Of a DNA stretch of 64,000 nucleotides, positions 1 through 64,000 are shown piece after piece; the stretch's first letter is position 1, and the number at the start of each line of letters is the position of its first letter. The notes below the pieces were generated by a model. That model was not told the origin of the DNA and did no database searches. It worked only from the letters and a program-made list of their open reading frames with translations. A program made the translations under genes and the position numbers. Source of the DNA: Blastococcus sp. DSM 46786 (GTDB taxonomy: Bacteria; Actinomycetota; Actinomycetes; Mycobacteriales; Geodermatophilaceae); NCBI RefSeq assembly GCF_900109665.1, contig NZ_FOAO01000006.1, forward strand, positions 124,001 to 188,000, given 5' to 3'.

Positions 1-222
1 CTGGTGGGCGGCTCCACGCACGTCGGGATCGCCGCCACCGCCTACGCCGCCCGCGATCTGGATCTCCAGGTCGTCGTCGTCCGCGACGGCCTGACCGGCC
101 GGGAGCCGCAGCGCTCCTTCTTCGCCGACGAGGTGTTCCCCCGGATCTGCCGGGTGCGCAGCACCGACGAGGTGCTGGCCGCCCTCGACCGCCCATCCCC
201 GACCACAGGAGCCCCCGCATGA
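1..222 (+). CDS. Isochorismatase-like hydrolase, C-terminal fragment
   Basis: Only the last 73 codons are in the window. The visible part reads like the end of an isochorismatase/cysteine hydrolase fold: a GGSTHVGIAATAYAARDLD helix, a hydrophobic VVVVRDG strand, and a final helix with STDEVLAAL. In this family the first helix normally starts with the catalytic Cys (for example TSGCV or THxCV). Here that stretch reads STHVGI with no Cys, so the protein may belong to a non-cysteine subgroup or be inactive. Its stop overlaps the next start (ATGA), so it is translationally coupled to the TPP enzyme. The family call is tentative because most of the gene is missing. Confidence 0.55.
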   Translation: MVGGSTHVGIAATAYAARDLDLQVVVVRDGLTGREPQRSFFADEVFPRICRVRSTDEVLAALDRPSPTTGAPA

Positions 223-2045
223 CCGACCGGCCCGACGCCAGTGGCAAGGACCCTGCTTCCTACGAGAGGGAGCACGACCGCGGCGGCAACTTCGCCCCCT
301 ACGACAAGCCCGAGTGGGGCTCCGACGTCATGGTCGACGTCCTCCGGGGGCTCGGCCTGCGCTACGTCGCGCTGAACCCGGGCTCGTCGTTCCGTGGGTT
401 GCACGACTCGCTGGTCAACTACGGCGGTGATGCGATCGAGATGATCGAGTGCCCGCACGAGAAGATCGCCGTCGCCCTGGCGCACGGCTACGCCAAGGCC
501 ACCGGCGAGCCCATGGCGGTGCTCCTGCACGACCTGGTCGGCCTGCTGCAGGGCACGATGGGCGTCTACTACAGCTACATCGACCGCACCCCGGTGATCG
601 TCCTCGGCGGCTCCGGCCCGGCCGAGCACGACCGGCGGCGGCCCAACATCGACTGGATCCACTCGGCGAACGTGCAGGGCGAGGCGGTGCGCGCCTACAC
701 CAAGTGGGACCACGAGCCGCGCAGCCTGCCGTCGGTGCAGACCGTGCTGGCGCGGGCCCACCGGATCGCGATGGAGGAGCCCCGCGGGCCGGTCTACATC
801 GCCCTCGACGCGGGCCTGCAGGAGTCGCCGGTTCTCGAGCCGGTGCCGCTGGACGACCTGCCCCGGCTGGCCGCCGTCCCCTCCCGGCTGGCGCCGGAAC
901 CGCAGGCCCTGCGGCGGCTGGCCGAGATGCTGTGCGCCGCGCAGCGCCCGGTGATCGTCCCCTCGTACGCCGGACGCGACCCGCAGAGCTTCTCCACGCT
1001 CGTCGACCTGGCCGAGACGGTCGGCATCGGCGTCGTCGAGACGCACTGGCGGCTGAACTTCCCGAACCGGCACCCGTTGAACGTCACCGGCAGCACTGCG
1101 CTCGAGGACGCCGACTGCGTGCTGTTCGTCGACGTCAAGGACATGGGCAAGCCGACCCAGAAGCTGGACTCGGTCACCCGGAGCATCCAGTCGAAACTCG
1201 CCCCGGGCACGACCGTGCTCGACATCGGCTTCAACGACGTCGGCATCTCCTCCTGGAGCGAGGACTACGCCGAACTGCTGCCGACCGACCTGCAGATCAC
1301 CGCGGACACCGCGGTGGCCCTGCCGCTGCTGCTCGAGGAGTGCCGCCGCCTCGTCGCCGCGGACGACGACGCGCGCGCCGCCCTCCGCCAGGCCTGGCGC
1401 GAGGACCTCACCGCCCGGCACGACGAGGTGTGGGCCGGCTGGCGGGCCACGGCCGCCGAGAAGCGGGACGAGGTCCCCGTGTCCACGTCCCGGCTGGCCG
1501 AGGAGGTCTGGGCGGTCGTCCAGGAGCACGACTGGGTGCTCACCGCCGGCACGGCCGCGGAGTGGGCGCTGCGCACCTGGGACTTCGACGCCCCGCACCG
1601 GCACCCGGGCAAGCAGCTGGGCACCGCGACGCAGATCGGCATCTCCCTCGGCGTCGCGCTGGCGCACAAGGGCACCGACCGGCTCGTGGTCGACCTGCAG
1701 CCCGACGGCGACCTGATGTTCGACGCCGGCGCCCTCTGGGTGGCCAGCCGGTACGAGCTGCCGCTGCTGGTGGTCATGTTCAACAACCGCGCGTACTACA
1801 ACGACTGGGAGCACCAGGAGCGGCTGGCCCGCCAGCGCGGCACCCCGGTCTCCCGCGCGCACATCGGCATGGCCATCGACACACCTGCGCCGGACTTCGC
1901 CGCGCTGGCCAGGTCCTTCGGCTGGTGGGCCGAGGGGCCGATCGAGGACCCCGACGACATCCGGGACGCCGTCCGCCGCGCCGCCGAGCACGTGCTCGCC
2001 ACCGGCACGCCGGCCCTCGTCGACGTGGTCTGCCAGCCCAAGTAG
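219..2045 (+). CDS. Thiamine pyrophosphate-dependent decarboxylase/synthase-like enzyme
   Basis: A 608-residue protein with the three-domain layout of the benzoylformate decarboxylase/acetolactate synthase superfamily. The N-terminal Pyr domain carries the cofactor-activating Glu in an IECPHEKIA motif near residue 81. The C-terminal PP domain has a TPP/Mg motif starting QPDGDLMF and closing at NN in VVMFNNRAYYND, the usual spacing of about 25-28 residues. A roughly 30-residue hydrophilic extension precedes the Pyr domain. Family members decarboxylate or ligate 2-oxo acids in the cytoplasm; the substrate is unknown here. It overlaps the upstream hydrolase fragment by 4 bp, so the two probably act together, perhaps removing a side chain before a 2-oxo acid step. 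Confidence 0.8.
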   Translation: MTDRPDASGKDPASYEREHDRGGNFAPYDKPEWGSDVMVDVLRGLGLRYVALNPGSSFRGLHDSLVNYGGDAIEMIECPHEKIAVALAHGYAKATGEPMAVLLHDLVGLLQGTMGVYYSYIDRTPVIVLGGSGPAEHDRRRPNIDWIHSANVQGEAVRAYTKWDHEPRSLPSVQTVLARAHRIAMEEPRGPVYIALDAGLQESPVLEPVPLDDLPRLAAVPSRLAPEPQALRRLAEMLCAAQRPVIVPSYAGRDPQSFSTLVDLAETVGIGVVETHWRLNFPNRHPLNVTGSTALEDADCVLFVDVKDMGKPTQKLDSVTRSIQSKLAPGTTVLDIGFNDVGISSWSEDYAELLPTDLQITADTAVALPLLLEECRRLVAADDDARAALRQAWREDLTARHDEVWAGWRATAAEKRDEVPVSTSRLAEEVWAVVQEHDWVLTAGTAAEWALRTWDFDAPHRHPGKQLGTATQIGISLGVALAHKGTDRLVVDLQPDGDLMFDAGALWVASRYELPLLVVMFNNRAYYNDWEHQERLARQRGTPVSRAHIGMAIDTPAPDFAALARSFGWWAEGPIEDPDDIRDAVRRAAEHVLATGTPALVDVVCQPK

Positions 2046-2057
2046 CAGAGGTGGAGA

Positions 2058-2096
2058 CGGTGGGGCCCGGCGCCGTACGGCGGCCGGGCCCCACCG
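2058..2096. terminator. Bidirectional hairpin terminator
   Basis: A perfect 14-bp stem (2058-2071 with 2083-2096) lies between two convergent genes. The loop (2072-2082) is itself largely self-complementary. It sits 12 bp after the TPP enzyme stop and 12 bp before the end of the MFS gene on the other strand, so it can serve both. There is no long T run, as is usual for such GC-rich genomes. Confidence 0.7.
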
Positions 2097-2108
2097 GGTC
2101 GGGGGGGG

Positions 2109-3407
2109 TCAGGTCTTGCGGGTCTCGCCCGCGAGCGGTCGGGCGTCCGGCGGCGCCACCGGCTCCGCGGGCTGCTCCACCGGCTCTTCCTCGACCTGTC
2201 CCTGGTAGTCCCGGACGACGTTGGGCCGCGACCAGAAGCCCAGCGCCACGAGCATCGGGCCGACGCCGCCGACGGTGAGCGCCACGACCGGGCCCACCAC
2301 CCCGGCGAAGGCCCCCATGGCCACGTCACCGATCGCCGGGCCACCGCGGGAGGACATCTGGTAGAAGGCGGTGACCCGTCCCCGGATCTCGTCGGGGGTG
2401 TCGATCTGCACCGCCGCGTGCCGGATCGTGGTGGCCATCGCGTCGAAGGCGCCGAGCAGCAGCGCCGCCCCGACGGCCAGCCAGACGACGGGCGACTGCG
2501 CCAGTCCGATCGCCGCGATGCCGTAGAGGAACGTCGAGGCCAGCAGTACCCGGCCCTGCCGACGCGAGCCCTTGACCACCCGGAAGATCGTGTAGGTGGC
2601 CAGCAGCGCGCCCGCCGACGGGGCGCTCGAGAGCACCCCGTAGCCCGTGGCACCCACCGCCAGCACGTCGGTGGCGAGCGCGGGCAGCAGGACCCGGTAG
2701 GCCGAGAGCACGGTGGCCGAGAGGTCCAGCCCCATGAGGCTGGTGATCAGCGGCCGGCGGACGACGTAGCGGGCCCCCTCCGCGATGCTGCCGAAGATCG
2801 ACGCCGGCGGCGCCTTGTCGCTCACCAGCCGCGGTGTCCTGATGAAGGCGAGCACCACGACCAGCACGGCATAGGTGACGACGTCGACCAGGTACATCAG
2901 GCCGGGGCCGCCCACCGCGATGAGCAGCCCGGCCAGCAGCGGGCCGACCAGGACCGCCACCTCGCGGGAGGGGTTGAGCAGCGCGATGGCCTCGCCGATG
3001 TGCTTGCGCCCCACCAGCGCCGGGATGAGGGCCTGGCGCGCCGGCTGGTCGAACGTCGCCGCCGCCGTCGTGAACAGCACGCTGACGATGACGTGCCAGG
3101 CCTGCACCGCCCCGGACAGGGTCACCACGGTCAGCACCAGCGCGACCGCCAGCGCCACCGCCTGCGCCCCCTGCAGCAGCCGCCGGCGGTCGTACCGGTC
3201 GGCGAGGGCTCCGCCCAGCGGGCTGAGCAGCAGCAGCGCCACCGCCTGCCCCGCGCCGACCAACCCGGTGTAGGCGATCGAGTCGGTCAGCGCGTAGACG
3301 TGGAAGTAGTTCGCCGCGACGGTGCCGCGGGTGCCGATCTGGCTGAGGACCACCCCCGCCCAGTAGAGGTTGAAGTCGCGGTTGCCGAAGACCGCCGGGC
3401 GGGGCAC
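2109..3407 (-). CDS. MFS transporter (MFS_3/EntS-like)
   Basis: A 432-residue membrane protein whose N-terminus (FGNRDFNLYWAGVVLSQIG) and LADRYDRRRLL loop between helices 2 and 3 are typical of the MFS_3 group of drug/siderophore exporters, with about 12 predicted helices and a charged C-terminal tail. Its GTG start directly follows the TGA of the ABC ATPase gene (TGAGTG), so it is the last gene of the ABC importer operon and is translationally coupled. Pairing an exporter with an importer suggests efflux of a toxic substrate or intermediate, but this is inference from context. Confidence 0.82.
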   Translation of the reverse strand: MPRPAVFGNRDFNLYWAGVVLSQIGTRGTVAANYFHVYALTDSIAYTGLVGAGQAVALLLLSPLGGALADRYDRRRLLQGAQAVALAVALVLTVVTLSGAVQAWHVIVSVLFTTAAATFDQPARQALIPALVGRKHIGEAIALLNPSREVAVLVGPLLAGLLIAVGGPGLMYLVDVVTYAVLVVVLAFIRTPRLVSDKAPPASIFGSIAEGARYVVRRPLITSLMGLDLSATVLSAYRVLLPALATDVLAVGATGYGVLSSAPSAGALLATYTIFRVVKGSRRQGRVLLASTFLYGIAAIGLAQSPVVWLAVGAALLLGAFDAMATTIRHAAVQIDTPDEIRGRVTAFYQMSSRGGPAIGDVAMGAFAGVVGPVVALTVGGVGPMLVALGFWSRPNVVRDYQGQVEEEPVEQPAEPVAPPDARPLAGETRKT

Positions 3408-4550
3408 TCAGTTCACCGGCACGAGGGAGATCTTCGACGGGTCCAGCTGCAGGTACACCGAGGTGCCCGACTCGATCGACACCGACGGGTTCACCCGGGC
3501 GCGTACCTCGTGCTCGCCGACGGCGACCACGTGGTCGACCGCATCGCCCAGGAAGGCGCGGGTGACGACGGTGCCCTGCCACTCGTTGGCGACCTGCTCG
3601 CCCCGGGCCGTGGTGGAGAGCTCGACGGCCTCCGGGCGGATCGAGACGACGACCTCCGACCCGACCGGCAGCTGGGACGCCGACTCCAGGTACAGGATCC
3701 CGTTGGACGTCTCGACGCAGTGCCGGCCGGCCCGCTGGGAGGCCACCGTGCCGGGGATGAAGTTCGAGGTGCCGATGAACTCGGCGACGAACTTGTTGGC
3801 CGGCTGCTCGTAGATGTCGCGCGGCTTGCCGAGCTGCACGACCCCGCCGCGCTCCATGACGGCGATCTGGGTGGAGAGGGCGAGCGCCTCGACCTGGTCG
3901 TGGGTCACGTACACCGAGGTGATGCCCAGCTCCCGCTGCAGCCGCTTGAGCTCGTAGCGCAGGGACTCCCGCAGCTTGGCGTCCAGGTTGGACAGCGGCT
4001 CGTCGAGCAGGAGCAGCGGCGGCTCGATGACCAGGGCCCGGGCCAGGGCGAGACGCTGCTGCTGGCCACCCGAGAGCTTGGTCGCCTGCCGGCCGGACTG
4101 CTCGGACAGCTGCATGGTCGCGAGCACCCGCTCGACCTTCTCGGCGATCACCTTCTTCGACGGCCGGTCGGAGCGCTCGCGCACCTGCAGCGGGAAGGCC
4201 ACGTTGTCGAACACGGTCATGTGCGGCCAGATCGCGTAGGACTGGAACACCATGCCCAGACCGCGCTTGTTGGCCGGCATGTTCACCGTGCGCCCCCTGC
4301 CGGTGGAGGAGAACATCACCCGGTCACCGACGGAGATGGTGCCGCTGTCGGGCTTCTCCAGCCCCGCGATCGAGCGCAGCGTGGTGGTCTTCCCGCAGCC
4401 GGAGGGGCCGAGCAGGGTGAACAGCTCCCCCTCCTTGACCTCGAAGCTCACGTTGTTGACGGCGAACACCGCGGCGCTGCTCGCGGTCTTCTTCTTGCCT
4501 CGGGACTTCTCGCCACCGAAGGACTTGACGAGGTTGTCGATCCTCAGCAT
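3408..4550 (-). CDS. ABC transporter ATP-binding protein, Fe3+/polyamine type
   Basis: A 380-residue ATPase of the FbpC/PotA class. Walker A is GPSGCGKTTT at about 48-57, the signature LSGGQQQR is at about 159, and Walker B LLLLDEP at about 179-185 is followed by the conserved SNLDAKLRE. The last 130 residues form the C-terminal TOBE-like domain of importers that use periplasmic-type binding proteins. The N-terminal strand is interrupted by a Lys-rich insertion (residues 15-25). It is the energising subunit for the permease and binding proteins encoded just upstream in the same minus-strand operon. Substrate specificity cannot be judged from the ATPase. Confidence 0.93.
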   Translation of the reverse strand: MLRIDNLVKSFGGEKSRGKKKTASSAAVFAVNNVSFEVKEGELFTLLGPSGCGKTTTLRSIAGLEKPDSGTISVGDRVMFSSTGRGRTVNMPANKRGLGMVFQSYAIWPHMTVFDNVAFPLQVRERSDRPSKKVIAEKVERVLATMQLSEQSGRQATKLSGGQQQRLALARALVIEPPLLLLDEPLSNLDAKLRESLRYELKRLQRELGITSVYVTHDQVEALALSTQIAVMERGGVVQLGKPRDIYEQPANKFVAEFIGTSNFIPGTVASQRAGRHCVETSNGILYLESASQLPVGSEVVVSIRPEAVELSTTARGEQVANEWQGTVVTRAFLGDAVDHVVAVGEHEVRARVNPSVSIESGTSVYLQLDPSKISLVPVN

Positions 4551-4634
4551 GGGATTCGGGAGTCCTTTCCGACTCGGAGCACGTGCGCGGGAAGTGGCTG
4601 GGGGGTGGGGTCGGGACGGGTGCAGGCGGTCGGC

Positions 4635-6398
4635 TCAGTCCTCACGCAGGCCCACCTTGGCGCCGAGCTTGTACGCGACCGTGACCATGAACATCAGGGC
4701 CAGCACCATGAGCACGCCGATGGCGGCCAGGACGTTGAAGGACCCGTTCTCGAACTGCTCCCAGATGAGGATGGAGAGCACCTCGTTGCCCGGGCTGTAC
4801 AGCAGGATCGAGCTGGACAGCTCGCGGAAGCTGACGACGAGGATGTAGATGAACCCGGCCGTGATGCCCGGCGACAGCAGGGGCAGCAGCACCCGGCGGA
4901 ACGTCGTCCACCAGCTGGCGCCGCTGACCATCGCCGACTCCTCGAGCTCGCTGGAGATCTGGGTCATCGACGTCGAGGCGTAGCGCATGCCGTAGGGCAT
5001 GTACTTGGTGCAGTAGGCGATCAGCAGGATCAGGATCGTCCCGTAGATCGGCAGCGGGAAGCGCAGGTAGACGAAGGAGATCGACAGGCCGAGCACGATG
5101 CCGGGGATGACCAGCGGCACGAAGCTCAGCTGCTCGACGATGCCCCTGCCCGGGATGGTGGACCGGACCGAGATCCAGGCCGCGATCGCCATCAGGCCCA
5201 TCACGATCGTCGCCGCGCCGATGCCCAGGATCAGGCTGTTCTTCAGGGCCCGGGCCGCGGAGTTCATCTCGAACACCTGGGCGAAGTTGTCGAGGGTGAA
5301 GGAGGAGATCGCCTCCCACGACGGCGCCTGGTAGAAGGGCAGCAGGGCGGCGTAGAGCAGCACCAGCAGCGGGCCGACCACGGTGACGAAGAAGTAGAAC
5401 AGGATGCCGACGCCGACGACCGGCTTCCACTTGCCCAGGTCCAGCGGCCGCGGCCGGAAGCCCTTGCCCGTGACCGTCTGGTAGGTCTTGCTGCCCTTCC
5501 CGGCCAGCAGCCGGGTGACGGCGACACCGATGACGGCGACGGCGAGGAGGCTCACCGCGAGGGCGCCGGCCGCGCCGAGGTCCTGCGGGTAGCTCCGGAG
5601 CACGAAGTAGATGCGGCTGGTGAAGACGTAGATGCCGTTCTGCAGCCCGAGCAGCGCCGGCACCTCGAAGGACTCGAGGCTGGTGATCAGGATGACCAGG
5701 ATCGAGGAGAGCAGGGCGGGCCGCACCAGCGGGAGGGTCACCTTGCGCAGCGTCTGCAGGCGGGTGGCGCCGGACATCAGCGCGGACTCCTCGAGCGAGG
5801 GGTCCATCGACCGGAACGCCGCCACCATCAGCAGGAAGACGATCGGCGAGGAGTGCAGGCCCTCGACCCAGATCATCCCCCAGATCGTGAAGATGTTGAA
5901 CGGGGCCGTGCCGAGGATCGGCTCGAGGAAGGCGTTGAGCAAGCCGATCTGCGGGCTGGCCAGGAAGATCCACGAGACCGTGTACAGGATGCCCGGGACG
6001 ATCAGCGGCACGATCGACGCGGCGAAGAAGAGCGCCTTGAACGGGACCGCCGTCCGCACGTTGAGGTAGGCCAGGGTCGTGCCCACGGTGATCGACAGCA
6101 GCGCGGCGCCGCCGGCGAAGGCGAGGGAGTTGCCCCACAGCTCCCCCATGCGGCCATCGCCGTAGGCCCGCTCGAAGCTGCCCAGGTCCAGGCCCTGCGC
6201 GTCGAAGAAGGTGCCCCAGATGAGGTAGCCCAGCGGCACCAGCGCCAGGTAGCCGATCGCTGCGGCCACACCGGCGACGATGAACATCTTGGGCGTCAGC
6301 GGCCAGCGCCACCGTGCCGCTCGAGGCTCCGGCGGGCCGTCGGCGGGCCGGCGCAGCTCCTCCGGTGTCACCGCCGGATCGGCGAGGTTGGCGGTCAT
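4635..6398 (-). CDS. ABC transporter permease, two-domain FbpB-like
   Basis: A 587-residue integral membrane protein made of two BPD_transp_1 halves, as in Fe3+ (FbpB/SfuB) permeases. Each half carries an ATPase-docking EAA loop: EESALMSGATRLQTLRKVTLP in the first and EESAMVSGASWWTTFRRVLLP in the second. About 12 transmembrane helices are visible. A single fused permease explains why only one permease gene is present. It starts at ATG 6398, about 110 bp after the upstream binding-protein gene, and is separated from it by strong hairpins. The family also imports phosphonates, thiamine and organic anions, so iron is not assured. Confidence 0.92.
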   Translation of the reverse strand: MTANLADPAVTPEELRRPADGPPEPRAARWRWPLTPKMFIVAGVAAAIGYLALVPLGYLIWGTFFDAQGLDLGSFERAYGDGRMGELWGNSLAFAGGAALLSITVGTTLAYLNVRTAVPFKALFFAASIVPLIVPGILYTVSWIFLASPQIGLLNAFLEPILGTAPFNIFTIWGMIWVEGLHSSPIVFLLMVAAFRSMDPSLEESALMSGATRLQTLRKVTLPLVRPALLSSILVILITSLESFEVPALLGLQNGIYVFTSRIYFVLRSYPQDLGAAGALAVSLLAVAVIGVAVTRLLAGKGSKTYQTVTGKGFRPRPLDLGKWKPVVGVGILFYFFVTVVGPLLVLLYAALLPFYQAPSWEAISSFTLDNFAQVFEMNSAARALKNSLILGIGAATIVMGLMAIAAWISVRSTIPGRGIVEQLSFVPLVIPGIVLGLSISFVYLRFPLPIYGTILILLIAYCTKYMPYGMRYASTSMTQISSELEESAMVSGASWWTTFRRVLLPLLSPGITAGFIYILVVSFRELSSSILLYSPGNEVLSILIWEQFENGSFNVLAAIGVLMVLALMFMVTVAYKLGAKVGLRED

Positions 6399-6441
6399 CC
6401 CGGGGGATCACTCCTTCGTCTGTGGTGGTGCGGGTGGAAGG

Positions 6442-6503
6442 CGGCCCGGCCTTCGCCGGGCCGGTGCGGGCGGGGCGGCACCGCACGTGTGCGGCGCCGC
6501 CCC
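6442..6503 (-). terminator. Tandem hairpins between binding-protein and permease genes
   Basis: Two stem-loops lie just downstream of the binding-protein stop: 6442-6450 with 6455-6463 (9 bp, CTTC loop), and 6472-6479 with 6496-6503 (8 bp) that continues inward as 6481-6486 with 6489-6494. In importer operons such structures stabilise the binding-protein mRNA or partly terminate transcription, so that binding protein exceeds permease. That role is inferred here. Confidence 0.55.
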
Positions 6504-6511
6504 GGCCGGGA

Positions 6512-7633
6512 TCAGTCGCTGACCTGCTCGACGCCGGAGAGCAGGTCGTCGTAGCGCTGGCTCCACTCGGAGCCCTCGTCGAGCAGCTTCTGGCCGTCGA
6601 CCGCGACGATCTCGGTCTCGATCTCGGCGGTGGACGGGGTCGCCTCCGCGGCCGCGAGGACCTCCTGGCCCTCGGTGAGCAACCAGTCCATGAACAGCAT
6701 GGCGGTGGCCGGGTTCTGCGCGGTCTTCATGCAGCTGCCGCCGTTGGGCCGGGCGATGACCGGGTTGACGTAGGGCTGGGTCTCCAGCGGCGCGCCGGAG
6801 GCCTTCATCGCCTCGACGATGTAGGTGTAGTTCGACGAGGCCAGGCCGTACTGGCCGGCGCTCATCAGCTCACCCATGACCGTGTGGCCCTTGACCACCT
6901 TGGCACCGTCGACGATGTCGGCCCAGAGCTGGTCGACCTCCTCCTGGCTCTTGCCCTGCTCCAGCCAGTAGTCGGTCAGGGCCATGTACCAGTCGTAGTC
7001 ACCGAGCTCGAGGGCGAGCTGGCCGTCGTACTTCGGGTCGGCCAGGTCCTCCCACACCTCCGGGGGATCGGAGATGATGTTGGTGTTCCAGCTCGGGGCG
7101 AACAGGTTGAACCGCGTCGCGACCCAGTCCTCGTACTTGCCGGCCTCGGGCACCTCCTCCATCCGCTCCGGGGAGGCGCACTGCGCCATGACGTCCTCCT
7201 GCTGGAGGGCCATGAGCTCGGTGGCGTTGGTCTCGACCACGTCGTTGCCGGGGAAGCCGGCCTCCTGCTCCTGCAGGATGCGCTGCAGGACGGTCTCCGA
7301 ACCGGCCCGGTAGACGCTCGGCTCGATGTCGAACTCGTCCTCGAAGGCCTCCGTGACGGCGTCCACCATGTCGGCGTTCATCGAGGTGTAGAGGTTGAGG
7401 CCGTCCTCCTCGGCGGCCAGCTCGACCAGCCGGTCACGGCGCTCCTGGCCGGACAGCCCGGCAATCTCCTCGTAGAGCTGCTCGGCCTCGGTGGGGCCGG
7501 AGGCCTCCGGGCCACCGGCGTCACCGGCCGGCGCCGCGGTCGGGTTGCCACCGCAGGCGGCCAGGACCATGACGGCGCCGGCGGCGAGAGCGGTGCGGGC
7601 GAGGGTGCGGGGCATCCGCATGGCTGTGCTCAC
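6512..7633 (-). CDS. ABC transporter substrate-binding lipoprotein (first of a tandem pair)
   Basis: A 373-residue extracellular solute-binding protein, family 1/Fe3+ type. The N-terminus is a lipoprotein signal: basic residues, an Ala-rich hydrophobic core, then the lipobox LAAC near residue 26, followed by a flexible Gly/Ala/Glu linker. The mature part (NLYTSMNADMVDAV..., VVETNATELM, TRFNLFAPSWNTNII) matches bacterial iron or organic-ligand binders that feed FbpB permeases. It is homologous along its length to the neighbouring 7682-8818 gene. The annotated GTG has no strong ribosome-binding site; the ATG four codons later (7621) is also possible. Confidence 0.88.
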   Translation of the reverse strand: MSTAMRMPRTLARTALAAGAVMVLAACGGNPTAAPAGDAGGPEASGPTEAEQLYEEIAGLSGQERRDRLVELAAEEDGLNLYTSMNADMVDAVTEAFEDEFDIEPSVYRAGSETVLQRILQEQEAGFPGNDVVETNATELMALQQEDVMAQCASPERMEEVPEAGKYEDWVATRFNLFAPSWNTNIISDPPEVWEDLADPKYDGQLALELGDYDWYMALTDYWLEQGKSQEEVDQLWADIVDGAKVVKGHTVMGELMSAGQYGLASSNYTYIVEAMKASGAPLETQPYVNPVIARPNGGSCMKTAQNPATAMLFMDWLLTEGQEVLAAAEATPSTAEIETEIVAVDGQKLLDEGSEWSQRYDDLLSGVEQVSD

Positions 7634-7681
7634 TTTCTCGGGGGGTTCAGGGGGGCGTCGGTCGGGCGGTGGATCGGGCGA

Positions 7682-8818
7682 TCAGTCGAGTGCCTGGCCG
7701 TTGGCCACGACGTCCTCGTAGGCCTTGTTCCAGGTGTCGGGGTCCTCGAGCAGCTTCTCCTCCGGCACGGGGAAGACCTCGAGGCCCTCGAGCGGGTCCT
7801 CGCCGCCCTCGATGGCCCCGATCCGAAAGGCCTCGGCGAAGACCTCCTGGCCACCGGTGAGCTCGTAGTCGACGAACAGCGTGGCCGCGCACGGGTTGGT
7901 CGCGGTCTTCACGAGGCCGATGCCGTTGGGCCGCACGACGATCGGCTGCACGGGCTCGCCGTTCGCCGGGCGCCAGGCGACGGGGGCCCCACCGGCGGCG
8001 GCCTTGTCGATGGTGTGGCTGTAGGAGGACGCGGTGACGGCGAACTGGCCGGCCGACAGCAGTTCGCCCTGGGTGGTGTGGCCCTTCGCGACCTGGGAGT
8101 TGGACGCCAGCCGGGTCATGAACTCGGTGAACTCGTCCTCGCTCATCCCCTGCTCCTCGACGTAGTAGTCGTGCAGCGCGGTGAACCAGTCGACGTCCCC
8201 GACCTCGAGGGAGACCTTGCCCTTCCACTGCGGCTCGGCGAGCTCCTCGAAGGACGTGGGCTCCTCCCCCGGCGGCACGAGGTCGGTGTTCCAGCCGACG
8301 ACGAAGGCGTTGAACCGGGTGGCGGTCCAGTTCTCGTCCTCGCGGCCCTCCTCGCGGACGGAGTCGCGCAGCTCGCTCTCGTACGGGTGGAGCAGGCCCT
8401 CGTCCGAGGCGACGCCGAGTTCGAGGGCGTTGGTCTCGAGGACGTCGGCCCCGTAGTAGCCGGCCTCGTCCTCCTGCAGGATCCGCTGCAGCACCGACTC
8501 GGAGTTGGCCCGGTAGTTGTTCACCTCGATGTCGTACTCGTCGGTGAACCCGTCGATCAGCTTCTCCATGTCGGTGTTGGAGGTGTAGACGTTCAGCTCC
8601 CCCTCCTCCTCCGCGCAGGCGACGAGCTCGTCGGTCCGCTCCTGGCCGGACAGGCCGTTGAGGCGGTCGTAGGTCTCGGCGGCGGCGACGGCCTCGGCGG
8701 AGGAGTCGCGGCCACCGCCGCCACCTTCGGCGGTGGCGGTCGGCGAGCCGCCGCACGCCGACGTCATCAGTGCCACGGCGGCCAGACTGACCAGGGGGAC
8801 CAGGGGGCGGTTCCGCAT
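7682..8818 (-). CDS. ABC transporter substrate-binding lipoprotein (second of a tandem pair)
   Basis: The first gene of the importer operon. The reading frame is open to 8953, but the ATG at 8818 is preferred because GGAGAGG lies just upstream and it begins directly with a lipoprotein signal (MRNRPLVPLVSLAAVALMTSAC, lipobox Cys about residue 22). The resulting protein has about 378 residues. It shares blocks with the next gene: SGQER.D.L, LN.YTS, SE(T/S)VLQRILQE.EAG and V.ETNA.EL, so the pair arose by duplication. Two binding proteins with one permease/ATPase set suggest two related ligands or affinities. A GntR-type operator lies about 120 bp upstream. Confidence 0.88.
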   Translation of the reverse strand: MRNRPLVPLVSLAAVALMTSACGGSPTATAEGGGGGRDSSAEAVAAAETYDRLNGLSGQERTDELVACAEEEGELNVYTSNTDMEKLIDGFTDEYDIEVNNYRANSESVLQRILQEDEAGYYGADVLETNALELGVASDEGLLHPYESELRDSVREEGREDENWTATRFNAFVVGWNTDLVPPGEEPTSFEELAEPQWKGKVSLEVGDVDWFTALHDYYVEEQGMSEDEFTEFMTRLASNSQVAKGHTTQGELLSAGQFAVTASSYSHTIDKAAAGGAPVAWRPANGEPVQPIVVRPNGIGLVKTATNPCAATLFVDYELTGGQEVFAEAFRIGAIEGGEDPLEGLEVFPVPEEKLLEDPDTWNKAYEDVVANGQALD

Positions 8819-8940
8819 GTGCCTCTCCATCGAGGACGGGGCCGGTAGGCCCGTGAACGGGGGTGGTTCCTGTGCCGTCCCGGGCTCGACCCGGGTCCCT
8901 CTCGTGCAGGGTGTGATGCAGTCAACACACCCGAGTCGAC

Positions 8941-8953
8941 ATGGTCTAACCAT
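8941..8953. promoter_or_regulatory. GntR/FadR-type operator upstream of the ABC importer operon
   Basis: ATGGTCTAACCAT is a perfect 5+3+5 inverted repeat. It fits the TGGTnnnACCA pattern bound by FadR-subfamily GntR proteins and matches seven other sites in this window. It lies in the 158-bp gap upstream of the binding-protein gene at 8818. The binder is inferred to be the regulator at 20726-21502. Confidence 0.7.
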
Positions 8954-8976
8954 TCGACCAGGCCGTTATGCGACCG

Positions 8977-9819
8977 TTACACAACCCCGGGCGCGCGCAA
9001 CGGTCCGTCGGCGAGCAGGCGCGCCACGTCGCCGACCGTCGTCCCCGCCATGACTTGCCGGGCGGTCTCCGCGACCGGCACGTCCATGCCGACCCGCCGG
9101 GCCAGGTCGGCCGTGTTGGCCAGGTCCTTGGCGTGCCAGGTCAGGTGCATCTGCTCCAGCTCCCGCAGCGTGCGCGAGTCGGTCGGACCGTCCTGCAGCG
9201 CGGCCCGCAGGAGCGGCACCGACACTCCCCCGCGGCGCGCCAGCTCGAGCGCCTCGGTGATCGCCGAGATCTGTGCCCAGTGCACGAGGTTGTTGGCCGT
9301 CTTCCCGACCTGGCCGGCCCCGAGGGGACCGAGGTGGTGCACCGCCTTCGTCCACGGCTCCAGCAGTGGCCCGATCCGGGAGAGGACGCCGGCGTCACCC
9401 CCGACGAGGAGGTTGATCTCGCCGGCCTCGGCACCGCGCACCCCGCCGGTCAGGGCGGCGTCGAGGACGGCCACCCCCGGGGGCGCGGCGTCGGCCACCG
9501 CCTGGCAGGTCTCGGGGCGCACCGACGAGCAGAGCAGCACCACGGCGCCCTCCGCACAGCCGGCCAGCAGCCCGTCCTCCCCGAGGCAGACCCTGCGGAC
9601 GTCGTCGTCGGTGGGGACGAAGACGGCGACCAGGCCCGCTCCCCGCGCCAGGTCGCCGAGCGCAGCGACCGGTCGCGCCCCGCGCGCTACGGCGCGTTCG
9701 ACCGCGGCGGGGTCCAGGTCGTGGACCTGGACCGACACGCCGCCGGTGAGGAGGTGCCGCACGACGGGGGCACCCATCGCGCCCAGCCCGATGACGGCGA
9801 CGAGCGGAGGATCGACCAC
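8977..9819 (-). CDS. 3-hydroxyisobutyrate dehydrogenase-like NAD(P) oxidoreductase
   Basis: A 280-residue beta-hydroxyacid dehydrogenase. The N-terminal Rossmann motif VIGLGAMGAPVVRHLL binds NAD(P). The family substrate-binding motif is present as DAALTGGVRGAEAGEINLLVGG, and the catalytic Lys lies in GQVGKTANNLVHW in the helical C-terminal domain. The family oxidises or reduces 3-hydroxy acids and semialdehydes (3-hydroxyisobutyrate, tartronate semialdehyde, 2-hydroxymethylglutarate). The start is GTG at 9819. It is transcribed away from an MFS gene, with an AAGGTAATACCTT palindrome between the two. In this island it may handle a short-chain product of ring cleavage; that is inference. Confidence 0.88.
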   Translation of the reverse strand: MVDPPLVAVIGLGAMGAPVVRHLLTGGVSVQVHDLDPAAVERAVARGARPVAALGDLARGAGLVAVFVPTDDDVRRVCLGEDGLLAGCAEGAVVLLCSSVRPETCQAVADAAPPGVAVLDAALTGGVRGAEAGEINLLVGGDAGVLSRIGPLLEPWTKAVHHLGPLGAGQVGKTANNLVHWAQISAITEALELARRGGVSVPLLRAALQDGPTDSRTLRELEQMHLTWHAKDLANTADLARRVGMDVPVAETARQVMAGTTVGDVARLLADGPLRAPGVV

Positions 9820-9872
9820 GATGAGGACTCCTTCGAGCGGGGCGGCAGCGTGGGGGCCGTCACAATGTGCTT

Positions 9873-9885
9873 AAGGTAATACCTT
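9873..9885. promoter_or_regulatory. Palindromic operator candidate, GGTnnnACC variant
   Basis: AAGGTAATACCTT is a perfect 5+3+5 inverted repeat in the 95-bp gap between divergent genes (reductase left, MFS right). It keeps the GGTnnnACC core of the other sites but has AA/TT flanks instead of AT, so it may bind the same regulator weakly or a different GntR protein. Confidence 0.5.
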
Positions 9886-9914
9886 CAGACCAGGCGTCAA
9901 GAGGGGGCCCGACC

Positions 9915-11243
9915 ATGCGGTGCTCCTGGTCCACCCGGCGACGCGGGACGAGGACCGACGGCACCAGCCGGTTCCGCTCCTGGGGGCGGCGCACCTTCCG
10001 ATCCCTCGAGGTGCCGAACTACCGCACCTTCTTCGCCGGCCACGCGGTCAGCGTCGTCGGCACCTGGATGCAGCGGGTGGCGCAGGACTGGCTCGTGCTG
10101 GAGCTGTCCGACTCCGCGGTGGCCGTCGGGGTGGCCACCGCTCTCCAGGCGGTGCCGACCCTGCTGCTCGGGCTCTGGGGTGGCGTGCTCGTCGACCGGC
10201 TGGACCGGCGCCGCACCATCATGGGCACCCAGGCGGCCAGCGCCGTCCTCGCCGCGGTCCTGGCGGTGCTCACCCTCACCGGGACGGTCCAGCTGTGGAT
10301 GGTCTTCGGGTTGGCTCTGGGCCTGGGCCTGGTCACGGTGCTCGACGTACCGGCGCGGCAGGCCTTCGTCACCGAGATGGTCGGCCCGGAGGACTACGTC
10401 AACGCGCAGTCGCTCAACTCCACGATCCACAACCTGGGGCGCCTGCTCGGTCCGGCCGCCGCCGGGGTCCTCATCGCCACAGCCGGCAGCGGGATGGCCT
10501 TCGCCGTCAACGCCGCTTCCTTCGTAGGTGTGCTGCTCAGCCTCTGGCGCGTCGACGCCCACCGGCTCCGCCGCGGCGAACCCGTTCCCCGCCGGCGGGG
10601 TCAGGCGATCGAGAGCCTGCGCTACGTGTGGCACCGTCCCGACCTGCGGGCCTGCATGCTGCTCGTAGCCGTCGTCGCCCTGTTCGGCCAGAACTTCCGG
10701 GTGGTGCTACCCCTGTTCGCCCGCGACGCGCTGGGCGGTGGTGCGGCGACCTACGGATGGCTCACGTCGGCGATGGGCGCCGGCGCGGTCATCGGCGCCC
10801 TCGCCAATGCCGGCCGGGAGCGGATCACCTCGTGGTCGCTCCTGCTGTGGGCCGGCGGCTTCTCCCTCGTCAGCGTGCTGCTGGCCGGAGCGCCCGGGCT
10901 CGTCGTCGCCCTCGCGCTGCTCGTGGGGCTGGGCATCACCAACATCAGCTTCAACACCCTCGCCCGGGTGCTGCTGCAGCTGAGCGCCGACGCCTCGATG
11001 CAGGGCCGCGTCATCGCCCTGCACGCGACGGTCTTCCTGGGCAGCACGCCGATCGGCGGACCGCTGCTGGGCTGGGTCTGCGAGCAGTTCGGCTCGCGGA
11101 CGGGGCTGCTCCTCAGCGGCCTGGCCCCCGCCGCCGCGGCCCTCGCGCTGCTGCCCACCCTGCGCCGTCTGCGCCGTCGGGCCGGGGAGGTGGCCGGCCC
11201 GGCAGGCGCGGTCGAACCCGGGACGCGCACGACCCCCACCTGA
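9915..11243 (+). CDS. MFS transporter (MFS_3/EntS-like)
   Basis: A membrane protein of about 442 residues. The open frame begins at 9867, but ATG 9915 is preferred: GAGGGGG lies about 8 bp upstream, and 9867 falls upstream of the operator. After a basic N-terminal segment it shows the MFS_3 hallmarks SLEVPNYRTFFAGHAVSVVGTWMQRVAQDWLVL, VLVDRLDRRR and DVPARQAFVTEMVG, with about 12 helices. Family members export drugs, siderophores or metabolites; the substrate is unknown. It is divergent from the 3-hydroxyisobutyrate-dehydrogenase-like gene and convergent with the chromate-transporter-like pair. Confidence 0.86.
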   Translation: MRCSWSTRRRGTRTDGTSRFRSWGRRTFRSLEVPNYRTFFAGHAVSVVGTWMQRVAQDWLVLELSDSAVAVGVATALQAVPTLLLGLWGGVLVDRLDRRRTIMGTQAASAVLAAVLAVLTLTGTVQLWMVFGLALGLGLVTVLDVPARQAFVTEMVGPEDYVNAQSLNSTIHNLGRLLGPAAAGVLIATAGSGMAFAVNAASFVGVLLSLWRVDAHRLRRGEPVPRRRGQAIESLRYVWHRPDLRACMLLVAVVALFGQNFRVVLPLFARDALGGGAATYGWLTSAMGAGAVIGALANAGRERITSWSLLLWAGGFSLVSVLLAGAPGLVVALALLVGLGITNISFNTLARVLLQLSADASMQGRVIALHATVFLGSTPIGGPLLGWVCEQFGSRTGLLLSGLAPAAAALALLPTLRRLRRRAGEVAGPAGAVEPGTRTTPT

Positions 11244-11256
11244 TCGGCGGCAGCGG

Positions 11257-11784
11257 TCAGGTCACGAGCAGGGACCAGAGGAGGCCGAGCGACAGGGCCG
11301 CCAGGACGACCTTGAGCGGATCGACGTCCCACCGGGCGATCACCACCGCGACCACGGTCACGGCCAGCAGCTCGGCCGGCAGCAGCTCCAGCGGTGCGGC
11401 GATGCCCCAGGCCGCCGCCGCGATGAGCCCGGCGATGACGTAGCCGGACGAGGGCTTGATCCGGCGCAGGATGCGCTGCATCCGGTGCAGCGCCGCGCTC
11501 ACCGCGCCGGCTCCGAGCACGGTCGGCACGAGGATGCCGAGGACGGCCGCACCCGCCCCGGGCAGGCCGGCGAGGTAGTAGCCGACGCCGGCGAGGAAGC
11601 CCGCGCGCGGGCCCGGGGCCAGGTAGGTGACCGCGAGCGAGAAGGAGAACAGCTCCGGCGCGAGGCGGCCGGGCTCGACCCACCGGCCCTGGATCAGCGG
11701 GATCTGGCCGTTGCCGCCGCCGAAGGAGAACAGCGCCGAGACCAGCACGAGCAGGAAGATCTCCAGCACACCGACGCCGTCCAC
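11257..11784 (-). CDS. Chromate transporter family protein, half-size subunit (second of pair)
   Basis: A 175-residue membrane protein of the short-chain CHR family, with five to six hydrophobic segments and the family pattern FSFGGGNGQIPLIQG...YLAPGPRAGFLAGVGY. The real start is the GTG at 11784, which shares one base with the TAG of the partner gene (TAGTG); longer open frames upstream are shadows of that partner. Short-chain CHR proteins work as a complementary pair and exchange chromate/sulfate-like anions, although many pairs are uncharacterised. The GC-rich minus-strand operon probably also includes the ornithine-cyclodeaminase-like gene. Confidence 0.82.
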   Translation of the reverse strand: MDGVGVLEIFLLVLVSALFSFGGGNGQIPLIQGRWVEPGRLAPELFSFSLAVTYLAPGPRAGFLAGVGYYLAGLPGAGAAVLGILVPTVLGAGAVSAALHRMQRILRRIKPSSGYVIAGLIAAAAWGIAAPLELLPAELLAVTVVAVVIARWDVDPLKVVLAALSLGLLWSLLVT

Positions 11785-12350
11785 TACCGGTCCTCGCCCG
11801 TCGGTCCCGGCCGGAGCAGGAGCGCGCCGACGACGAAGCCGACCACCGCCGACACCAGCAGGGGCGCGCCGAGGACGACCGAGACGAAGATCGCCGCGCT
11901 CAGGGCGATGCCGGTCTGCCGGTGCCGCCGGCTGCCCTTCTCGCCGCGGAGCTGGCGGTAGGCGTTGCCGAAGAGGATGCCGACGATCGCGATGCTGACC
12001 GCCCGGATCAGCGGCGCGAGAGGCCCGCCCAGCAGCTCGGGCCCGACGACCACCGCCGCGGCGAGGACCAGCAACGAGGCGGGCAGGACCAGGCCCAGCG
12101 CCCCGAGGAACGCCCCGGCCCAGCCCCCCACCCGGAACCCGACCAGCCCGCCGAGGCCGAGGAACCGCGGCGCCGGGATCAACGTGGCCAGCACGAAGGA
12201 CGCCCGCAGCTCCTCCTTGGGGAGCCAGCCGGTGCGGTCGACCAGGTCGCGCTCCAGCTTGCCGGTGGCCGCCCACATCCCACCGAAGGTCGTCGCGCCC
12301 ACTCCGAGGAACGTGCGGAAGACGCCCAGCAGCTGACGGGGGCCGGTCAT
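11784..12350 (-). CDS. Chromate transporter family protein, half-size subunit (first of pair)
   Basis: A 188-residue membrane protein of the short-chain CHR family. It begins MTGPRQLLGVFRTFLGVGATTFGG, the conserved first-half motif, and has APRFLGLGGLVGFRVGGW and several hydrophobic segments. It overlaps its partner by one base, which argues for a heteromeric two-subunit anion transporter. The start at ATG 12350 was chosen because the longer frame upstream runs antisense-like into the neighbouring gene. It sits 73 bp after the ornithine-cyclodeaminase-like gene, so it may export or import an anion linked to that pathway. Confidence 0.82.
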   Translation of the reverse strand: MTGPRQLLGVFRTFLGVGATTFGGMWAATGKLERDLVDRTGWLPKEELRASFVLATLIPAPRFLGLGGLVGFRVGGWAGAFLGALGLVLPASLLVLAAAVVVGPELLGGPLAPLIRAVSIAIVGILFGNAYRQLRGEKGSRRHRQTGIALSAAIFVSVVLGAPLLVSAVVGFVVGALLLRPGPTGEDR

Positions 12351-12423
12351 CCCGGCCCGATCGGGGGCACCGGACGCCTCGGCACCCGGACCCTGCACCC
12401 GACACCGGTCGGCAGCCGCATCG

Positions 12424-13527
12424 TCAGTCCCGGATGTCCTGGAGGAACCACGCCGTCGGCAGTTCGCGGCCCAGACCGCGCTCGCGGCACTGCTCGTAGA
12501 CGTGGCCGGCCACGGCGAAGAACTGCGCCCCCTGGATGTTGCCGCGCTCGGAGAAGGTGATCTCCGCGTCGCTGGTGCGCACGGTCGCGCTGCCGTCCAG
12601 CACGTCCTCCAGGGCAACCAGCCGGGGGCCGTCCGGCCCCTCCGGCGGCCGGCGGACCGTACCGCGCGTGTGCTCGTCCCGCACCGGGTCATCCGGCCGT
12701 GCGGCGTAGGAGAGGTACTCGTCGGTCGGCCGCCAGGTCGGGTCGTTCAGGGGCGCCGGTGCCGTCCCGAGGCGGAGCCAGGCATCGAAGCGCTGACGGG
12801 CACGGGCGTCCGGCCGTCCGCCGATGCAGGTGACGTGGGTCCCCGGCTCCAGCCAGTCGCCGATCACGACGTCGGCAGCGGCGTCGGTGCAGCCGGCGAC
12901 GATGTCGGCCCCGCGGAAGACGTCCCGGGGTCCGTCGACCGCGACGACCTCGAGGCCGTGCTGCTCGGCCATCTCCCGGGCGTACTGCTCCCGGTTGGCC
13001 TCGGTGGGGCTGTAGACCTGCACCCGCTCCAGCGGCCGGACGGTCAGCAGCGCCTCGAGGTGGCTGCGGGCCATCCCGCCCGAGCCGAGCATCCCCAGCA
13101 CCCGGGCGTCCTCCCGGGCGGCGTACTTCGTGCCGATCGCGGAGTCCGCGCCCACGCGCATGTGCTGCAGCACGCCGTCGTTGAGGATCGCCAGCGGTTC
13201 ACCGGTGCGGGTGGAGAGGAGGAGGACCAGCCCGCAGTAGGTGCCCGGTTGCACGCAGTGCTTCTCCTGCGTGCGCGTTCCGCCGTACTCGGTGTACGTC
13301 AGCACGTCGGACTTCATCCGGATGGCGTAGTAGCCGGAGGCGGCCGAGCCGCCCTCCATCGTCCCCCACCGGTAGGTCGACCGGTCGTCGATCGGGAAGG
13401 ACATGTCGATGCGCGGCCGGCAGACGGCCTCGCCTGCGGCCAGGTCGCGGTAGGCCCTCTCGAGGGCGTCGACGACCGCGGGCATCCGCAGCACGCTCGC
13501 CGTCGCCTCGTTGTCGATCAGCAGCAT
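12424..13527 (-). CDS. Ornithine cyclodeaminase/mu-crystallin family protein
   Basis: A 367-residue protein starting MLLIDNEATASVLRMPAVVDALERAY. It carries the NAD(P) fold motif VLGMLGSGGMARSHLEAL near residue 145 and the region DIVAGCTDAAADVVIGDWLEPGTHV, typical of the OCD/Mu-crystallin family. Members deaminate ornithine, oxidise alanine or reduce cyclic imines, so the exact reaction is not assigned. It is divergent from the cupin gene at 13696 and shares with it a perfect ATGGTCATACCAT operator. The C-terminal part lengthens the usual 320-residue family size by about 40 residues. Confidence 0.87.
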   Translation of the reverse strand: MLLIDNEATASVLRMPAVVDALERAYRDLAAGEAVCRPRIDMSFPIDDRSTYRWGTMEGGSAASGYYAIRMKSDVLTYTEYGGTRTQEKHCVQPGTYCGLVLLLSTRTGEPLAILNDGVLQHMRVGADSAIGTKYAAREDARVLGMLGSGGMARSHLEALLTVRPLERVQVYSPTEANREQYAREMAEQHGLEVVAVDGPRDVFRGADIVAGCTDAAADVVIGDWLEPGTHVTCIGGRPDARARQRFDAWLRLGTAPAPLNDPTWRPTDEYLSYAARPDDPVRDEHTRGTVRRPPEGPDGPRLVALEDVLDGSATVRTSDAEITFSERGNIQGAQFFAVAGHVYEQCRERGLGRELPTAWFLQDIRD

Positions 13528-13583
13528 CGCACTCCCTGGCCGAGGCCGGAGCCGCGGAGGGATCGTCGCCCTCTCGGCAGACC

Positions 13584-13623
13584 TTGGACTGTGACGGACG
13601 ACATGACATGATGGTCATACCAT
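13584..13623 (+). promoter_or_regulatory. Cupin promoter with overlapping GntR-type operator
   Basis: A candidate -35 TTGGAC (13584-13589), a 17-bp spacer and a -10 CATGAT (13607-13612) precede the cupin gene. The perfect palindrome ATGGTCATACCAT (13611-13623) overlaps the -10 and probable start of transcription, the position expected for repression. The same site can also serve the divergent ornithine-cyclodeaminase-like gene. Confidence 0.6.
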
Positions 13624-13695
13624 TCGCACGCACGCTACAGGGCGGCTCCGGGATGTGTGCGCACGAGCGCGCACCGGGCCGACAAGGAGGCAGAC

Positions 13696-14730
13696 ATGGG
13701 GAAAAAGGGCCGCGTCTTCGTCAGGGGACTGACCTCGGAGACCTACGGGCTGGGCCACTTCCGCAAGGCCCAGCTGGCCGCCGAGCGGGTCCGTGACGAC
13801 ACCATCGTCGTGGACGACGCCAAGATCGGGCACTCGGGCGACAGCGAGCAGAGCCGCACCTGGTGGCGGATCGGCCCGGGCGACGAGGAGTTCCTCACCC
13901 AGACCCTGCAGGTCCACTTCGTGGAGCTCCCGGGCGAGTCGAGCAACCACGGCCACGGCCACCAGAACGAGGCCGCCTTCTACATCCTCGAGGGCCGCGG
14001 GTACGAGATCCACGACGACCAGCGCTACGACTGGGAGAAGGACGACCTCGTCTTCGTCCACACCGACTCGGTGCACCGGCACTTCAACCCCTACCCGGAG
14101 AAGGCCGTCGCGCTCGTCGTCAAGGCGAAGTGCACGTTCATGTTCATGGGTCTCATCCAGCAGGGCCGCAGCGGCCCCGTGGAGAACGAGGACAAGTTCG
14201 GGCCCCGCGAGGACTGGTCGCAGATCTGGACGCCGGGCGTCCTCGACCGCAAGAAGGTCATCAAGCCGTCCGACTGCACGTGGGAGACCACCCAGCTCGG
14301 TCGGGTGCGCGTGATGAACGCGCCCGAGCGCACCGACGCGCGCCAGTTCTCGGTGGATGCCCTGGAGCTCCAGGTGCCCGCAGGCAGCCGCTCGGGCAAG
14401 TACTGGAAGATGGCCGACGAGGTGCACTACATCCTCGAGGGCGAGGGTTACGCCCTCATGTGGGAGGTGGAGTCCGAGATCGCGGAGAAGTACTACGCCC
14501 GCATCGCCAAGGAGCCCACCCGCCACGAGTTCACCCAGGGCGACACGGTCTACGTGCCGCAGAACCACATCTGCCAGATCTTCGCCGCCGACGGCACGCC
14601 GCTGCGCGTGCTCTCCTTCCAGAACCGCCTCTTCAAGCACCTGGGCTACGACAACGTCGCCTACCTGGAGGACGCGCCGGAGTACACCTCGTCGGCCGCC
14701 CGGATCGGCGAGCTCGCCGGCCAGGCCTGA
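13696..14730 (+). CDS. Double-cupin domain protein
   Basis: A 344-residue protein; start ATG 13696 follows a perfect AAGGAGG six bases upstream, and the open frame before it is not needed. Two cupin barrels are visible. The first has a metal-ligand-like HGHGHQNEAAFYILEG with a later H in DSVHRHF; the second has ADEVHYILEGEGYALMW and VPQNHICQIF, with fewer His ligands. Such proteins resemble gentisate-1,2-dioxygenase-type bicupins, which cleave aromatic rings with Fe2+, but many are uncharacterised. It is the first gene after a bidirectional operator and is followed by a strong terminator, so it is monocistronic. Role in ring cleavage is inference. Confidence 0.75.
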   Translation: MGKKGRVFVRGLTSETYGLGHFRKAQLAAERVRDDTIVVDDAKIGHSGDSEQSRTWWRIGPGDEEFLTQTLQVHFVELPGESSNHGHGHQNEAAFYILEGRGYEIHDDQRYDWEKDDLVFVHTDSVHRHFNPYPEKAVALVVKAKCTFMFMGLIQQGRSGPVENEDKFGPREDWSQIWTPGVLDRKKVIKPSDCTWETTQLGRVRVMNAPERTDARQFSVDALELQVPAGSRSGKYWKMADEVHYILEGEGYALMWEVESEIAEKYYARIAKEPTRHEFTQGDTVYVPQNHICQIFAADGTPLRVLSFQNRLFKHLGYDNVAYLEDAPEYTSSAARIGELAGQA

Positions 14731-14756
14731 TCGCCGGCTGCACCCCAGCAGCACCG

Positions 14757-14791
14757 GACGGCGCCCCGCGGGACTCCCGCGGGGCGCCGTC
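14757..14791 (+). terminator. Strong hairpin terminator of the cupin gene
   Basis: A perfect 16-bp GC-rich stem (14757-14772 with 14776-14791) closes on an ACT loop 26 bp after the cupin stop codon. Confidence 0.8.
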
Positions 14792-14817
14792 GTGCGTCGT
14801 GCCCCCGGTTGCACGAA

Positions 14818-14858
14818 GGGGGCGGTTCCGCGGGTCGTCGACCCGGGGAACCACCCCC
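14818..14858 (-). terminator. Hairpin terminator of the Rieske/TctC operon
   Basis: An extended stem pairs 14818-14829 with 14847-14858 (one C/A mismatch) and continues inward through GGGTC/GACCC. It lies 16 bp beyond the tctC stop on the minus strand, closing the operon that runs from 19490. Confidence 0.65.
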
Positions 14859-14873
14859 TCCGGGGCTCGCGGA

Positions 14874-15923
14874 TCAGTAGCTGTCGACGACCAGCTGCTG
14901 GAACTCCTCCGGCGAGTCGAGCACCTCGCGCACCAGCTGGGCGGTCTCCTCCCCGCTGAGCGGGTTCAGCGGCCGCTGCTGGCTCTCCAGCTCGTCGACC
15001 AGCTCCTGGTTCCCGATCGCGCACTGGTAGCCCTCGCGCAGCGCCGCGACCCGGTCCTCCTCCATCTGCGGGGAGGCGATCAGCGAGCGACCGGTCTGCC
15101 CCATCGCGATGAGGTTGTCGACGATGGTCTGCGCGTCGGCGTCGGCCGCCTCGGTGTCGCTGATCGCGGGGGTGTCGGGCAGCAGCGGGTCCGGTTCGTC
15201 GTCGACGGTCACGACCGGGCGGACGTCACCGGACTCGATCGCTCCCAGCTGGCTGTCGACCGGCAGGGCGTGCGCGTCGGCGTTCCCGGCGACGACGGCC
15301 TGGCGGGCCTCGGTCGAGCCGGCGAACCCGGTGACGATCTCGTAGGGGAAGCCGTAGGCCTCGCCGAGGATGGTCGGTGCGATGTAGTCGTTCGCCCCCG
15401 GGCCCTGGGCGACGAAGCGCACCGTCTCCTCGGCGTCGACGATGTCCTGCCACGTCTGGAAACGGCTGTCCGGGGACACGACGACCACGTTCGGGGGTGC
15501 GGAGACCCGGCCGATCCAGTTGAGGTCGTCGAGATCGAAGTTGGCGCCCTCGGCGCCGGCGATCTGCGCGGACACCAGGCCGACGGTGTTCACGATCTGC
15601 AGCCGGTTCTCCGAGGCGGGGGCCGCCGCCGTCTTGTTGGTGGCCACGAGCCCGCCGGCGCCCGGCTCGTTGCGGACGACGACGCGTGCGCCCGTGCACT
15701 CCTCCAGGTAGGGGGCGAGGGCCCGGGCGTAGGCGTCGTAGCCGCCTCCGGGCTCGTAGGGGACGACCAGGTCCAGGTCCTCCCCCTCGAACGCCCCCTC
15801 GGCCGCCGCCGCCCCGTCCTCGGCGTCGCCGCCGGACCCGCAGGCGGTGAGCGCTCCGGCGAGCGCCACCGCCACGGCCGCGTGCCGGCCTGCCGCCCGT
15901 CTGGACGTCGTTCTCGTTCGCAT
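14874..15923 (-). CDS. Tripartite tricarboxylate transporter substrate-binding protein TctC-like (orphan)
   Basis: A lipoprotein of about 349 residues. Start ATG 15923 has GAAGGAG upstream and opens a signal peptide ending in the lipobox LTAC near residue 28. The mature part has the TctC (Bug) landmarks VVPYEPGGGYDAYARALAPYLEE and NEPGAGGLVATN, and a conserved SP.SRFQTWQD segment. TctC proteins capture dicarboxylates, tricarboxylates or aromatic acids for TctAB. No tctAB lies next to it; the only pair in the window is at 28438-30533, with its own TctC. It is the last gene of the Rieske operon, so it probably delivers the oxygenase substrate. Sequence around YEPGGGYD matches the second TctC closely. 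Confidence 0.87.
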   Translation of the reverse strand: MRTRTTSRRAAGRHAAVAVALAGALTACGSGGDAEDGAAAAEGAFEGEDLDLVVPYEPGGGYDAYARALAPYLEECTGARVVVRNEPGAGGLVATNKTAAAPASENRLQIVNTVGLVSAQIAGAEGANFDLDDLNWIGRVSAPPNVVVVSPDSRFQTWQDIVDAEETVRFVAQGPGANDYIAPTILGEAYGFPYEIVTGFAGSTEARQAVVAGNADAHALPVDSQLGAIESGDVRPVVTVDDEPDPLLPDTPAISDTEAADADAQTIVDNLIAMGQTGRSLIASPQMEEDRVAALREGYQCAIGNQELVDELESQQRPLNPLSGEETAQLVREVLDSPEEFQQLVVDSY

Positions 15924-15975
15924 CGCTCTGGTGCTCCTTCGTCGTGGACAGCCGGCCCCGGGAGTGAGGGGACGG

Positions 15976-16839
15976 TCAGTCGGCCGGCAGCCGGACCGCG
16001 TCGAGGAACTGCAGGATGCGCGCGGGGGCGGTCTCCTCCGTCTGCTCCGCGACGGGCGCATCCCAGTACTCGGCGTGCGGCAGGCACTCCTGCAGGTAGC
16101 GGGCGGCCGAGGGTGCGTGCGAGTCGTCCTGGCCGGGCACGATCAGCGTCGGCGTGGCCAGGTCGAGCAGGTCCTCCGGCTCCGCGCCGGGCACGGTGTC
16201 GCGGTCGAACATCAGCCGCGCCGTCCCGCTCACCAGCACGGCGTAGCGCTCCGGGTCGAGCTCCGCGTACCGGGCGGCGAACCCGGGGTCGGTCCGGACG
16301 ACGCTGTTCCAGGGGCCCACCCGCGGGTCCTTGGTGAACCCCAGGTCGGTGCCCCGGATCAGCTCGACCACGGCCCCGAGGCCGCGCTCCTCCACGAAGG
16401 ACAGGTGCTGGGCGAACCGGGCGTGCTGCTTCATGCGGTACTTGACACCACCGGCCGGCGAGTACAGCACCATGCTGTCGACCCGCTCCGGGTGCGCGAC
16501 GGCGACGGCGGCGGCCGTGGAGCAGCCGACGCAGCCGCCCATGAGGTGGGCCGACGCGATGCCCAGCTGATCCAGGAGCCCGACGGCCTGGGCGACGTAG
16601 TCCGCCCAGCGGATCCGCTGCACCCGCCCCCCGGAGCGGCCCGATTCGCGCCGGTCGAAGGTGATGCAGGTGTAGCGGGTGCTCAGGTGGTCCAGCAGGG
16701 ACAGCCGCCGGTAGACGCCCACCGTCCGCCAGCTCTCCAGCGTGGAGTCGAAGCCCCCGGGGGAGAACATGAGCAGCGCCGGTCCGGAGCCGCTCACCTC
16801 GTAACGCGTCTCGATCCCGTCGACGACGGCGGTGGGCAC
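15976..16839 (-). CDS. Alpha/beta hydrolase with Cys at the nucleophile elbow
   Basis: A 287-residue alpha/beta hydrolase; the GTG at 16839 (GAGAGGA upstream) begins MPTAVVDGIETRYEVSGSGP, and the longer frame upstream is a shadow. The oxyanion-side SPGGFDST and FDRRESGRS motifs precede the nucleophile elbow HLMGGCVGCSTAAA, so the expected G-x-S-x-G is G-G-C-V-G with Cys near residue 103. Later PTLIVPGQDDSHAPS carries the likely acid; the His near the C-terminus (PHAEY) is less clear. Cys nucleophiles occur in dienelactone hydrolases, which open ring-cleavage lactones. Placed in the Rieske operon, lactone or thioester hydrolysis is plausible but unproven. Confidence 0.82.
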   Translation of the reverse strand: MPTAVVDGIETRYEVSGSGPALLMFSPGGFDSTLESWRTVGVYRRLSLLDHLSTRYTCITFDRRESGRSGGRVQRIRWADYVAQAVGLLDQLGIASAHLMGGCVGCSTAAAVAVAHPERVDSMVLYSPAGGVKYRMKQHARFAQHLSFVEERGLGAVVELIRGTDLGFTKDPRVGPWNSVVRTDPGFAARYAELDPERYAVLVSGTARLMFDRDTVPGAEPEDLLDLATPTLIVPGQDDSHAPSAARYLQECLPHAEYWDAPVAEQTEETAPARILQFLDAVRLPAD

Positions 16840-16865
16840 GGTGGACGTCCTCTCGATCGGTCGGG

Positions 16866-17699
16866 TCAGGTCGCGGGCGGGACGGGGATGCCACCGGGCA
16901 GTTGCCGGGCGGCGCGGACGTCCTCCGCGTAGGTGGTCATGGCATCCAGCGTCAGCTGCGCGACGTTGACGTAGGTGTCGGAGGCCCCGTCGAGAGCCGT
17001 GGCCGCGTAGCCGATCGCGGCGTTGACCATCCGCATGCGGCCGTCGAGCCACGGGCCGCCACCGAAGCCGCCCACCACCGGGATGGAGACCGCCGCGGCG
17101 ACCGCGGCCCCGACCACCGGGCCGGAGTTGGTGAAGTTCAGCAGGGCCGCGCCGGCCTCCTCGAGCCGCTTGGCCTCGGCGACCATCTCGTCCTGAAGCT
17201 CGGCCGGCACCGCGTCGGCCGCGGAGGGGACGGACTTGTACTCCACGCCGTAGCGCAACGCCGTCTGCGGCGTGATGCCGAACTGGGCGAACACCGGGAT
17301 GCCGGCGCGGTTCACCGCCTCCACCGCGTCCAGGTAGTCCGAGGCGGCGTCGAGCTTCACCATGTCGACGCCGGCTTCCTTGACGAACCGGATGGCCGCG
17401 CGGACGGCGCTGTCGGTGCCCTCCTGCAGCGGGCCGAACGGGAAGTCGACGCTGACCAGCGCCCGCGAGACGCCGCGGCGCACGGCCTTGGCGACGACGA
17501 GCATCTCCTCCATCGTCACCTCGAAGGGGTTCGAGTGGCCCCAGAGGTTGACACCCACCGTGTCGCCCACGGAGACGAGGTCGACGCCGGCGCGGTCGAC
17601 GATCCGGGCGATCTGGTAGTCCCAGGCGACGACGCCCACGATCTTGCGCCCGTCGTCCTTCATCCGCTGCAGGTCGCGCAGCCCCACGCGCTCAGACAC
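16866..17699 (-). CDS. PanB/PEP mutase-superfamily ketopantoate hydroxymethyltransferase-like protein
   Basis: A 277-residue TIM-barrel protein resembling PanB. It has GVVAWDYQIARIVDRAGVDLVSVGDTVG (PanB: TAYD...GD.LG), VTMEEMLVVAKAVRRG, ALVSVDFPFG (PanB: DMPFG), DMVKLDAA (PanB: VKLEGG) and GIPVFAQFGITPQ (PanB: HIGLTPQ). The HIGLTPQ His is replaced by Gln-Phe and the E of VKLEGG by D, so substrate use may differ from ketopantoate formation. The superfamily includes isocitrate lyase-type C-C lyases. It overlaps the upstream 169-aa gene by 8 bp inside the Rieske operon, which argues for a catabolic aldolase-like role rather than pantothenate synthesis. Confidence 0.75.
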   Translation of the reverse strand: MSERVGLRDLQRMKDDGRKIVGVVAWDYQIARIVDRAGVDLVSVGDTVGVNLWGHSNPFEVTMEEMLVVAKAVRRGVSRALVSVDFPFGPLQEGTDSAVRAAIRFVKEAGVDMVKLDAASDYLDAVEAVNRAGIPVFAQFGITPQTALRYGVEYKSVPSAADAVPAELQDEMVAEAKRLEEAGAALLNFTNSGPVVGAAVAAAVSIPVVGGFGGGPWLDGRMRMVNAAIGYAATALDGASDTYVNVAQLTLDAMTTYAEDVRAARQLPGGIPVPPAT

Positions 17700-18201
17700 G
17701 GAGCGCGCTCAGCAGGTCGACGACGTCGACCTCGTCGGCCGAGGGCAGCAGCACCCGGGCGTGCGGTCGCAGCGCCGCCACGGCGGACGAGGCCGCGGTG
17801 CCGGCCTGCGTGCCGTCGCCCAGGACCAGACCGGCCGTCTGGATGCCGCGCTCCCAGCAGGCCTTGCCCAACGTGTAGGCGCAGCCCGCGCCGGCGTCGC
17901 TGGTCGCGACCATGACGACGACCGAGGCGCTGGCCAGCTCGTCGGCCAGGGTCGCCGGCCCGCCGTCGATGGTGTGCAGCACGACGTCCTCGGTGCCGGA
18001 CCCGGCCGGCCCGCAGACGTAGAAGCGGGCATGGGCCCACTCCTGCTGCGCGGTCCGGCGCAGCACCTCGGCGGCGCCTGCATCGAGGGCCACGACCCGT
18101 CCGGCCCGGGAGGGGGCGATCGGCCGGTCGATCCGGTAGCGCGCCTCCTCCGCCGTGGCCGCCCGGGCGCAGCTGCTCAGCGTGTGCGTCTCGACAGCCA
18201 C
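17692..18201 (-). CDS. Uncharacterised 169-aa protein in the Rieske operon
   Basis: I do not recognise a family. The start is GTG 18201, two bases after the TGA of the Rieske oxygenase gene, and the stop overlaps the PanB-like start by 8 bp, so translation is tightly coupled on both sides. The sequence reads as an alpha/beta Rossmann-like domain: a VVALDAG strand, an ASVVVMVATSDAGAG strand-turn, a helix TLGKACWERG, IQTAGLVLGDG, and a terminal VLLPSADEVDVVDLL. There are six to seven short strands and no signal peptide or membrane segment. It could be an assembly factor or small regulatory subunit for its neighbours; this is a guess from position only. Confidence 0.7.
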   Translation of the reverse strand: MAVETHTLSSCARAATAEEARYRIDRPIAPSRAGRVVALDAGAAEVLRRTAQQEWAHARFYVCGPAGSGTEDVVLHTIDGGPATLADELASASVVVMVATSDAGAGCAYTLGKACWERGIQTAGLVLGDGTQAGTAASSAVAALRPHARVLLPSADEVDVVDLLSALRV

Positions 18202-18203
18202 GA

Positions 18204-19490
18204 TCAGACCGAGGAGATCGGGACGCCGGGGCGGACGCGGACGTCGTCGCGGGCGGCGTCGAGGAACGCCTCCTTCTGCGGCAGGACGACGGCGGCCGAG
18301 CGGACGTGGTGGTGCGCCGGGTCGACGCCGGGCGGGGTCACACCCTTGTCGCGCAGCCCGACCGCGGCCCGGTACAGCTTCTGCCGGGCCTTGATGATCC
18401 CGCTGTCGGCCGGGACCAGGCGCTCCTTGGTGCGGTCGACGATCGGGCCCATGCTCTCCTGCAGGGAGGAGTCCTGGATCGCGATGCCCTCGACGCCGGA
18501 GTACCACTCCCCGGTCCGCTGCTTCTCGCGGTTCATCAGGTAGTCGTTGTCCATGTTGGCCTCGGGCCGGTAGGTGCCCGGGATGTTCTTGCTGTGCACC
18601 CCGTGCCCGTCGATCATGGCCTGCCGCTCGGCCTCGGTGAGCGGCCGCATCGGGTGGTAGTCGAAGCTGTAGGCCCAGCAGTTCTCGTCGTCGATCGGGA
18701 TCCAGAAGTGCCCGTGGATCGGGTGGTCACCACGCGGGGGGACCATCGTGAACGAGGGCATGACCCACGGCGTGATCCGCCAGTAGTACGACCCCTCCTC
18801 GGCGTTGCGCCGGGCGCCGACGAACAGGCCGCCGTCGCTGTCGGCCACCTCGAAGAACGGCTTCTTGTCGTTGAGGTTGTACTGGTTGCCCTTGGCGCCC
18901 TTGAACAGCGGGTCGCTCTTCAGGCCACCGGAGTGCAGGAAGGTCACGTGGCTGGAGTCGATGCCGCCCTCGAAGGCCTGCAGCCAGTTGCTCTGTTGCC
19001 AGCGCTTGGAGGTGTAGTGGTGCTCCGGCGGGGTGAGCGCGAACTCGAACTCCGGCAGCGGTGGCTGCGTGGCCGGGTCGCCCATGTAGGTCCAGAGGAC
19101 GTCACCGATCTTGACCAGCGGGTACGACGTCAGCTTCACGTTCTCGGCGAAGCTGGAGTTGTCGGCCTCCGACGGCACCTCGACGCACTGACCCGTGGTG
19201 TCGTACTTCCAGCCGTGGTACGGGCAGCGCAGGCCGCCCTCCTCGTTCCGGCCGAACCACAGGGAGGCGCCACGGTGGGCGCAGAACTCGTCGATGAGGC
19301 CGTACCGGCCGTAGCTGTCCCGGAAGGCGACCAGCCGCTCGGAGAGCAGCTTGAGCCGGATCGGCGGGCAGCCGTCCTCCGGGAGCTCCTCCGCGAGGCA
19401 GGCGGGCATCCAGTACTGCCGGAAGAGCTCGCCCATCGGCGTGCCCGGACCCGTCCGGGTCAGCAGCTCGTTGATGTCCTGACGAAGCAC
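18204..19490 (-). CDS. Rieske non-heme iron oxygenase, phthalate 4,5-dioxygenase type
   Basis: A 428-residue oxygenase alpha subunit. The Rieske [2Fe-2S] ligands are Cys70-His72 (CAHRG) and Cys89-His92 (CPYHGW). The bridging Asp178 and iron ligands His181 and His186 lie in GGIDSSHVTFLH, and a further carboxylate near Asp340 (IAIQDSSLQES) completes the facial triad. The opening LTRTGPGTPMGELFRQYWMPACL is typical of the homo-oligomeric phthalate-dioxygenase class, which needs only a reductase or ferredoxin partner. It hydroxylates or demethylates aromatic or heteroaromatic acids. It leads a minus-strand operon (169-aa protein, PanB-like, hydrolase, TctC) behind an ATGGTCATACCAA operator. A [2Fe-2S] ferredoxin gene lies immediately upstream. 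Confidence 0.92.
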   Translation of the reverse strand: MLRQDINELLTRTGPGTPMGELFRQYWMPACLAEELPEDGCPPIRLKLLSERLVAFRDSYGRYGLIDEFCAHRGASLWFGRNEEGGLRCPYHGWKYDTTGQCVEVPSEADNSSFAENVKLTSYPLVKIGDVLWTYMGDPATQPPLPEFEFALTPPEHHYTSKRWQQSNWLQAFEGGIDSSHVTFLHSGGLKSDPLFKGAKGNQYNLNDKKPFFEVADSDGGLFVGARRNAEEGSYYWRITPWVMPSFTMVPPRGDHPIHGHFWIPIDDENCWAYSFDYHPMRPLTEAERQAMIDGHGVHSKNIPGTYRPEANMDNDYLMNREKQRTGEWYSGVEGIAIQDSSLQESMGPIVDRTKERLVPADSGIIKARQKLYRAAVGLRDKGVTPPGVDPAHHHVRSAAVVLPQKEAFLDAARDDVRVRPGVPISSV

Positions 19491-19525
19491 CGGTGTCTCC
19501 CTCTCCTCAGCCGCGCAGCGGACTG

Positions 19526-19538
19526 ATGGTCATACCAA
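19526..19538. promoter_or_regulatory. GntR-type operator of the Rieske operon
   Basis: ATGGTCATACCAA retains a perfect TGGTCATACCA core and differs from the consensus only in the last base. It lies 36 bp upstream of the Rieske oxygenase start on the minus strand, downstream of a TTGACG that could be a -35. Confidence 0.68.
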
Positions 19539-19562
19539 TCGTGGGCGCCGTCAACTCCCGGT

Positions 19563-19886
19563 TCACGGCTGCTGCGGCGGGACGTCCACGGTGAGCCCGT
19601 CGAGCTCCGGGGACACGGAGATCTGGCAACCCAGCCGGCTGCCGTCGCGGCGTTCGGACACCGCCATCTCCAGGAGGTCCTCCTCCTCGTCGCCCGGCTC
19701 GCCGAGGAGGTGCAGGAACTCGTCACGGACCCATACGTGGCAGGTCGCGCACGACGCGTTGCCGCCGCACTCCCCGATGATGCCGGGCACGCCGCTCTTC
19801 ACCGCCGCGGCCATCACCGACTCACCGGCCGTCGCGTCGACCGCGTGCTCTTGACCGGCGCCCCCGACGTAGACCACCTTCGGCAC
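19563..19886 (-). CDS. [2Fe-2S] ferredoxin, adrenodoxin/putidaredoxin type
   Basis: A 107-residue ferredoxin starting at GTG 19886 with GGAGG nine bases upstream. Cluster ligands are Cys40, Cys46, Cys49 (GECGGNASCATCHVWV) and Cys87 (SRLGCQIS), the C-x5-C-x2-C...C spacing of the adrenodoxin/Isc class. The acidic stretch GEPGDEEEDLLEMA is the usual partner-binding helix. It is 72 bp upstream of the Rieske gene on the same strand and is the obvious electron donor. No ferredoxin reductase gene is present in the window, so a housekeeping reductase would have to supply electrons. Confidence 0.92.
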   Translation of the reverse strand: MPKVVYVGGAGQEHAVDATAGESVMAAAVKSGVPGIIGECGGNASCATCHVWVRDEFLHLLGEPGDEEEDLLEMAVSERRDGSRLGCQISVSPELDGLTVDVPPQQP

Positions 19887-19934
19887 GCCCTGCCCCCTCC
19901 GTCGTCCCTCACCCGTTCCCGGGCCCATCGAGCA

Positions 19935-19947
19935 TTGGTATGTCCAT
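19935..19947. promoter_or_regulatory. GntR-type operator upstream of the ferredoxin gene
   Basis: On the minus strand this reads ATGGACATACCAA, two mismatches from the ATGGTCATACCAT consensus. It lies 49 bp upstream of the ferredoxin start, in the gap shared with the divergent phosphoglycerate-mutase-like gene; a second TGGTCTA half-site follows at about 19948-19954. Confidence 0.52.
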
Positions 19948-19976
19948 TAGACCACACATGTGGCTAGGGTCACGAC

Positions 19977-20666
19977 ATGCCCTCGCTCGTCCTCCTCCGC
20001 CACGGCGAGAGCGCGTGGAACGCGGAGGACCGCTTCACCGGCCGGGTCGACGTCGACCTCACACCCCGGGGCGAGGACCAGGCCCGGCGCTGCGGGGTGC
20101 TCCTGCGCGAGGCCGGCCTGGTGCCGGACCGGTCCCACACCTCCACGCTGACCCGCGCCGTCCGCACCGGAGCGCTCGCACTCGCAGCCGCCGGGCGGCC
20201 GCTCGTCCCGGCCCGCCAGGACGAGCGGCTCGACGAGCGGGGTTACGGCGCGCTCGAAGGCCTGACGCGCGGCGAGGTGCGGGACCGCCACGGCAGCGCG
20301 CAGTACCAGCGGTGGCGGCGGTCCTGGGACGCCGCGCCGCCCCCGGCGTTCCGCGGCGGCGTCCGCCGGACCGGGGAGAGCCTCGCCGACGTCGCCGCCC
20401 GGCTGCGGCCCTGCTGGGAGGACGCGCTCGCGCCCGACCTGCGGGCCGGTCACACCGTGCTGGTGACCGCGCACAGCAACTCGCTGCGCGCGCTGATCGC
20501 CCTCCTGGACCAACTCGGCCCGGAGGAGGTGCTCGACCTGGAGGTCCCGATCGCGACCCCGTTGCACTACGCGCTGGACGGCCATCTGCGCCCCCTGGTC
20601 CCCGGCGGCCGGTACGTCCGCCACGATCCCCTACCGCGCGGGTCGGGGCCTGCCATCCACCCGTGA
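19977..20666 (+). CDS. Phosphoglycerate mutase-like histidine phosphatase-superfamily protein
   Basis: A 229-residue protein closest to GpmA. It has the phospho-accepting LLRHGES (His9), the GpmA segments AWNAEDRFTGRVDVDLTPRG, RRSWDAAPPP and the second catalytic His166 in TAHSNSLRAL. Three landmark residues differ from GpmA: RHYG is RGYG, AHGNS is AHSNS and GLNK is GLTR, and the protein is about 20 residues shorter. It could be a true mutase or a derived phosphatase. It is divergent from the ferredoxin gene across an operator, so it may belong to the catabolic regulon rather than glycolysis. Confidence 0.78.
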   Translation: MPSLVLLRHGESAWNAEDRFTGRVDVDLTPRGEDQARRCGVLLREAGLVPDRSHTSTLTRAVRTGALALAAAGRPLVPARQDERLDERGYGALEGLTRGEVRDRHGSAQYQRWRRSWDAAPPPAFRGGVRRTGESLADVAARLRPCWEDALAPDLRAGHTVLVTAHSNSLRALIALLDQLGPEEVLDLEVPIATPLHYALDGHLRPLVPGGRYVRHDPLPRGSGPAIHP

Positions 20667-20725
20667 GCGTGATCGGACCCCGGCGGACCGGACGGTCTCG
20701 CCCGTCGGTCACCTAGGATGCGGGG

Positions 20726-21502
20726 GTGACGACGCAGGGACCGACCGAAGCAGCGACCGCCGGAAGCTCCCTGACCGGCAAGGGTGACCTGCTCAGCCGG
20801 GTCAGCGTCGGGCGCATCTCCGAGGTCATCGTCGACCAGATCCGCGTGCTGATCCGCAAGGGGCAGCTGGCCGCCGGCGACCGGCTGCCCTCCGAGCGGG
20901 AGCTCTGCGAGCGGTTCGGCGTCAGCCGGGTCACCGTCCGCGAGGCGCTGCGGGTCCTGGAGGCCAACGGCCTGGTCGAGATCCGGGTCGGCGCCCGTGG
21001 CGGCGCGTTCGTCACCGCGCCCAGCAGCCGGCTCGTCGGGGCCGGCATCGCCGACCTCATCTCGCTGGCGACGATGAGCGCCGTCGAGGTCACCGAGGCG
21101 CGCATGGTGTTCGAGCTGGGCATCGTGACGCTGGTCTGCGAGCGGGCGACCGACGAGGACATCGCCGCGCTGCACGCGATCTGCGACCGCAGCAGCGCCG
21201 CGCTCGAGGGCGACGAGTACCCGCTCGAGCTCTCCGCCGAGTGGCACACCCGCTTCGCGGTCGCGACGCACAACCGGGCCGTCGCCATGCTCGTCGAATC
21301 GCTGCACGACCCGCTGCTGCAGTCCCTGGAGCGGGCCCGGGAGGCAGCGCCGCTGCACGGCCGGCAGGGCGTGGAGGAGCACCGCGCCCTGATCGACGCC
21401 GTCGCCGGCCGCGACGTCGACGCGGCCACGACCCTGATGCGCACCCACCTGTCCCGCACGGCCGAGCGCGTCGCCGCGATGGAGACCGCACCCGCGAGCT
21501 GA
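20726..21502 (+). CDS. FadR-subfamily GntR transcriptional regulator
   Basis: A 258-residue regulator starting at GTG 20726. The N-terminal winged helix-turn-helix is intact (IVDQIRVLIRKGQLAAGDRLPSERELCERFGVSRVTVREALRVLEANGLVEIR, GARGGAFV). The C-terminal all-helical FCD domain (EVTEARMVFELGIV..., EWHTRFAVATHN, EEHRALIDAVAGRDVDAA) has the Asp/His pattern that binds a metal and an organic acid effector. FadR-type proteins bind TGGTnnnACCA palindromes as dimers; that pattern recurs eight times in this island, and this is its only regulator gene. It is convergent with the EutA-like gene, with 15 bp between them. Confidence 0.92.
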   Translation: MTTQGPTEAATAGSSLTGKGDLLSRVSVGRISEVIVDQIRVLIRKGQLAAGDRLPSERELCERFGVSRVTVREALRVLEANGLVEIRVGARGGAFVTAPSSRLVGAGIADLISLATMSAVEVTEARMVFELGIVTLVCERATDEDIAALHAICDRSSAALEGDEYPLELSAEWHTRFAVATHNRAVAMLVESLHDPLLQSLERAREAAPLHGRQGVEEHRALIDAVAGRDVDAATTLMRTHLSRTAERVAAMETAPAS

Positions 21503-21517
21503 GGCCGGCACGGCGCG

Positions 21518-23104
21518 TCAGGCCCCCGGCTCGTCCCCGAAGACGAGCGACTTGATCGTCACCGGAACCGTCCGCGAGGGGTGCCGCACGCGGCCGATGT
21601 CGATGTAGTCGAAGTCCCGCAGGGCGAGCCCGTCGACGACCAGCAGGTCGGAGGTGACCCCGAGCTCGTGCTGGAGCAGCCGGCCCAGGGTCATCGCGAC
21701 GTCGCCGTCGAGCACGACGTACACCGGCCGGCCGGCGGCGATCCGCTCCGCGAGGCCGTCGCGCACCCCCCGGGCGAAGGCGGCGACCCGGCCGTAGCTC
21801 GGCAGGCCCGACCAGGACATCGCCAGCGCCACGTCCTTGTCGGCGTCCGCGGCGTCGAGGGCGACCAGGTGCCGGCGGACCGCCGCTGCCACGGCGGCGG
21901 CGTCCACGGTCTCGCCGAGCTCGTGGACCGGGCGCACCACCTGCAGGTTGCGCCGCGGCAGCAGGGCATCCGGGTCGGAGATCCAGCCGGTGTTGCCGCT
22001 GAGCTGGACGCTGTACTCCGACGCGCCCAGCGCGGTGGCCCGGATGCATTCCCCGGCGGGCAGCAGCGGGTAGGGCAGCAGGCCCGCGTCGACCCGCCGC
22101 CGGACCGCCTCGCCGAGCGGCCGGCCGAGGTCGCCGAACGACGCGCTCTCCCGGCCGTAGACGTACTCGGCCACCCCGCCGGAGAACACCACGCCGTCGA
22201 TCGGGCCGACGTCCCCCAGGGGGTCGGTGAGGTAGAGCGCGGCCACGTCCGGCGGCGGCGTGGCGCCCAGCGCGGCGACCAGGGCGTCGGCCATCCCCTC
22301 GGCGACCCGGTCGAGCTCCTCGGGGCGGGTCGGGTCACCCAGGTCCCAGCCGAACCCGGCCCGGGCGGCGTGCAACCGGCCGGCGGGATCGAGGCGCACG
22401 ATGCTCCCGGTCCCGTCGACGACCTGCAGCCGACCACCGATGTGGACCGCGGCGGTGGCCACGACCCGTCCGCGGTCGAGGACGGAGAGCTTCGTGGTGC
22501 CGCCGCCGATGTCGACGTTGAGGATGCGCCGACCGGTCTCGTACGACGTCCGGGCCGCTCCGGAGCCGTAGCCGGCCAGCATCGCCTCCATGTGGTGGCC
22601 CGCCGTCGCGGTCACCAGCTCTCCACCCCGCTCGGCCAGGACCTCGGCGATGGCCTCGGCATTGCGGCGGCGCAGCGCCTCGCCGGTGAGGATGACCACG
22701 CCGGTGTCGACGTCCTCCGGCCCGATCCGGGCCTCGCCGTAGGCGCGGTCGATGATCGTGCCGAGGGCCTCGGCGTCGATGTGCTCGGCGCTGGCGTACG
22801 GGGTCAGCGCCACCGGCGAGCGGTAGACCGTGTCGCGCCGGACGACGATGTAGCGGCTGGTCAGGTCCTCGCCGATGCGGCGGAGGTGCAGGCGGGAGAA
22901 GACCACCTGGGTGCCGGAGGAGCCGATGTCCATCCCGACGCTGTGCAGGGTGACGTTGTCCTGCTGCCAGATCGGGTTGTCCTCGAGCGGCAGCTCGGCG
23001 TCGTCGTGGTCGTGGTCGTGGTCCGGGGTGTGGGGCGAGTGCACCGTCCGCGGCGGGGTGTGCTCGCGGCCGTAGACCGGCTCGGCGGAGTGGGTGTGGG
23101 TCAC
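21518..23104 (-). CDS. EutA-like ethanolamine ammonia-lyase reactivase family protein (orphan)
   Basis: A 528-residue protein homologous to EutA, the ATPase that replaces damaged adenosylcobalamin in ethanolamine ammonia-lyase. EutA landmarks are VGMDIGSSGTQVVFSRL, VDTGVVILTGEALRRRNAEAI, TATAGHHMEAMLAGYGSGA and the actin-like nucleotide site LNVDIGGGTTKLSVLDRG. The N-terminus is an unusual His/Asp-rich tail (PDHDHDHDD near residue 28). No eutB or eutC is nearby, so the partner enzyme is unknown. It starts at GTG 23104 with GGAG upstream and follows the bicupin gene, separated by a strong hairpin. It may act on another B12 enzyme or have a new role. Confidence 0.82.
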   Translation of the reverse strand: MTHTHSAEPVYGREHTPPRTVHSPHTPDHDHDHDDAELPLEDNPIWQQDNVTLHSVGMDIGSSGTQVVFSRLHLRRIGEDLTSRYIVVRRDTVYRSPVALTPYASAEHIDAEALGTIIDRAYGEARIGPEDVDTGVVILTGEALRRRNAEAIAEVLAERGGELVTATAGHHMEAMLAGYGSGAARTSYETGRRILNVDIGGGTTKLSVLDRGRVVATAAVHIGGRLQVVDGTGSIVRLDPAGRLHAARAGFGWDLGDPTRPEELDRVAEGMADALVAALGATPPPDVAALYLTDPLGDVGPIDGVVFSGGVAEYVYGRESASFGDLGRPLGEAVRRRVDAGLLPYPLLPAGECIRATALGASEYSVQLSGNTGWISDPDALLPRRNLQVVRPVHELGETVDAAAVAAAVRRHLVALDAADADKDVALAMSWSGLPSYGRVAAFARGVRDGLAERIAAGRPVYVVLDGDVAMTLGRLLQHELGVTSDLLVVDGLALRDFDYIDIGRVRHPSRTVPVTIKSLVFGDEPGA

Positions 23105-23135
23105 GGGTGCGCTCCAGAGGACGGGGAGAAACGAC

Positions 23136-23172
23136 GACGTGCGGTCCGCCGGCAGGAGGCGGACCGCACGTC
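23136..23172 (-). terminator. Perfect hairpin between the bicupin and EutA-like genes
   Basis: A perfect 15-bp stem (23136-23150 with 23158-23172) with a 7-nt loop starts 19 bp after the bicupin stop, upstream of the EutA-like start at 23104. It would reduce read-through, so the EutA-like protein is expected at lower level than the bicupin, unless it has its own promoter. Confidence 0.75.
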
Positions 23173-23190
23173 GAGGCGGGACGGGAGGGA

Positions 23191-24312
23191 TCAGGCAGCC
23201 GGCTCGGGCGGCAGGTTCTCCTTCTCCTGCTCGTACGCGGTCTCCATCGCAGGCTCGAGGCCGTGCTTGGCCAGCGCCTCCTTGAACGTCTCGCGCACGT
23301 AGGACGACTCGTCGGCGTAGTCGATCTGGTCACCACCGATGCGCTGGCTGATCCAGGCCTTCGGCACGCCCTGCGCGTTCCGGATCGAGACGACCTCGTG
23401 CTTGAAGGCGAGGTAGCGGGCCGGCTCCGTGCCGGTGTTGAAGTGCTGGTGGTACCACATGTTCGGCGGCACGATCATGCTGCCGGCCTGCCACTCGTAG
23501 CGCCGCGGCTCCTCGCCCTCGGGCCACATCAGGCTGTAGCCCTCGCCCGACAGGATGATCACGTGGGCGCCCGGGCCGTGCCGGTGGCCCTTCTTGTAGG
23601 TGGCCGTGGGGAACTGCGAGATGTGGCTGTTCATCGAGCCCCGCGCCATGTTGAAGCGGATGTGCCCGCCGCCGGCGCCGCGCTCCTTGGCCTCGATCAG
23701 CGGCAGGCTGATCGCGTCGGCCACGAAGTTGGTGTCGAGCAGCAGGCCCTTCTGCTCACCCTTGGGCGCGAAGTAGTCCGGCTCGCCGTTGAAACGCTTC
23801 GGGAAGTCGTGGGAGGTGCCGAAGACGAACTCGATGTCGTCGTAGAGGTTGATGATCCCCGGGGCATTGGTCGAGGAGACGAAACGCGCCACCTCGGTGC
23901 CCGAGCCGTTGAAGTGCTGGTGGTCGGCGTTGAGCGGGATGGCGAACAGCGCACCCGGGCCCCACTCGAAGGTGACCTCGGCGCCGGCGTCGTTCCACAC
24001 CTTGGTGGAGCCGTGGCCCGAGAGGACCAGGATCATCTCCTCGAACAGCTGCCGCTGCGGGGCGAGCTGGCCGCCGGCCGGGATCTCGGCCACGTAGCAG
24101 TCGTTCGAGGTGCGGCTGGCCTCGTGGTTGATGAAGACGCCCCGACCGCCACGGCGGGCCCAGTCCTTGAGCTCGACGGTCTTCAGGTCGGGCACGTAGT
24201 GGGCGGCGATGATGTCGAGACCTTCGTCGGCCACCCAGCGGGTGTACGGCGAGTCCTTCTCGGTGGCGAACTTCGCCGCGAGGCTCTCGTTGACGATGGC
24301 ATCCTTGGCCAT
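23191..24312 (-). CDS. Bicupin protein, gentisate dioxygenase-like fold
   Basis: A 373-residue protein; ATG 24312 with GGGAGG upstream is chosen over the longer frame. Two cupin barrels are visible. The first has QRQLFEEMILVLSGHGSTKVW and LNADHQHFNGSG. The second has a fuller metal site, KKGHRHGPGAHVIILSGEGYSLMW, and later MWYHQHFNTG, giving His-x-His plus Glu/His ligands. Bicupins of this kind include Fe2+ ring-cleaving dioxygenases, but the specificity is not recognisable. The gene has a near-consensus promoter covered by an operator, which implies strong, tightly regulated expression, and it is upstream of the EutA-like gene. Confidence 0.78.
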   Translation of the reverse strand: MAKDAIVNESLAAKFATEKDSPYTRWVADEGLDIIAAHYVPDLKTVELKDWARRGGRGVFINHEASRTSNDCYVAEIPAGGQLAPQRQLFEEMILVLSGHGSTKVWNDAGAEVTFEWGPGALFAIPLNADHQHFNGSGTEVARFVSSTNAPGIINLYDDIEFVFGTSHDFPKRFNGEPDYFAPKGEQKGLLLDTNFVADAISLPLIEAKERGAGGGHIRFNMARGSMNSHISQFPTATYKKGHRHGPGAHVIILSGEGYSLMWPEGEEPRRYEWQAGSMIVPPNMWYHQHFNTGTEPARYLAFKHEVVSIRNAQGVPKAWISQRIGGDQIDYADESSYVRETFKEALAKHGLEPAMETAYEQEKENLPPEPAA

Positions 24313-24380
24313 GGGGCCTCCCTGGTCGACGCATGGGGTGAACCCCACGAACGGCGCGGCGAGCATGCCGCCATGCTTGA

Positions 24381-24417
24381 TCGGTAGGACCATAAGACCA
24401 CCGTCGGGGTGTGTCAA
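24381..24417 (-). promoter_or_regulatory. Strong promoter with overlapping operator for the bicupin gene
   Basis: On the minus strand, -35 TTGACA (24412-24417) is followed by a 17-bp spacer and -10 TATGGT (24389-24394). The operator ATGGTCCTACCGA (24381-24393) overlaps the -10 and start point, as expected for a repressor site. The -35 is the full consensus. Confidence 0.72.
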
Positions 24418-24549
24418 AGGACACCCACCGTCCTCGCCAGGTGTGCGGCAGGACCCCGGGGAGGGCCTGCGCCCCTCTGGCGTCGGGCTGCCGCCGGTCG
24501 CGCACCCACCGCTGGAACCCCTGGCCGGAACCTCGTCACGGCCGGCGTG

Positions 24550-24562
24550 ATGGTCCTATCAT
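24550..24562. promoter_or_regulatory. GntR-type operator of the FAD monooxygenase gene
   Basis: ATGGTCCTATCAT differs from a perfect palindrome by one base and lies 40 bp upstream of the FAD monooxygenase start. The last six bases, TATCAT, could be the -10, so repression by occlusion is likely. Confidence 0.62.
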
Positions 24563-24601
24563 TTGCCCGCTCTGCACTGCCCCCCGACGACAGAGGACGG
24601 C

Positions 24602-26182
24602 ATGACCGAACAGCACCAGGTGATCATCGTCGGCGGCGGTCCGGTCGGCGTGGGGCTCGCGCTCGACCTCGGGCTGCGGGGCGTCCGTTGCGTCGTCGTG
24701 GAACGGCGTTCCCAGCTGTCCAGCATCCCCAAGGGCCAGGGCCTGTCCCAGCGGACGATGGAGCACGCCTGGCGCTGGGGCGTGGCGGACCGGCTGCGCG
24801 CGGCCCGCACCATGCCGGAGGGGCATCCCATCGGGCAGGTGACGGTCTACGGCAACCTGCTGGGCGACTTCTGGAGCGCTCCGCCGGCCCGTGAGCTGGT
24901 GCGGGACTACTACGCCCAGGCCAACGAGCGGCTGCCGCAGTACCGCACCGAGGAGGTCCTGCGCAGCCGGCTGGCGGAGCTGCCCGGCGTGGAGCTGCGC
25001 CTCGGCCGGCGGGCCACCGGGGTCGAGCAGGACGAGAACGGCGTACGGGTGGTCGTCGAGCACGAGGGCAGCCGGGAGGTGCTGGAGGCCGACTACGTGG
25101 TCGGCTGCGACGGGGGGCACTCCGTCGTCCGCGAGCAGGCCGACATCGAGCGCAGCGGCACCGACTGGGACGAGCTGGTCGCACTCGTGGTCTTCCGTTC
25201 ACCCGAGCTGCACGAGGCGCTCAGCCGCTTCCCGGACCGGTCGACCTACCGCGTGATGCACCCGGACCTCGAGGGCTACTGGATGTTCTTCGGGCGGGTC
25301 GACGTCGGCGCCGAGTTCTTCTTCCACGCGCCCGTACCGCCGGGCACCACCGCCGACGGCCCGGAGATCGTCGAACTGCTGCACCGCGCAGCCGGCTTCC
25401 CCTTCGCCCTCGAGATCGACCACGTCGGCTTCTGGGACCTGCGCGTCCAGGTGGCCCACCGCTACCGCGCCGGCCGGGCGTTCATCGCCGGCGACGCGGC
25501 GCACACGCACCCGCCCTACGGGGGCTTCGGGCTCAACAACGGCCTCGAGGACGCCGCCAACCTCGGCTGGAAGCTCGCCGCCACGCTGCAGGGCTGGGGC
25601 AGCGACGCACTGCTGGACTCCTACAGCCTCGAGCGGCAGCCGGTCTTCCGGGACGTCGGCGAGGACATCATCGGCGGCTGGATCCGTGACGACCGCGCGA
25701 TGCTCGAGAAGTACCGGCCCGAGGACGACCGCGAGGAGTTCGCCCGCGCCTTCGAGGAGGCGGCCCGCGGATTCGGCCGCCGGCTGCGCGGCTTCGAACC
25801 GCACTACGAGGGCTCACCGGTGGTCTTCGGCCCGGCAGGCGGGGTCAGCAGCGCACACGGCGAGCACACCTTCGCGGCCCGCGCCGGGCACCACCTGCCG
25901 CCGCGGCGACTGACCTCCGGGCGGACCGTCTTCGAAGAACTCGGCGCCGGTTTCACGCTCCTGGCCCTCGACGTCGACGACGCTGCGGTAGCGGCGTTCG
26001 GGGAGGCCGCCCGGCTCCTCGGCGTGCCGCTGACGATCCTCCGCGACAGCCGCACGGGGGAGGCTGCCGACTACGGGGCACGGCTGGTCCTCGTGCGGCC
26101 CGACCAGTTCGTGGCCTGGACCGGGGATGCTGCACCGGACGACGCGGTGCGGGTCCTCAACCGGGCGACCGGCGCCGGCTGA
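24602..26182 (+). CDS. Class A FAD-dependent aromatic monooxygenase
   Basis: A 526-residue flavoprotein hydroxylase of the PHBH/PheA fold. ATG 24602 has GAGG five bases upstream. The N-terminal FAD motif is VIIVGGGPVGVGLALDLGLRG, followed by the FAD/NAD(P)H motif YVVGCDGGHSVVRE (residues about 163-178) and the GD motif AFIAGDAAHTHPPYGGFGLNNGLEDAANLGWKL. The C-terminal 130 residues form the thioredoxin-like domain seen in phenol- or MhpA-type hydroxylases. Such enzymes add an OH to a phenol or hydroxy-heteroaromatic ring using NAD(P)H and O2. It is a single-gene unit under its own operator, complementary to the Rieske oxygenase. Confidence 0.92.
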   Translation: MTEQHQVIIVGGGPVGVGLALDLGLRGVRCVVVERRSQLSSIPKGQGLSQRTMEHAWRWGVADRLRAARTMPEGHPIGQVTVYGNLLGDFWSAPPARELVRDYYAQANERLPQYRTEEVLRSRLAELPGVELRLGRRATGVEQDENGVRVVVEHEGSREVLEADYVVGCDGGHSVVREQADIERSGTDWDELVALVVFRSPELHEALSRFPDRSTYRVMHPDLEGYWMFFGRVDVGAEFFFHAPVPPGTTADGPEIVELLHRAAGFPFALEIDHVGFWDLRVQVAHRYRAGRAFIAGDAAHTHPPYGGFGLNNGLEDAANLGWKLAATLQGWGSDALLDSYSLERQPVFRDVGEDIIGGWIRDDRAMLEKYRPEDDREEFARAFEEAARGFGRRLRGFEPHYEGSPVVFGPAGGVSSAHGEHTFAARAGHHLPPRRLTSGRTVFEELGAGFTLLALDVDDAAVAAFGEAARLLGVPLTILRDSRTGEAADYGARLVLVRPDQFVAWTGDAAPDDAVRVLNRATGAG

Positions 26183-26293
26183 GTCCCGGAGCACTTTTCT
26201 GCAGCCATTCCGGTGTCGCCGTGTGACCTGGGTAATGAATGTCCTCGGAATCCGTGACTGGCTTCACGCAATGCCGACCGAACAGCACCTCGA

Positions 26294-26320
26294 ATTGTCC
26301 TACCATTATTGCGTAATGGT
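26294..26320. promoter_or_regulatory. Operator plus overlapping inverted repeat before the 68-aa gene
   Basis: ATTGTCCTACCAT (26294-26306) is one base from a perfect operator. It overlaps a second inverted repeat, ACCATTA-ttgcg-TAATGGT (arms 26302-26308 and 26314-26320). The surrounding 150 bp is noticeably AT-richer than its neighbours, as expected for a promoter region. The gene start is 36 bp downstream of the operator. Confidence 0.5.
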
Positions 26321-26341
26321 GGAGAGATCGAGGAGTACGAG

Positions 26342-26548
26342 TTGACGAGCATCGCCCAGGCCCGGTCCCACGGAACGGCGGGTCTCGTCCGGAAGCCGGA
26401 GTTCGCGTTCCCGGCCCGACTGCGGATGGCCGCCGCGGGCACCACCGCGGTGGTCGGCCGCGCGATCACCGCTGCCCGGGCCTACGAGGGCGCGCGCGGG
26501 ACGTCTGCCCGTCGCGCTGCGCTGCGGGAGTTCGCCGCCACCCGCTGA
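26342..26548 (+). CDS. Small basic protein of unknown function (68 aa)
   Basis: An unrecognised 68-residue protein. The best start is TTG 26342, because GAGGAG is spaced 6 bp upstream; a longer in-frame ATG-less extension would run into the operator. It is rich in Ala and Arg (FAFPARLRMAAAGTTAVVGRAITAARAYEGARG) and contains one short hydrophobic stretch too weak for a clear membrane helix. It lies between the FAD monooxygenase and the TTT/isochorismatase operon and has its own operator-like site, so it looks like an expressed member of the regulon rather than chance coding. Confidence 0.5.
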   Translation: MTSIAQARSHGTAGLVRKPEFAFPARLRMAAAGTTAVVGRAITAARAYEGARGTSARRAALREFAATR

Positions 26549-26560
26549 CCGGGCCGCCGG

Positions 26561-27250
26561 TCAGCGCCGGCCGGCCCCCAGCAGGTCCAGCGCGCGGTCC
26601 GCGTGCACGACCGACGCGTACTTCAGGTGCAGGTCGAACAACGCGATCTTGTGGGACAGGGGGCTGCGGTCGAACACCGCCTCCTCCACCACCACCACCG
26701 AGAACCCGTGCGAGTAGGCGTCCACCGTCGTCGCCCGCACGCAGCCGCTCGTCGTCTCCCCCGCCACCACGAGCGTGTCCACGTCGAGTTGCCGCAGCCA
26801 GGTGGACAGCGCGGTGCCGAAGAAGGCGCTCGCCCGGCTCTTGCGCACCACGGTCTCCCCGTCGCGGGGCCGCAGCGGCTCGATGAACTCCAGGCCGGCC
26901 GCGTCGTCCCGGCCGGCTGCCGGCACCCGCTGGGTGACCCCACCGCCGGGGACGCCGGGGCGGACGTCCCCGGTCGTGTGCAGCACCGGAACCCCGGCCG
27001 AGCGGGCGCGTTCCAGCAGCGCCTCCAGGTGCGGCAGTGCCGTCCAGCCGGCCAGGCCGCAGGACGAGGGGAACTCCGCGATGGCCTCGGCGAGCGGCTG
27101 CGGCCGGTCCCCGAAGACCTTGCGGTAGCAGTCGACCAGCAGCAGGGCCGGGCGGCGCCCGGGCGACCGCGGCCGGTACCGCGTGGCGACCAGGCGCTCG
27201 TCGTCCCCGATGACGTCGTCCCAGCAGTGCCGCTCGGGGACGGGGTCCAT
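26561..27250 (-). CDS. Isochorismatase-family cysteine amidohydrolase
   Basis: A 229-residue cysteine hydrolase. The catalytic triad is intact: Asp40 (ALLLVDCY), Lys137 (VVRKSRASAF) and Cys170 (TTSGCVRAT, preceded by a probable cis-peptide VVAGE). The roughly 45-residue N-terminal extension and the GVTQRVP... insert resemble N-carbamoylsarcosine amidase and maleamate amidohydrolase rather than plain isochorismatase. Those enzymes release ammonia from ring-cleavage amides. It is the last gene of the tctA-tctB-tctC operon, downstream of a strong hairpin, so an amide-containing substrate or intermediate is possible. The specificity is inferred. Confidence 0.87.
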   Translation of the reverse strand: MDPVPERHCWDDVIGDDERLVATRYRPRSPGRRPALLLVDCYRKVFGDRPQPLAEAIAEFPSSCGLAGWTALPHLEALLERARSAGVPVLHTTGDVRPGVPGGGVTQRVPAAGRDDAAGLEFIEPLRPRDGETVVRKSRASAFFGTALSTWLRQLDVDTLVVAGETTSGCVRATTVDAYSHGFSVVVVEEAVFDRSPLSHKIALFDLHLKYASVVHADRALDLLGAGRR

Positions 27251-27273
27251 GTCCTCTCCTCCCGGACGTCGGC

Positions 27274-27306
27274 CGCCCCGGCCCGCCGGGCAGGCGGGCC
27301 GGGGCG
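27274..27306 (-). terminator. Strong hairpin after tctC, before the amidohydrolase gene
   Basis: A perfect 14-bp stem (27274-27287 with 27293-27306) with a GGGCA loop lies about 40 bp after the tctC stop on the minus strand. It may be a partial terminator that lowers expression of the isochorismatase gene relative to the binding protein. Confidence 0.6.
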
Positions 27307-27344
27307 ACGGTGGGCAGCCGCTCAGGCGCTCGCGCGCCCGCAGC

Positions 27345-28391
27345 TCAGTAGAACGTCTTCAGCAGATCGCCGTACGCGGGCGGCGCGTCCGAGATCCGCT
27401 GCACCAGGCCCTCGAGCTCCTCACCGGGCAGGTAGGCCAGCTCGCGCTCCTGCTGCACCGACTCCTCGATCAGCTCGGGGTCGTTCATGGCCGCATCCAT
27501 GGCGCCGCGCAGGCACGAGGTGACGTCCTCGTCCATCCCGGGGGGACCGACGAACGGCCGGCCGAGCTCGATCAGGGCCAGGTGGGCGTCCAGGATGGCG
27601 GCCTGCTCCTCGGTCGTGTCCAGGTCGTCGACGGTCGGGACGTCCTCCGGCACCCAGTCCGGCTTCTCCTCGCCGACCACGAGGATGGGCGTCTGCGTCC
27701 CCTCCTCGACGGCGCCGCGCCGGCTGGTGAGGTTTCCGGACATGCCGTCGACGCTGCCCTGGATGACGGCCAACTCGGTCTCGCCCGACCCCGGGAACCC
27801 GGTGATGACCTCGCCCGGGATGTCGAAGACCGCGCTGAGCAGCGAGGAGGTCACGTAGTCCTCGGCGCCCGGCCCGGTCGAACCCCAGCGGAACTGGTCG
27901 GCGGCTCGGACGTCCTCGAAGGTCTGGTACGGCCCGGTGGCGCTGGTGACGATCAACGACGGGTCGCTGGCCACGCGGCCGATGTAGGTGAAGTCCTCGA
28001 GCGAGAAGCTCGCGCCCTCGGCGCCGGCGATGGACGACCCTCCGGCACCCACCCCGTTCATGATCGCCAGCGTCGTCCCGTCCGGGTCCTCGGCCAGCAG
28101 GTTGTTCAGGGCCAGGAGACCGCCGGCACCGGGCTGGTTCTCCACGACGACGGTGGCCCCCAGCGCCTCCTCCAGGTACGGCGCGACCAGGCGGGTGTAG
28201 GTGTCGTAGCCGCCGCCCGGGTCGTAGGGGACGACGAGGGCGACCGTCTCGCCCTCCAGGGAGGCGCACTCGTCGCCGGCGGCGGCAGCCGTGGGCTCCG
28301 AGTCACCGGAACAACCGGTGAGCACACCGGCACCGAGGCCGAGGGTGACCAGGGGCCACAGGCTCCGCCGCAGCGGCACTGCAGGCTTCAT
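27345..28391 (-). CDS. tctC: Tripartite tricarboxylate transporter binding protein TctC
   Basis: A 348-residue lipoprotein starting at ATG 28391, with AAGGAG upstream; the longer frame is shadow. The signal peptide ends in a lipobox (LTGC near residue 27). The mature part carries the TctC hallmarks VVPYDPGGGYDTYTRLVAPYLEE, ENQPGAGGLLALN and the GP..PYQTFEDV pattern, and resembles the orphan TctC at 14874. It binds a carboxylic acid outside the membrane and hands it to TctAB. It lies 46 bp after tctB and is followed by a hairpin and the isochorismatase-type gene. Confidence 0.9.
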   Translation of the reverse strand: MKPAVPLRRSLWPLVTLGLGAGVLTGCSGDSEPTAAAAGDECASLEGETVALVVPYDPGGGYDTYTRLVAPYLEEALGATVVVENQPGAGGLLALNNLLAEDPDGTTLAIMNGVGAGGSSIAGAEGASFSLEDFTYIGRVASDPSLIVTSATGPYQTFEDVRAADQFRWGSTGPGAEDYVTSSLLSAVFDIPGEVITGFPGSGETELAVIQGSVDGMSGNLTSRRGAVEEGTQTPILVVGEEKPDWVPEDVPTVDDLDTTEEQAAILDAHLALIELGRPFVGPPGMDEDVTSCLRGAMDAAMNDPELIEESVQQERELAYLPGEELEGLVQRISDAPPAYGDLLKTFY

Positions 28392-28437
28392 GCGTTCGCT
28401 CCTTCTGGATGACGATCTGCGGGGTGGGGCGGGTGGG

Positions 28438-29010
28438 TCAGTCGAGGAACAGCCCCGGCGGCGTCGGGACGGCGAGCAGGAGCTCGAAGGCCACGTACAG
28501 CACCGCGCCGACGACGAGCGCGTAGACGGTGCTGAGCAGCCAGGTCCGCCGGCCGGCGAAGCGGAGGTAGAGGAACGAGAACACCGGAGCGGTGACGAAG
28601 AGGCCGGCGACGTACAGCAGGACGAAGAACCCGACGCACCAGCCGATCGCCTCGGCCCAGCGTCGTGCACCGGCGGTCTGGAAGACGTACTCGGCGTCGT
28701 CGTCGTCCAGCTCCTCGACCTCGGCACCGTCCCCGCCGGCAGCCGGTGCGGGCGAGCGCTCCTTCCGCAGCCCCACCAGCGACTGGAGGAGCAGCAGCGC
28801 CGTGAGGACGAACCCGGCACCGGTCACCATGCGGGGGAACAACGCGGCCGTGGGCGGCAGCCCGCTGGTCTCCAGGTAGGCCCAGGCGAACAGGGCCAGC
28901 AGCAGGACCGTGAGGACGAGGTCGGCCACCGTGTCGGCCGGCCGGCGCGCGGCCCGATCCGTGGACGCAGCTGCCGTCGGCTCCACGGGCATCCCCGCGC
29001 CGGCGCTCAT
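28438..29010 (-). CDS. tctB: Tripartite tricarboxylate transporter small subunit TctB
   Basis: A 190-residue membrane protein with about four hydrophobic helices and a TctB-like N-terminal stretch (ADLVLTVLLLALFAWAYLETSGL...PRMVTGAGFVLTALLLL). A highly acidic loop EEVELDDDDAE-like segment sits between helices 2 and 3. The ATG at 29010 overlaps the stop of tctA (ATGA), so it is translationally coupled to the large subunit. TctB is the small, poorly conserved subunit needed for transport. Confidence 0.85.
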   Translation of the reverse strand: MSAGAGMPVEPTAAASTDRAARRPADTVADLVLTVLLLALFAWAYLETSGLPPTAALFPRMVTGAGFVLTALLLLQSLVGLRKERSPAPAAGGDGAEVEELDDDDAEYVFQTAGARRWAEAIGWCVGFFVLLYVAGLFVTAPVFSFLYLRFAGRRTWLLSTVYALVVGAVLYVAFELLLAVPTPPGLFLD

Positions 29011-30533
29011 GCCGCCACCTCGTCCTTCTCGTCGGTGCTCCGGGAGCTGCGGGACCGGGCGCGCAGCCGGCGGAGGGCCGGCGCGAGGACGGCCAGGACG
29101 ATGATCGCGCCGATCCCGAGCACGATCGGCCGGGTCAGCCACGACCACTCGAACAGGGAGTAGGAGAGGAACAGGTACCGCTCGGCCAGCGACCCCAGCA
29201 CCACGGCGAGCAGGAACGGGACCCGTGGCCAGTCGTAGCGGATGCAGAGCACCCCGATGACGGCGGCGGCGATCATCACCACGACGTCGGCGAAGTTGTT
29301 GCTGGCGGTGTAGGCGCCCAGGGCGAGGAGCAGCAGCAGGAACGGCACGAGCAGCGGGCCGGAGATGAAGGTCAGCCTGGTGAGCGGCTTGATGAGCAGG
29401 AAGGCTGCTGCCACGGCGATGAAGTTCGCCAGGACGGTCACCCAGATCATGGAGAAGGTGACGTCGAGCTCGGTGGTCAGCATCTCCTGGCCGGGATTCA
29501 GGCCGACGACCAGGAAGGCGCTGAGCAGGACGGCGCTGCCCGCGCCGCCGGGGATGCCGAAGCCGATCGTGGGGATGAGCGATCCGCTGTCCTTGGCGTT
29601 GTTGACCGCGCCGGAGGCGATGACCCCCTCGACCGCTCCCTTGCCGAAGAGCTCCGGCGTCCTGGAGCTCTGCTGAGCGGCGCCGTAGGCCATGAACTGC
29701 GCCACCGAGCCGCCCAACCCGGGCACGATGCCGATCCCGGTACCGATCGCGCTGGACCGCAGCACCACCCCCCAGTGCCGCAGGACGTCGCGGCACCCCT
29801 GGCCGATGCCGGACAGGGATGCCTCCGGCGTGGCCGCCGGGCCGCCGCTGGCGATGCTGCGCTTGCTCAGCATCAGCTGCAGCACCTCGGCGCCGCCGAA
29901 CAGGCCGACGACGAGCGGGACGATGCCGATCCCGTCCCAGAGGTACAGCTGGTCGAAGGTGTACCGCGGGATACCGGCCTGGGGATCCAGCCCGACGAGC
30001 GCGACCAGCAGGCCCAGCGCCGCCATGACGAAGCCCTTGAGCAGGGTCTTCCCGGACAGCGCGACGACGAACGTCAGCCCCAGCATGGTGAGGGCGAAGA
30101 ACTCCGGAGGTGCGAACGCCAGCACGAGCGGCCGGATCACCGGGATGGACAGCGCGAGGACGAGCGCGCCGAAGACCGCGCCGAGAGCCGAGCTGAACAG
30201 CACGGCGCCCAGGGCCCGGCCACCCTCGCCGCGCTTGGTCATGGGGTGGCCGTCGAGGACCGTCGCCGCCGACGTGGCTTCACCCGGGACGCCGAACAGC
30301 ACCGAGGTGATGTCTCCGGTGGTCGAGGTGACCACCCACATGCCGAGCAGGAAGGCGAACGCCTCGACCGGCTGCATGTCGAAGGTGAACGGGATCATGA
30401 GCGCGAGCGTCACCGCGCCGCCCAGCCCCGGGAGGACACCGACGACGAAGCCGATGGCGATGCCGAGGAACATGAGCATCAACGGCACGGGCTGGAAGAC
30501 CTGCGTGAGCCCGCTGATCACGTCGGACAGCAT
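29007..30533 (-). CDS. tctA: Tripartite tricarboxylate transporter large permease TctA
   Basis: A 508-residue permease with about 12 helices. Diagnostic TctA motifs are GVLPGLGGAVTLAL, the FGVPGEATSAATVLDGHPM loop, and a second inverted repeat GIVPGLGGSVAQFMAYGAAQ with FGIPGGAGSAVLLSAF. It moves carboxylates driven by the membrane gradient, with TctC as extracytoplasmic receptor. It leads the operon tctA-tctB-tctC-isochorismatase. The start is ATG 30533; a GntR-type operator is 75 bp upstream. With two TctC genes in the window it may accept more than one ligand-binding protein. Confidence 0.92.
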   Translation of the reverse strand: MLSDVISGLTQVFQPVPLMLMFLGIAIGFVVGVLPGLGGAVTLALMIPFTFDMQPVEAFAFLLGMWVVTSTTGDITSVLFGVPGEATSAATVLDGHPMTKRGEGGRALGAVLFSSALGAVFGALVLALSIPVIRPLVLAFAPPEFFALTMLGLTFVVALSGKTLLKGFVMAALGLLVALVGLDPQAGIPRYTFDQLYLWDGIGIVPLVVGLFGGAEVLQLMLSKRSIASGGPAATPEASLSGIGQGCRDVLRHWGVVLRSSAIGTGIGIVPGLGGSVAQFMAYGAAQQSSRTPELFGKGAVEGVIASGAVNNAKDSGSLIPTIGFGIPGGAGSAVLLSAFLVVGLNPGQEMLTTELDVTFSMIWVTVLANFIAVAAAFLLIKPLTRLTFISGPLLVPFLLLLLALGAYTASNNFADVVVMIAAAVIGVLCIRYDWPRVPFLLAVVLGSLAERYLFLSYSLFEWSWLTRPIVLGIGAIIVLAVLAPALRRLRARSRSSRSTDEKDEVAA

Positions 30534-30607
30534 GTGTTCCTCTCGACGAGCGGGGTGGCGGCGCAGTGCGCCGCGTCACAGGAGAAGACCCAACACCGTC
30601 CGGCCGA

Positions 30608-30620
30608 ATGGGTCAACCAT
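30608..30620. promoter_or_regulatory. GntR-type operator of the TTT transporter operon
   Basis: On the minus strand this reads ATGGTTGACCCAT, one base short of a perfect inverted repeat. It lies 75 bp upstream of tctA in a 261-bp gap that holds no other gene I can support. A TGGTCTGATGG half-palindrome follows on the same strand (about 30616-30626). Confidence 0.58.
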
Positions 30621-30794
30621 CAGACCAAACGTTGCCCCAAGCGTTACACCCGCGGACCGACTGCCTTGATCCGCAGCCTCCCGGGTCCCGCGCGGATGCA
30701 GCCGGTCAGGGCTTCGGCGATCAGCCGAACAGGGCCGGCCGCACCCGCATGCAGGGCTGCCTCGACGACAGGGAAGGAGGGTAGGCGTTCGCGG

Positions 30795-32009
30795 TCAGCG
30801 GGCCAGCGCCGGCTCGGCGGCGTGCTCGGCCGGCACGTGCAGCAGCCGCTGGTAGACGCCGACGACGACCGCGGCGATCCCCGCGGCGACGATCGCGACG
30901 ACGAACGCCCGGTTGGCGCCGGCGACGTCGACGATCTTGCCGGCGGCCGAGGCGCCCACTGCGACCCCCAGCCCCAGCGCGGTGCCGATCCAGGTGAACG
31001 CCTCCGTCACCGCCGACCGGGGCACCAGGAGCTCGGCCAGGGTGAAGGAGCTGATCAGCGACGGCGACACCGCGATGCCCGCGACGATCACGAACGGGAC
31101 CATCACCCAGATGTCGTCGATGAACAGCAGCGGGACGACCAGCAGCGTGAGCAGGGCCAGGGCGCCGACGAGCCGCAACCGCAGCGGCAGGTGCCAGTGG
31201 ATCGCACCCCAGCCGATGCCGCTGGCCATCGACCCGACGGCCAGGCTCGCGATGAGCACGCCGGACAACGCCATGGCGTCCTGCTCGTCGGCGAAGGCGA
31301 CCAGGGCGATCTCCAGCGTGCCGAGGATGGCGCCCACCGCGGCCCCGACGACGAACAGCACGCGCAGCCCCGTGGTGCGGATCGCGGACGGACCCTGCCG
31401 GCTCGCGTGCCCGTGCGGCTCGGGCTCGGTGCGGCGCTGGGCGGCGAAGAGCAGGCTGCCCACGGTGGCGAGGGCGAACGCCGTCACCACGCCGGAGGTC
31501 GCGTGCCCGGTGGTGGAGAGGAAGGTGACCAGCACCGGGCCCACGATGAAGACGAACTCGTCCACGACGGATTCCATCGACAGCGCCGTGTGCAGCCGGT
31601 GGCTGCCGCGCAGGAGGTGCGTCCACCGGACGCGGATCATCGAGGAGACCGGTGGGATGCAGGCCCCGGCCAGCCCCGCGGAGAGGAAGACGATCAGCAG
31701 CGGCCAGTCCCGGCGCACGGAGAACAGGAAGACCAGCCCGGCGGCCACGAAGACCGCGAGCACCGGCAGCAGCACCCGCCGCTGGCCGTGCGTGTCGGCC
31801 CACCGCCCCAGGAGCGGGCCGGCGGCCGCCGTCGTCACCGCACCCACCGCGGCCACGGCGCCGCCGAGGCCGTAGGAGCCGGTCTCGTCGGCGACCAGGA
31901 GGACCGAGCCCAGCCCGACCATCGAGAGGGGCAGCCGGCCGATGAAGGCGGCGAGCACCATCGGCAGGGCGTGCGGCGTCCGCAGCACCTGCAGGTAGGG
32001 ATTCGGCAC
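30795..32009 (-). CDS. MFS transporter
   Basis: A 404-residue transporter with about 12 helices. The N-terminal part (HALPMVLAAFIGRLPLSMVGLGSVLLVADETGSYGLGG) and GRWADTHGQRRVLLP loop between helices 2 and 3 are MFS hallmarks. Later PPVSSMIRVRWTHLLRGSHRLHTALSMESVVDEFVFIVGP marks the helix 4-5 region of an uncharacterised actinobacterial exporter group. The substrate is unknown. It starts at GTG 32009, is followed by tctA on the same strand after 261 bp, and lacks an obvious operator, so I place it at the edge of the island rather than in it. Confidence 0.82.
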   Translation of the reverse strand: MPNPYLQVLRTPHALPMVLAAFIGRLPLSMVGLGSVLLVADETGSYGLGGAVAAVGAVTTAAAGPLLGRWADTHGQRRVLLPVLAVFVAAGLVFLFSVRRDWPLLIVFLSAGLAGACIPPVSSMIRVRWTHLLRGSHRLHTALSMESVVDEFVFIVGPVLVTFLSTTGHATSGVVTAFALATVGSLLFAAQRRTEPEPHGHASRQGPSAIRTTGLRVLFVVGAAVGAILGTLEIALVAFADEQDAMALSGVLIASLAVGSMASGIGWGAIHWHLPLRLRLVGALALLTLLVVPLLFIDDIWVMVPFVIVAGIAVSPSLISSFTLAELLVPRSAVTEAFTWIGTALGLGVAVGASAAGKIVDVAGANRAFVVAIVAAGIAAVVVGVYQRLLHVPAEHAAEPALAR

Positions 32010-32110
32010 GAGGGGGGTTGCCTCCGGGAACGGGAAGGGGCCCAGCCACGCTAACCGACGGTGGCCGCGCGCGCCGCGACGGCGACCCGTGCCGCCGCCC
32101 GCCCCACTCG

Positions 32111-32148
32111 CCGAGGGCCCGGACCGCAGCGGCGGTCCGGGCCCTCGG
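32111..32148 (-). terminator. Hairpin terminator of pckG
   Basis: A perfect 17-bp stem (32111-32127 with 32132-32148) with an AGCG loop lies 9 bp after the pckG stop on the minus strand. Confidence 0.82.
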
Positions 32149-32156
32149 TCGACGCC

Positions 32157-33971
<1,815 letters not shown>

Positions 33972-34525
33972 GGCGTCTCCATCCTCTGCGTCGCCGGCGC
34001 GGACTCCCGCTCCGACGGTGGTGCCCTGCGAGCCGCGGCCGCTGGAACGGCCGTGCGGATCGGGTCAGGGTACAAGCGCCGACATGCGCCTGTAACCGAG
34101 ACAAATGTTACGTATAGGACGTCTACCGCTCAGCTCGGAGCAGCCTCTCGGATGGCGGCGTTCGCCACATGTCGTGACCTCTCCTGCACTCCTCTCGCCG
34201 TTCCGTCTCCGTGACGTCACGCTGCGCAACCGCCTCGCCGTGGCTCCGATGTGCCAGAACCACGATCCGATGGGTTGGTCGGGAACTACCACCTTGTCCA
34301 CCCCGGCCGGTTCGCCGCCCACGACGCCTACCCGGTGCAGGCCGGGCCCCGGCGGCCTCCCGCGAACGACTGCTCGGCCGGTTCGGCCCGCGAGCAGGCC
34401 CCGACCCGGTGCAGGTGGTGGATCAGGCCTCCGGTGCGCGCCCGCCCGTCGCCCGATGGTGTGCGCTGATGCGCACTCCGGGGACTGGAACTGCGCATCG
34501 GCGCTCACCGTCCAGCAGCAGCGGG
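33972..34525. other. 554-bp intergenic region upstream of pckG with a gene remnant
   Basis: The first 150 bp should contain the pckG promoter; a slightly AT-richer patch (about 34060-34120) is the likely place, but no convincing -35/-10 pair was found. From about 34174 the sequence resembles the start of an old yellow enzyme gene (listed separately). Past about 34330 nothing recognisable remains before the SRPBCC gene end at 34526. Confidence 0.5.
34174..34330 (+). pseudogene. Old yellow enzyme (NADH:flavin oxidoreductase) 5'-end remnant, frameshifted
   Basis: The forward frame from GTG 34174 reads SPALLSPFRLRDVTLRNRLAVAPMCQN, the conserved opening of OYE-family flavin oxidoreductases (LFSP..L...TLRNRIVVSPMCQY). 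The next family block, DGLVGNYHLVHPGRFA (usually DG.PT.WHLVHLG.FA), follows in a different frame from about 34269. So there is a frameshift or small deletion near 34261-34268. The rest of the roughly 350-residue enzyme is absent. The neighbouring genes are unrelated, so this is a decayed gene rather than a functional short protein. Confidence 0.75.
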
Positions 34526-35038
34526 TCACCCCCGCCCGTAGGCCCGGCCGACCTCGGCGGCGAACGCGTCCCAGTCGCCGGGCACCGGGCGCCCGCTCAC
34601 CTCGGCATCGAACTTGTCCAGGTACCAGTGCCACCCCATCGCGTAGTCGGTGACGTCGGCGCCGGCGGCGAAGAACTGGACGAAGCGCAGGACGGTCCGG
34701 TCACCCTCGGTGGACAGGTCGAGGTCGACCCGCCACACGCCGGAGCCCTCCTGCTCCTGCACCCACTGCACGACCAGCCGCCGGGGCGGGTCGCACTCGA
34801 CGACGGTCATCGGCTCGCCGACCGCCTCGTCCTCGTGGGTCATCGTGAAGGTGCCGGTGCCGCCGGGCCGCCGCTCGCCTTCGTAGGTGCCGATCCAGCG
34901 GGCCATGCGGTCGGGCTCGGTGAGCGCGGCCCAGACGTCGTCGATCGGATCGGGCCAGCTGCGGCGGAACTCCAGCCGGCGTCGGCCGTCGTCCTCGGTG
35001 GTGACGGTGCCCCGCCGGGTGTCCAGGTCCTCGGTCAT
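34526..35038 (-). CDS. SRPBCC (AHSA1-type) domain protein
   Basis: A 170-residue START/SRPBCC-fold protein with the AHSA1 pattern RRLEFRRSWPDPIDDVWAALTEPDRMARWIGT near the N-terminus and MGWHWYLDKFDAEV near the C-terminus. The family binds hydrophobic ligands and is often encoded with an ArsR repressor. The ATG at 35038 overlaps the stop of the ArsR gene upstream (ATGA), giving a coupled two-gene operon. The longer frame beyond 35038 is a shadow of that ArsR gene. The ligand is unknown. Confidence 0.87.
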   Translation of the reverse strand: MTEDLDTRRGTVTTEDDGRRRLEFRRSWPDPIDDVWAALTEPDRMARWIGTYEGERRPGGTGTFTMTHEDEAVGEPMTVVECDPPRRLVVQWVQEQEGSGVWRVDLDLSTEGDRTVLRFVQFFAAGADVTDYAMGWHWYLDKFDAEVSGRPVPGDWDAFAAEVGRAYGRG

Positions 35039-35364
35039 GCCGGTCCTCCCTCTCTGCGCGCCCGCCTGCCGCGGGCGATCTCGGTGTCGAGCGCGTCGAG
35101 CCGCTGCGCCCACAGGTCGCGGTAGGGCTCCAGCCAGTCGTCGATCTCCCGCAGCGGCCGCGGGTCGAGCGAGTAGCGGCGCTCGCGCCCGTCGGCACGC
35201 ACGCTCACCAGCCCGGCCTCGCGCAGCACCCGCAGGTGCCGGCTGATCGCCGGGCGGCTGACGCGGAACGGCGCCGCGAGCTCCCCCGCCGTCCGCTCCC
35301 CACCGGCCAGCAGCGCCACGAGGTCCCGCCGGGTCGGGTCCGCCAGCGCCTGCATCGCCTCCAC
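35035..35364 (-). CDS. ArsR-family transcriptional regulator
   Basis: A 109-residue winged-helix repressor: EAMQALADPTRRDLVALLAGGERTAGELAAPFRVSRPAISRHLRVLREAGLVSVRADGRERRYSLDP. There are no Cys metal ligands, so this is the non-metal subclass that usually travels with SRPBCC partners. It starts at GTG 35364 and overlaps the SRPBCC gene by four bases. An inverted repeat just upstream (35373-35392) is the likely autoregulatory site. Confidence 0.9.
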   Translation of the reverse strand: MEAMQALADPTRRDLVALLAGGERTAGELAAPFRVSRPAISRHLRVLREAGLVSVRADGRERRYSLDPRPLREIDDWLEPYRDLWAQRLDALDTEIARGRRARREGGPA

Positions 35365-35372
35365 GGGTAGAT

Positions 35373-35392
35373 GCGTAACACATGAGTTACGC
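35373..35392. promoter_or_regulatory. Candidate ArsR operator (inverted repeat)
   Basis: GCGTAAC-acatga-GTTACGC is a perfect 7-bp inverted repeat with a 6-bp spacer, 9 bp upstream of the ArsR start and 47 bp upstream of the divergent acidic-protein start at 35439. It could control both. Confidence 0.5.
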
Positions 35393-35438
35393 CTTGGTCG
35401 AGGGGTTGGCGCGCGACGACACGGGAAAGGAGCCGTCC

Positions 35439-35657
35439 ATGACCGTCACCGACCCGGACACGCCCGACCCGCTCAACGACCCCCGCACCCTGCAGGCCGA
35501 CCCAGGGGCCTACGGCGAGGGCGCCGACCTGGCCTCCACGGAGGACGACGCGACGTCGACCGGCGAGGACGAGCTGCCCACCGGCCAGACGCTGTCGGAC
35601 GAGGCCGGCGGGGGCGACGTCACCGGCGGCGCCTTCGGCGGAAACCCGTCGGAGTGA
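35439..35657 (+). CDS. Small acidic hypothetical protein (72 aa)
   Basis: An unrecognised protein, strongly acidic and rich in Asp, Glu, Gly and Thr, probably disordered: TDPDTPDPLND, ASTEDDATSTGEDELPTGQT, ending GGAFGGNPSE. The start at ATG 35439 has AAAGGAG six bases upstream and is preferred over the open frame from 35382. It has no membrane segment or signal peptide. It is divergent from the ArsR gene and followed 68 bp later by another small gene. Confidence 0.65.
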   Translation: MTVTDPDTPDPLNDPRTLQADPGAYGEGADLASTEDDATSTGEDELPTGQTLSDEAGGGDVTGGAFGGNPSE

Positions 35658-35725
35658 CCGGGTGACGGACCGATCCTCCCCGGGTATGGCGGCCTCGACC
35701 CACCCACCTGCACCGAGGAGGACAG

Positions 35726-35968
35726 ATGGCCACCGGTGAGACCGGCTTCGAGGACGTCTTCTACGACCTCGTCTCCGTCCAGTACCACTCGCTCAAGGCC
35801 GGGCACGACTACGGCCAGTACGTCCGGGACGCCGAGAACGCGGGCCTGGACGACGTCGCGGCGTTCTTCCGCGAGGTCATGCAGCAGGACTCCGACCGCG
35901 CCAAGCGCTGCCACGAGTTCCTCGGCCGGCTCCAGGGCACCTCGCAGGGGGGCCCGGCCACGCAGTAG
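35726..35968 (+). CDS. Small helical hypothetical protein (80 aa)
   Basis: An 80-residue all-helical protein with a good ribosome-binding site (GAGGAGG) before ATG 35726. It reads FEDVFYDLVSVQYHSLKAGHDYGQYVRDAENAG and AAFFREVMQQDSDRAKRCHEFL, with His, Glu and Asp spaced on helical faces as in ferritin-like two-helix domains. No metal site is certain. It sits between the acidic protein and nitronate monooxygenase genes, 18 bp before the latter, so it may be cotranscribed. Confidence 0.7.
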   Translation: MATGETGFEDVFYDLVSVQYHSLKAGHDYGQYVRDAENAGLDDVAAFFREVMQQDSDRAKRCHEFLGRLQGTSQGGPATQ

Positions 35969-35986
35969 CGGGGGCAGGATGCGGTC

Positions 35987-36949
35987 GTGATCACGACCGC
36001 GTTCACCCGCCGCTTCGCCCTCGCCACGCCGGTCGTCGGAGCACCCATGGCCGGCGTGGCCGGGGGCGCGCTCGCGCGGGCCGTGTCGCTCGGCGGCGGG
36101 CTCGGGATGATCGGCGTCGGCAGCGCGACGCCGGCGTCGTTCGTCGTCGAGCAGTGCGCGATCCCCCGCGGGGACGGGCTGCCGTTCGGGGTCGGGCTGA
36201 TGGCCTGGGCGCTCCCCGACCGGCCCGAGTTGCTCGAAGCCACCATCGAAGCGACCCCGGACCTCGTCTCGGTCTCGTTCGGCGACCCCGCGCCCTGGGT
36301 CCCGCGCCTGCACGACGCCGGGATCACCGTAGCGGCGCAGGTCAACACCGTGGCCGATCTCCACCGGGCGCTGGCCGCCGGGGTCGACGTCGTCGTGGCG
36401 CAGGGCAGCGAGGCCGGCGGTCACACCGGGCACCGCGCCACCCTGCCGCTGCTGCAGGAGGTGCTCGCGCTGACCGACCGCCCGGTGCTGGCCGCCGGCG
36501 GGATCGCCACCGGCGCGGGGATGGCCGCCGCCCTGGCCGCGGGCGCGGCCGGCGTCTGGATCGGCACGCCGCTGCTGTCCTGCCCGGAAGGCCTCAACTC
36601 CCCCGCCGCCCGCCAGCGGGTGCGGGCGGCCAACGGCGAGGAGACGGTGCTGACCCGCGCCTTCGACGTCGCCGAAGGCGTCGCCTGGCCGGAGCGCTGG
36701 CCCGGCCGGGCGCTGGTCAACGACTTCTCCCGCGCCTGGCACGGGCGCGAGGACGAGCTCGTGCACGACGCCGACGCCCGGCAGCTCGTCGTGGACGGCC
36801 GACGGACCGGGGACCCGGCGACCGCCCCGGTCTACGCGGGCGAGGCGGTCGGCCTGGTCACCACGGAGCACTCGGCCACCGAGGTGGTGCGGGAGCTGGA
36901 CGCCGGCGCCGAGCTGGCGCTGCGCGCGGTGGCGGGGCTGCTCGGCTAG
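35987..36949 (+). CDS. Nitronate monooxygenase family protein
   Basis: A 320-residue FMN TIM-barrel protein starting at GTG 35987. Family landmarks are TPVVGAPMAGVAGGALARAVSLGGGLGMIG, VVAQGSEAGGHTGHR (the GGH catalytic-site region), PVLAAGGIATGAGMAAALAAGAAGVWIGTPLL. Members oxidise alkyl nitronates or act as quinone reductases. Length is typical. Its stop codon shares bases with the convergent DsbA-type gene: CTAG (36946-36949) ends both genes, one on each strand. Confidence 0.9.
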   Translation: MITTAFTRRFALATPVVGAPMAGVAGGALARAVSLGGGLGMIGVGSATPASFVVEQCAIPRGDGLPFGVGLMAWALPDRPELLEATIEATPDLVSVSFGDPAPWVPRLHDAGITVAAQVNTVADLHRALAAGVDVVVAQGSEAGGHTGHRATLPLLQEVLALTDRPVLAAGGIATGAGMAAALAAGAAGVWIGTPLLSCPEGLNSPAARQRVRAANGEETVLTRAFDVAEGVAWPERWPGRALVNDFSRAWHGREDELVHDADARQLVVDGRRTGDPATAPVYAGEAVGLVTTEHSATEVVRELDAGAELALRAVAGLLG

Positions 36950-37638
36950 ACCGAGCAGCTGTCGTCGGTGCAGCCGTCCGCGGGCGGCACGGTGACCAGC
37001 GGGTTCGCGTCCGCCCACGCCCGGTCGAGCACCTGCAGCAGCAGCTCGGCCGGCTGAGCGCCCGCGGCGCCGTACGTGCGGTCGACGACGAAGAACGGCA
37101 CACCGGTGGCGCCGAGCGACTGCGCGGTGGCGCTGTCCTGGCGGACCGCGGCGAGGTAGCGCCGATCCGTCAGCGCCGAGCGAACCTCCGCCTCGTCCAG
37201 GCCCACCTGGACGCCGAGGGGGACGAGGGAGTCGACGTCGAAGACCGAGCGGCCCTCCTCGAAGTAGGCGTGCAGCAGCAGCTCCTTGAGCTCGTTGCGC
37301 TTGCCGTGCTCGGCGGCCAGGTGCAGCAGCTCGTGCGCGAGCAGCGTGTTGCCGCTGACGGCGTCGGTCAGGTGGTACTCCAGGCCCTCACCGGCGGCGA
37401 CCTGCTCGACCTTCGCCATGTTCGCCCGCATCTGCTCGACGCTCGTGCCGTACTTGCGGGCCAGCGCCGGCAGCGTCGGGTGCGTCTCGCCCTCGGGGGC
37501 GGTGGGGTCGAGCTGGAAGGAGCGCCACACGACCTCGACCTGGTCGCGGTGCGGGAACTTCTCCAGCGCGGCCTCCAGCCGGCGCTTGCCGATGTAGCAC
37601 CACGGACAGACGACGTCGGACCAGACCTCTACCTGCAT
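36946..37638 (-). CDS. DsbA-family oxidoreductase, FrnE-like
   Basis: A 230-residue cytoplasmic thioredoxin-fold protein with the redox motif SDVVCPWCYIGKRRLE (Cys-Pro-Trp-Cys near residues 11-14) and the FrnE-type SFQLDPTAP segment; the cis-Pro region is GATGVPFFVVD. No signal peptide. The C-terminus ends CTDDSCSV, adding two more Cys that could be a metal or redox site. The start is ATG 37638. The family acts in thiol-disulfide exchange and stress resistance. Confidence 0.9.
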   Translation of the reverse strand: MQVEVWSDVVCPWCYIGKRRLEAALEKFPHRDQVEVVWRSFQLDPTAPEGETHPTLPALARKYGTSVEQMRANMAKVEQVAAGEGLEYHLTDAVSGNTLLAHELLHLAAEHGKRNELKELLLHAYFEEGRSVFDVDSLVPLGVQVGLDEAEVRSALTDRRYLAAVRQDSATAQSLGATGVPFFVVDRTYGAAGAQPAELLLQVLDRAWADANPLVTVPPADGCTDDSCSV

Positions 37639-37676
37639 GCCCGGCCCAACGTCGTCGCCCGTCCGGCGATTCCGGG

Positions 37677-38069
37677 TCAGCCCCCGGTGAAGGAGCGGAC
37701 CCCGACGAGGTCCACGACGAACACGAGCGTCGCGCCGGGCTTGATGACGCCGCCGGCGCCGCGGTCGCCGTAGGCCTTGTGCGCCGGGATGGTGAGCCGG
37801 CGGCGGCCGCCGACCTTCATGCCGACGATGCCCTCGTCCCAGCCCTGGATGACCATCCCGACGCCCACGCGGAACTCCAGCGGGTCGCCGCGGTCCCAGG
37901 AGGCGTCGAACTGCTCGCCGCCCTCGTGGGTGACGCCCACGTAGTGGGCGCTGACCAGGTCGCCGGCCTTGGCCTCGTCGCCGTCGCCGACGACGAGGTC
38001 CTCGATCACCAGGTCGTCGGGGGCCGGTCCGGTCGGCGGCTCGACCTCGGGTCGGCTCAGCTCGGCCAC
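37677..38069 (-). CDS. FKBP-type peptidyl-prolyl isomerase
   Basis: A 130-residue single-domain FKBP starting at GTG 38069, with GGGAGGG upstream; the longer frame is shadow. Conserved residues include VSAHYVGVTHEGGEQFDASWDRGDPLEFRVGVGMVIQGWDEGIVGMKVGGRRRLTIP and AYGDRGAGGVIKPGATLVFVVDLV. It catalyses cis-trans isomerisation of Xaa-Pro bonds; there is no signal peptide. It overlaps the upstream MFS gene by 13 bp, so the two are cotranscribed. Confidence 0.93.
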   Translation of the reverse strand: MAELSRPEVEPPTGPAPDDLVIEDLVVGDGDEAKAGDLVSAHYVGVTHEGGEQFDASWDRGDPLEFRVGVGMVIQGWDEGIVGMKVGGRRRLTIPAHKAYGDRGAGGVIKPGATLVFVVDLVGVRSFTGG

Positions 38070-39397
38070 GGTTCTCCCTCCCGCACCGGGGCTCTCCCGG
38101 CGCCGTCGTCCCCCATCCAAGCAGCGCTCGAAGGCTCCGGCTCGGGCCGGCCGACGTCGAGCGGGTGGGCGAGCTCGTCGGCGGGCAGCCGTGCGGCCCA
38201 GATGGCCACGACGGCGAACACCGGCGGGGCGAGGCCGGCCACCAGGAACGCCCCGGACCGCCCGACCAGCTCGCTGAGCGGCCCGGCGAGCGCCATCGAC
38301 AGCGGCATGAGGCTCAGCGAGACGAAGAAGTCGAGGCTCGAGACGCGACCGAGGAGGGCGGGCGGCACCCGGCGCTGCAGCAGCGTCCCCCAGATGACCA
38401 TGCCCGCCTGGAAGGTCGCGCCCACGGCCGCCGCGGCGACGAGCATGACCCCGAGGTCGGTGGTGAACCCGAAGACGACCATCGGCACGCAGCCCACGCC
38501 CCACAGCAAGTTCATCACCGTGAGGTAGCGCCGCGGCAGCCGCCACGAGGCCACCAGTAGCGAGCCCAGCGCACCGCCCAGCCCGAAGGCGGCCAGCACC
38601 CACGCGTGCTGGCTCGCCCCGCCGCCGGCGTCCTCGATGGCGAAGGGGACGAGCACCTCGAACGGCCCCATGAAGGCCAGCAGCATGACGGCGGCGAACA
38701 GCAGCGTGGCCAGCAGCCAGGGGGTGGCGACGACGTAGCGGACGCCCTCGCGGACGTCGGCGACGAGGCCCGGCGGCGGCGCACCGTCGGCGTGCTCGCG
38801 GCGCACCGGCGTCAGCGGCAGCACGAGGAGGAAGCCGGCCGCGAGGAACGCCGTCGCGGCGGTACCGGCCATCGCCGCGCCCGGGGACCACGCGGCGACG
38901 AGGAACCCGGCGACCGCCGGCCCCGCCGCCTGGCCCAGCACCGGGCGCACCGCCCCCTCCAGCCCGTTCACCGCGAGCAGGTCGCCCTCGGGGACGAGCG
39001 CCGGCACGAGCGCGGAGTACGCGGGGTAGAACAGCCCGAGCGCCGCACCGTCGACCAGGGCGACCACGGCCAGGTGCCACAGCTCGAGGACGCCGGTGAG
39101 CGAGAGGGTGGCGGCGACGGAGGTCGCGCCGCCCTGCAGCAGCGCCACGAGCAGCAGCAGGTGGCGCTGCGGCACCCGGTCGGCCAGCGCCCCGCCGAGC
39201 AGTGTCATGACGAGCATGCCGCCGGAGCCGAGCGCGGCGACGAGCGACAGCGCGCCGGGGCCGCCGTCGAGCGCGACGACCTGCCACACCATCGCGATCG
39301 CCCACAGCCCCTGGGTGAGCAGCGAGAGCGCCATCGCCGCCGCGAGCAGCCGGTAGGAGCGGTGCCGCAGCGGAGCCAGGGCGCGTGGCAGCGTCAT
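38057..39397 (-). CDS. MFS transporter (MFS_3/EntS-like)
   Basis: A 446-residue exporter of about 12 helices: ALAPLRHRSYRLLAAAMALSLLTQGLWAIAMVWQVVAL, GGALADRVPQRHLL, AYSALVPALVPEGDLLAVNGLEGAVRPVLGQAAGP. The ATG at 39397 follows GGAGGAG; the longer frame upstream (to 39547) crosses the divergent VOC gene and is not used. A hydrophilic C-terminal tail of about 35 residues overlaps the FKBP start. The substrate is unknown. Confidence 0.87.
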   Translation of the reverse strand: MTLPRALAPLRHRSYRLLAAAMALSLLTQGLWAIAMVWQVVALDGGPGALSLVAALGSGGMLVMTLLGGALADRVPQRHLLLLVALLQGGATSVAATLSLTGVLELWHLAVVALVDGAALGLFYPAYSALVPALVPEGDLLAVNGLEGAVRPVLGQAAGPAVAGFLVAAWSPGAAMAGTAATAFLAAGFLLVLPLTPVRREHADGAPPPGLVADVREGVRYVVATPWLLATLLFAAVMLLAFMGPFEVLVPFAIEDAGGGASQHAWVLAAFGLGGALGSLLVASWRLPRRYLTVMNLLWGVGCVPMVVFGFTTDLGVMLVAAAAVGATFQAGMVIWGTLLQRRVPPALLGRVSSLDFFVSLSLMPLSMALAGPLSELVGRSGAFLVAGLAPPVFAVVAIWAARLPADELAHPLDVGRPEPEPSSAAWMGDDGAGRAPVREGEPWPS

Positions 39398-39518
39398 CGC
39401 TCTCCTCCGTGGGTGGTGGGCGCGCTCATGGTGGGTCACGGGTACGACAGGACGCACGTGGTTTCCCCGAGGGCGGAACCGGTCCAGATCGTCGGTCCTC
39501 GCCGCTACGGTCCGCGCC

Positions 39519-39902
39519 ATGATCGACCACCTGGGTCTGCAGTGCACCGACGCCGAGGCGGCGGCGGCCTTCTACCAGCGCGTCTTCGCGGCCTGCGGCC
39601 TGCGCGAGGCGATGCGCATCGACACCCCGCACGGGCCGGTGATCGGGCTGTGCGGGCCCGACGGGCAGCCGCAGCTGTGGATCAGCCCCGCCGAGGACAC
39701 CGGCCACCGCCCGGTGCACCTGGCCCTGGCCGCGCCGTCCCGCGAGGCCGTCGACGCCGTCTTCACCGCCGCACGCGAGGCCGGCGCGGAGATCCTGCAC
39801 GAGCCGCGGGTGTGGCCCGAGTACCACCCCGGCTACTACGGCGTCTTCCTGCGCGACCCCGACGGCAACAACCTGGAGGCGGTCCACCACGGGGGGCCCT
39901 GA
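39519..39902 (+). CDS. VOC-family (glyoxalase/dioxygenase fold) protein
   Basis: A 127-residue vicinal-oxygen-chelate protein: MIDHLGLQCTDAEAAAAFYQRVF, HRPVHLALAAPSREAVDAVFTAAREAGAEIL, GYYGVFLRDPDGNNLEAVHH. The His6, His72-like and Glu near the C-terminus are the usual metal ligands. The reaction (lyase, isomerase or resistance binding) cannot be told. It lies 37 bp upstream of the alpha-glucosidase gene. Confidence 0.88.
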   Translation: MIDHLGLQCTDAEAAAAFYQRVFAACGLREAMRIDTPHGPVIGLCGPDGQPQLWISPAEDTGHRPVHLALAAPSREAVDAVFTAAREAGAEILHEPRVWPEYHPGYYGVFLRDPDGNNLEAVHHGGP

Positions 39903-39938
39903 CCTGCGGGCGGCGGCCCGGCGTGCTGGGCTGGGCGC

Positions 39939-41648
39939 ATGCCTGTCGAGCAGCCGCCGTGGTGGACCCGTGCCGTCGTCTACCAGGTCTACCCGCGCTC
40001 GTTCATGGACTCCGACGGCGACGGCATCGGTGACCTCGGCGGCGTGCTGCTGCACCTGGACCACCTGGCCGACCTCGGCGTCGACGTCCTGTGGCTCTCG
40101 CCGGTCTACCCGTCACCGCAGGCCGACAACGGCTACGACATCAGCGACTACCAGGACATCGACCCGCTGTTCGGCTCGCTGGAACAGCTGGACGAGCTGA
40201 TCGCCGCGCTGCACGCGCGCGGGATGAAGCTGGTCATGGACCTGGTCGTCAACCACACCAGCGACCAGCACCCCTGGTTCCTCGAGTCCCGCTCGTCGAC
40301 GGACAACCCCAAGCGCGACTGGTACTGGTGGCGCCCACCGCGGGAGGGCATGGCGCCGGGCGACCCCGGCGCCGAGCCGACGAACTGGCAGTCGTTCTTC
40401 TCCGGCCCGACCTGGGAGCTCGACGAGGCCAGCGGCGAGTACTACCTGCACCTGTTCGACCGCCGGCAACCCGACCTCAACTGGGAGAATCCGGAGGTCC
40501 GGCAGGCGGTGCACGCGATGATGCGGTGGTGGCTCGACCGCGGGGTCGACGGCTTCCGCATGGACGTCATCAACATGATCAGCAAGGACGTCGGCCCGGG
40601 CGGGCACCTGCACGACGGTCCACCGCTGGCGGGCTCCGCGCTGGGTGACGGCTCGGCGTCCTACCTGTGCGGACCGCGGATCCACGAGTTCGTGCAGGAG
40701 ATGCACCGCGAGGTCTTCGCCGGGCGGGACGGCGCGTTGCTGACGGTCGGCGAGATGCCGGGCGTGACCGTGGAGCAGGCCCGGCTGTTCACCGACCCGG
40801 CCCGCGCCGAGGTGGACATGGTGTTCCAGTTCGAGCACGTGGGCCTGGACCACGGCACCTCGAAGTGGGACATCCACCCGCTTCGGATGCGCGACCTCAA
40901 GGCCTCGTTCGGGCGCTGGCAGGCCGGCCTGGCCGACGTCGGCTGGAACTCCCTCTACTGGGACAACCACGACCAGCCGCGCGCCGTCTCTCGCTTCGGC
41001 GACGACTCACCCCGGTACCGGCGCGACTCCGCGACCTGCCTGGCCACGCTGCTGCACCTGCACCGGGGGACGCCGTACGTCTACCAGGGCGAGGAGCTCG
41101 GGATGGCGAACTACCCGTTCACCTCGCTCGAGGAGTTCGCCGACGTCGAGTCGCTCAACCACCACGTGCACGCGGTCTCCGCCGGCCACGACCCGGCGGA
41201 GGTGCTGACCGCGCTGCGCTGCATGAGCCGGGACAACGCCCGCACGCCGGTGCAGTGGGACGCCTCGCCGAACGCCGGGTTCACCACCGGGACGCCGTGG
41301 CTGGCGGTCCACCCCGACCACGTCGAGTGGAACGCGGAGGCGCAGCGGGACGACGAGCACTCGGTGCTCGCCCACTACCGGCGGCTGATCGCGCTGCGGC
41401 ACACCGACGACGTCGTGCCGCTGGGCGACTTCACCATGCTGCTGCCCGACCACGACGAGGTGTACGCGTTCACGCGCTGCCTGGACGGGGTCGAGCTGCT
41501 CGTCGTCTGCAACCTGTCGCGGACGCCGTACCGGCTGGCCGAGCTGCTGCCCGAGGCGCCGGCCGCCGAGCTGCTGCTCGGCAACCTGCCCGACGACGAC
41601 CCGGCGGAGCTGCGCCCCTGGGAGGCCCGCGTCCTGCGCCTGCCGTGA
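39939..41648 (+). CDS. GH13 alpha-glucosidase (oligo-1,6-glucosidase/trehalulose type)
   Basis: A 569-residue glycoside hydrolase family 13 enzyme. The N-terminus WWTRAVVYQVYPRSFMDSDGDGIGDLGG is characteristic. The nucleophile Asp209 is in GFRMDVIN, the acid/base Glu272 in TVGEMPG and the transition-state Asp345 in WDNHDQPR; VVNHTSDQHPWF is region I. The C-terminal 90 residues form the usual beta domain. It releases glucose from alpha-linked oligosaccharides in the cytosol; the linkage preference is not determined. The size is normal, and no signal peptide is seen. Confidence 0.95.
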   Translation: MPVEQPPWWTRAVVYQVYPRSFMDSDGDGIGDLGGVLLHLDHLADLGVDVLWLSPVYPSPQADNGYDISDYQDIDPLFGSLEQLDELIAALHARGMKLVMDLVVNHTSDQHPWFLESRSSTDNPKRDWYWWRPPREGMAPGDPGAEPTNWQSFFSGPTWELDEASGEYYLHLFDRRQPDLNWENPEVRQAVHAMMRWWLDRGVDGFRMDVINMISKDVGPGGHLHDGPPLAGSALGDGSASYLCGPRIHEFVQEMHREVFAGRDGALLTVGEMPGVTVEQARLFTDPARAEVDMVFQFEHVGLDHGTSKWDIHPLRMRDLKASFGRWQAGLADVGWNSLYWDNHDQPRAVSRFGDDSPRYRRDSATCLATLLHLHRGTPYVYQGEELGMANYPFTSLEEFADVESLNHHVHAVSAGHDPAEVLTALRCMSRDNARTPVQWDASPNAGFTTGTPWLAVHPDHVEWNAEAQRDDEHSVLAHYRRLIALRHTDDVVPLGDFTMLLPDHDEVYAFTRCLDGVELLVVCNLSRTPYRLAELLPEAPAAELLLGNLPDDDPAELRPWEARVLRLP

Positions 41649-41708
41649 CCCGGCCGGCGCGACCCGGCGGCGCGGACCCAGCGGCGCGCCGGGCCGGCAT
41701 CGGCCCGG

Positions 41709-41741
41709 AGGAGGACATTCGTGGCCCGCGGATGTCCTCCT
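41709..41741 (+). terminator. Hairpin terminator downstream of the alpha-glucosidase
   Basis: AGGAGGACAT (41709-41718) pairs perfectly with ATGTCCTCCT (41732-41741) across a 13-nt loop, 60 bp after the alpha-glucosidase stop. Confidence 0.6.
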
Positions 41742-41777
41742 GAGGGGCAACGCTCCGCACCACCGCCCGAAGCCGCC

Positions 41778-41905
41778 GGCCTCGGCTACGCGTTCGACGA
41801 CGCCGGGGCGGTGCTCTCGGCGGGCGCCTGGCCCGCGGTCGCGCAGTTCACCTTCCTCGGCGAGGTGCTGCCGGCGCTGTGGCTCCTGCTGCGCGGCCGG
41901 CGGGC
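41778..41905 (+). pseudogene. DUF4386-like membrane protein, C-terminal remnant
   Basis: The frame from 41778 reads AGLGYAFDDAGAVLS and FTFLGEVLPALWLLLRGRR, which resembles the last two helices of DUF4386 membrane proteins (AGLGY.VDSF..., GE..LMLWLL.RG). The five or so upstream helices are missing and there is no start or ribosome-binding site, so this is a 5'-truncated remnant. The stop that would end it has also drifted. Confidence 0.55.
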
Positions 41906-42024
41906 GACCCCGGGCAGCGGTCCCCCGGTCGCCGCTCCGGGCCTCGCAGCCGGGATGAGCGGGGACGCCCCGACCGGCGACCGCAGGCCCTACGCTGCCG
42001 GCGTCCCCGACGACAGGACCGCAC

Positions 42025-42369
42025 ATGGCGTACGACGCCGAGCTCGCAGACCGCGTCCGCGAGGCGCTTCCCGGGGAGAAGGCCCTCCGCGAGGTGAAGA
42101 TGTTCGGCGGCCTCGCGTTCATGGTCGACGAGAAGATGGTGGCCTGCGTCTCGGCCGGCGGCGGTGCCCTGCTGGTGCGGGTCTCCCGCGGCCGCGACGC
42201 CGAGTACCTCGGGGTGGCGGGGGCCCGGCGGGCGGAGATGGGCGCGGGGCGCTCCATGGGTGAGGGGTGGATCGCCGTCGACCGGGACGCGCTCGCGGAG
42301 GACGACGAGCTGCGCTTCTGGATCGACGCCGTCCTGGAGCACCACGCCGAGCAGGCAGCAGCCCGCTGA
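42025..42369 (+). CDS. TfoX/Sxy N-terminal domain protein
   Basis: A 114-residue protein matching the TfoX_N domain: AYDAELADRVREALPG, REVKMFGGLAFMVDEKMVACVSAGGGALLVRVS, SMGEGWIAVDRDAL, LRFWIDAVLEHH. In Gammaproteobacteria TfoX/Sxy controls competence, but actinobacterial single-domain members are uncharacterised, so no such role is claimed. It has no operon partner; the MFS gene starts 65 bp downstream. Confidence 0.88.
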   Translation: MAYDAELADRVREALPGEKALREVKMFGGLAFMVDEKMVACVSAGGGALLVRVSRGRDAEYLGVAGARRAEMGAGRSMGEGWIAVDRDALAEDDELRFWIDAVLEHHAEQAAAR

Positions 42370-42434
42370 CCGGACGGCGACATACCCACGGCACCCAGCA
42401 CCGGTCGACGGGGCCCGCCTAAGCTCCCCTCCCC

Positions 42435-43676
42435 GTGGGCCGGGTCGTCGAAGCAGTGCTCCCGGCGCGCATGGGGACGCCGTTCCGCTGGCTGGTCGGC
42501 TCCTCCTGGGTGACCAACCTCGGCGACGGGATCACGCTGGCCGCCGGGCCGCTGCTGGTGGCCTCGCAGACCAGCGATCCCTTCCTCGTCGCGCTCGCCG
42601 CCCTGCTGCAGCGGCTGCCCTGGCTGCTGTTCGGCCTCTACGCCGGGGTGCTGGCCGACCGCGTCGACCGCCGGCTGCTGGTGATCGCCGTCGACGTGGC
42701 GCGCGCCGTCGTCCTCGGCGTCCTGACGCTCGCCCTCGTCACCGGGCAGGTGACCGTCGGGGTGGTCCTGGCCGCGATGTTCCTGCTGGGCACGGCCGAG
42801 GTCTTCGCCGACACCACCTCCGGGACGCTGCTGCCGATGGTCGTCGGCCGCGCCGATCTCGGCGTCGGCAACGCCCGGCTGATGGCCGGCGCGCTCACCA
42901 TGAACCAGATGGCCGGCCCGGCCCTGGGCGCGGTGCTGTTCGCGGCGGGTTCGGCGTGGCCGTTCCTGGTGCAGGGCCTGTGCGTGGCGCTCGGCGCACT
43001 GCTGCTCGTGCGCATGGCGCTGCCCCCGCTCCCCCGCGCGCACGGCGAGCGGCACGTCGGCCGCGAGATCGTCGAGGGGCTGCGTTGGACGTGGGGGAAC
43101 GGTCCGGTCCGCACGCTGACGATCACGATCGTCACGTTCAACGTCACCTACGGCGCCGCGTGGTCGGTGCTGGTGCTCTACGCGACCGACCGGCTCGATC
43201 TCGGCGCCATCGGGTTCGGGCTGCTCAGCACCGTGACGGCGGTGGGCGGCCTGCTCGGCACGGCGTCCTACGACTGGCTGGCCCGGCGCGCCGGCCTGGC
43301 CCTGCTCATGCGCATCGGCCTGGTCATCGAGACCTTCACCCACCTCGGCCTGGCGCTGACCACGACCCCCTGGGTGGCGGCGGCGATCCTGTTCGTGTTC
43401 GGCGCGCACGCGTTCGTGTGGGGGACGACGTCGCGCACCGTGCGCATGCGTGCCGTCCCCGCGCACCTGCAGGGGCGGGTGGGCAGCCTCTACTACCTCG
43501 GGGTCTTCGGCGGGATCTTCGTCGGGCAGGCGGCGGGCGGGCTGATCGCGCGGGCCTGGGGCATCACCGGCCCGTTCTGGTTCGCCTTCGCGGGGTCGGC
43601 GGTCATCCTCGTGCTCATCTGGAAGCAGCTGGCGCACATCGCGCACGCCGACGAGGACGTGCCTCCCGCGGGCTGA
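42435..43676 (+). CDS. MFS transporter (MFS_3/EntS-like)
   Basis: A 413-residue exporter with about 12 helices: FRWLVGSSWVTNLGDGITLAAGPLLVASQT, AGVLADRVDRRLL, DTTSGTLLPMVVGRADLGVGNARLMAGALTMNQMAGPALGAVLF. It starts at GTG 42435; the internal ATG twelve codons later is an alternative. The substrate is unknown. It is the fifth MFS_3-like gene in the window, and none is obviously paralogous by position. Confidence 0.87.
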   Translation: MGRVVEAVLPARMGTPFRWLVGSSWVTNLGDGITLAAGPLLVASQTSDPFLVALAALLQRLPWLLFGLYAGVLADRVDRRLLVIAVDVARAVVLGVLTLALVTGQVTVGVVLAAMFLLGTAEVFADTTSGTLLPMVVGRADLGVGNARLMAGALTMNQMAGPALGAVLFAAGSAWPFLVQGLCVALGALLLVRMALPPLPRAHGERHVGREIVEGLRWTWGNGPVRTLTITIVTFNVTYGAAWSVLVLYATDRLDLGAIGFGLLSTVTAVGGLLGTASYDWLARRAGLALLMRIGLVIETFTHLGLALTTTPWVAAAILFVFGAHAFVWGTTSRTVRMRAVPAHLQGRVGSLYYLGVFGGIFVGQAAGGLIARAWGITGPFWFAFAGSAVILVLIWKQLAHIAHADEDVPPAG

Positions 43677-43725
43677 CCGTGGTGCAATGCCAGGCCGGGC
43701 AGCACCGGGGAACGGACGGACGACG

Positions 43726-44856
43726 ATGCAGCACGGCACCACCCGCACCGCCCCCGGGCCCGGCCGCCGCACCCACCGGCCCGGAGCGGTGCGGCGCACC
43801 TGGGCGCGCCACCCCCGGATCGGCCTCGCCCTGCGGGCGGCCGTGGCGGCGACGGCGGCCTGGGCGCTGGCCCTGCTGATCCCCGGCCCGTTCGCCGACT
43901 ACCCCTACTACGCACCGCTCGGCGCGGTCGTCGCGACGACGGCGTCCACGCTGGCCAGCTCGGTGCGCCAGTCGATGCAGACGGTGGCCTCGATCGCCCT
44001 GGGCGCCGCGGTCGCCTTCGCCGGTGACGCGCTGGTCGGCCCGCAGCTGCTGGCCCTGGCGCTGGTCGTCGCCACCGCGGTGCTCCTGGCCGGCTGGCGG
44101 CGGCTGGGCAGCGGCAGCAGCTGGCTGCCGACGGCGGCCCTGTTCACGCTCATCCTCGGGCAGGGCAACCCCACCGGGTACGTCCTCGGCTTCGCCGGGC
44201 TCACCTTCGCCGGTGCGCTCGTCGGCATCCTCGTGGCCGCGGCCTTCCCACCGCTGCCGCTCGCCCCCGCCGACGCCACGCTGGGAGAGCTGCGCGAGAC
44301 GCTCGCCGGGCAGCTGGACGACCTCGTCGGCGGGCTGCGCCAGGAGCACCCGCCGACGCAGGACGAGTGGCGGGGCCGGATGCACACCATCGACCCGCTG
44401 CTCGCCCAGATGCGGGCGGCGGTCCAGGAGGCCGACGAGGCCCGCCGCGGCAACCGCCGGGCCGCCCGCTTCCGGCCGGCCGCCGACCGGCTGTACGAGC
44501 AGGCCCGCGCGCTGGAGCGGCTCACCCTCCTGGTCGAGGACCTCACCCTCGTCATCGCCGAGACCGAGATCGCGGAGAACGAGCGCGTGCCGCTCGGGCC
44601 GGCGCTGCGCCCCTCGGCGTCCGGGGCGCTGGCCGCGCTGGCCGAGGTGCTCCGGTCGGTCGAGGGGGCGGCGGCCGACCCCGACGTCGTCCGCCGGGCC
44701 GACGCCGCCGTCGCCGCCTTCGCCACCGAGCTGCGCCGGTCGCGGGCCACCACCGACGACGACCTGTTCGAGGCCGGCAACATCATCGACAACGTGCGCC
44801 GCTCGCTGACCGCCGTGCGCCCGCGGGAGCCGGCGGAGCACCGGGACGACGCGTGA
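43726..44856 (+). CDS. FUSC-family membrane protein
   Basis: About 376 residues from ATG 43726 (the frame is open from 43687, without a better ribosome-binding site). An N-terminal half of about six helices (RAAVAATAAWALALLIPGPF...YYAPLGAVVATTASTLASSVRQSMQTVASIALGAAVA) resembles half-size FUSC/aromatic acid exporter domains. The C-terminal half is a long coiled-coil-rich soluble region (LGELRETLAGQLDDLVGGL, RMHTIDPLLAQMRAAVQEADEARR). Members export aromatic acids or modulate the membrane; no substrate is claimed. Confidence 0.78.
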   Translation: MQHGTTRTAPGPGRRTHRPGAVRRTWARHPRIGLALRAAVAATAAWALALLIPGPFADYPYYAPLGAVVATTASTLASSVRQSMQTVASIALGAAVAFAGDALVGPQLLALALVVATAVLLAGWRRLGSGSSWLPTAALFTLILGQGNPTGYVLGFAGLTFAGALVGILVAAAFPPLPLAPADATLGELRETLAGQLDDLVGGLRQEHPPTQDEWRGRMHTIDPLLAQMRAAVQEADEARRGNRRAARFRPAADRLYEQARALERLTLLVEDLTLVIAETEIAENERVPLGPALRPSASGALAALAEVLRSVEGAAADPDVVRRADAAVAAFATELRRSRATTDDDLFEAGNIIDNVRRSLTAVRPREPAEHRDDA

Positions 44857-44890
44857 CGCTCGACCCTCGACCCGGTCGAGGCCCGACCGT

Positions 44891-45010
44891 CGGTACAGCG
44901 ACGAGCAGGTCGTCGTCGCCCGGCTGGTGGCCGGGCTCCGGCGGGTGGGCATGCCGCTGGCCGAGATCCGCCGGGTCGTGGCGCACCGGCACGACCCGGC
45001 CGAGCTCAGC
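44891..45010 (+). pseudogene. MerR-family regulator remnant
   Basis: The frame beginning at CGG 44891 reads RYSDEQVVVARLVAGLRRVG, MPLAEIRRVVAHRHDPAEL, the middle of a MerR helix-turn-helix domain (RYY...Q...A..I..LR..G.PL.EI). The first helix with its start codon and the dimerisation region are both absent, and the frame then runs through the 3' end of the opposing hydrolase gene. It is therefore a fragment, not a functional regulator. Confidence 0.6.
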
Positions 45011-45015
45011 CCCGG

Positions 45016-45798
45016 TCAGGACGTGCGATCCAGCACCAGCCGGACGGTCTCCTCGGGCTCGTCCCACAGCGGGAAGTGGCCGGACCGCGCGAACCAGTGC
45101 AGCTCGGCATCGGGGAACGCCTCGGCGGCGCGAGCCGCCTGGCGGGCCAGGGTGACCCGGTCGCGGCGGCCCCAGCCGATGGTCAGCCGCCCGGGCACGC
45201 TGCCGGCCGGCGCGCCCTGCTGCCGGGGAGCCCGGGCCAGGTCGTCGAGCACCGGGTCGAAGGACGGCGAGTCGAGGTAGCCCTCGAGCTCGGTGCGGAC
45301 CACGTCGGCGTCCAGGGCCCATGGGCGGGCGGAGAACTGGGGCAGCAGGGCGGTCCGGCCGGCCGCGCTGCCCAGCAGGGCGGGCAGGACAGGGCGGATC
45401 CGGCGCAGCAGGGCGACCGAGGCGGCGATGCTGGCGCGGAAGACCGCCGCCTCGCGATCGGTCCAGAACCCGCCCGGATCCAGGGCGACGTTGTCCCGCC
45501 CGATCCCCCGCCGGCTGAGCTCCAGCACCATCCGGGCGCCCAGGGAGCTCCCGACCAGCGGGACGTCGGCCAAGCCCTCCTCGACCAGCCACTCCTGGAG
45601 CGCATCGTTGAGCGCGGCCAGGGACGGCTCGGCCAGCGGTGGGGTGTCGCCGGCGAAGCCCGGGAGGTCGACGGCGACGACGCTGCGGTGCGCGCTCAGC
45701 CCCGGGAGCACGGGCTCCCACGTGCGCCACGATCCCCCGAGACCGTGGACGAGGACGAGGGGTGGGCCGGACCCGGCGCGGTGCGCGGAAAGCTTCAT
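45016..45798 (-). CDS. Alpha/beta hydrolase
   Basis: A 260-residue hydrolase: oxyanion VLVHGLGGSWRTWEPVLPGLSAHR, nucleophile elbow VGSSLGARMVLEL (Ser), acid/His region GWGRRDRVT and RSGHFPLWDEPEETVRLVLD. The start is ATG 45798. The substrate is not recognisable. The gene is alone, convergent with the MerR remnant and FUSC gene, and followed upstream by an acyl-CoA dehydrogenase gene on the same strand. Confidence 0.88.
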   Translation of the reverse strand: MKLSAHRAGSGPPLVLVHGLGGSWRTWEPVLPGLSAHRSVVAVDLPGFAGDTPPLAEPSLAALNDALQEWLVEEGLADVPLVGSSLGARMVLELSRRGIGRDNVALDPGGFWTDREAAVFRASIAASVALLRRIRPVLPALLGSAAGRTALLPQFSARPWALDADVVRTELEGYLDSPSFDPVLDDLARAPRQQGAPAGSVPGRLTIGWGRRDRVTLARQAARAAEAFPDAELHWFARSGHFPLWDEPEETVRLVLDRTS

Positions 45799-45853
45799 CG
45801 CCGGGCCCTACCCGGCGGAGCCAGCCCGACTCCCCGAGCGTTGTCCCCCAGTG

Positions 45854-45878
45854 GGCCATTCCGCCCCCCGGAATGGCC
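45854..45878 (-). terminator. Hairpin terminator of the acyl-CoA dehydrogenase gene
   Basis: GGCCATTCC (45854-45862) pairs with GGAATGGCC (45870-45878) across a 7-nt C-rich loop, 29 bp after the acyl-CoA dehydrogenase stop on the minus strand. Confidence 0.6.
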
Positions 45879-45906
45879 GGTACGGGGTCAGCGCCCGGGA
45901 AACTCC

Positions 45907-47166
45907 TCAGGCCAGCGGGCTCCGGGGCAGCAGGCGGTCGCTGATGATCCGCTTCTGGATCTCGCTGGTGCCCTCGAAGATCGTGGTCAGCCGGGCGTCC
46001 CGCCAGTGCCGCTCGACCTGCCGCTCGGTGGTGTAGCCGTTGCCGCCGTGCAGCTGCATGGCTCGGTTGGTCACCCGCACCGACATCTCGGTGGCCTCGA
46101 GCTTCGCCATCGACGCCTCCTTGGCGACCGGCATCCCGAGGTCGAGCAGGTGCGCGACCTGCCGGTAGAAGGCCCGCGACTGCTCGATCTGCGACGCCAT
46201 CTCGGCGACGGCGAACCGCAGCGCCTGGAAGTCGCCGATCGGGTGGCCGAACTGCTCGCGCTCCTGCAGGTAGCGGATCGAGTCCTCCAGCGCGGCGCGC
46301 GCCAGCCCGACCGCCCGCGCGGCCGTGTGCACGCGCGCCGTGTTGAGGAACTTCTGCGCCTCGGCGAATCCGGCCTGCTGCGCCGCCTCGCCCTCCTCCT
46401 CGCTCTCCTCGCGGGCGGCGCGCGCCTCGTCGATCACGTTGCCCTCCGGGATGCGGACGCCGTCGAAGGTGAGGTCCCAGGTGAGGAAGCCGTGGTAGCC
46501 GATCTTGTCGATGGGGGAGCCGGACAGACCCTCGGGGAACTCCCCGCGCTCCTTCTCCAGCAGCAGGTTGAGCAGCCCGGCCGACCGCGACTCCCCGGGC
46601 TCCGGGTCGCGCTCGCGCACCAGCACCTGGATGAAGTCCGCGGCCTCGGCGTTGCCGCACCAGCGCTTGCGCCCGGTCACGACCCACTCGTCGCCGTCGA
46701 GGACCGCGCGGGTGGAGACCCCGGCGAGGTCGGAGCCGGCGTCGGGCTCGGACAGCGCGATGGCGCCGATCCACTCGCCGCGGGCGCTGCGGGCCAGCAG
46801 CTCGTGCCGGCGGTCGGCGTCGGGCACCGCCGTCCCCAGCCCCTGGGCGCGGGCCAGGATGCTCGCCGTCGACATCCAGGCGCGCGCCAGCTCCTCGCTG
46901 ACCATGCAGTACTCGAAGACGCCGAGGCCCAGCCCGCCCTGCTCGGCGGGGACGGTGATGCCGAACCAGCCTCGCTCGGCCATGCCGGAGAGGAGCGACG
47001 CCGGGATCAGGCCCTTCTGCGGGTCGAGCTCGTTCGCGACCGGCAGCACCTCCTCCATCGCGAACCGCCGGGCCTGCTCCTGCAGCGCCTCCCGCTCGGG
47101 GGTGTGCCACGGGGGCAGCAGCACGGGCGGCTGCGGCTCGAGGATCTCGGTCTCGGTCGACGGCAC
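45907..47166 (-). CDS. Acyl-CoA dehydrogenase family protein
   Basis: A 419-residue FAD flavoprotein. Conserved blocks are GWFGITVPAEQGGLGLGVFEYCMVSEELARAW, GAIALSEPDAGSDLAGVSTRAV, the catalytic-region QEREQFGHPIGDFQALRFAVAEMASQIE and NRAMQLHGGNGYTTERQVERHWRDARLTTIFEGTSEIQK. These cover the FAD and acyl-CoA sites of the family. The start is GTG 47166. It probably oxidises a fatty or branched acyl-CoA; chain length cannot be judged. It is followed on the same strand by a hydrolase gene after a hairpin. Confidence 0.93.
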   Translation of the reverse strand: MPSTETEILEPQPPVLLPPWHTPEREALQEQARRFAMEEVLPVANELDPQKGLIPASLLSGMAERGWFGITVPAEQGGLGLGVFEYCMVSEELARAWMSTASILARAQGLGTAVPDADRRHELLARSARGEWIGAIALSEPDAGSDLAGVSTRAVLDGDEWVVTGRKRWCGNAEAADFIQVLVRERDPEPGESRSAGLLNLLLEKERGEFPEGLSGSPIDKIGYHGFLTWDLTFDGVRIPEGNVIDEARAAREESEEEGEAAQQAGFAEAQKFLNTARVHTAARAVGLARAALEDSIRYLQEREQFGHPIGDFQALRFAVAEMASQIEQSRAFYRQVAHLLDLGMPVAKEASMAKLEATEMSVRVTNRAMQLHGGNGYTTERQVERHWRDARLTTIFEGTSEIQKRIISDRLLPRSPLA

Positions 47167-47271
47167 TGTCGCCCTCCTCGGTCAGCGGATGATCACGGCC
47201 TGTTCCCCCTGGGCGCCGCCCCCACCCGTGGAGGTGACCGGTCTCACTCCCCCCGTCGGGCCGGGCCGCCG

Positions 47272-47305
47272 GACGTCTGGCCGCACCCCGGCCCGGCCAG
47301 ACGTC
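47272..47305 (-). terminator. Hairpin terminator of the acetoacetyl-CoA synthetase gene
   Basis: GACGTCTGGCC (47272-47282) pairs perfectly with GGCCAGACGTC (47295-47305) around a 12-nt loop. It begins at the stop codon of the synthetase gene on the minus strand and lies between it and the acyl-CoA dehydrogenase gene. Confidence 0.65.
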
Positions 47306-49283
47306 AGCCGGTGCGGCTGGAGCCGCGCTGCCGGGCGAGCTGGACGTAGTGCTCGACCAGCGAGGCGTCGTCGACGGTGCCGGTGTTGACCGCCTTCGCC
47401 GGGTCGACGCCCTGGAACAGCCGCTTGAGCGGCACCTCCAGCCGCTTGCCGGTGCGCGTGTGCGGCACCCCGGGGACGGCGATCACCTCGTCGGGCACGT
47501 GCCGCGGGCTGGCCTGTTCCCGGATGGCCGCCCGCAACCGCCCGACCAGCTCGTCGGTGAGCTCCTCCCCCGGTGCGAGCTGGACGAACAGCGGCATCCA
47601 GTAGCCGCCCTCGGGGAGCTCGACCCCGAGGACGACGCAGTCGAGCACCTCGGGGAAGGCCTCGACGGCGGCGTAGATGTCGGCGGTGCCCATGCGCACC
47701 CCGCCGCGGTTGAGCGTGGAGTCCGACCGGCCGGTGATGATGCAGGTGCCGCGCCCGGTGATCTCCAGCCAGTCGCCGTGCCGCCACACCCCGGGCCACG
47801 GCTCGAAGTACGCCGCGCGGTAGCGGGCACCGTCCGGGTCGTTCCAGAAGTACAGGGGCATCGAGGGCATGGGCTCGGTGACCACCAGCTCCCCCAGCTC
47901 GCCGATCACCGGCTCGCCCTGCTCGTCCCACGACGCCACGGCCACGCCGAGCATGGGCCGCTGCAGCTCGCCCACCGTGACCGGGAGCAGCGGCGAGCTC
48001 CCGATGAAGCCGGTCGCGACGTCGGTGCCGCCCGACGCCGACACCAGCTGCAGGTCCCTGCCGACGGCGTCGTAGACCCAGTGGTAGGAGGCGTCGGGCA
48101 GCGGGGAGCCGGTGCAGCCGAGCACGCGCAGCGCGGAGAGGTCGTGGTCGTCGCCGGGGCGGACGCCGGCCTTCTGGCAGGCGGCCAGGTACCCCGGGCT
48201 CGTGCCCAGCAGGGTGATCCCGACCTTCGCGGCGAGGGCGAACTGCGCGTCCGCCGTCGGGTAGGCGGGCGCCCCGTCGTGGAGCACCGCCGTCGCGCCC
48301 GACAGCAGCGAGGAGGCGACGACGTTCCACATCATCCAGGCGGTGGAGGTGTACCAGTAGAAGCGCGCGCCCGGGCCCAGGTCCTGGTGCAGCAGCCCCC
48401 ACTTGAGGTGCTCCAGCACCACGCCGCCGTGCCCGTGCACGATGCCCTTGGGCAGGCCGGTGGTGCCCGACGAGTAGACGATCCACAGCGGGTGGTCGAA
48501 CGGCGTCGGCTCGAACACCGGGTCCTGGGCATCGGCGACGGCGTCCGCCCAGGGCAGGGCGCCGTCGGGCACCTCGCCGGGGAACAGCCGCGGGACGGCG
48601 ACCGTCGTCCGCACCGTCGGCAGCGCCTCGCGCAGCTGGGCCACGACCTCGCGCCGGTCGTGCGCGCGCCCGTTGAACCGGTACCCGTCGACGGCGACCA
48701 GCACGGTCGGCTCGATCTGCGCGAACCGGTCGAGGACGGCGCGGGTGCCGAAGTCGGGCGCGCACGAGGACCAGACCGCCCCGACCGCGGCCGCCCCGAG
48801 GAAGGCGACGACCGTCTCGGGCACGTTGGGCAGGTAACCGGCCACCCGGTCACCGGGGCCCACGCCGAGCCGGCGCAGGGTCGCGGCGAACGCGCCCACC
48901 TGGGCACGGAGGTCCGCCCACGGGATCTCGACCGGCTCGGTGTCCTCGGCGACGGCGATCAGCGCGGGCCGGTCGTCGGCGGCCTGGCGGAACACCTGCT
49001 CCGCGTAGTTGACCGTCGTGCCGGGGAACCAGACGGCCCCGGGCATCTCACGGGAGGTGAGCACCCGGTCGTCGGGGACGTCGAGCACGCCGGTCCAGCG
49101 CGCGAGGTCGCCCCAGAACTGGTCGAGGTGCCCGATCGACCAGCGCCACAGCGCGTCGTAGTCGACGGGGTCGCCGAAGGACACGCCCCGGCGGGCGGCC
49201 ACGTGCTCGGCGAAGGCAGCCACGCGGGTGCCGGCGATCGACGCGGCGGTGGGGCGCCAGAGGATCTCGGTGCTCTCGGTCAC
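47304..49283 (-). CDS. Acetoacetyl-CoA synthetase (acetoacetate-CoA ligase)
   Basis: About 659 residues from GTG 49283 (the longer frame to 49325 is shadow). The N-terminal acetoacetyl-CoA synthetase signature is LWRPTAASIAGTRVAAFAEHV, with YDALWRWSIGHLDQFWGDLARW. The adenylate-forming P-loop is IVYSSGTTGLPKGIVHGHGGV, and the C-terminal subdomain has GRSDSTLNRGGVRMGTADIYAAVEAFPEV and TRTGKRLEVPLKRLFQG, with the catalytic Lys in GKRLE. It activates acetoacetate with ATP and CoA, linking ketone bodies or PHB to acetyl-CoA. Length fits the family. Confidence 0.94.
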   Translation of the reverse strand: MTESTEILWRPTAASIAGTRVAAFAEHVAARRGVSFGDPVDYDALWRWSIGHLDQFWGDLARWTGVLDVPDDRVLTSREMPGAVWFPGTTVNYAEQVFRQAADDRPALIAVAEDTEPVEIPWADLRAQVGAFAATLRRLGVGPGDRVAGYLPNVPETVVAFLGAAAVGAVWSSCAPDFGTRAVLDRFAQIEPTVLVAVDGYRFNGRAHDRREVVAQLREALPTVRTTVAVPRLFPGEVPDGALPWADAVADAQDPVFEPTPFDHPLWIVYSSGTTGLPKGIVHGHGGVVLEHLKWGLLHQDLGPGARFYWYTSTAWMMWNVVASSLLSGATAVLHDGAPAYPTADAQFALAAKVGITLLGTSPGYLAACQKAGVRPGDDHDLSALRVLGCTGSPLPDASYHWVYDAVGRDLQLVSASGGTDVATGFIGSSPLLPVTVGELQRPMLGVAVASWDEQGEPVIGELGELVVTEPMPSMPLYFWNDPDGARYRAAYFEPWPGVWRHGDWLEITGRGTCIITGRSDSTLNRGGVRMGTADIYAAVEAFPEVLDCVVLGVELPEGGYWMPLFVQLAPGEELTDELVGRLRAAIREQASPRHVPDEVIAVPGVPHTRTGKRLEVPLKRLFQGVDPAKAVNTGTVDDASLVEHYVQLARQRGSSRTG

Positions 49284-49338
49284 GCCCGCACCATGCCATC
49301 CTGGGCCCGCGCCGACCACGCCCACTCGAGGAGCGCCC

Positions 49339-49743
49339 GTGCTGCCCGACCCCGCCGACGAGCGGAACGTGCTCGGTGGACCGCTGCAACCGTGCTCGAC
49401 CGACCCGGTGACCGGCTTCTACCGCGACGGGCACTGCACCTCCGGGCCCGACGACCTCGGCCGGCACACCGTCTGCGCCGTCGTCTCCACCGAGTTCCTG
49501 GCGCTGCAGCGCGAGCTGGGCAACGACCTCTCCACCCCGCGTCCCGAGTACGGCTTCCCGGGGCTGCGGCCGGGTGACCGCTGGTGCGTCGTCGCCACCC
49601 GCTGGCTGCAGGCCTACCAGGCCGGGGCCGCGGCGGGCGTGGTGCTGGCCGCCACCAACGCCCGCGCCCTGGAGGTGGTGCCGCTCGAGGCGCTGCGCCA
49701 GTACGCCGTCGACGTGCCCGACGACGCCAGCGGCCTGGAGTAG
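49339..49743 (+). CDS. DUF2237 family protein
   Basis: A 134-residue protein starting at GTG 49339 with GAGGAG upstream. It shows the DUF2237 pattern: NVLGGPLQPCSTDPVTGFYRDGHCTSGPDDLGRHTVCAVVSTEFLALQRELGNDLSTPRPEYGFPGLRPGDRWCVVATRW. Several conserved Cys and the GRHTVCA motif suggest a metal or redox site, but the biochemical role is unknown. It is divergent from the acetoacetyl-CoA synthetase gene and 42 bp before glutathione peroxidase. Confidence 0.9.
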   Translation: MLPDPADERNVLGGPLQPCSTDPVTGFYRDGHCTSGPDDLGRHTVCAVVSTEFLALQRELGNDLSTPRPEYGFPGLRPGDRWCVVATRWLQAYQAGAAAGVVLAATNARALEVVPLEALRQYAVDVPDDASGLE

Positions 49744-49785
49744 GCCCGCCGGAATGAACGTCCGGCCCGGGATGCTGCGGGCGGC

Positions 49786-50280
49786 ATGGACGACCTCCTC
49801 GACACGCCCCTGACCACGCTCCAGGGAACCGCCACGACGCTGCGGGAGCTCACCGGCGGGACGCCGGCGCTGCTGGTGAACGTGGCCAGCCGCTGCGGGC
49901 TCACCCCGCAGTACACCGCGCTGGAGGCGCTGCACGAGGAGTACGGCCCCCGCGGCTTCACCGTCGTCGGGGTGCCCTGCAACCAGTTCATGGGCCAGGA
50001 GCCCGGCACCGCCGAGGAGATCGAGCAGTTCTGCTCGGCCACCTACGGCGTCACCTTCCCGCTGACGGAGAAGACCGAGGTCAACGGCCCCGACGCGCAC
50101 CCCCTCTTCCAGCAGCTGACCGCGGTACCGGACCTCGACGGCAGCGCCGGCGACGTGCAGTGGAACTTCGAGAAGTGGGTCGTCGACGGCACCGGCCGGG
50201 TCGTCGCCCGCTTCCGCCCCCGCACCGAGCCCGACGCCCCCGAGGTGCGCGCGGCGATCGAGTCGGTCCTCCCGGCCTGA
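49786..50280 (+). CDS. Glutathione peroxidase family protein (Cys type)
   Basis: A 164-residue peroxidase with the active-site motif VNVASRCGLTPQYTALEALHEEYGPRGFTVVGVPCNQFMGQEPG. The peroxidatic residue is Cys37, not selenocysteine, with Gln and Trp (WNFEKW) of the catalytic tetrad present. In actinobacteria such enzymes usually use thioredoxin or mycothiol systems rather than glutathione. The start is ATG 49786; a hairpin follows the stop. Confidence 0.95.
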   Translation: MDDLLDTPLTTLQGTATTLRELTGGTPALLVNVASRCGLTPQYTALEALHEEYGPRGFTVVGVPCNQFMGQEPGTAEEIEQFCSATYGVTFPLTEKTEVNGPDAHPLFQQLTAVPDLDGSAGDVQWNFEKWVVDGTGRVVARFRPRTEPDAPEVRAAIESVLPA

Positions 50281-50313
50281 CGCCTGACCTCTCACCCCAG
50301 GCCCGTGGTCGCG

Positions 50314-50337
50314 ACCCCGGCCGCACATGGCCGGGGT
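50314..50337 (+). terminator. Hairpin terminator after glutathione peroxidase
   Basis: A 9-bp perfect stem (50314-50322 with 50329-50337) with a 6-nt loop, 34 bp after the peroxidase stop. Confidence 0.6.
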
Positions 50338-50421
50338 GGCGGCACCGGGGCCGGGCGGCGTTCACGGCGCCGGCACCGACGTCGCCCGGCGGGGTCGGGC
50401 ACCAGCGCCTAGGTTCGCGGC

Positions 50422-51132
50422 ATGGCCGATCTGCGCTTCTGGTTCGACCCGGTCTGCCCCTTCGCCTGGATGACCAGCAAGTGGGTGCGCCAGGTGAGCG
50501 CCCAGCGCGAGTACGCCGTCGAGTGGCGGTTCATCTCGCTGCGGCTGCTCAACGCGCACGTCGACTACGACACCCACTTCCCGCCCGAGTACGAGGCCGG
50601 GCACACCGCCGGGCTGCGGCTGCTCCGCGTCGCCGCCCACGTGCGCGACCAGCACGGGAACGAGGGCGTCGCCCGGTTCTACGAGGCCTGCGGGCAGCAC
50701 GTCTTCGAGCGCGGCCCGGAGGGCGACCGGGCGGTGCGAGGGACGGCGGGGTTCGTCGCCCCCGTGCTCGCCGACGCCGGACTGCCCGGCGGGCTCGCCG
50801 ACGCGCTGGAGGACGGCGGTAGCGACGCCCAGATCCAGGCCGAGACCGACGAGGCGCTCGGCCTGGCCGGCAAGGACGTCGGGACGCCGATCCTGCACTT
50901 CCAGCCGCCGGAGGGCGTCGCCTTCTTCGGGCCGGTCATCAGCCGGCTGCCGGCCGACGACGAGGCCGTCGCGCTCTGGGACCACGTCGTCGGGCTGGCC
51001 TCGTTCCCCGGGTTCGCCGAGCTCAAGCGCAGCCTGCGGGAGCGCCCGCAGCTGCCCGCGTTCGGCGTGCAGCCCGGCGAGGTCGGGCAGCAGGAGGACT
51101 GGCACGGCGGCAGCCGCCGGCAGAAGCGCTGA
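50422..51132 (+). CDS. DsbA-family mycothiol-related oxidoreductase (Rv2466c-like)
   Basis: A 236-residue protein closely following the order of mycobacterial Rv2466c: DLRFWFDPVCPFAWMTSKWVRQV, a helical insertion, LADAGLPGGLADA, AGKDVGTPILHFQPPEGVAFFGPVISRLP, LWDHVVGLASFPGFAELKRSLRERPQ. The redox motif is Cys-Pro-Phe-Ala rather than Cys-Pro-Trp-Cys, so the resolving Cys is lost and a monothiol mechanism would be needed. Rv2466c reduces nitro prodrugs and disulfides with mycothiol; function here is inferred. The start is ATG 50422. It sits just before the iron-regulated operon. Confidence 0.88.
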   Translation: MADLRFWFDPVCPFAWMTSKWVRQVSAQREYAVEWRFISLRLLNAHVDYDTHFPPEYEAGHTAGLRLLRVAAHVRDQHGNEGVARFYEACGQHVFERGPEGDRAVRGTAGFVAPVLADAGLPGGLADALEDGGSDAQIQAETDEALGLAGKDVGTPILHFQPPEGVAFFGPVISRLPADDEAVALWDHVVGLASFPGFAELKRSLRERPQLPAFGVQPGEVGQQEDWHGGSRRQKR

Positions 51133-51189
51133 GCTCCCGGGAGGGGCGGCCGTGCGCAGCGCGCCCCTGACGGGAGCGGCAGAGCGGGC

Positions 51190-51208
51190 TAAGGTAAGCC
51201 TTATCTGA
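51190..51208 (+). promoter_or_regulatory. IdeR/DtxR-type iron box of the fec-like permease operon
   Basis: TAAGGTAAGCCTTATCTGA matches 17 of 19 positions of the TWAGGTWAGSCTWACCTWA consensus recognised by DtxR/IdeR. It lies 27 bp upstream of the first permease gene, so expression should be repressed when Fe2+ is plentiful. Confidence 0.8.
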
Positions 51209-51234
51209 TCTGCCGTCCGTCCCGGGAGCTGCTC

Positions 51235-52290
51235 GTGGCCACCACGGTCGACGTCCCGGCACGGGGCTCGGCACGACCTCCGGCACCCCCGCTGCGCGCC
51301 CGGCGGCTGGGCACGCTGGTCCTGCTGCTGGTGCTCGTCGCCGCCGCCGCGCTGGCCAGCATCGCGATCGGCACCCGTGCCATCGGCGTCGGCGAGGTCT
51401 GGCGCTCGCTGCTCGACTCCTCCCTGTCCGGCGAGGAAGCGGTGATCGTCCGGCAGCTGCGCGTCCCGCGCACGGTGCTGGGCCTCATGGTGGGTGCGGC
51501 GCTGGGCCTGGCCGGGGCGCTGATGCAGGGCCACACCCGCAACCCGCTCGGCGATCCCGGGCTCCTCGGCGTGACCGCGGGCGCGAGCCTCGCCGTCGTC
51601 CTGGCGATCACGCTGCTGGGCGTCGGCACCCCGGGCGGCTACGTCTGGTTCGCCTTCGCCGGGGCGCTGATCGGCACCGTGCTCGTGTACGCGATCGGCT
51701 CGGCCGGGCGGGGCGGGGCGACGCCGGTCACCCTGGCCCTCGCCGGCGCAGCGCTGTCGGCCCTGCTCTACGGCCTGGTCCGCGCCGTCCTGGTGAGCGA
51801 CCAGCAGACGCTGGACAGCTTCCGGTTCTGGGTCGTCGGCTCGCTGGCCGGGCGGGACGCCACCGTCGCCGCCCAGGTGGCGCCCTTCCTCGCCGTCGGG
51901 CTCGTGCTGGCCCTCGTCAACGCGCCCGCGCTCAACCTGCTGGGCCTCGGCGAGGACGTCGCCCGCGGGCTGGGCCAGCGCATCTGGCTGGCCCGCTCCG
52001 TCGGGCTGGCCGCGATCACGCTCCTCGCCGGCGCCGCCACCGCCGCCGCCGGGCCCATCGCCTTCGTGGGGCTGGTCGTGCCGCACGCCGTCCGTGCGCT
52101 CACCGGCCCCGACCACCGGTGGCTGCTGCCCTGCTCCGCGCTCGCCGGCGCCGCGCTGCTGCTGGTCGCCGACGTGCTCGGCCGCGTCCTCGCGCGCCCC
52201 GGTGAGCTGCAGGTGGGCATCGTCCTCGCGCTGATCGGCGCGCCCTTCTTCATCGCCCTCGTGCGCCGCAGCCGGACGGTGGGGCTGTGA
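51235..52290 (+). CDS. FecCD-type iron-siderophore ABC permease, first subunit
   Basis: A 351-residue BtuC/FecC-fold permease with about 9-10 helices: TLVLLLVLVAAAALASIAIGTRAIGVGEVW, LRVPRTVLGLMVGAALGLAGALMQGHTRNPLGDPGLLGVTAGASLAVV (the conserved R.PR and N.L..P.LLG.T.G motif) and GPIAFVGLVVPHAVRAL. The start is GTG 51235 after an iron box. It forms the channel with the second permease subunit, whose start overlaps its stop (GTGA). Confidence 0.93.
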   Translation: MATTVDVPARGSARPPAPPLRARRLGTLVLLLVLVAAAALASIAIGTRAIGVGEVWRSLLDSSLSGEEAVIVRQLRVPRTVLGLMVGAALGLAGALMQGHTRNPLGDPGLLGVTAGASLAVVLAITLLGVGTPGGYVWFAFAGALIGTVLVYAIGSAGRGGATPVTLALAGAALSALLYGLVRAVLVSDQQTLDSFRFWVVGSLAGRDATVAAQVAPFLAVGLVLALVNAPALNLLGLGEDVARGLGQRIWLARSVGLAAITLLAGAATAAAGPIAFVGLVVPHAVRALTGPDHRWLLPCSALAGAALLLVADVLGRVLARPGELQVGIVLALIGAPFFIALVRRSRTVGL

Positions 52291-53387
52291 GCGTCGACGC
52301 CCCGGCCCGCCCGACGAGCGCGCCGTCTCCCCGGCTCCGCCACGGGCGCACGTTCCGCGCGGGCCCCGTCTCGGGGCTCCTGCACTGGCGGCAGGTCGTC
52401 GTACCGGTGGCCGGGTTCGCCGTGCTGGTGCTGGCCGCGGCGCTGAGCATGGGCCGCGGCGACTTCCCGATCGGCGTCGGCGACGTGCTGCGCACGCTGG
52501 TCGGCCTCGGTGAGGGGCCGCAGCCGTTCATCATCCTGGAGCTGCGGGCCCCGCGGGTGGTGGTCGGCGCGCTCGTCGGGCTGGCCCTCGGCGTCGCCGG
52601 CGCGCTGTTCCAGACCTTCGCCCGCAACCCCCTGGCCTCCCCCGACACCCTCGGCATCACCATGGGCGCCTCGGTGGGCGCCGTGGCCGCGATCGTGCTC
52701 AGCGGCAGCTCCTCGACCGGCGCGATCCTCGGCGGGCTGGGCGTCCCGCTGGCCGCCCTGCTGGGCGCACTGGTCACCGGCGTGCTGCTGTTCGCCCTCA
52801 CCTGGCGGGCCGGGGTCGACGGGTACCGGCTGGTCCTCATCGGCATCGCCCTGTGGTCGGCCGGCACCGCGCTCACCGACTGGTTGCTCACCAACGCCGA
52901 GATCTACGACGCCGCGTCGGCCTACGTCTGGATCACCGGCTCGCTCAACGCCCGCACGTGGGAGAACGCCCTGCCGCTGGGCGTCGCCGTCGCCGTGCTG
53001 CTGCCGCTCGCCCTGGCGGCCGGGCGCGTGCTCGGCGTCCTCCAGTTCGGCGACGACACCGCCCGGGGGCTGGGCGTGCGGGTGGCCGGGGCGCAGGCCG
53101 CCGTCGTCCTCCTCGCCGTTTTCCTCGTGGCCTTCGCCGTCTCGGCCGCCGGGCCGATCACCTTCGTCGCCCTCGTGGTCCCGCAGATCGCCGTCCGGCT
53201 CACCGGCGGCTCGCGGCCACCGCTGCTGGCCTCGGGCATCCTCGGCGCCCTCCTCGTGGTGACCGCCGACCTGATCACCCGCACCGCGCTGCCCCAGGCG
53301 CTGCCCGTCGGCATCCTCACCGCCGTCATCGGCGCCCCCTACCTGCTCTGGCTCCTGGTCCGTGGAAGGCGGCGAGCGACGCTGTGA
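52287..53387 (+). CDS. FecCD-type iron-siderophore ABC permease, second subunit
   Basis: A 366-residue permease of the same family: [66 protein letters not shown], and [23 protein letters not shown]. About 9-10 helices are visible after a basic N-terminus. The GTG start overlaps the previous stop by four bases, and its own stop overlaps the ATPase start, so all three are coupled. Confidence 0.93.
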
Positions 53388-54229
53388 CCCTCGACATCGG
53401 CACCGAACTGCTGCACCACGCCGTCTCCCCCGCCGAGCCCCTGCGGGTGCGGCTGGCCGCCGAGCACGTCCGGCTGGCCTACGACGAGCAGGTGGTGGTC
53501 GACGACCTCGACCTCGAGCTGACCCAGGGCTCGTTCACCGCCATCGTCGGGCCGAACGGCTGCGGCAAGTCCACGCTGCTGCGCGCGCTCGGCCGGCTGC
53601 TGCGGCCGACGAGCGGGCAGGTGCTGCTGGACGGGCGGGCCATCGCGCGCACACCCACCCGGGAGGTCGCGAAGGTGCTGGGCCTGCTGCCGCAGACCCC
53701 GGTCGCGCCGGAGGGGCTCACCGTCGGCGACCTCGTCGCCCGGGGCCGGCACCCGCACCAGAGCTGGCTGCGGCAGTGGTCCCGCGACGACGAGGCCGTG
53801 GTGGCCGAGGCCCTGGCCTGGACGGACATGTCCGATCTCGCGGGCCGGCCGGTCGACGCGCTCTCCGGCGGTCAGCGGCAGCGCGCCTGGATCTCGATGG
53901 CGCTCGCCCAGGGCACCGACCTGCTGCTGCTGGACGAGCCGACGACCTACCTGGACCTGTCCCACCAGATCGACGTGCTGGACCTGGTGGCCCGCCTGCA
54001 CGCCGAGCGCGGCCGCACCGTGGTGGTGGTGCTGCACGACCTGAACCTGGCCGCCCGCTACGCCCAGCGGCTGGTGGCGATGAAGGACGGCGCCCTGGTG
54101 GCCTCGGGCACCCCCGCCGAGGTGCTGACCGAGGAGCTGCTCGCCGGCGTCTTCGACCTCGAGGCCCGGGTGCTGGCCGACCCGGTCACCGGGACGCCGA
54201 TGGTGGTCCCGGTGCGCCGGCTCCGCTGA
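53384..54229 (+). CDS. Iron-siderophore ABC transporter ATPase (FepC-like)
   Basis: A 281-residue ATPase starting at GTG 53384; a longer open frame upstream is a shadow of the permease. Walker A is [17 protein letters not shown], signature [14 protein letters not shown], Walker [14 protein letters not shown] and the switch His in [37 protein letters not shown] is typical of FepC/FhuC. It powers uptake of ferric siderophores through the two preceding permeases. Confidence 0.95.
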
Positions 54230-54253
54230 GCCGCCCCCTCTCGACGGCCCAAC

Positions 54254-54272
54254 TTAGGGCAGGCTAACCTTC
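54254..54272 (+). promoter_or_regulatory. Second IdeR/DtxR-type iron box before the binding-protein gene
   Basis: TTAGGGCAGGCTAACCTTC matches 16 of 19 positions of the DtxR/IdeR consensus. It lies between the ATPase stop and the binding-protein start (54321), suggesting the binding protein has its own iron-controlled promoter. Confidence 0.75.
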
Positions 54273-54320
54273 CTCGTCGACCGGGGATGATCATGCATCC
54301 CCTCACCCGAGGGAGTTCCG

Positions 54321-55331
54321 TTGCACCGCACCTCTCGCCGCCTGCTGGGCGGCCTCCTGGCCCTGGGCGTCACCGTCGGCGTCAGCGCCTGCGGGGGCGA
54401 CGCCGCCACCGAGGGCACCGCCCCGGCCGCCGAGGGCGGCTGGCAGTTCACCGACGACCTGGGCAACACCGTCGAGCTCGACGCCGCTCCCGAGCGCGTC
54501 GCCGGCCTCAACGACGTCGTCTCCTCGCTGTGGAACTACGGCGTGGAGCCGGTGGCCACCTTCGGCCAGACCTCCACGGCCGACGACGTCGCCTTCGAGG
54601 GCAAGGACCTCTCCGACGTGGAGATCGTGGGCGAGAGCTACGGCCAGATCGACCTCGAGCAGCTGGCCGCGGCGGCCCCGGACGTCATCGTCACCAGCGT
54701 CTACCCGACCGACAGCGAGGGGACGATCGACGAGACCCAGCCGCTCTACGGCTTCGAGAGCCTGGAGCAGCAGGAGCAGGTCGCCGAGATCGCGCCGATC
54801 ATCGCCATCGCCTGGAAGGGCTCGGCCGCCGACGTCATCGACCGCACCGCCGAGCTCGCCGGGGCGCTGGGTGCCGACCCGGAGGGCAGGGAGGTGGTGC
54901 GGGCCCGTGAGGAGTTCGAGGCGGCCTCCGCCGCGCTCACCGAGGCCGCGGCCGGCGGCGTGACCGTGCTGCCCGTCGCCGCCTACGCCGACGAGGGCTT
55001 CTACATGGCCAAGGCGCAGGACGAGCCCTCGCTGCGCATGTACGCCGACCTCGGCGTCCGGTTCGTCGACCCGGGCGGCGAGGGCTACTACTGGGAGACG
55101 GCGAGCTGGGAGAACGTGCCGCAGCACCCGAGCGACGTCCTGCTGTACTCGCTGCGCGGCGCCATGACCCCCGAGGAGATGGCCACGCAGCCCACCTACG
55201 GCCTGCTGCCCGCCGTGCAGGCCGGCCAGGTGCACCCGTGGAAGTACATCGGCATGGACTACGTCGCGCAGGCGGCGTACATGGAGGAGCTGGCCGGCTG
55301 GCTGGCCGACGCCGAGGACGTCACCCCCTAG
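54321..55331 (+). CDS. Ferric-siderophore ABC substrate-binding lipoprotein
   Basis: A 336-residue FepB/FecB-type periplasmic-binding-protein homologue, with a TTG start at 54321 preceded by GAGGGAG. The lipoprotein signal MHRTSRRLLGGLLALGVTVGVSAC has its lipobox Cys near residue 24. The mature part has DLGNTVELDAAPERVAGLNDVV, IVGESYGQIDLEQLAAAAPDVIVTS and a C-terminal VQAGQVHPWKYIGMDYVA. It binds the siderophore outside the cell. Two iron boxes bracket the operon: one before the permeases and one directly before this gene. Confidence 0.92.
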   Translation: MHRTSRRLLGGLLALGVTVGVSACGGDAATEGTAPAAEGGWQFTDDLGNTVELDAAPERVAGLNDVVSSLWNYGVEPVATFGQTSTADDVAFEGKDLSDVEIVGESYGQIDLEQLAAAAPDVIVTSVYPTDSEGTIDETQPLYGFESLEQQEQVAEIAPIIAIAWKGSAADVIDRTAELAGALGADPEGREVVRAREEFEAASAALTEAAAGGVTVLPVAAYADEGFYMAKAQDEPSLRMYADLGVRFVDPGGEGYYWETASWENVPQHPSDVLLYSLRGAMTPEEMATQPTYGLLPAVQAGQVHPWKYIGMDYVAQAAYMEELAGWLADAEDVTP

Positions 55332-55347
55332 CGCACTCCCCCGGGAA

Positions 55348-55381
55348 CCCGGCCCCGCGTCACGTCGACAGCGGGGCCGGG
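55348..55381. terminator. Bidirectional hairpin between the binding protein and EamA gene
   Basis: CCCGGCCCCGC (55348-55358) pairs perfectly with GCGGGGCCGGG (55371-55381). It lies 16 bp after the binding-protein stop and overlaps the 3' end of the convergent EamA-family gene, so it could terminate both. Confidence 0.6.
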
Positions 55382-56331
55382 GTCTCCGGCACCGGGGGCG
55401 CCGACGGCGTCCGGCCGGTGCGCGCGGTCTGGGCCAGCGCGATCCCGGTGAGGACCACGAGACCCCCGGCGACCTGCCAGCCGGTGAGCACCTGCTCCAC
55501 CCACAGCCAGGCGACGACGGAGGCGAACACCGGCTCGACCGTCGCCACGAGGCCGGCCGTGGTGGGCGCCAGGTGCGGCAGCGCCGCGACCGACAACCAG
55601 AACGGCACCGCCGCACCCAGCACGACGATCCACCCGACGAGCAGCCACAGCGGCAGCCGCAGGTCCCCCAGCGAGACCGGCACCGGCTCGGCGAGCACCC
55701 CGGCGTCGAACTCCCACCACGGCGCGGCGACCGCCCAGAACAGCGCCGCTGCCACGAAGCTCCAGCAGGTGAGGGTGACCGGGTCGCGGCTCGCGGTCCC
55801 GCGCTCGCCCACCAGGTAGTAGGTGGCCAGGCAGAGTGCCGCGCCGAATGCCGCCGCCACCCCCAGCGCGTCCAGCGAGCCGCCGCCCTCCCACACCTGC
55901 GCGACGAGCACCAGCCCGGACAACGAGAGCAGCAGCGCCGCCCACAGCCGGCTGCGCACCCGCTCGCGGCGCACCAGCCAGACGTAGAGCGCGATGAAGA
56001 CCGGCGCGGTCATCTCGAACACCAGCGCGATGCCCACCGGCAGCCGCCCGATGGCGACGTAGTAGAGGAACTGGGTCAGCGCGACGCCCACGACGCCGAA
56101 GACGGCGAGCAGCGGCAGCTCGCGGGGCCGCACCCGCAGCCGGCCCGGCGCGGCGAGCACGAGCACCGCCAGCAGCACGAGCGCGGCACCGGTGCAGCGC
56201 AGCGCGGTCAGCCGGGTCGCCGGCACACCGGCCTGGAGGGCGAGCGTGGAGACCGTGCCGTTGACGGCGAAGAAGGCCGCCGCGCCCAGGGTGAAGGCGT
56301 AGCCGAGGGCAGGGCGGACGGTGCGGGGCAC
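55360..56331 (-). CDS. EamA-family (DMT) transporter
   Basis: A 323-residue membrane protein with ten predicted helices in two EamA repeats: VNGTVSTLALQAGVPATRLTALRCTGAALVLLAVLVL, TQFLYYVAIGRLPVGIALVFEMTAPVFIALYVWLV, and in the second half VAALPHLAPTTAGLVATVEPVFASVVAWLWVEQVLTGWQVAGGLVVLTGIAL. RhaT/EamA proteins export amino acids or metabolites; no substrate is claimed. The start is ATG-less GTG/ATG at 56331. The gene is convergent with the iron-uptake operon. Confidence 0.9.
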   Translation of the reverse strand: MPRTVRPALGYAFTLGAAAFFAVNGTVSTLALQAGVPATRLTALRCTGAALVLLAVLVLAAPGRLRVRPRELPLLAVFGVVGVALTQFLYYVAIGRLPVGIALVFEMTAPVFIALYVWLVRRERVRSRLWAALLLSLSGLVLVAQVWEGGGSLDALGVAAAFGAALCLATYYLVGERGTASRDPVTLTCWSFVAAALFWAVAAPWWEFDAGVLAEPVPVSLGDLRLPLWLLVGWIVVLGAAVPFWLSVAALPHLAPTTAGLVATVEPVFASVVAWLWVEQVLTGWQVAGGLVVLTGIALAQTARTGRTPSAPPVPETPAPLST

Positions 56332-56411
56332 GCGCGCACGGTAGCGGGCAACGGCGACCGAGACACCTACCGGCCCGACCGGGCGGCGACCGGGGGCGGC
56401 AGACTCCTCCC

Positions 56412-57197
56412 GTGGACGTTCCGGAGGCCCTCTACCTGCCCGACGGCGACGGCTTCACCGCCACCGCCCTGACCATCGGCCCGTGGGACGACGGGTACCA
56501 GCACGCCGGCCCGCCGGCCGCGCTGCTGCTCCGCGCCGCCGAGGAGGCCGGCGGCATCGAGGGCGGGCAGACGGTCCGGATGGCCTACGACATCCTGGCG
56601 CCGGTGCCGGTCGACCCGGTGCGGGTGCGCACGTCGGTCGTCCGGCCCGGCCGGCGGATCGAGCTGGTGGAGGCGGTCCTCGACGCCGGGGGCCCGCCGC
56701 TCATGCGGCTGTCCGCCTGGCGGATGCGCTGCCGCGACGACGCCGCGCCCGCGACCGGGCTGCCGCACCCGGCGCCGGCCGGGCCGGAGGAGAGCCGCCC
56801 CGAGCGCGCGGCGTTCTTCACCAGCGAGGTGGCCTACCACCGGGCGCTGGACTGGCGGTTCGCCGCGGGGACGTTCAACGGGCCCGGCCCGGCGACGGCG
56901 TGGACCCGGCCGGAGTGCGCGCTCGTCGCCGGGGAGCCGATGACGCCGATGCAGCACCTGCTGGTCATGACCGACGCCGCGAGCGGCATCTCGGCCACCC
57001 TCGACTGGACGCGGGCGACGTTCGCCAACGTCGACCTCTCGGTGGCCCTGCAGCGGCCGCCGCGCGGGGAGTGGCTCGGCATGGACGCCACCACGGTCCA
57101 TGGCGGCGCGGGCGCCGCGCAGTGCTTCGCCGTCCTGTTCGACACCGACGGGCCCATCGGCCGGTCCAGCCAGTCGCTGTTCGTCGAGCCGCGGTGA
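56412..57197 (+). CDS. Thioesterase (hotdog) family protein
   Basis: A 261-residue double-hotdog protein of the TesB/acyl-CoA thioesterase-like group: GPWDDGYQHAGPPAALLLRAAEEAGG in the first domain, VRVRTSVVRPGRRIELVEAVLDAGG, and a C-terminal hotdog PMTPMQHLLVMTDAASGISATLDW, YTHVDLSV-like NVDLSVALQRPPRGEWLGMDATTVHGGAG, ending SQSLFVEP. These enzymes hydrolyse acyl-CoA; the acyl chain is unknown. The start is GTG 56412. Confidence 0.85.
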   Translation: MDVPEALYLPDGDGFTATALTIGPWDDGYQHAGPPAALLLRAAEEAGGIEGGQTVRMAYDILAPVPVDPVRVRTSVVRPGRRIELVEAVLDAGGPPLMRLSAWRMRCRDDAAPATGLPHPAPAGPEESRPERAAFFTSEVAYHRALDWRFAAGTFNGPGPATAWTRPECALVAGEPMTPMQHLLVMTDAASGISATLDWTRATFANVDLSVALQRPPRGEWLGMDATTVHGGAGAAQCFAVLFDTDGPIGRSSQSLFVEPR

Positions 57198-57353
57198 GCG
57201 GGCCGTGAGAGATCTCTCCACGGGCGCTGCGCCGCAGGTCAGCGGCGCGTCCGCCGGTTCCCGCGGCGGTACGCTCCGGATCCGGTTGGCATCGCGGCCC
57301 GGCGGTGCGCAAGGTGGGAGGGTCGTTCCCCCCGACGATCGGAGTGCTGCCCC

Positions 57354-58250
57354 GTGGACGCGCTGAGAGACGTGCTGGACTGGCTGTCCGGGCGGGGTCT
57401 CGAGGTCGTGCTCATCGTCCTCGGCTCGGTCCTGCTGGCCCGCTTCGTGGGCTGGGTCGGCGGCCGGATCACCGACCGGATCGACCGCAACTCCACCGGC
57501 GGCGACGCGCTGGTCCGGTCGGAGGCGGCCAAGCACCGCCACTCGCTGACCCAGGTGCTCACCTGGGCACTGGTCGTGCTCATCTACTCGATCTCGGTGT
57601 TCTTCATCCTCGACCGCCTCGGCATCCCGGTGACCGGCCTCGTCGCGCCGGCGACCGTGCTGGGCGTGGGTCTGGGCTTCGGCGCGCAGCGCATCGTCGG
57701 CGACGTGCTGGCCGGGTTCTTCATCATCACCGAGCGCCAGTACGGGTTCGGCGACGTCGTCTCCATCCAGGTGGTCGGCGGCGGCGATCCGGCCAACGGC
57801 ACGGTCGAGGACGTCACGCTGCGGGTCACCCGTGTGCGCTCCCCCGACGGCGAGGTGGTGACCGTGCCCAACGGCCAGATCGTCAAGGTCGTCAACCTGT
57901 CCCGCGACTGGGCGCGCGCCGTCGTCGACGTCCCCGTGCCGACCACCGTGGACGTGACCCGGGCCAACGAGATCCTGCGCGGGGTGGGCCGGGAGGCGTT
58001 CCGCGACCCGGCGATGCGGCCGCTGCTGCTCGACCCGCCCACCGTGATGGGCGTCGAGACCCTCGGCCTGGACGAGGTGAACGTCCGGGTGGTCGCCCGC
58101 ACGCTGCCCGGCAAGCAGTTCGAGGTCGGGCGCGACCTGCGCGCCCGCATCGTCCAGGCCTTCCGCAACCAGGGCATGCAGGTGCCGCAGCCCACGACCG
58201 CGGTCATGGCGCAGGACGGCGCGACGGCCGTCCAGGAGGGAGCCCGGTGA
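57354..58250 (+). CDS. Small-conductance mechanosensitive channel (MscS family)
   Basis: A 298-residue channel with three N-terminal membrane helices (VVLIVLGSVLLARFVGWVGG, LTWALVVLIYSISVFFIL) and the pore/beta domain motif VLGVGLGFGAQRIVGDVLAGFFIITERQYGFGDVV. The soluble part (VTVPNGQIVKVVNLSRDWARAVVDVPVPTTVD) follows the MscS pattern. It relieves turgor on osmotic downshift. The GTG stop overlaps the next gene start (GTGA), so the two are coupled. Confidence 0.94.
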   Translation: MDALRDVLDWLSGRGLEVVLIVLGSVLLARFVGWVGGRITDRIDRNSTGGDALVRSEAAKHRHSLTQVLTWALVVLIYSISVFFILDRLGIPVTGLVAPATVLGVGLGFGAQRIVGDVLAGFFIITERQYGFGDVVSIQVVGGGDPANGTVEDVTLRVTRVRSPDGEVVTVPNGQIVKVVNLSRDWARAVVDVPVPTTVDVTRANEILRGVGREAFRDPAMRPLLLDPPTVMGVETLGLDEVNVRVVARTLPGKQFEVGRDLRARIVQAFRNQGMQVPQPTTAVMAQDGATAVQEGAR

Positions 58251-58735
58251 GCCCGGCCGACGAGCGTCGCGACCCCACCGCCCGGGCCTCCGAGGAGCCC
58301 ACGGTCAGCACCGCCCCCGCCGCGGCGCCCGGCTCGCCCGCCGACAGCGCGTCGCCGGCGCCGCGGCACGGCTGGTGGGCGGCGATCCCCCGCCGGCTGG
58401 GCCGCGCCCGCACCTCCACCGTCGTGCTCGCCGTGCTCTTCGTCGCGGTCTTCGCGCTCTGGCTCAACGTCAAGCCGCCGGCGCCCGGGGCCACCCCGCC
58501 GGCCGAGGACACCGGCGTCACGGAGCCCACCGACCCGGCGGGCACGACCGAGCCGACGCAGACGGAGGAGGCAGAGCCGACCGAGGAGCCGGCGCCGACC
58601 ACGCCGCAGTCCGAGCCGACGCCTCGACCGACCACCACCGCCCCCTCCTCGCCGGGCACCACCACGACGGCACCGGAGACGACCGCTCCCGCGCCGACCG
58701 GTGGCACGGGCGAGGAGACGGCGCCCGGCCCCTGA
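58247..58735 (+). CDS. Single-pass membrane protein with a Thr/Pro-rich tail
   Basis: An unrecognised 162-residue protein beginning at GTG 58247, coupled to the MscS gene by a GTGA overlap. It has a basic N-terminal stretch (WWAAIPRRLGRARTST), one transmembrane helix (VVLAVLFVAVFALWL) and a long extracytoplasmic tail rich in Thr, Pro and Glu, such as TEPTQTEEAEPTEEPAPTTPQ. The layout suggests a cell-surface or envelope protein, possibly an accessory partner of the channel. No catalytic motif is visible. Confidence 0.75.
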   Translation: MSPADERRDPTARASEEPTVSTAPAAAPGSPADSASPAPRHGWWAAIPRRLGRARTSTVVLAVLFVAVFALWLNVKPPAPGATPPAEDTGVTEPTDPAGTTEPTQTEEAEPTEEPAPTTPQSEPTPRPTTTAPSSPGTTTTAPETTAPAPTGGTGEETAPGP

Positions 58736-58822
58736 ACCGGTGGGGCCGGTGTTCCACGTGGGACATCGCTGCGCCGGCCGGGGCGGGTGTGCGGCGCCCG
58801 GCGGGGCGTCCTACGATCACGT

Positions 58823-58905
58823 CGGCTCCTGAGAGGCAGCGCGAAGCACCTGGCTGGCTGCCCGGCAACCTCAACTCCGTCTGAGGTGCTCCAGGGGAAG
58901 AGCCG
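58823..58905 (+). ncRNA. SAM-IV riboswitch upstream of metY
   Basis: The leader matches the SAM-IV aptamer layout. P1 pairs CGGCTC (58823-58828) with GAGCCG (58900-58905). P2 pairs GGCAGC (58835-58840) with GCTGCC (58857-58862). The core CCGGCAACC follows, and P3 pairs CCTCA (58869-58873) with TGAGG (58882-58886). AGCACCT (58845-58851) can pair with AGGTGCT (58884-58890), the expected pseudoknot-type contact. It should repress metY-metX when S-adenosylmethionine is abundant. The expression platform lies between here and the metY ribosome-binding site (58971-58977), and a 9-nt downstream segment is complementary to the P3 loop (see findings). The call is by pattern recognition; no covariance search was run. 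Confidence 0.78.
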
Positions 58906-58983
58906 GCCGGCCGGCGTCCCGCCACCGGCAAGGACGGAGTTCCCGTGCGCCGCGGGATCTCCCGCGAGCGAAGGAGACGGCGC

Positions 58984-60276
<1,293 letters not shown>

Positions 60277-60277
60277 C

Positions 60278-61354
60278 GTGGGCGGGTGGGTCGAGGGCGA
60301 TCCGGCGGGCGACCGGCGGTTCCTCGACCTGCCCACCCCGTTCGAGCTGGAGCGCGGCGGGAGCCTGCCCGGGATCCGGATCGCCTACGAGACCTGGGGG
60401 ACGCTCGCCCCGGACGGCGGCAACGCCGTGCTGGTCGAGCACGCGCTCACGGGCGACAGCCACGTCGTGGGCGCGGCCGGCCCGGGCCACCCGACGCCGG
60501 GCTGGTGGGGCGGCGTCGTCGGCCCCGGCGCCGCGCTGGACACCGACCGCTTCTTCGTCGTCTGCGCGAACGTCCTCGGCGGCTGCCAGGGGACGACCGG
60601 GCCGTCGTCGGCGGCGCCGGACGGCCGGCCCTGGGGCGCGCGCTTCCCCGAGGTCACCGTCGGCGACCAGGTGCGGGCCGAGGCGGCGCTCGCCGACGCC
60701 CTCGGCATCCAGCGCTTCGCCGCCGTCGCCGGCGGCTCGATGGGCGGCATGCGGGCGCTGGAGTGGGCGGTCCGGTTCCCCGGCCGGGTGGCGGGGCTGT
60801 TCTTCCTCGCCTCCACCGCCGTCGCCTCGGCCGACCAGATCGGCACGCAGACCACCCAGCAGGCGGCCGTGCGGGCCGATCCACGATGGCGGGGCGGGAA
60901 CCACCCGCTGGACGACCCGCCGGTGGACGGCCTCGACGTCGCCCGCCGGATCGCCCACCTCACCTACCGCAGCGCCGCGGAGCTGGACGCGCGCTTCGGC
61001 ACCCGGCTGCAGGAGGACGGCCGCTTCGCCGTCGCCTCCTACCTGCAGCACCACGGGGCGAAGCTCGCCGGCCGGTTCGACGCCGGCAGCTACGTGGTGC
61101 TGACCGAGGCGATGAACACCTGGGACGTCGGCCGGGGCCGCGGCGGCCTGGAGGCGGCGCTGGCCCGGGTGACCGCCCGCGCGCTGGTCGCGGGCGTGGA
61201 CAGCGACCGGCTGTACCCGGTCGAGCAGCAGCAGCGGGTGGCCGACGCCCTCGGCGTCCCGCTGCGACTGATCCGCTCCCCCTACGGGCACGACGGCTTC
61301 CTCGTCGAGACGGCGGTGGTCGACGCGCTGCTGCGGGAGCTGCTGGCGGGCTGA
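60278..61354 (+). CDS. metX: Homoserine O-acetyltransferase (MetX)
   Basis: A 358-residue alpha/beta-hydrolase-fold acetyltransferase. The catalytic triad is visible: Ser154 in GGSMGGMRALEW, Asp310 in SDRLYP and His338 in SPYGHDGF. LVEHALTGDSHVVG and FFVVCANVLGGCQGTTGPSS are MetX hallmarks. It forms O-acetylhomoserine for the MetY reaction. The GTG start lies two bases after the metY stop, so expression follows the SAM riboswitch. The length is normal for the actinobacterial enzyme. Confidence 0.95.
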   Translation: MGGWVEGDPAGDRRFLDLPTPFELERGGSLPGIRIAYETWGTLAPDGGNAVLVEHALTGDSHVVGAAGPGHPTPGWWGGVVGPGAALDTDRFFVVCANVLGGCQGTTGPSSAAPDGRPWGARFPEVTVGDQVRAEAALADALGIQRFAAVAGGSMGGMRALEWAVRFPGRVAGLFFLASTAVASADQIGTQTTQQAAVRADPRWRGGNHPLDDPPVDGLDVARRIAHLTYRSAAELDARFGTRLQEDGRFAVASYLQHHGAKLAGRFDAGSYVVLTEAMNTWDVGRGRGGLEAALARVTARALVAGVDSDRLYPVEQQQRVADALGVPLRLIRSPYGHDGFLVETAVVDALLRELLAG

Positions 61355-61395
61355 CGCACCCCGGAACCGTCGCACCCGTGGGCCAGGATGGCGCC

Positions 61396-61974
61396 GTGCC
61401 CGCACCGACGGACCTGCCGATGCTGCCGTTCCCCGACCAGGCGGCCCTCGAGGCCTGGCTGGAGGCCGAGCACGCCACCGCCCCGGGCCTCTACGTGCAG
61501 ATCGCCCGCAAAGGCTCGGGCATCCCGTCGGTCACCAGCGCGGGAGTCGTCGAGTCGGCGCTGTGCTTCGGCTGGATCGACGGTCGCGGCCTGCGGCTGG
61601 ACGACTCCTACCACCTGCTGCGGCTCACCCCGCGCCGCCCGCGCAGCGTCTGGTCGCAGAAGAACGTCGCCACCGTGGAGCGGCTGACCGCCGAGGGGCG
61701 CATGCGCCCGGCCGGGCTGGCCGCCGTCGCGGCCGCGCAGGCCGACGGCCGCTGGGCCCGCGCCTACCCCGGCCCGGCCACCATCACCGTGCCCGACGAC
61801 CTCGCCGCGGCCCTGGACGCCCAGCCGGCGGCGCGCGCCGCCTTCGACGCCCTGGACGGGCGGAACCGCTACGCCGTCCTCTGGCGGGTGCACACCGCCG
61901 TCACCCCGGCCGGCCGGGCGAAGCGCATCGCCGCCGCCGTGCAGGTGCTCGCCGAGGGGCGCCGCCACCGCTGA
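61396..61974 (+). CDS. YdeI/OmpD-associated family protein
   Basis: About 192 residues from GTG 61396. The sequence LPFPDQAALEAWLEAEHATAPGLYVQIARKGSGIPSVTSAGVVESALCFGWIDG, DSYHLLRLTPRRPRSVWSQKNVATVERL is the conserved YdeI/OmpD-associated core, followed by RNRYAVLWRVHTAVTPAGRAKRIAAAVQVLAEG. The biochemical function is not known. It may be cotranscribed with metX (41 bp gap) but has no obvious link to methionine. Confidence 0.88.
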   Translation: MPAPTDLPMLPFPDQAALEAWLEAEHATAPGLYVQIARKGSGIPSVTSAGVVESALCFGWIDGRGLRLDDSYHLLRLTPRRPRSVWSQKNVATVERLTAEGRMRPAGLAAVAAAQADGRWARAYPGPATITVPDDLAAALDAQPAARAAFDALDGRNRYAVLWRVHTAVTPAGRAKRIAAAVQVLAEGRRHR

Positions 61975-61978
61975 GCGG

Positions 61979-63070
61979 GTGGCGGGCGAGACTGCCCGGG
62001 TGGACGACGACCTGCTGGCGCTGCGCGAGGGCTGCACCCGCTCGCTGACCGGGCACGGCGCGTGGCGGCCGGCCGACCTGCTGGCCACGGTCTCGCCCGG
62101 CACCGCGCCCGACCGGTACGGCGACGGCGGGGTCGTGGCGGAGCTGGAGGCCGAGGTCGCGGAGCTGCTCGGGCTCCCGGCGGCGGTGTACCTGCCCAGC
62201 GGCGTCATGGCCCAGCAGGCGGCGCTGCGGGTGCACGCGGAGCGGCGCGGCCGGCGCACCGTCGTCTGCCACCCCGAGAGCCACCTGCTCCGCCACGAGG
62301 AGCAGGCGTTCGAGCGGCTGCACGGCATGGTGCTCCGCCCGGCGGGCAACCGCTACCGGCTGCTGCTCCGCGCCGACCTCGACGCCGTGGCCGAGCAGCC
62401 GGCCGCGCTGCTGGTGGAGCTGCCGCAGCGCGACCTCGGCGGCCCCCTGCCGGCGTGGGACGACCTCGTCGCGCAGGTGGCCTGGGCACGGGAGCGCGGT
62501 GCGGCCGCCCACCTCGACGGCGCCCGGCTGTGGGAGGCCGCGGCAGGCTACGACCGCACGCCGGCGGAGATCGCCGGGCTCTTCGACACCGTCTACGTCA
62601 GCTTCTACAAGGGCATCGGGGCGCTCGCCGGGTGCTGCCTGGCCGGCCCGGCCGACGTCGTGGGCGAGGTCCGCGAGTGGCGCCGCCGCCTGGGCGGCAC
62701 GCTGTTCGGCCTCTGGCCGGGGGCGGCCTCGGCGCTGGCCTGCCTGCGCCGGCGGCTGCCGCTGATGCCCGCCTACCTGGCGCGCGCACGCGAGATCGCC
62801 GCCGCGGTGCGCGACCTGCCCGGCGTCACCGTCGTCCCCGACCCGCCGCAGACGCCGATGCTGCACCTGCTGCTGCGCACCACCCCGGAGGCGTTCACCG
62901 CGGCCGCCCGCCGGCTGGCCGCCGACGAGGGCCTGTGGACCTGGTCGCAGGCGGCGATCACGGGCGACCCGGGCGCCGTGCGGGTGGAGCTGCCGGTGGG
63001 CGACGCGACGCTGGCGCTGCCGGTGGAGGAGGCACGGGCGGCCGTCGCCGCCCTGGCCGGGGAGGCCTGA
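61979..63070 (+). CDS. PLP-dependent beta-eliminating lyase/threonine aldolase-like protein
   Basis: A 363-residue fold-type I enzyme: [86 protein letters not shown]. The PLP Lys is in SFYKGIGA, and HLDGARL is the threonine-aldolase-type Asp region. The start is GTG 61979 or GTG 62000. The C-terminal domain is complete. Substrate is probably a beta-hydroxy or beta-thio amino acid; identity is not known. It is 4 bp after the YdeI-like gene and 25 bp before the class V aminotransferase. Confidence 0.85.
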   Translation: MAGETARVDDDLLALREGCTRSLTGHGAWRPADLLATVSPGTAPDRYGDGGVVAELEAEVAELLGLPAAVYLPSGVMAQQAALRVHAERRGRRTVVCHPESHLLRHEEQAFERLHGMVLRPAGNRYRLLLRADLDAVAEQPAALLVELPQRDLGGPLPAWDDLVAQVAWARERGAAAHLDGARLWEAAAGYDRTPAEIAGLFDTVYVSFYKGIGALAGCCLAGPADVVGEVREWRRRLGGTLFGLWPGAASALACLRRRLPLMPAYLARAREIAAAVRDLPGVTVVPDPPQTPMLHLLLRTTPEAFTAAARRLAADEGLWTWSQAAITGDPGAVRVELPVGDATLALPVEEARAAVAALAGEA

Positions 63071-63095
63071 CGCGCGGCGGCTAGCGTCGGCGACC

Positions 63096-64000
63096 ATGGG
63101 TCTCGACGTCGCCGCGCTCCGCTCCTGCTTCCCGTCGCTGGCCAGCGGCACCGCGCACTTCGACGGACCGGGCGGTACCCAGGTGCCCGAGGCGGTGGGC
63201 CGGGCGGTCGCCGCGACGCTGACCGCGCCGATCAGCAACCGCGGCTCGGTCACCGCCGCCGAGCGGTTCGCCGACGAGACGGTGCTGGCCGCGCGCTCGG
63301 CCATGGCCGACCTGCTCGGGGTCGATCCCGCCGGCATCGTGTTCGGGCGCAGCGCCACCGCGCTCACCTTCGACCTGGCCCGCACGCTCGCCGCCGGCTG
63401 GGGCCCCGGTGACGAGGTGGTGGTCACCCGGCTCGACCACGACGCCAACATCCGGCCGTGGGTGGTGGCCGCGGATGCCGTGGGCGCGACGGTGCGGTGG
63501 GCGGCGTTCGACCCGGACAGCGGCGAGCTGACCGCCGACGACGTCGCCGCCGTGCTCTCCGACCGCACGCGGCTGGTCGCGGTCACCGGCGCGTCGAACC
63601 TGATCGGCACCCGGCCGCCGATCGAGGAGATCGCCGCGCCGGTGCACGCGGCGGGCGCCCTGCTCGTCGTCGACGGCGTGCACCTCACCGCCCACGCGCC
63701 GGTCGACGTCCCCGCGCTCGGCGCCGACGTCTTCTCCTGCTCGCCGTACAAGTTCCTCGGCCCGCACTGCGGCGTCATGGCCGCCGACCCGGCGCTGCTG
63801 ACCACGCTGCACCCGGCGAAGCTGCTGCCGAGCTCGGACGCCGTGCCCGAGCGCTACGAGCTCGGCACGCTGCCCTACGAGCTGATGGCCGGGACGACGG
63901 CCGCCGTGGACTTCCTCGCCGCGCTGGGCGACGGCAGCTCCCGCCGGGAGCGGCTGGGAACGGCGATGACCGCGATCGAGGAGCACGAGGACCGGCTGCG
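63096..64000 (+). CDS. Cysteine desulfurase-like class V aminotransferase, 5' part
   Basis: An incomplete gene cut by the window end, visible for about 301 codons from ATG 63096. It reads FPSLASGTAHFDGPGGTQVPEAVGRAV, GIVFGRSATALTFDLARTLAAGW, TRLDHDANIRPWVVAA and VDGVHLTAHAPVDVPALGADVFSCSPYKFLGPHCGVMA, where the PLP Lys is in SPYKFLGPHCG and Asp/His of the PLP pocket are VDGVH. This is the cysteine-desulfurase-like subgroup rather than IscS/SufS. The active-site Cys of true desulfurases lies beyond the visible part, so activity is undecided. Confidence 0.85.
   Translation, partial: MGLDVAALRSCFPSLASGTAHFDGPGGTQVPEAVGRAVAATLTAPISNRGSVTAAERFADETVLAARSAMADLLGVDPAGIVFGRSATALTFDLARTLAAGWGPGDEVVVTRLDHDANIRPWVVAADAVGATVRWAAFDPDSGELTADDVAAVLSDRTRLVAVTGASNLIGTRPPIEEIAAPVHAAGALLVVDGVHLTAHAPVDVPALGADVFSCSPYKFLGPHCGVMAADPALLTTLHPAKLLPSSDAVPERYELGTLPYELMAGTTAAVDFLAALGDGSSRRERLGTAMTAIEEHEDRL

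Follow-up and report, generated by a model that had tools for sequence, protein, structure and literature searches.

The window, that is the whole stretch of DNA analysed here, comprises 64,000 nt of the 4.59-Mb genome of the soil actinobacterium Blastococcus sp. DSM 46786 (contig NZ_FOAO01000006.1, positions 124,001-188,000). It contains genes for transporters, a Rieske oxygenase with its ferredoxin, a FAD-dependent monooxygenase, bicupins and a GntR-type regulator, interspersed with nine copies of a palindromic sequence (Table 1). Four further copies lie upstream of the window, and on the cluster contig, labelled C22, the operators span C22:108420-154619, about 46 kb.

Table 1. Operator sites and genes of the cluster (window coordinates unless marked C22; scores are matrix scores).
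Feature	Position	Strand	Core	Score (bits)	Remarks
Operator 1	8934..8960		TGGTCTAACCA 8942-8952	25.2	right-arm outer box TGGTC; upstream of ABC importer
Operator 2	9866..9892		AGGTAATACCT 9874-9884	28.8	right-arm outer box
Operator 3	13604..13630		TGGTCATACCA 13612-13622	26.0	divergon OCD-like / bicupin A; R1 genome-wide match
Operator 4	19519..19545		TGGTCATACCA 19527-19537	24.7	upstream of Rieske-PanB-hydrolase-TctC genes; R1 match
Operator 5	19928..19954		TGGTATGTCCA 19936-19946	31.8	right-arm outer TGGTC; divergon ferredoxin / HisPhos-GntR
Operator 6	24374..24400		CGGTAGGACCA 24382-24392	23.7	right-arm outer TGGTC; bicupin B - EutA-like
Operator 7	24543..24569		TGGTCCTATCA 24551-24561	14.0	FAD monooxygenase
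Operator 8	26287..26313		TTGTCCTACCA 26295-26305	22.1	small conserved protein
Operator 9	30601..30627		TGGGTCAACCA 30609-30619	17.6	right-arm outer TGGTC; TctA-TctC-isochorismatase genes
Four further sites upstream of window	C22:108420, 110397, 116440, 118317				matrix
ABC importer (two binding proteins, permease, ATPase) and MFS gene	2109..8953	-
3-hydroxyisobutyrate-dehydrogenase-like (HIBDH-like) protein	8977..9819	-
MFS transporter behind Operator 2	9867..11243	+
Ornithine cyclodeaminase/mu-crystallin-like (OCD-like) protein	12424..13527	-
Bicupin A	13657..14730	+
PanB-like, alpha/beta hydrolase and TctC-like genes, downstream of Rieske gene	14874..17699	-
Rieske oxygenase, LigXa_C type	18204..19490	-			nearest solved relative isophthalate dioxygenase 9INA
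2Fe-2S ferredoxin	19563..19928	-			PF00111
Histidine phosphatase (HisPhos), upstream of regulator gene	19977..20666	+			PF00300
GntR/FCD (FadR-subfamily) regulator, proposed repressor	20726..21502	+			PF00392 74.5 bits; PF07729 85.2 bits
EutA-like protein and bicupin B	21518..24417	-
FAD-dependent aromatic monooxygenase	24563..26182	+
Small protein	26309..26548	+			similar open frame in four other genomes
Isochorismatase-like, TctC and TctA genes	26561..30533	-

Genes of the cluster and the putative pathway

From its gene content the cluster looks to serve the uptake and catabolism of an aromatic acid. Import would be mediated by the ABC, TTT and MFS transporters, hydroxylation by the Rieske oxygenase with ferredoxin and ferredoxin reductase and by the FAD monooxygenase, ring cleavage by the bicupins, and the final step, yielding pyruvate and oxaloacetate, by a 4-carboxy-4-hydroxy-2-oxoadipate aldolase. 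The LigK-type aldolase passes its curated cut-offs (323.6 against 304.5 for TIGR02798 and 337 against 179 for NF006731) and adjoins an Amidohydro_2 protein, which we take to be LigJ-like. LigJ and LigK are enzymes of the protocatechuate 4,5-cleavage and gallate lower pathway, which the cluster resembles in having a LigK-type aldolase with a neighbouring Amidohydro_2 protein. Unlike the protocatechuate 4,5-cleavage pathway, it has bicupins and no LigB-family gene; the only LigB-family match of the genome is on another contig, so that the cluster is without a protocatechuate 4,5-dioxygenase.

Among solved structures, the Rieske enzyme is closest to the isophthalate dioxygenase of Comamonas testosteroni KF1 (9INA/9IOY, 452.6 bits; PMC12445078). 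Shifting the residue numbers of that work by 23 to match the 9IOY chain, our own reading of the alignment has the substrate contacts G172, R234 and H257 kept, and T175 replaced by Ser, I246 by Val, F249 by Arg, I294 by Val and F333 by Ile. In the available part of the source the isophthalate dioxygenase is a two-component system, whereas here ferredoxin and ferredoxin reductase have separate genes. The substrate would be an aromatic acid, and an isophthalate-like meta-dicarboxylate may be put forward tentatively. Riboflavin/lumichrome catabolism was considered because of the Rieske and TPP enzymes in that pathway, and was set aside, as in the part of PMC12746152 available its Rieske dioxygenase is composed of alpha and beta subunits and the steps described differ.

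The shared operator and its specificity

A sequence-only reading of this DNA had proposed eight 13-bp sites over 22 kb as the operators of one regulon. All eight 13-mers are present where it had placed them, with zero to three mismatches to ATGGTCNTACCAT; the sites are real, and their true extent is thirteen sites over about 46 kb. Within the window one site, Operator 2, had been overlooked; it lies between the HIBDH-like gene on the minus strand and the MFS gene on the plus strand. The called start of the latter overlaps the operator, and the gene probably begins further downstream.

Counted within the window, the 13-mer shows weak enrichment (20 strand matches with up to three mismatches against 11.4 expected, a count of 20 being reached in 4 of 100 shuffles). 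With one mismatch allowed, the 11-mer TGGTCNTACCA is rarer across the genome than the same pattern read backwards (83 against 310 strand matches), so that specificity resides only in the full motif. Both counts were dropped as tests, and the full motif, a profile and a matrix were used instead. Six places in the genome carry the pattern WTGGTNNNACCAW, against two for the backward control, and five of the six are in the cluster (C22:110396-143538); the sixth (C5:5100, 17.9 bits by the matrix) sits inside an AAA-type coding frame and was discarded.

The profile, R1, was trained on sites of other genomes only. Its alignment holds 73 sites hand-picked from 139 non-redundant ones, near-duplicates and doubtful sites being dropped, in 74 rows, one site having been entered in both orientations. 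Neither this genome nor its two nearest named relatives, L045 and L046, supplied sites; L047-L050 did, and they correspond to the family genomes G068, G019, G075 and G054, respectively, equated by identical match coordinates among other criteria. Searched against the whole genome at E<=10, R1 gave ten strand hits at six places, every one within C22:110390-143953, with Operator 5 as the top match. The matrix, built from the same sites with a 73% GC background, found thirteen places of at least 12 bits in C22:108-155 kb out of 116 kb scanned, and no such place in the remaining 69 kb, where the best score was 1.0 bit; forty dinucleotide shuffles of the 116 kb gave a mean of 0.1 such places. Six of the thirteen places are reached by R1, which misses Operators 6 to 9, and the other seven are supported by the matrix and by conservation.

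The sequence-only reading had named equal frequency of the motif throughout the genome as evidence against itself; the full motif was found confined to the cluster, the one-mismatch 11-mer was not. The sites are positioned at or just before operon starts and precede most operons of the 46-kb cluster, and the shared operator is almost certainly real.

Conservation in other genomes

In 23 comparisons of the thirteen sites with the family genomes G011 and G065, 167 of 184 core bases were identical (0.91, against 0.65 in the flanks). The cores of Operators 1, 2, 5, 6 and 7 are conserved at 16 of 16 bases, those of Operators 8 and 9 at 13 of 16 (for Operator 9 against a flank identity of 0.34) and that of Operator 3 at 8 of 8 in G065. 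Operator 4 is the least conserved of the eight sites first proposed, as judged from these two relatives, with just 5 of 8 bases in G011 and nothing reaching 7 bits in G065, and the site at C22:108420 (9 of 16) is weakly conserved and retained as a candidate only. The core of Operator 1 is also found upstream of SBP2 in Streptomyces loci, sites precede bicupin B in other loci, and TGGTAGGACCA precedes the same small frame as Operator 8 in L045 and L046.

Homologues of the cluster are found in Geodermatophilaceae, Streptomyces, Planotetraspora, Pseudonocardia, mycobacteria and others. At each mapped gene start of 57 actinobacterial loci, a stretch of 390 bases was scanned for its best match, with one mismatch allowed. 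A site was found for SBP2 in 20 of 21 cases, for bicupin B in 39/39, ferredoxin in 38/48, znADH2 in 32/41 and GntR in 12/30. Scores were lower for the Rieske gene (13/57), ferredoxin reductase (10/37) and bicupin A (3/15), and genes internal to operons gave 1/53 (ABhyd), 0/39 (LigK) and 1/27 (NMT1a). The scores of PanB (49/54) and EutA (19/37) arise from coding stretches and were not counted for the regulon. Likewise, 80 of the 136 exact cores in actinobacterial loci are coding, so that the raw counts (165 exact cores against 3-12 for permuted half-sites) overstate the case. The exact core is absent from 11 of the 57 loci, including the mycobacterial L088, L089 and L093; in L088 and L089 a one-mismatch site precedes the Rieske gene.

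Operator and regulator occur together. Among 96 genomes of the family the same eight have a Rieske match of at least 89%, a GntR match of at least 76% and at least two operator places, while of the other 88 none has two or more places and five have one; no genome of the 96 has two or more places without GntR. Four of the eight (G019, G054, G068 and G075) gave sites to the training set and the remaining four (G000, G011, G063 and G065) were not used in training. The Rieske gene was found in 26 genomes; 22 of these, all actinobacterial, also have GntR, and the remaining four, which are proteobacterial, lack it. In 23 homologous proteobacterial loci (452 kb) R1 found no site; the matrix, with its 73% GC background, gave 23 places of at least 12 bits in the same DNA.

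Architecture of the operator

The centre of the operator is an inverted repeat which matches TKGT-N3-ACMA, the consensus of FadR-subfamily regulators, in which Arg at HTH position 28 prefers G/C (PMC4494728, available part); the TGGT-N3-ACCA form claimed by the sequence-only reading agrees with this consensus. The length of 13 bp which it gave has to be revised, since the motif extends to about 25-27 bp. In seven of ten sites an outer GGNC box, in 8-bp phase, flanks the core. It was a TGGT-N11-ACCA signal (146 matches) that led to the outer box, later tested at fixed offsets; this signal is coding in part and was not taken as such. In the nearest relatives conservation at the outer positions barely exceeds that of the flanks (0.69 against 0.65).

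The proposed regulator

The protein at 20726-21502, encoded in mid-cluster and nominated as regulator from the sequence, has both the GntR-type winged HTH and the FCD effector domain above the Pfam cut-offs (27 for PF00392 and 24.3 for PF07729). No other cluster protein that was scanned has a DNA-binding Pfam domain. The DNA-reading helix of the regulator, FGVSRVTVREALR, is shared at every position by 90% or more of the 67 regulator rows. The metal ligands of FCD domains are three His and one Asp. The nearest solved relative is E. coli NanR (6on4, E 6.7e-22), with which the three histidines align; at the Asp position, four residues ahead of the first of them, the present protein has Ser. The protein scores 132.3 bits against the NF003011 cut-off of 260 and falls outside NanR proper.

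As in NanR, about 30 residues precede the HTH and boxes stand in tandem repeat (PMC8012715, available part). The NanR operator is a direct repeat, (GGTATA)3, and serves sialic acid genes, whereas the operator here has a palindromic centre (same source). The extension is there in length but its sequence is not conserved; it was not used as proof of NanR-like cooperativity.

The position of Operator 5 at the HisPhos-GntR genes most likely reflects autoregulation. We are highly confident, on sequence grounds, that the resident GntR is the protein which would read the shared operator. The idea of a regulon under this protein is supported by the regulator itself, the site at its own promoter and the co-occurrence of both; its size of 22 kb and its 13-bp operator were too small.

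Discussion

The motif is confined to the cluster, stands at or just before operon starts, is conserved at many homologous promoters of other actinobacteria and travels with the GntR gene. Very likely one FadR-subfamily GntR/FCD regulator operates the 46-kb regulon, most likely by repressing its own and about a dozen other operons. A GntR dimer would bind the TGGT-N3-ACCA core and block transcription, and it would be released once its FCD domain takes up an aromatic acid or an intermediate of the pathway; repression with such an inducer is the probable mode of action.

That the regulator instead activates the cluster, or both activates and represses it, seems unlikely. Some distances to the start codon are long enough for activation (in mycobacteria the Rieske gene has its site at about -66), but the sites are near mapped starts (-59 to +13 in 27 ferredoxin rows and -79 to -1 in 22 znADH2 rows, the gene starts being extrapolated and uncertain), which is the pattern expected for repression, and NanR, the closest relative of solved structure, acts as a repressor (PMC8012715, available part). 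Still less likely is that the operators are read by a regulator encoded elsewhere and that the resident GntR has a narrower role. The genome has 26 first-look GntR-like candidates and, in the available part of PMC4494728, members of the FadR subfamily have similar consensus sites, but only a single protein of the genome matches the regulator at E<=1e-40, GntR and sites co-occur in the eight family genomes and are both absent from the proteobacterial genomes and loci searched, and a site stands in the HisPhos-GntR promoter region, as it does at the start of 12 of the 30 GntR genes mapped elsewhere. A chance or compositional pattern, such as coding repeats or AT-rich promoter spacers, can be dismissed for practical purposes: the in-window enrichment is weak, the one-mismatch 11-mer is not enriched and many exact cores elsewhere are coding, but the full motif is confined genome-wide, the outer boxes are phased and the core is far better conserved than its flanks.

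The system stands close to the FadR-subfamily regulators PdhR, LldR, FadR and GlcC (PMC4494728, available part), which it resembles in the GntR HTH with FCD domain, the GT-AC palindrome with a 3-nt gap and the catabolic gene set. It differs from them in gene content, in its actinobacterial distribution and in having about 13 operators in one 46-kb cluster; outer GGNC boxes 8 bp from the core find no mention for FadR-subfamily operators in the part of that source available. A doubtful extension of this reading is a composite operator, of a FadR-type inverted repeat and one or two outer TGGNC boxes at 8-bp phase, on whose palindromic core GntR dimers might cooperate in the manner of NanR, so that one master repressor would switch as a block a catabolic supercluster of 46 kb, of which many actinobacterial genera have a counterpart. 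Among the matches listed by the literature searches no described regulon had such a gene content, in line with what the sequence-only reading had supposed. In the best reading the regulon is an unreported FadR-subfamily GntR/FCD system by which an aromatic acid, perhaps an isophthalate-like one, would be taken up and degraded.

The operator provides a sharp and cheap handle on a large catabolic cluster found across many actinobacterial genera. It tells which genes belong to the pathway, including some hardly expected there, such as those for the EutA-like and PanB-like proteins, three bicupins, the TPP enzymes and the small protein. The phased outer boxes are a testable variation on the operator code of the FadR subfamily, and the regulator is a ready sensor for finding the substrate of the cluster.

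Operator sites and their confinement to the cluster

The eight 13-bp sites named by the sequence-only reading, at window positions 8941, 13611, 19526, 19935, 24381, 24550, 26294 and 30608, were all confirmed there. As 13-mers with up to three mismatches they are mildly enriched in the window (20 strand matches against 11.4 expected), a count equalled or exceeded in 4 of 100 shuffles. The own genome (4.59 Mb, 47 contigs), in which the window spans C22:124001-188000, holds 83 strand matches to TGGTCNTACCA with one mismatch versus 310 for the backward control, and the loose motif is thus unspecific. WTGGTNNNACCAW occurs at six places in the entire genome (backward control, two), five of which lie within C22:110396-143538, while the sixth, C5:5100, falls within an AAA-type coding frame. 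This is the only exact motif outside the cluster; the AAA-type frame follows a DNA methyltransferase-like frame (L013:12-2470, on contig C5), in what we take to be perhaps a restriction locus.

A 27-position profile (R1) was trained on 74 rows, or 73 distinct sites, taken from other genomes at the places where homologous genes start, leaving out the own genome and its two nearest named relatives. At E<=10 it gave 10 strand hits in the own genome, corresponding to six places, all in C22:110390-143953; four are the window sites 8941, 13611, 19526 and 19935, and the other two lie upstream of the window. A matrix was made from these rows and run across 116 kb surrounding the cluster. It found 13 places of at least 12 bits, every one within C22:108-155 kb, while the remaining 69 kb had a best score of 1.0 bit; forty dinucleotide shuffles of the 116 kb gave a mean of 0.1 such places. 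Further loci of the genome that had been selected for a one-mismatch core (78 kb) held nothing above 7 bits except the coding C5 place. An equal frequency of the motif throughout the genome had been named as evidence against a regulon; the loose form is indeed not specific, but the full motif is restricted to the cluster. The eight sites taken as the regulon are therefore present but incomplete, the matrix pointing to a larger regulon with thirteen places.

Operator places of the cluster and the genes they adjoin. Operon borders were drawn from gene order alone. R1 also reached two of the places upstream of the window.
Genes	Position	Found by
MFS gene	C22:108420	matrix (weak)
Class II aldolase / ferredoxin reductase divergon	C22:110397	matrix
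Zn alcohol dehydrogenase - LigK - LigJ-like - NMT1-like genes and divergent partner	C22:116440	matrix
Bicupin C - AAA - TPP enzyme	C22:118317	matrix
ABC importer	window 8942	matrix, R1
HIBDH-like / MFS	window 9874	matrix; overlooked by the sequence-only reading
OCD-like / bicupin A	window 13612	matrix, R1
Rieske genes	window 19527	matrix, R1
Ferredoxin / HisPhos-GntR	window 19936	matrix, R1
Bicupin B - EutA-like	window 24382	matrix
FAD monooxygenase	window 24551	matrix
Small protein	window 26295	matrix
TctA genes	window 30609	matrix

The small protein (window 26309-26548, about 68 aa) stands behind its own operator and has no Pfam match; it is probably real, since four further genomes (L045, L046, G011, G065) have a similar open frame. 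The operators at window 24374-24400 (bicupin B) and C22:116432-116458 (L031:12432-12458, Pht5-like) overlap a possible ATG start codon; automatic annotation has therefore likely misplaced these gene starts, unless the transcripts have almost no leader.

A phased outer box

The motif had been described as 13 bp long; it is present, but the operator extends further. In ten own-genome sites chosen by the core alone (20 arms, 58-base flanks), 8 of 20 arms, belonging to 7 of 10 sites, carry a GGNC whose first base is exactly 7 bases ahead of the core; the mean at the remaining offsets is 0.03 per arm (binomial p 4e-8). Within these flanks TGGTC is found four times, only at offset -8. In other genomes GGNC lies at the same offset in 92 of 278 arms, versus 0-27 at each other offset from -40 to -4. 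The outer box thus stands 8 bases outside the core's own TGG, and the consensus is close to GGTCTAATGGTNNNACCATTAGNCC.

The nearest solved relative of the GntR protein is E. coli NanR, of which three dimers bind three tandem GGTATA repeats, cooperating via a 32-residue N-terminal extension (PMC8012715, excerpt). The GntR protein has an N-terminal extension of similar length whose sequence is not conserved; cooperative binding to the phased boxes is for this reason a proposal and not a result.

Conservation of the operators

Across 23 comparisons with the orthologous places in two relatives, G011 and G065 (three counterparts were not found), core bases are identical at 167/184 (0.91) versus 1464/2254 (0.65) for the flanks; the outer positions, at 159/230 (0.69), are barely above the flanks, in part because the box is often on one arm only. 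Of the sites in the sequence-only reading, the weaker ones 24381 and 24550 keep 16/16 core bases and sites 26294 and 30608 keep 13/16, while site 19526 is the worst of the window, with 5/8 in G011 and nothing of at least 7 bits in G065.

In 57 actinobacterial loci around Rieske homologues, the best match to TGGTNNNACCA was taken from a 390-base stretch at each mapped start. One mismatch or less was found for SBP2 (20/21), bicupin B (39/39), ferredoxin (38/48), znADH2 (32/41), GntR (12/30), Rieske (13/57), ferredoxin reductase (10/37) and bicupin A (3/15), and, for operon-internal genes, ABhyd (1/53), LigK (0/39), NMT1a (1/27) and LigJ-like (5/39). PanB (49/54) and EutA (19/37) were discarded as operator support, their scores coming from conserved coding stretches. 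The exact core is absent from 11 of the 57 loci. Among named organisms, Blastococcus capsensis and B. saxobsidens have the Rieske genes most similar to that of the window (97-98%). The region G019:C39:76155-142990 (L174-L177) of a relative gave 20 matrix rows, or 17 distinct places of at least 7 bits over about 67 kb, and includes a second arrangement of bicupin B, EutA-like and TctA genes.

The GntR regulator

The domains agree with the FadR-type regulator proposed in mid-cluster: window 20726-21502 encodes GntR HTH and FCD domains (PF00392, PF07729), and no other scanned cluster protein has a DNA-binding Pfam domain as match. In its DNA-reading helix, FGVSRVTVREALR, every position is common to 90% or more of the 67 regulator rows aligned. 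The FadR-subfamily consensus is TKGT/ACMA, typically with a 3-nt gap between GT and AC (PMC4494728, excerpt).

Among 96 family genomes, a Rieske homologue of at least 89%, a GntR of at least 76% and at least two operator places, the last searched with stricter filters, pick the identical eight; none of the other 88 has two operator places and five have one. The chance of drawing the identical eight is about 8e-12 (hand calculation), although related genomes are not independent. R1 training sites came partly from four of the positives (G019, G054, G068, G075); the untrained four (G000, G011, G063, G065) behave like them and carry the co-occurrence argument. Four genomes of the family (L041-L044) hold a second GntR, with 56-60% identity to that of the window, next to an MFS gene and a class II aldolase; in two of them (G085, G091) the match contains one stop. 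G060 and G085, both among these four, have their single operator place at a distance of about 1.3 kb from this GntR (57-60% identity). No operator match was obtained in G034, in spite of its 58% Rieske homologue and 59% GntR.

Starting from the Rieske gene, 26 genomes were reached. The GntR is present at E<=1e-40 in 22 of them, which are all of the actinobacterial genomes (with only 52% identity in the acidimicrobial one); the four proteobacterial genomes have none. R1 had no match in 23 proteobacterial loci (452 kb); the GC-rich matrix gave 23 places of at least 12 bits in the same DNA. These loci (L102-L124), from Rhizobia, Rhodobacteraceae and others, carry various Rieske, hydrolase, znADH, PanB, EutA and bicupin sets, and since these homologous genes lack R1 sites a different regulator probably acts there. 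Planotetraspora genomes (L068, L069, L085; L136, L137, L144, L153-L155) have two GntR copies, 12-17 kb apart on one contig and 60-63% identical to that of the window.

Predicted pathway

The solved structure nearest to the Rieske protein is that of isophthalate dioxygenase (9INA, 452.6 bits), whose substrate-contact residues are described (PMC12445078, excerpt). As we read the alignment, the carboxylate-contacting G172, R234 and H257 are kept; the changes are T175 to Ser, I246 and I294 to Val, F249 to Arg and F333 to Ile. The substrate likely carries a carboxylated ring and is not necessarily isophthalate. The aldolase scores above the curated cut-off for 4-carboxy-4-hydroxy-2-oxoadipate aldolase, whose reaction yields pyruvate and oxaloacetate, and these should therefore be the end products of the predicted pathway. 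The sole LigB-family match in the genome is on another contig, with none in the cluster; one bicupin may open the ring in its place.

Proposed mode of action

Relative to mapped starts, which are uncertain extrapolations from the longest frames in the window, sites lie at -59 to +13 in 27 ferredoxin rows and -79 to -1 in 22 znADH2 rows. Such positions suit repression: GntR would repress the operons by sites near their starts, and its own gene through the site that separates ferredoxin from HisPhos-GntR. The DNA would be released when the FCD domain binds an effector, for which an aromatic carboxylate or an acid of the pathway is most likely. As had been supposed, no described regulon with such gene content was found in the open-access literature searched; the regulator belongs to the known FadR subfamily, and the phased outer box may make it a variant.
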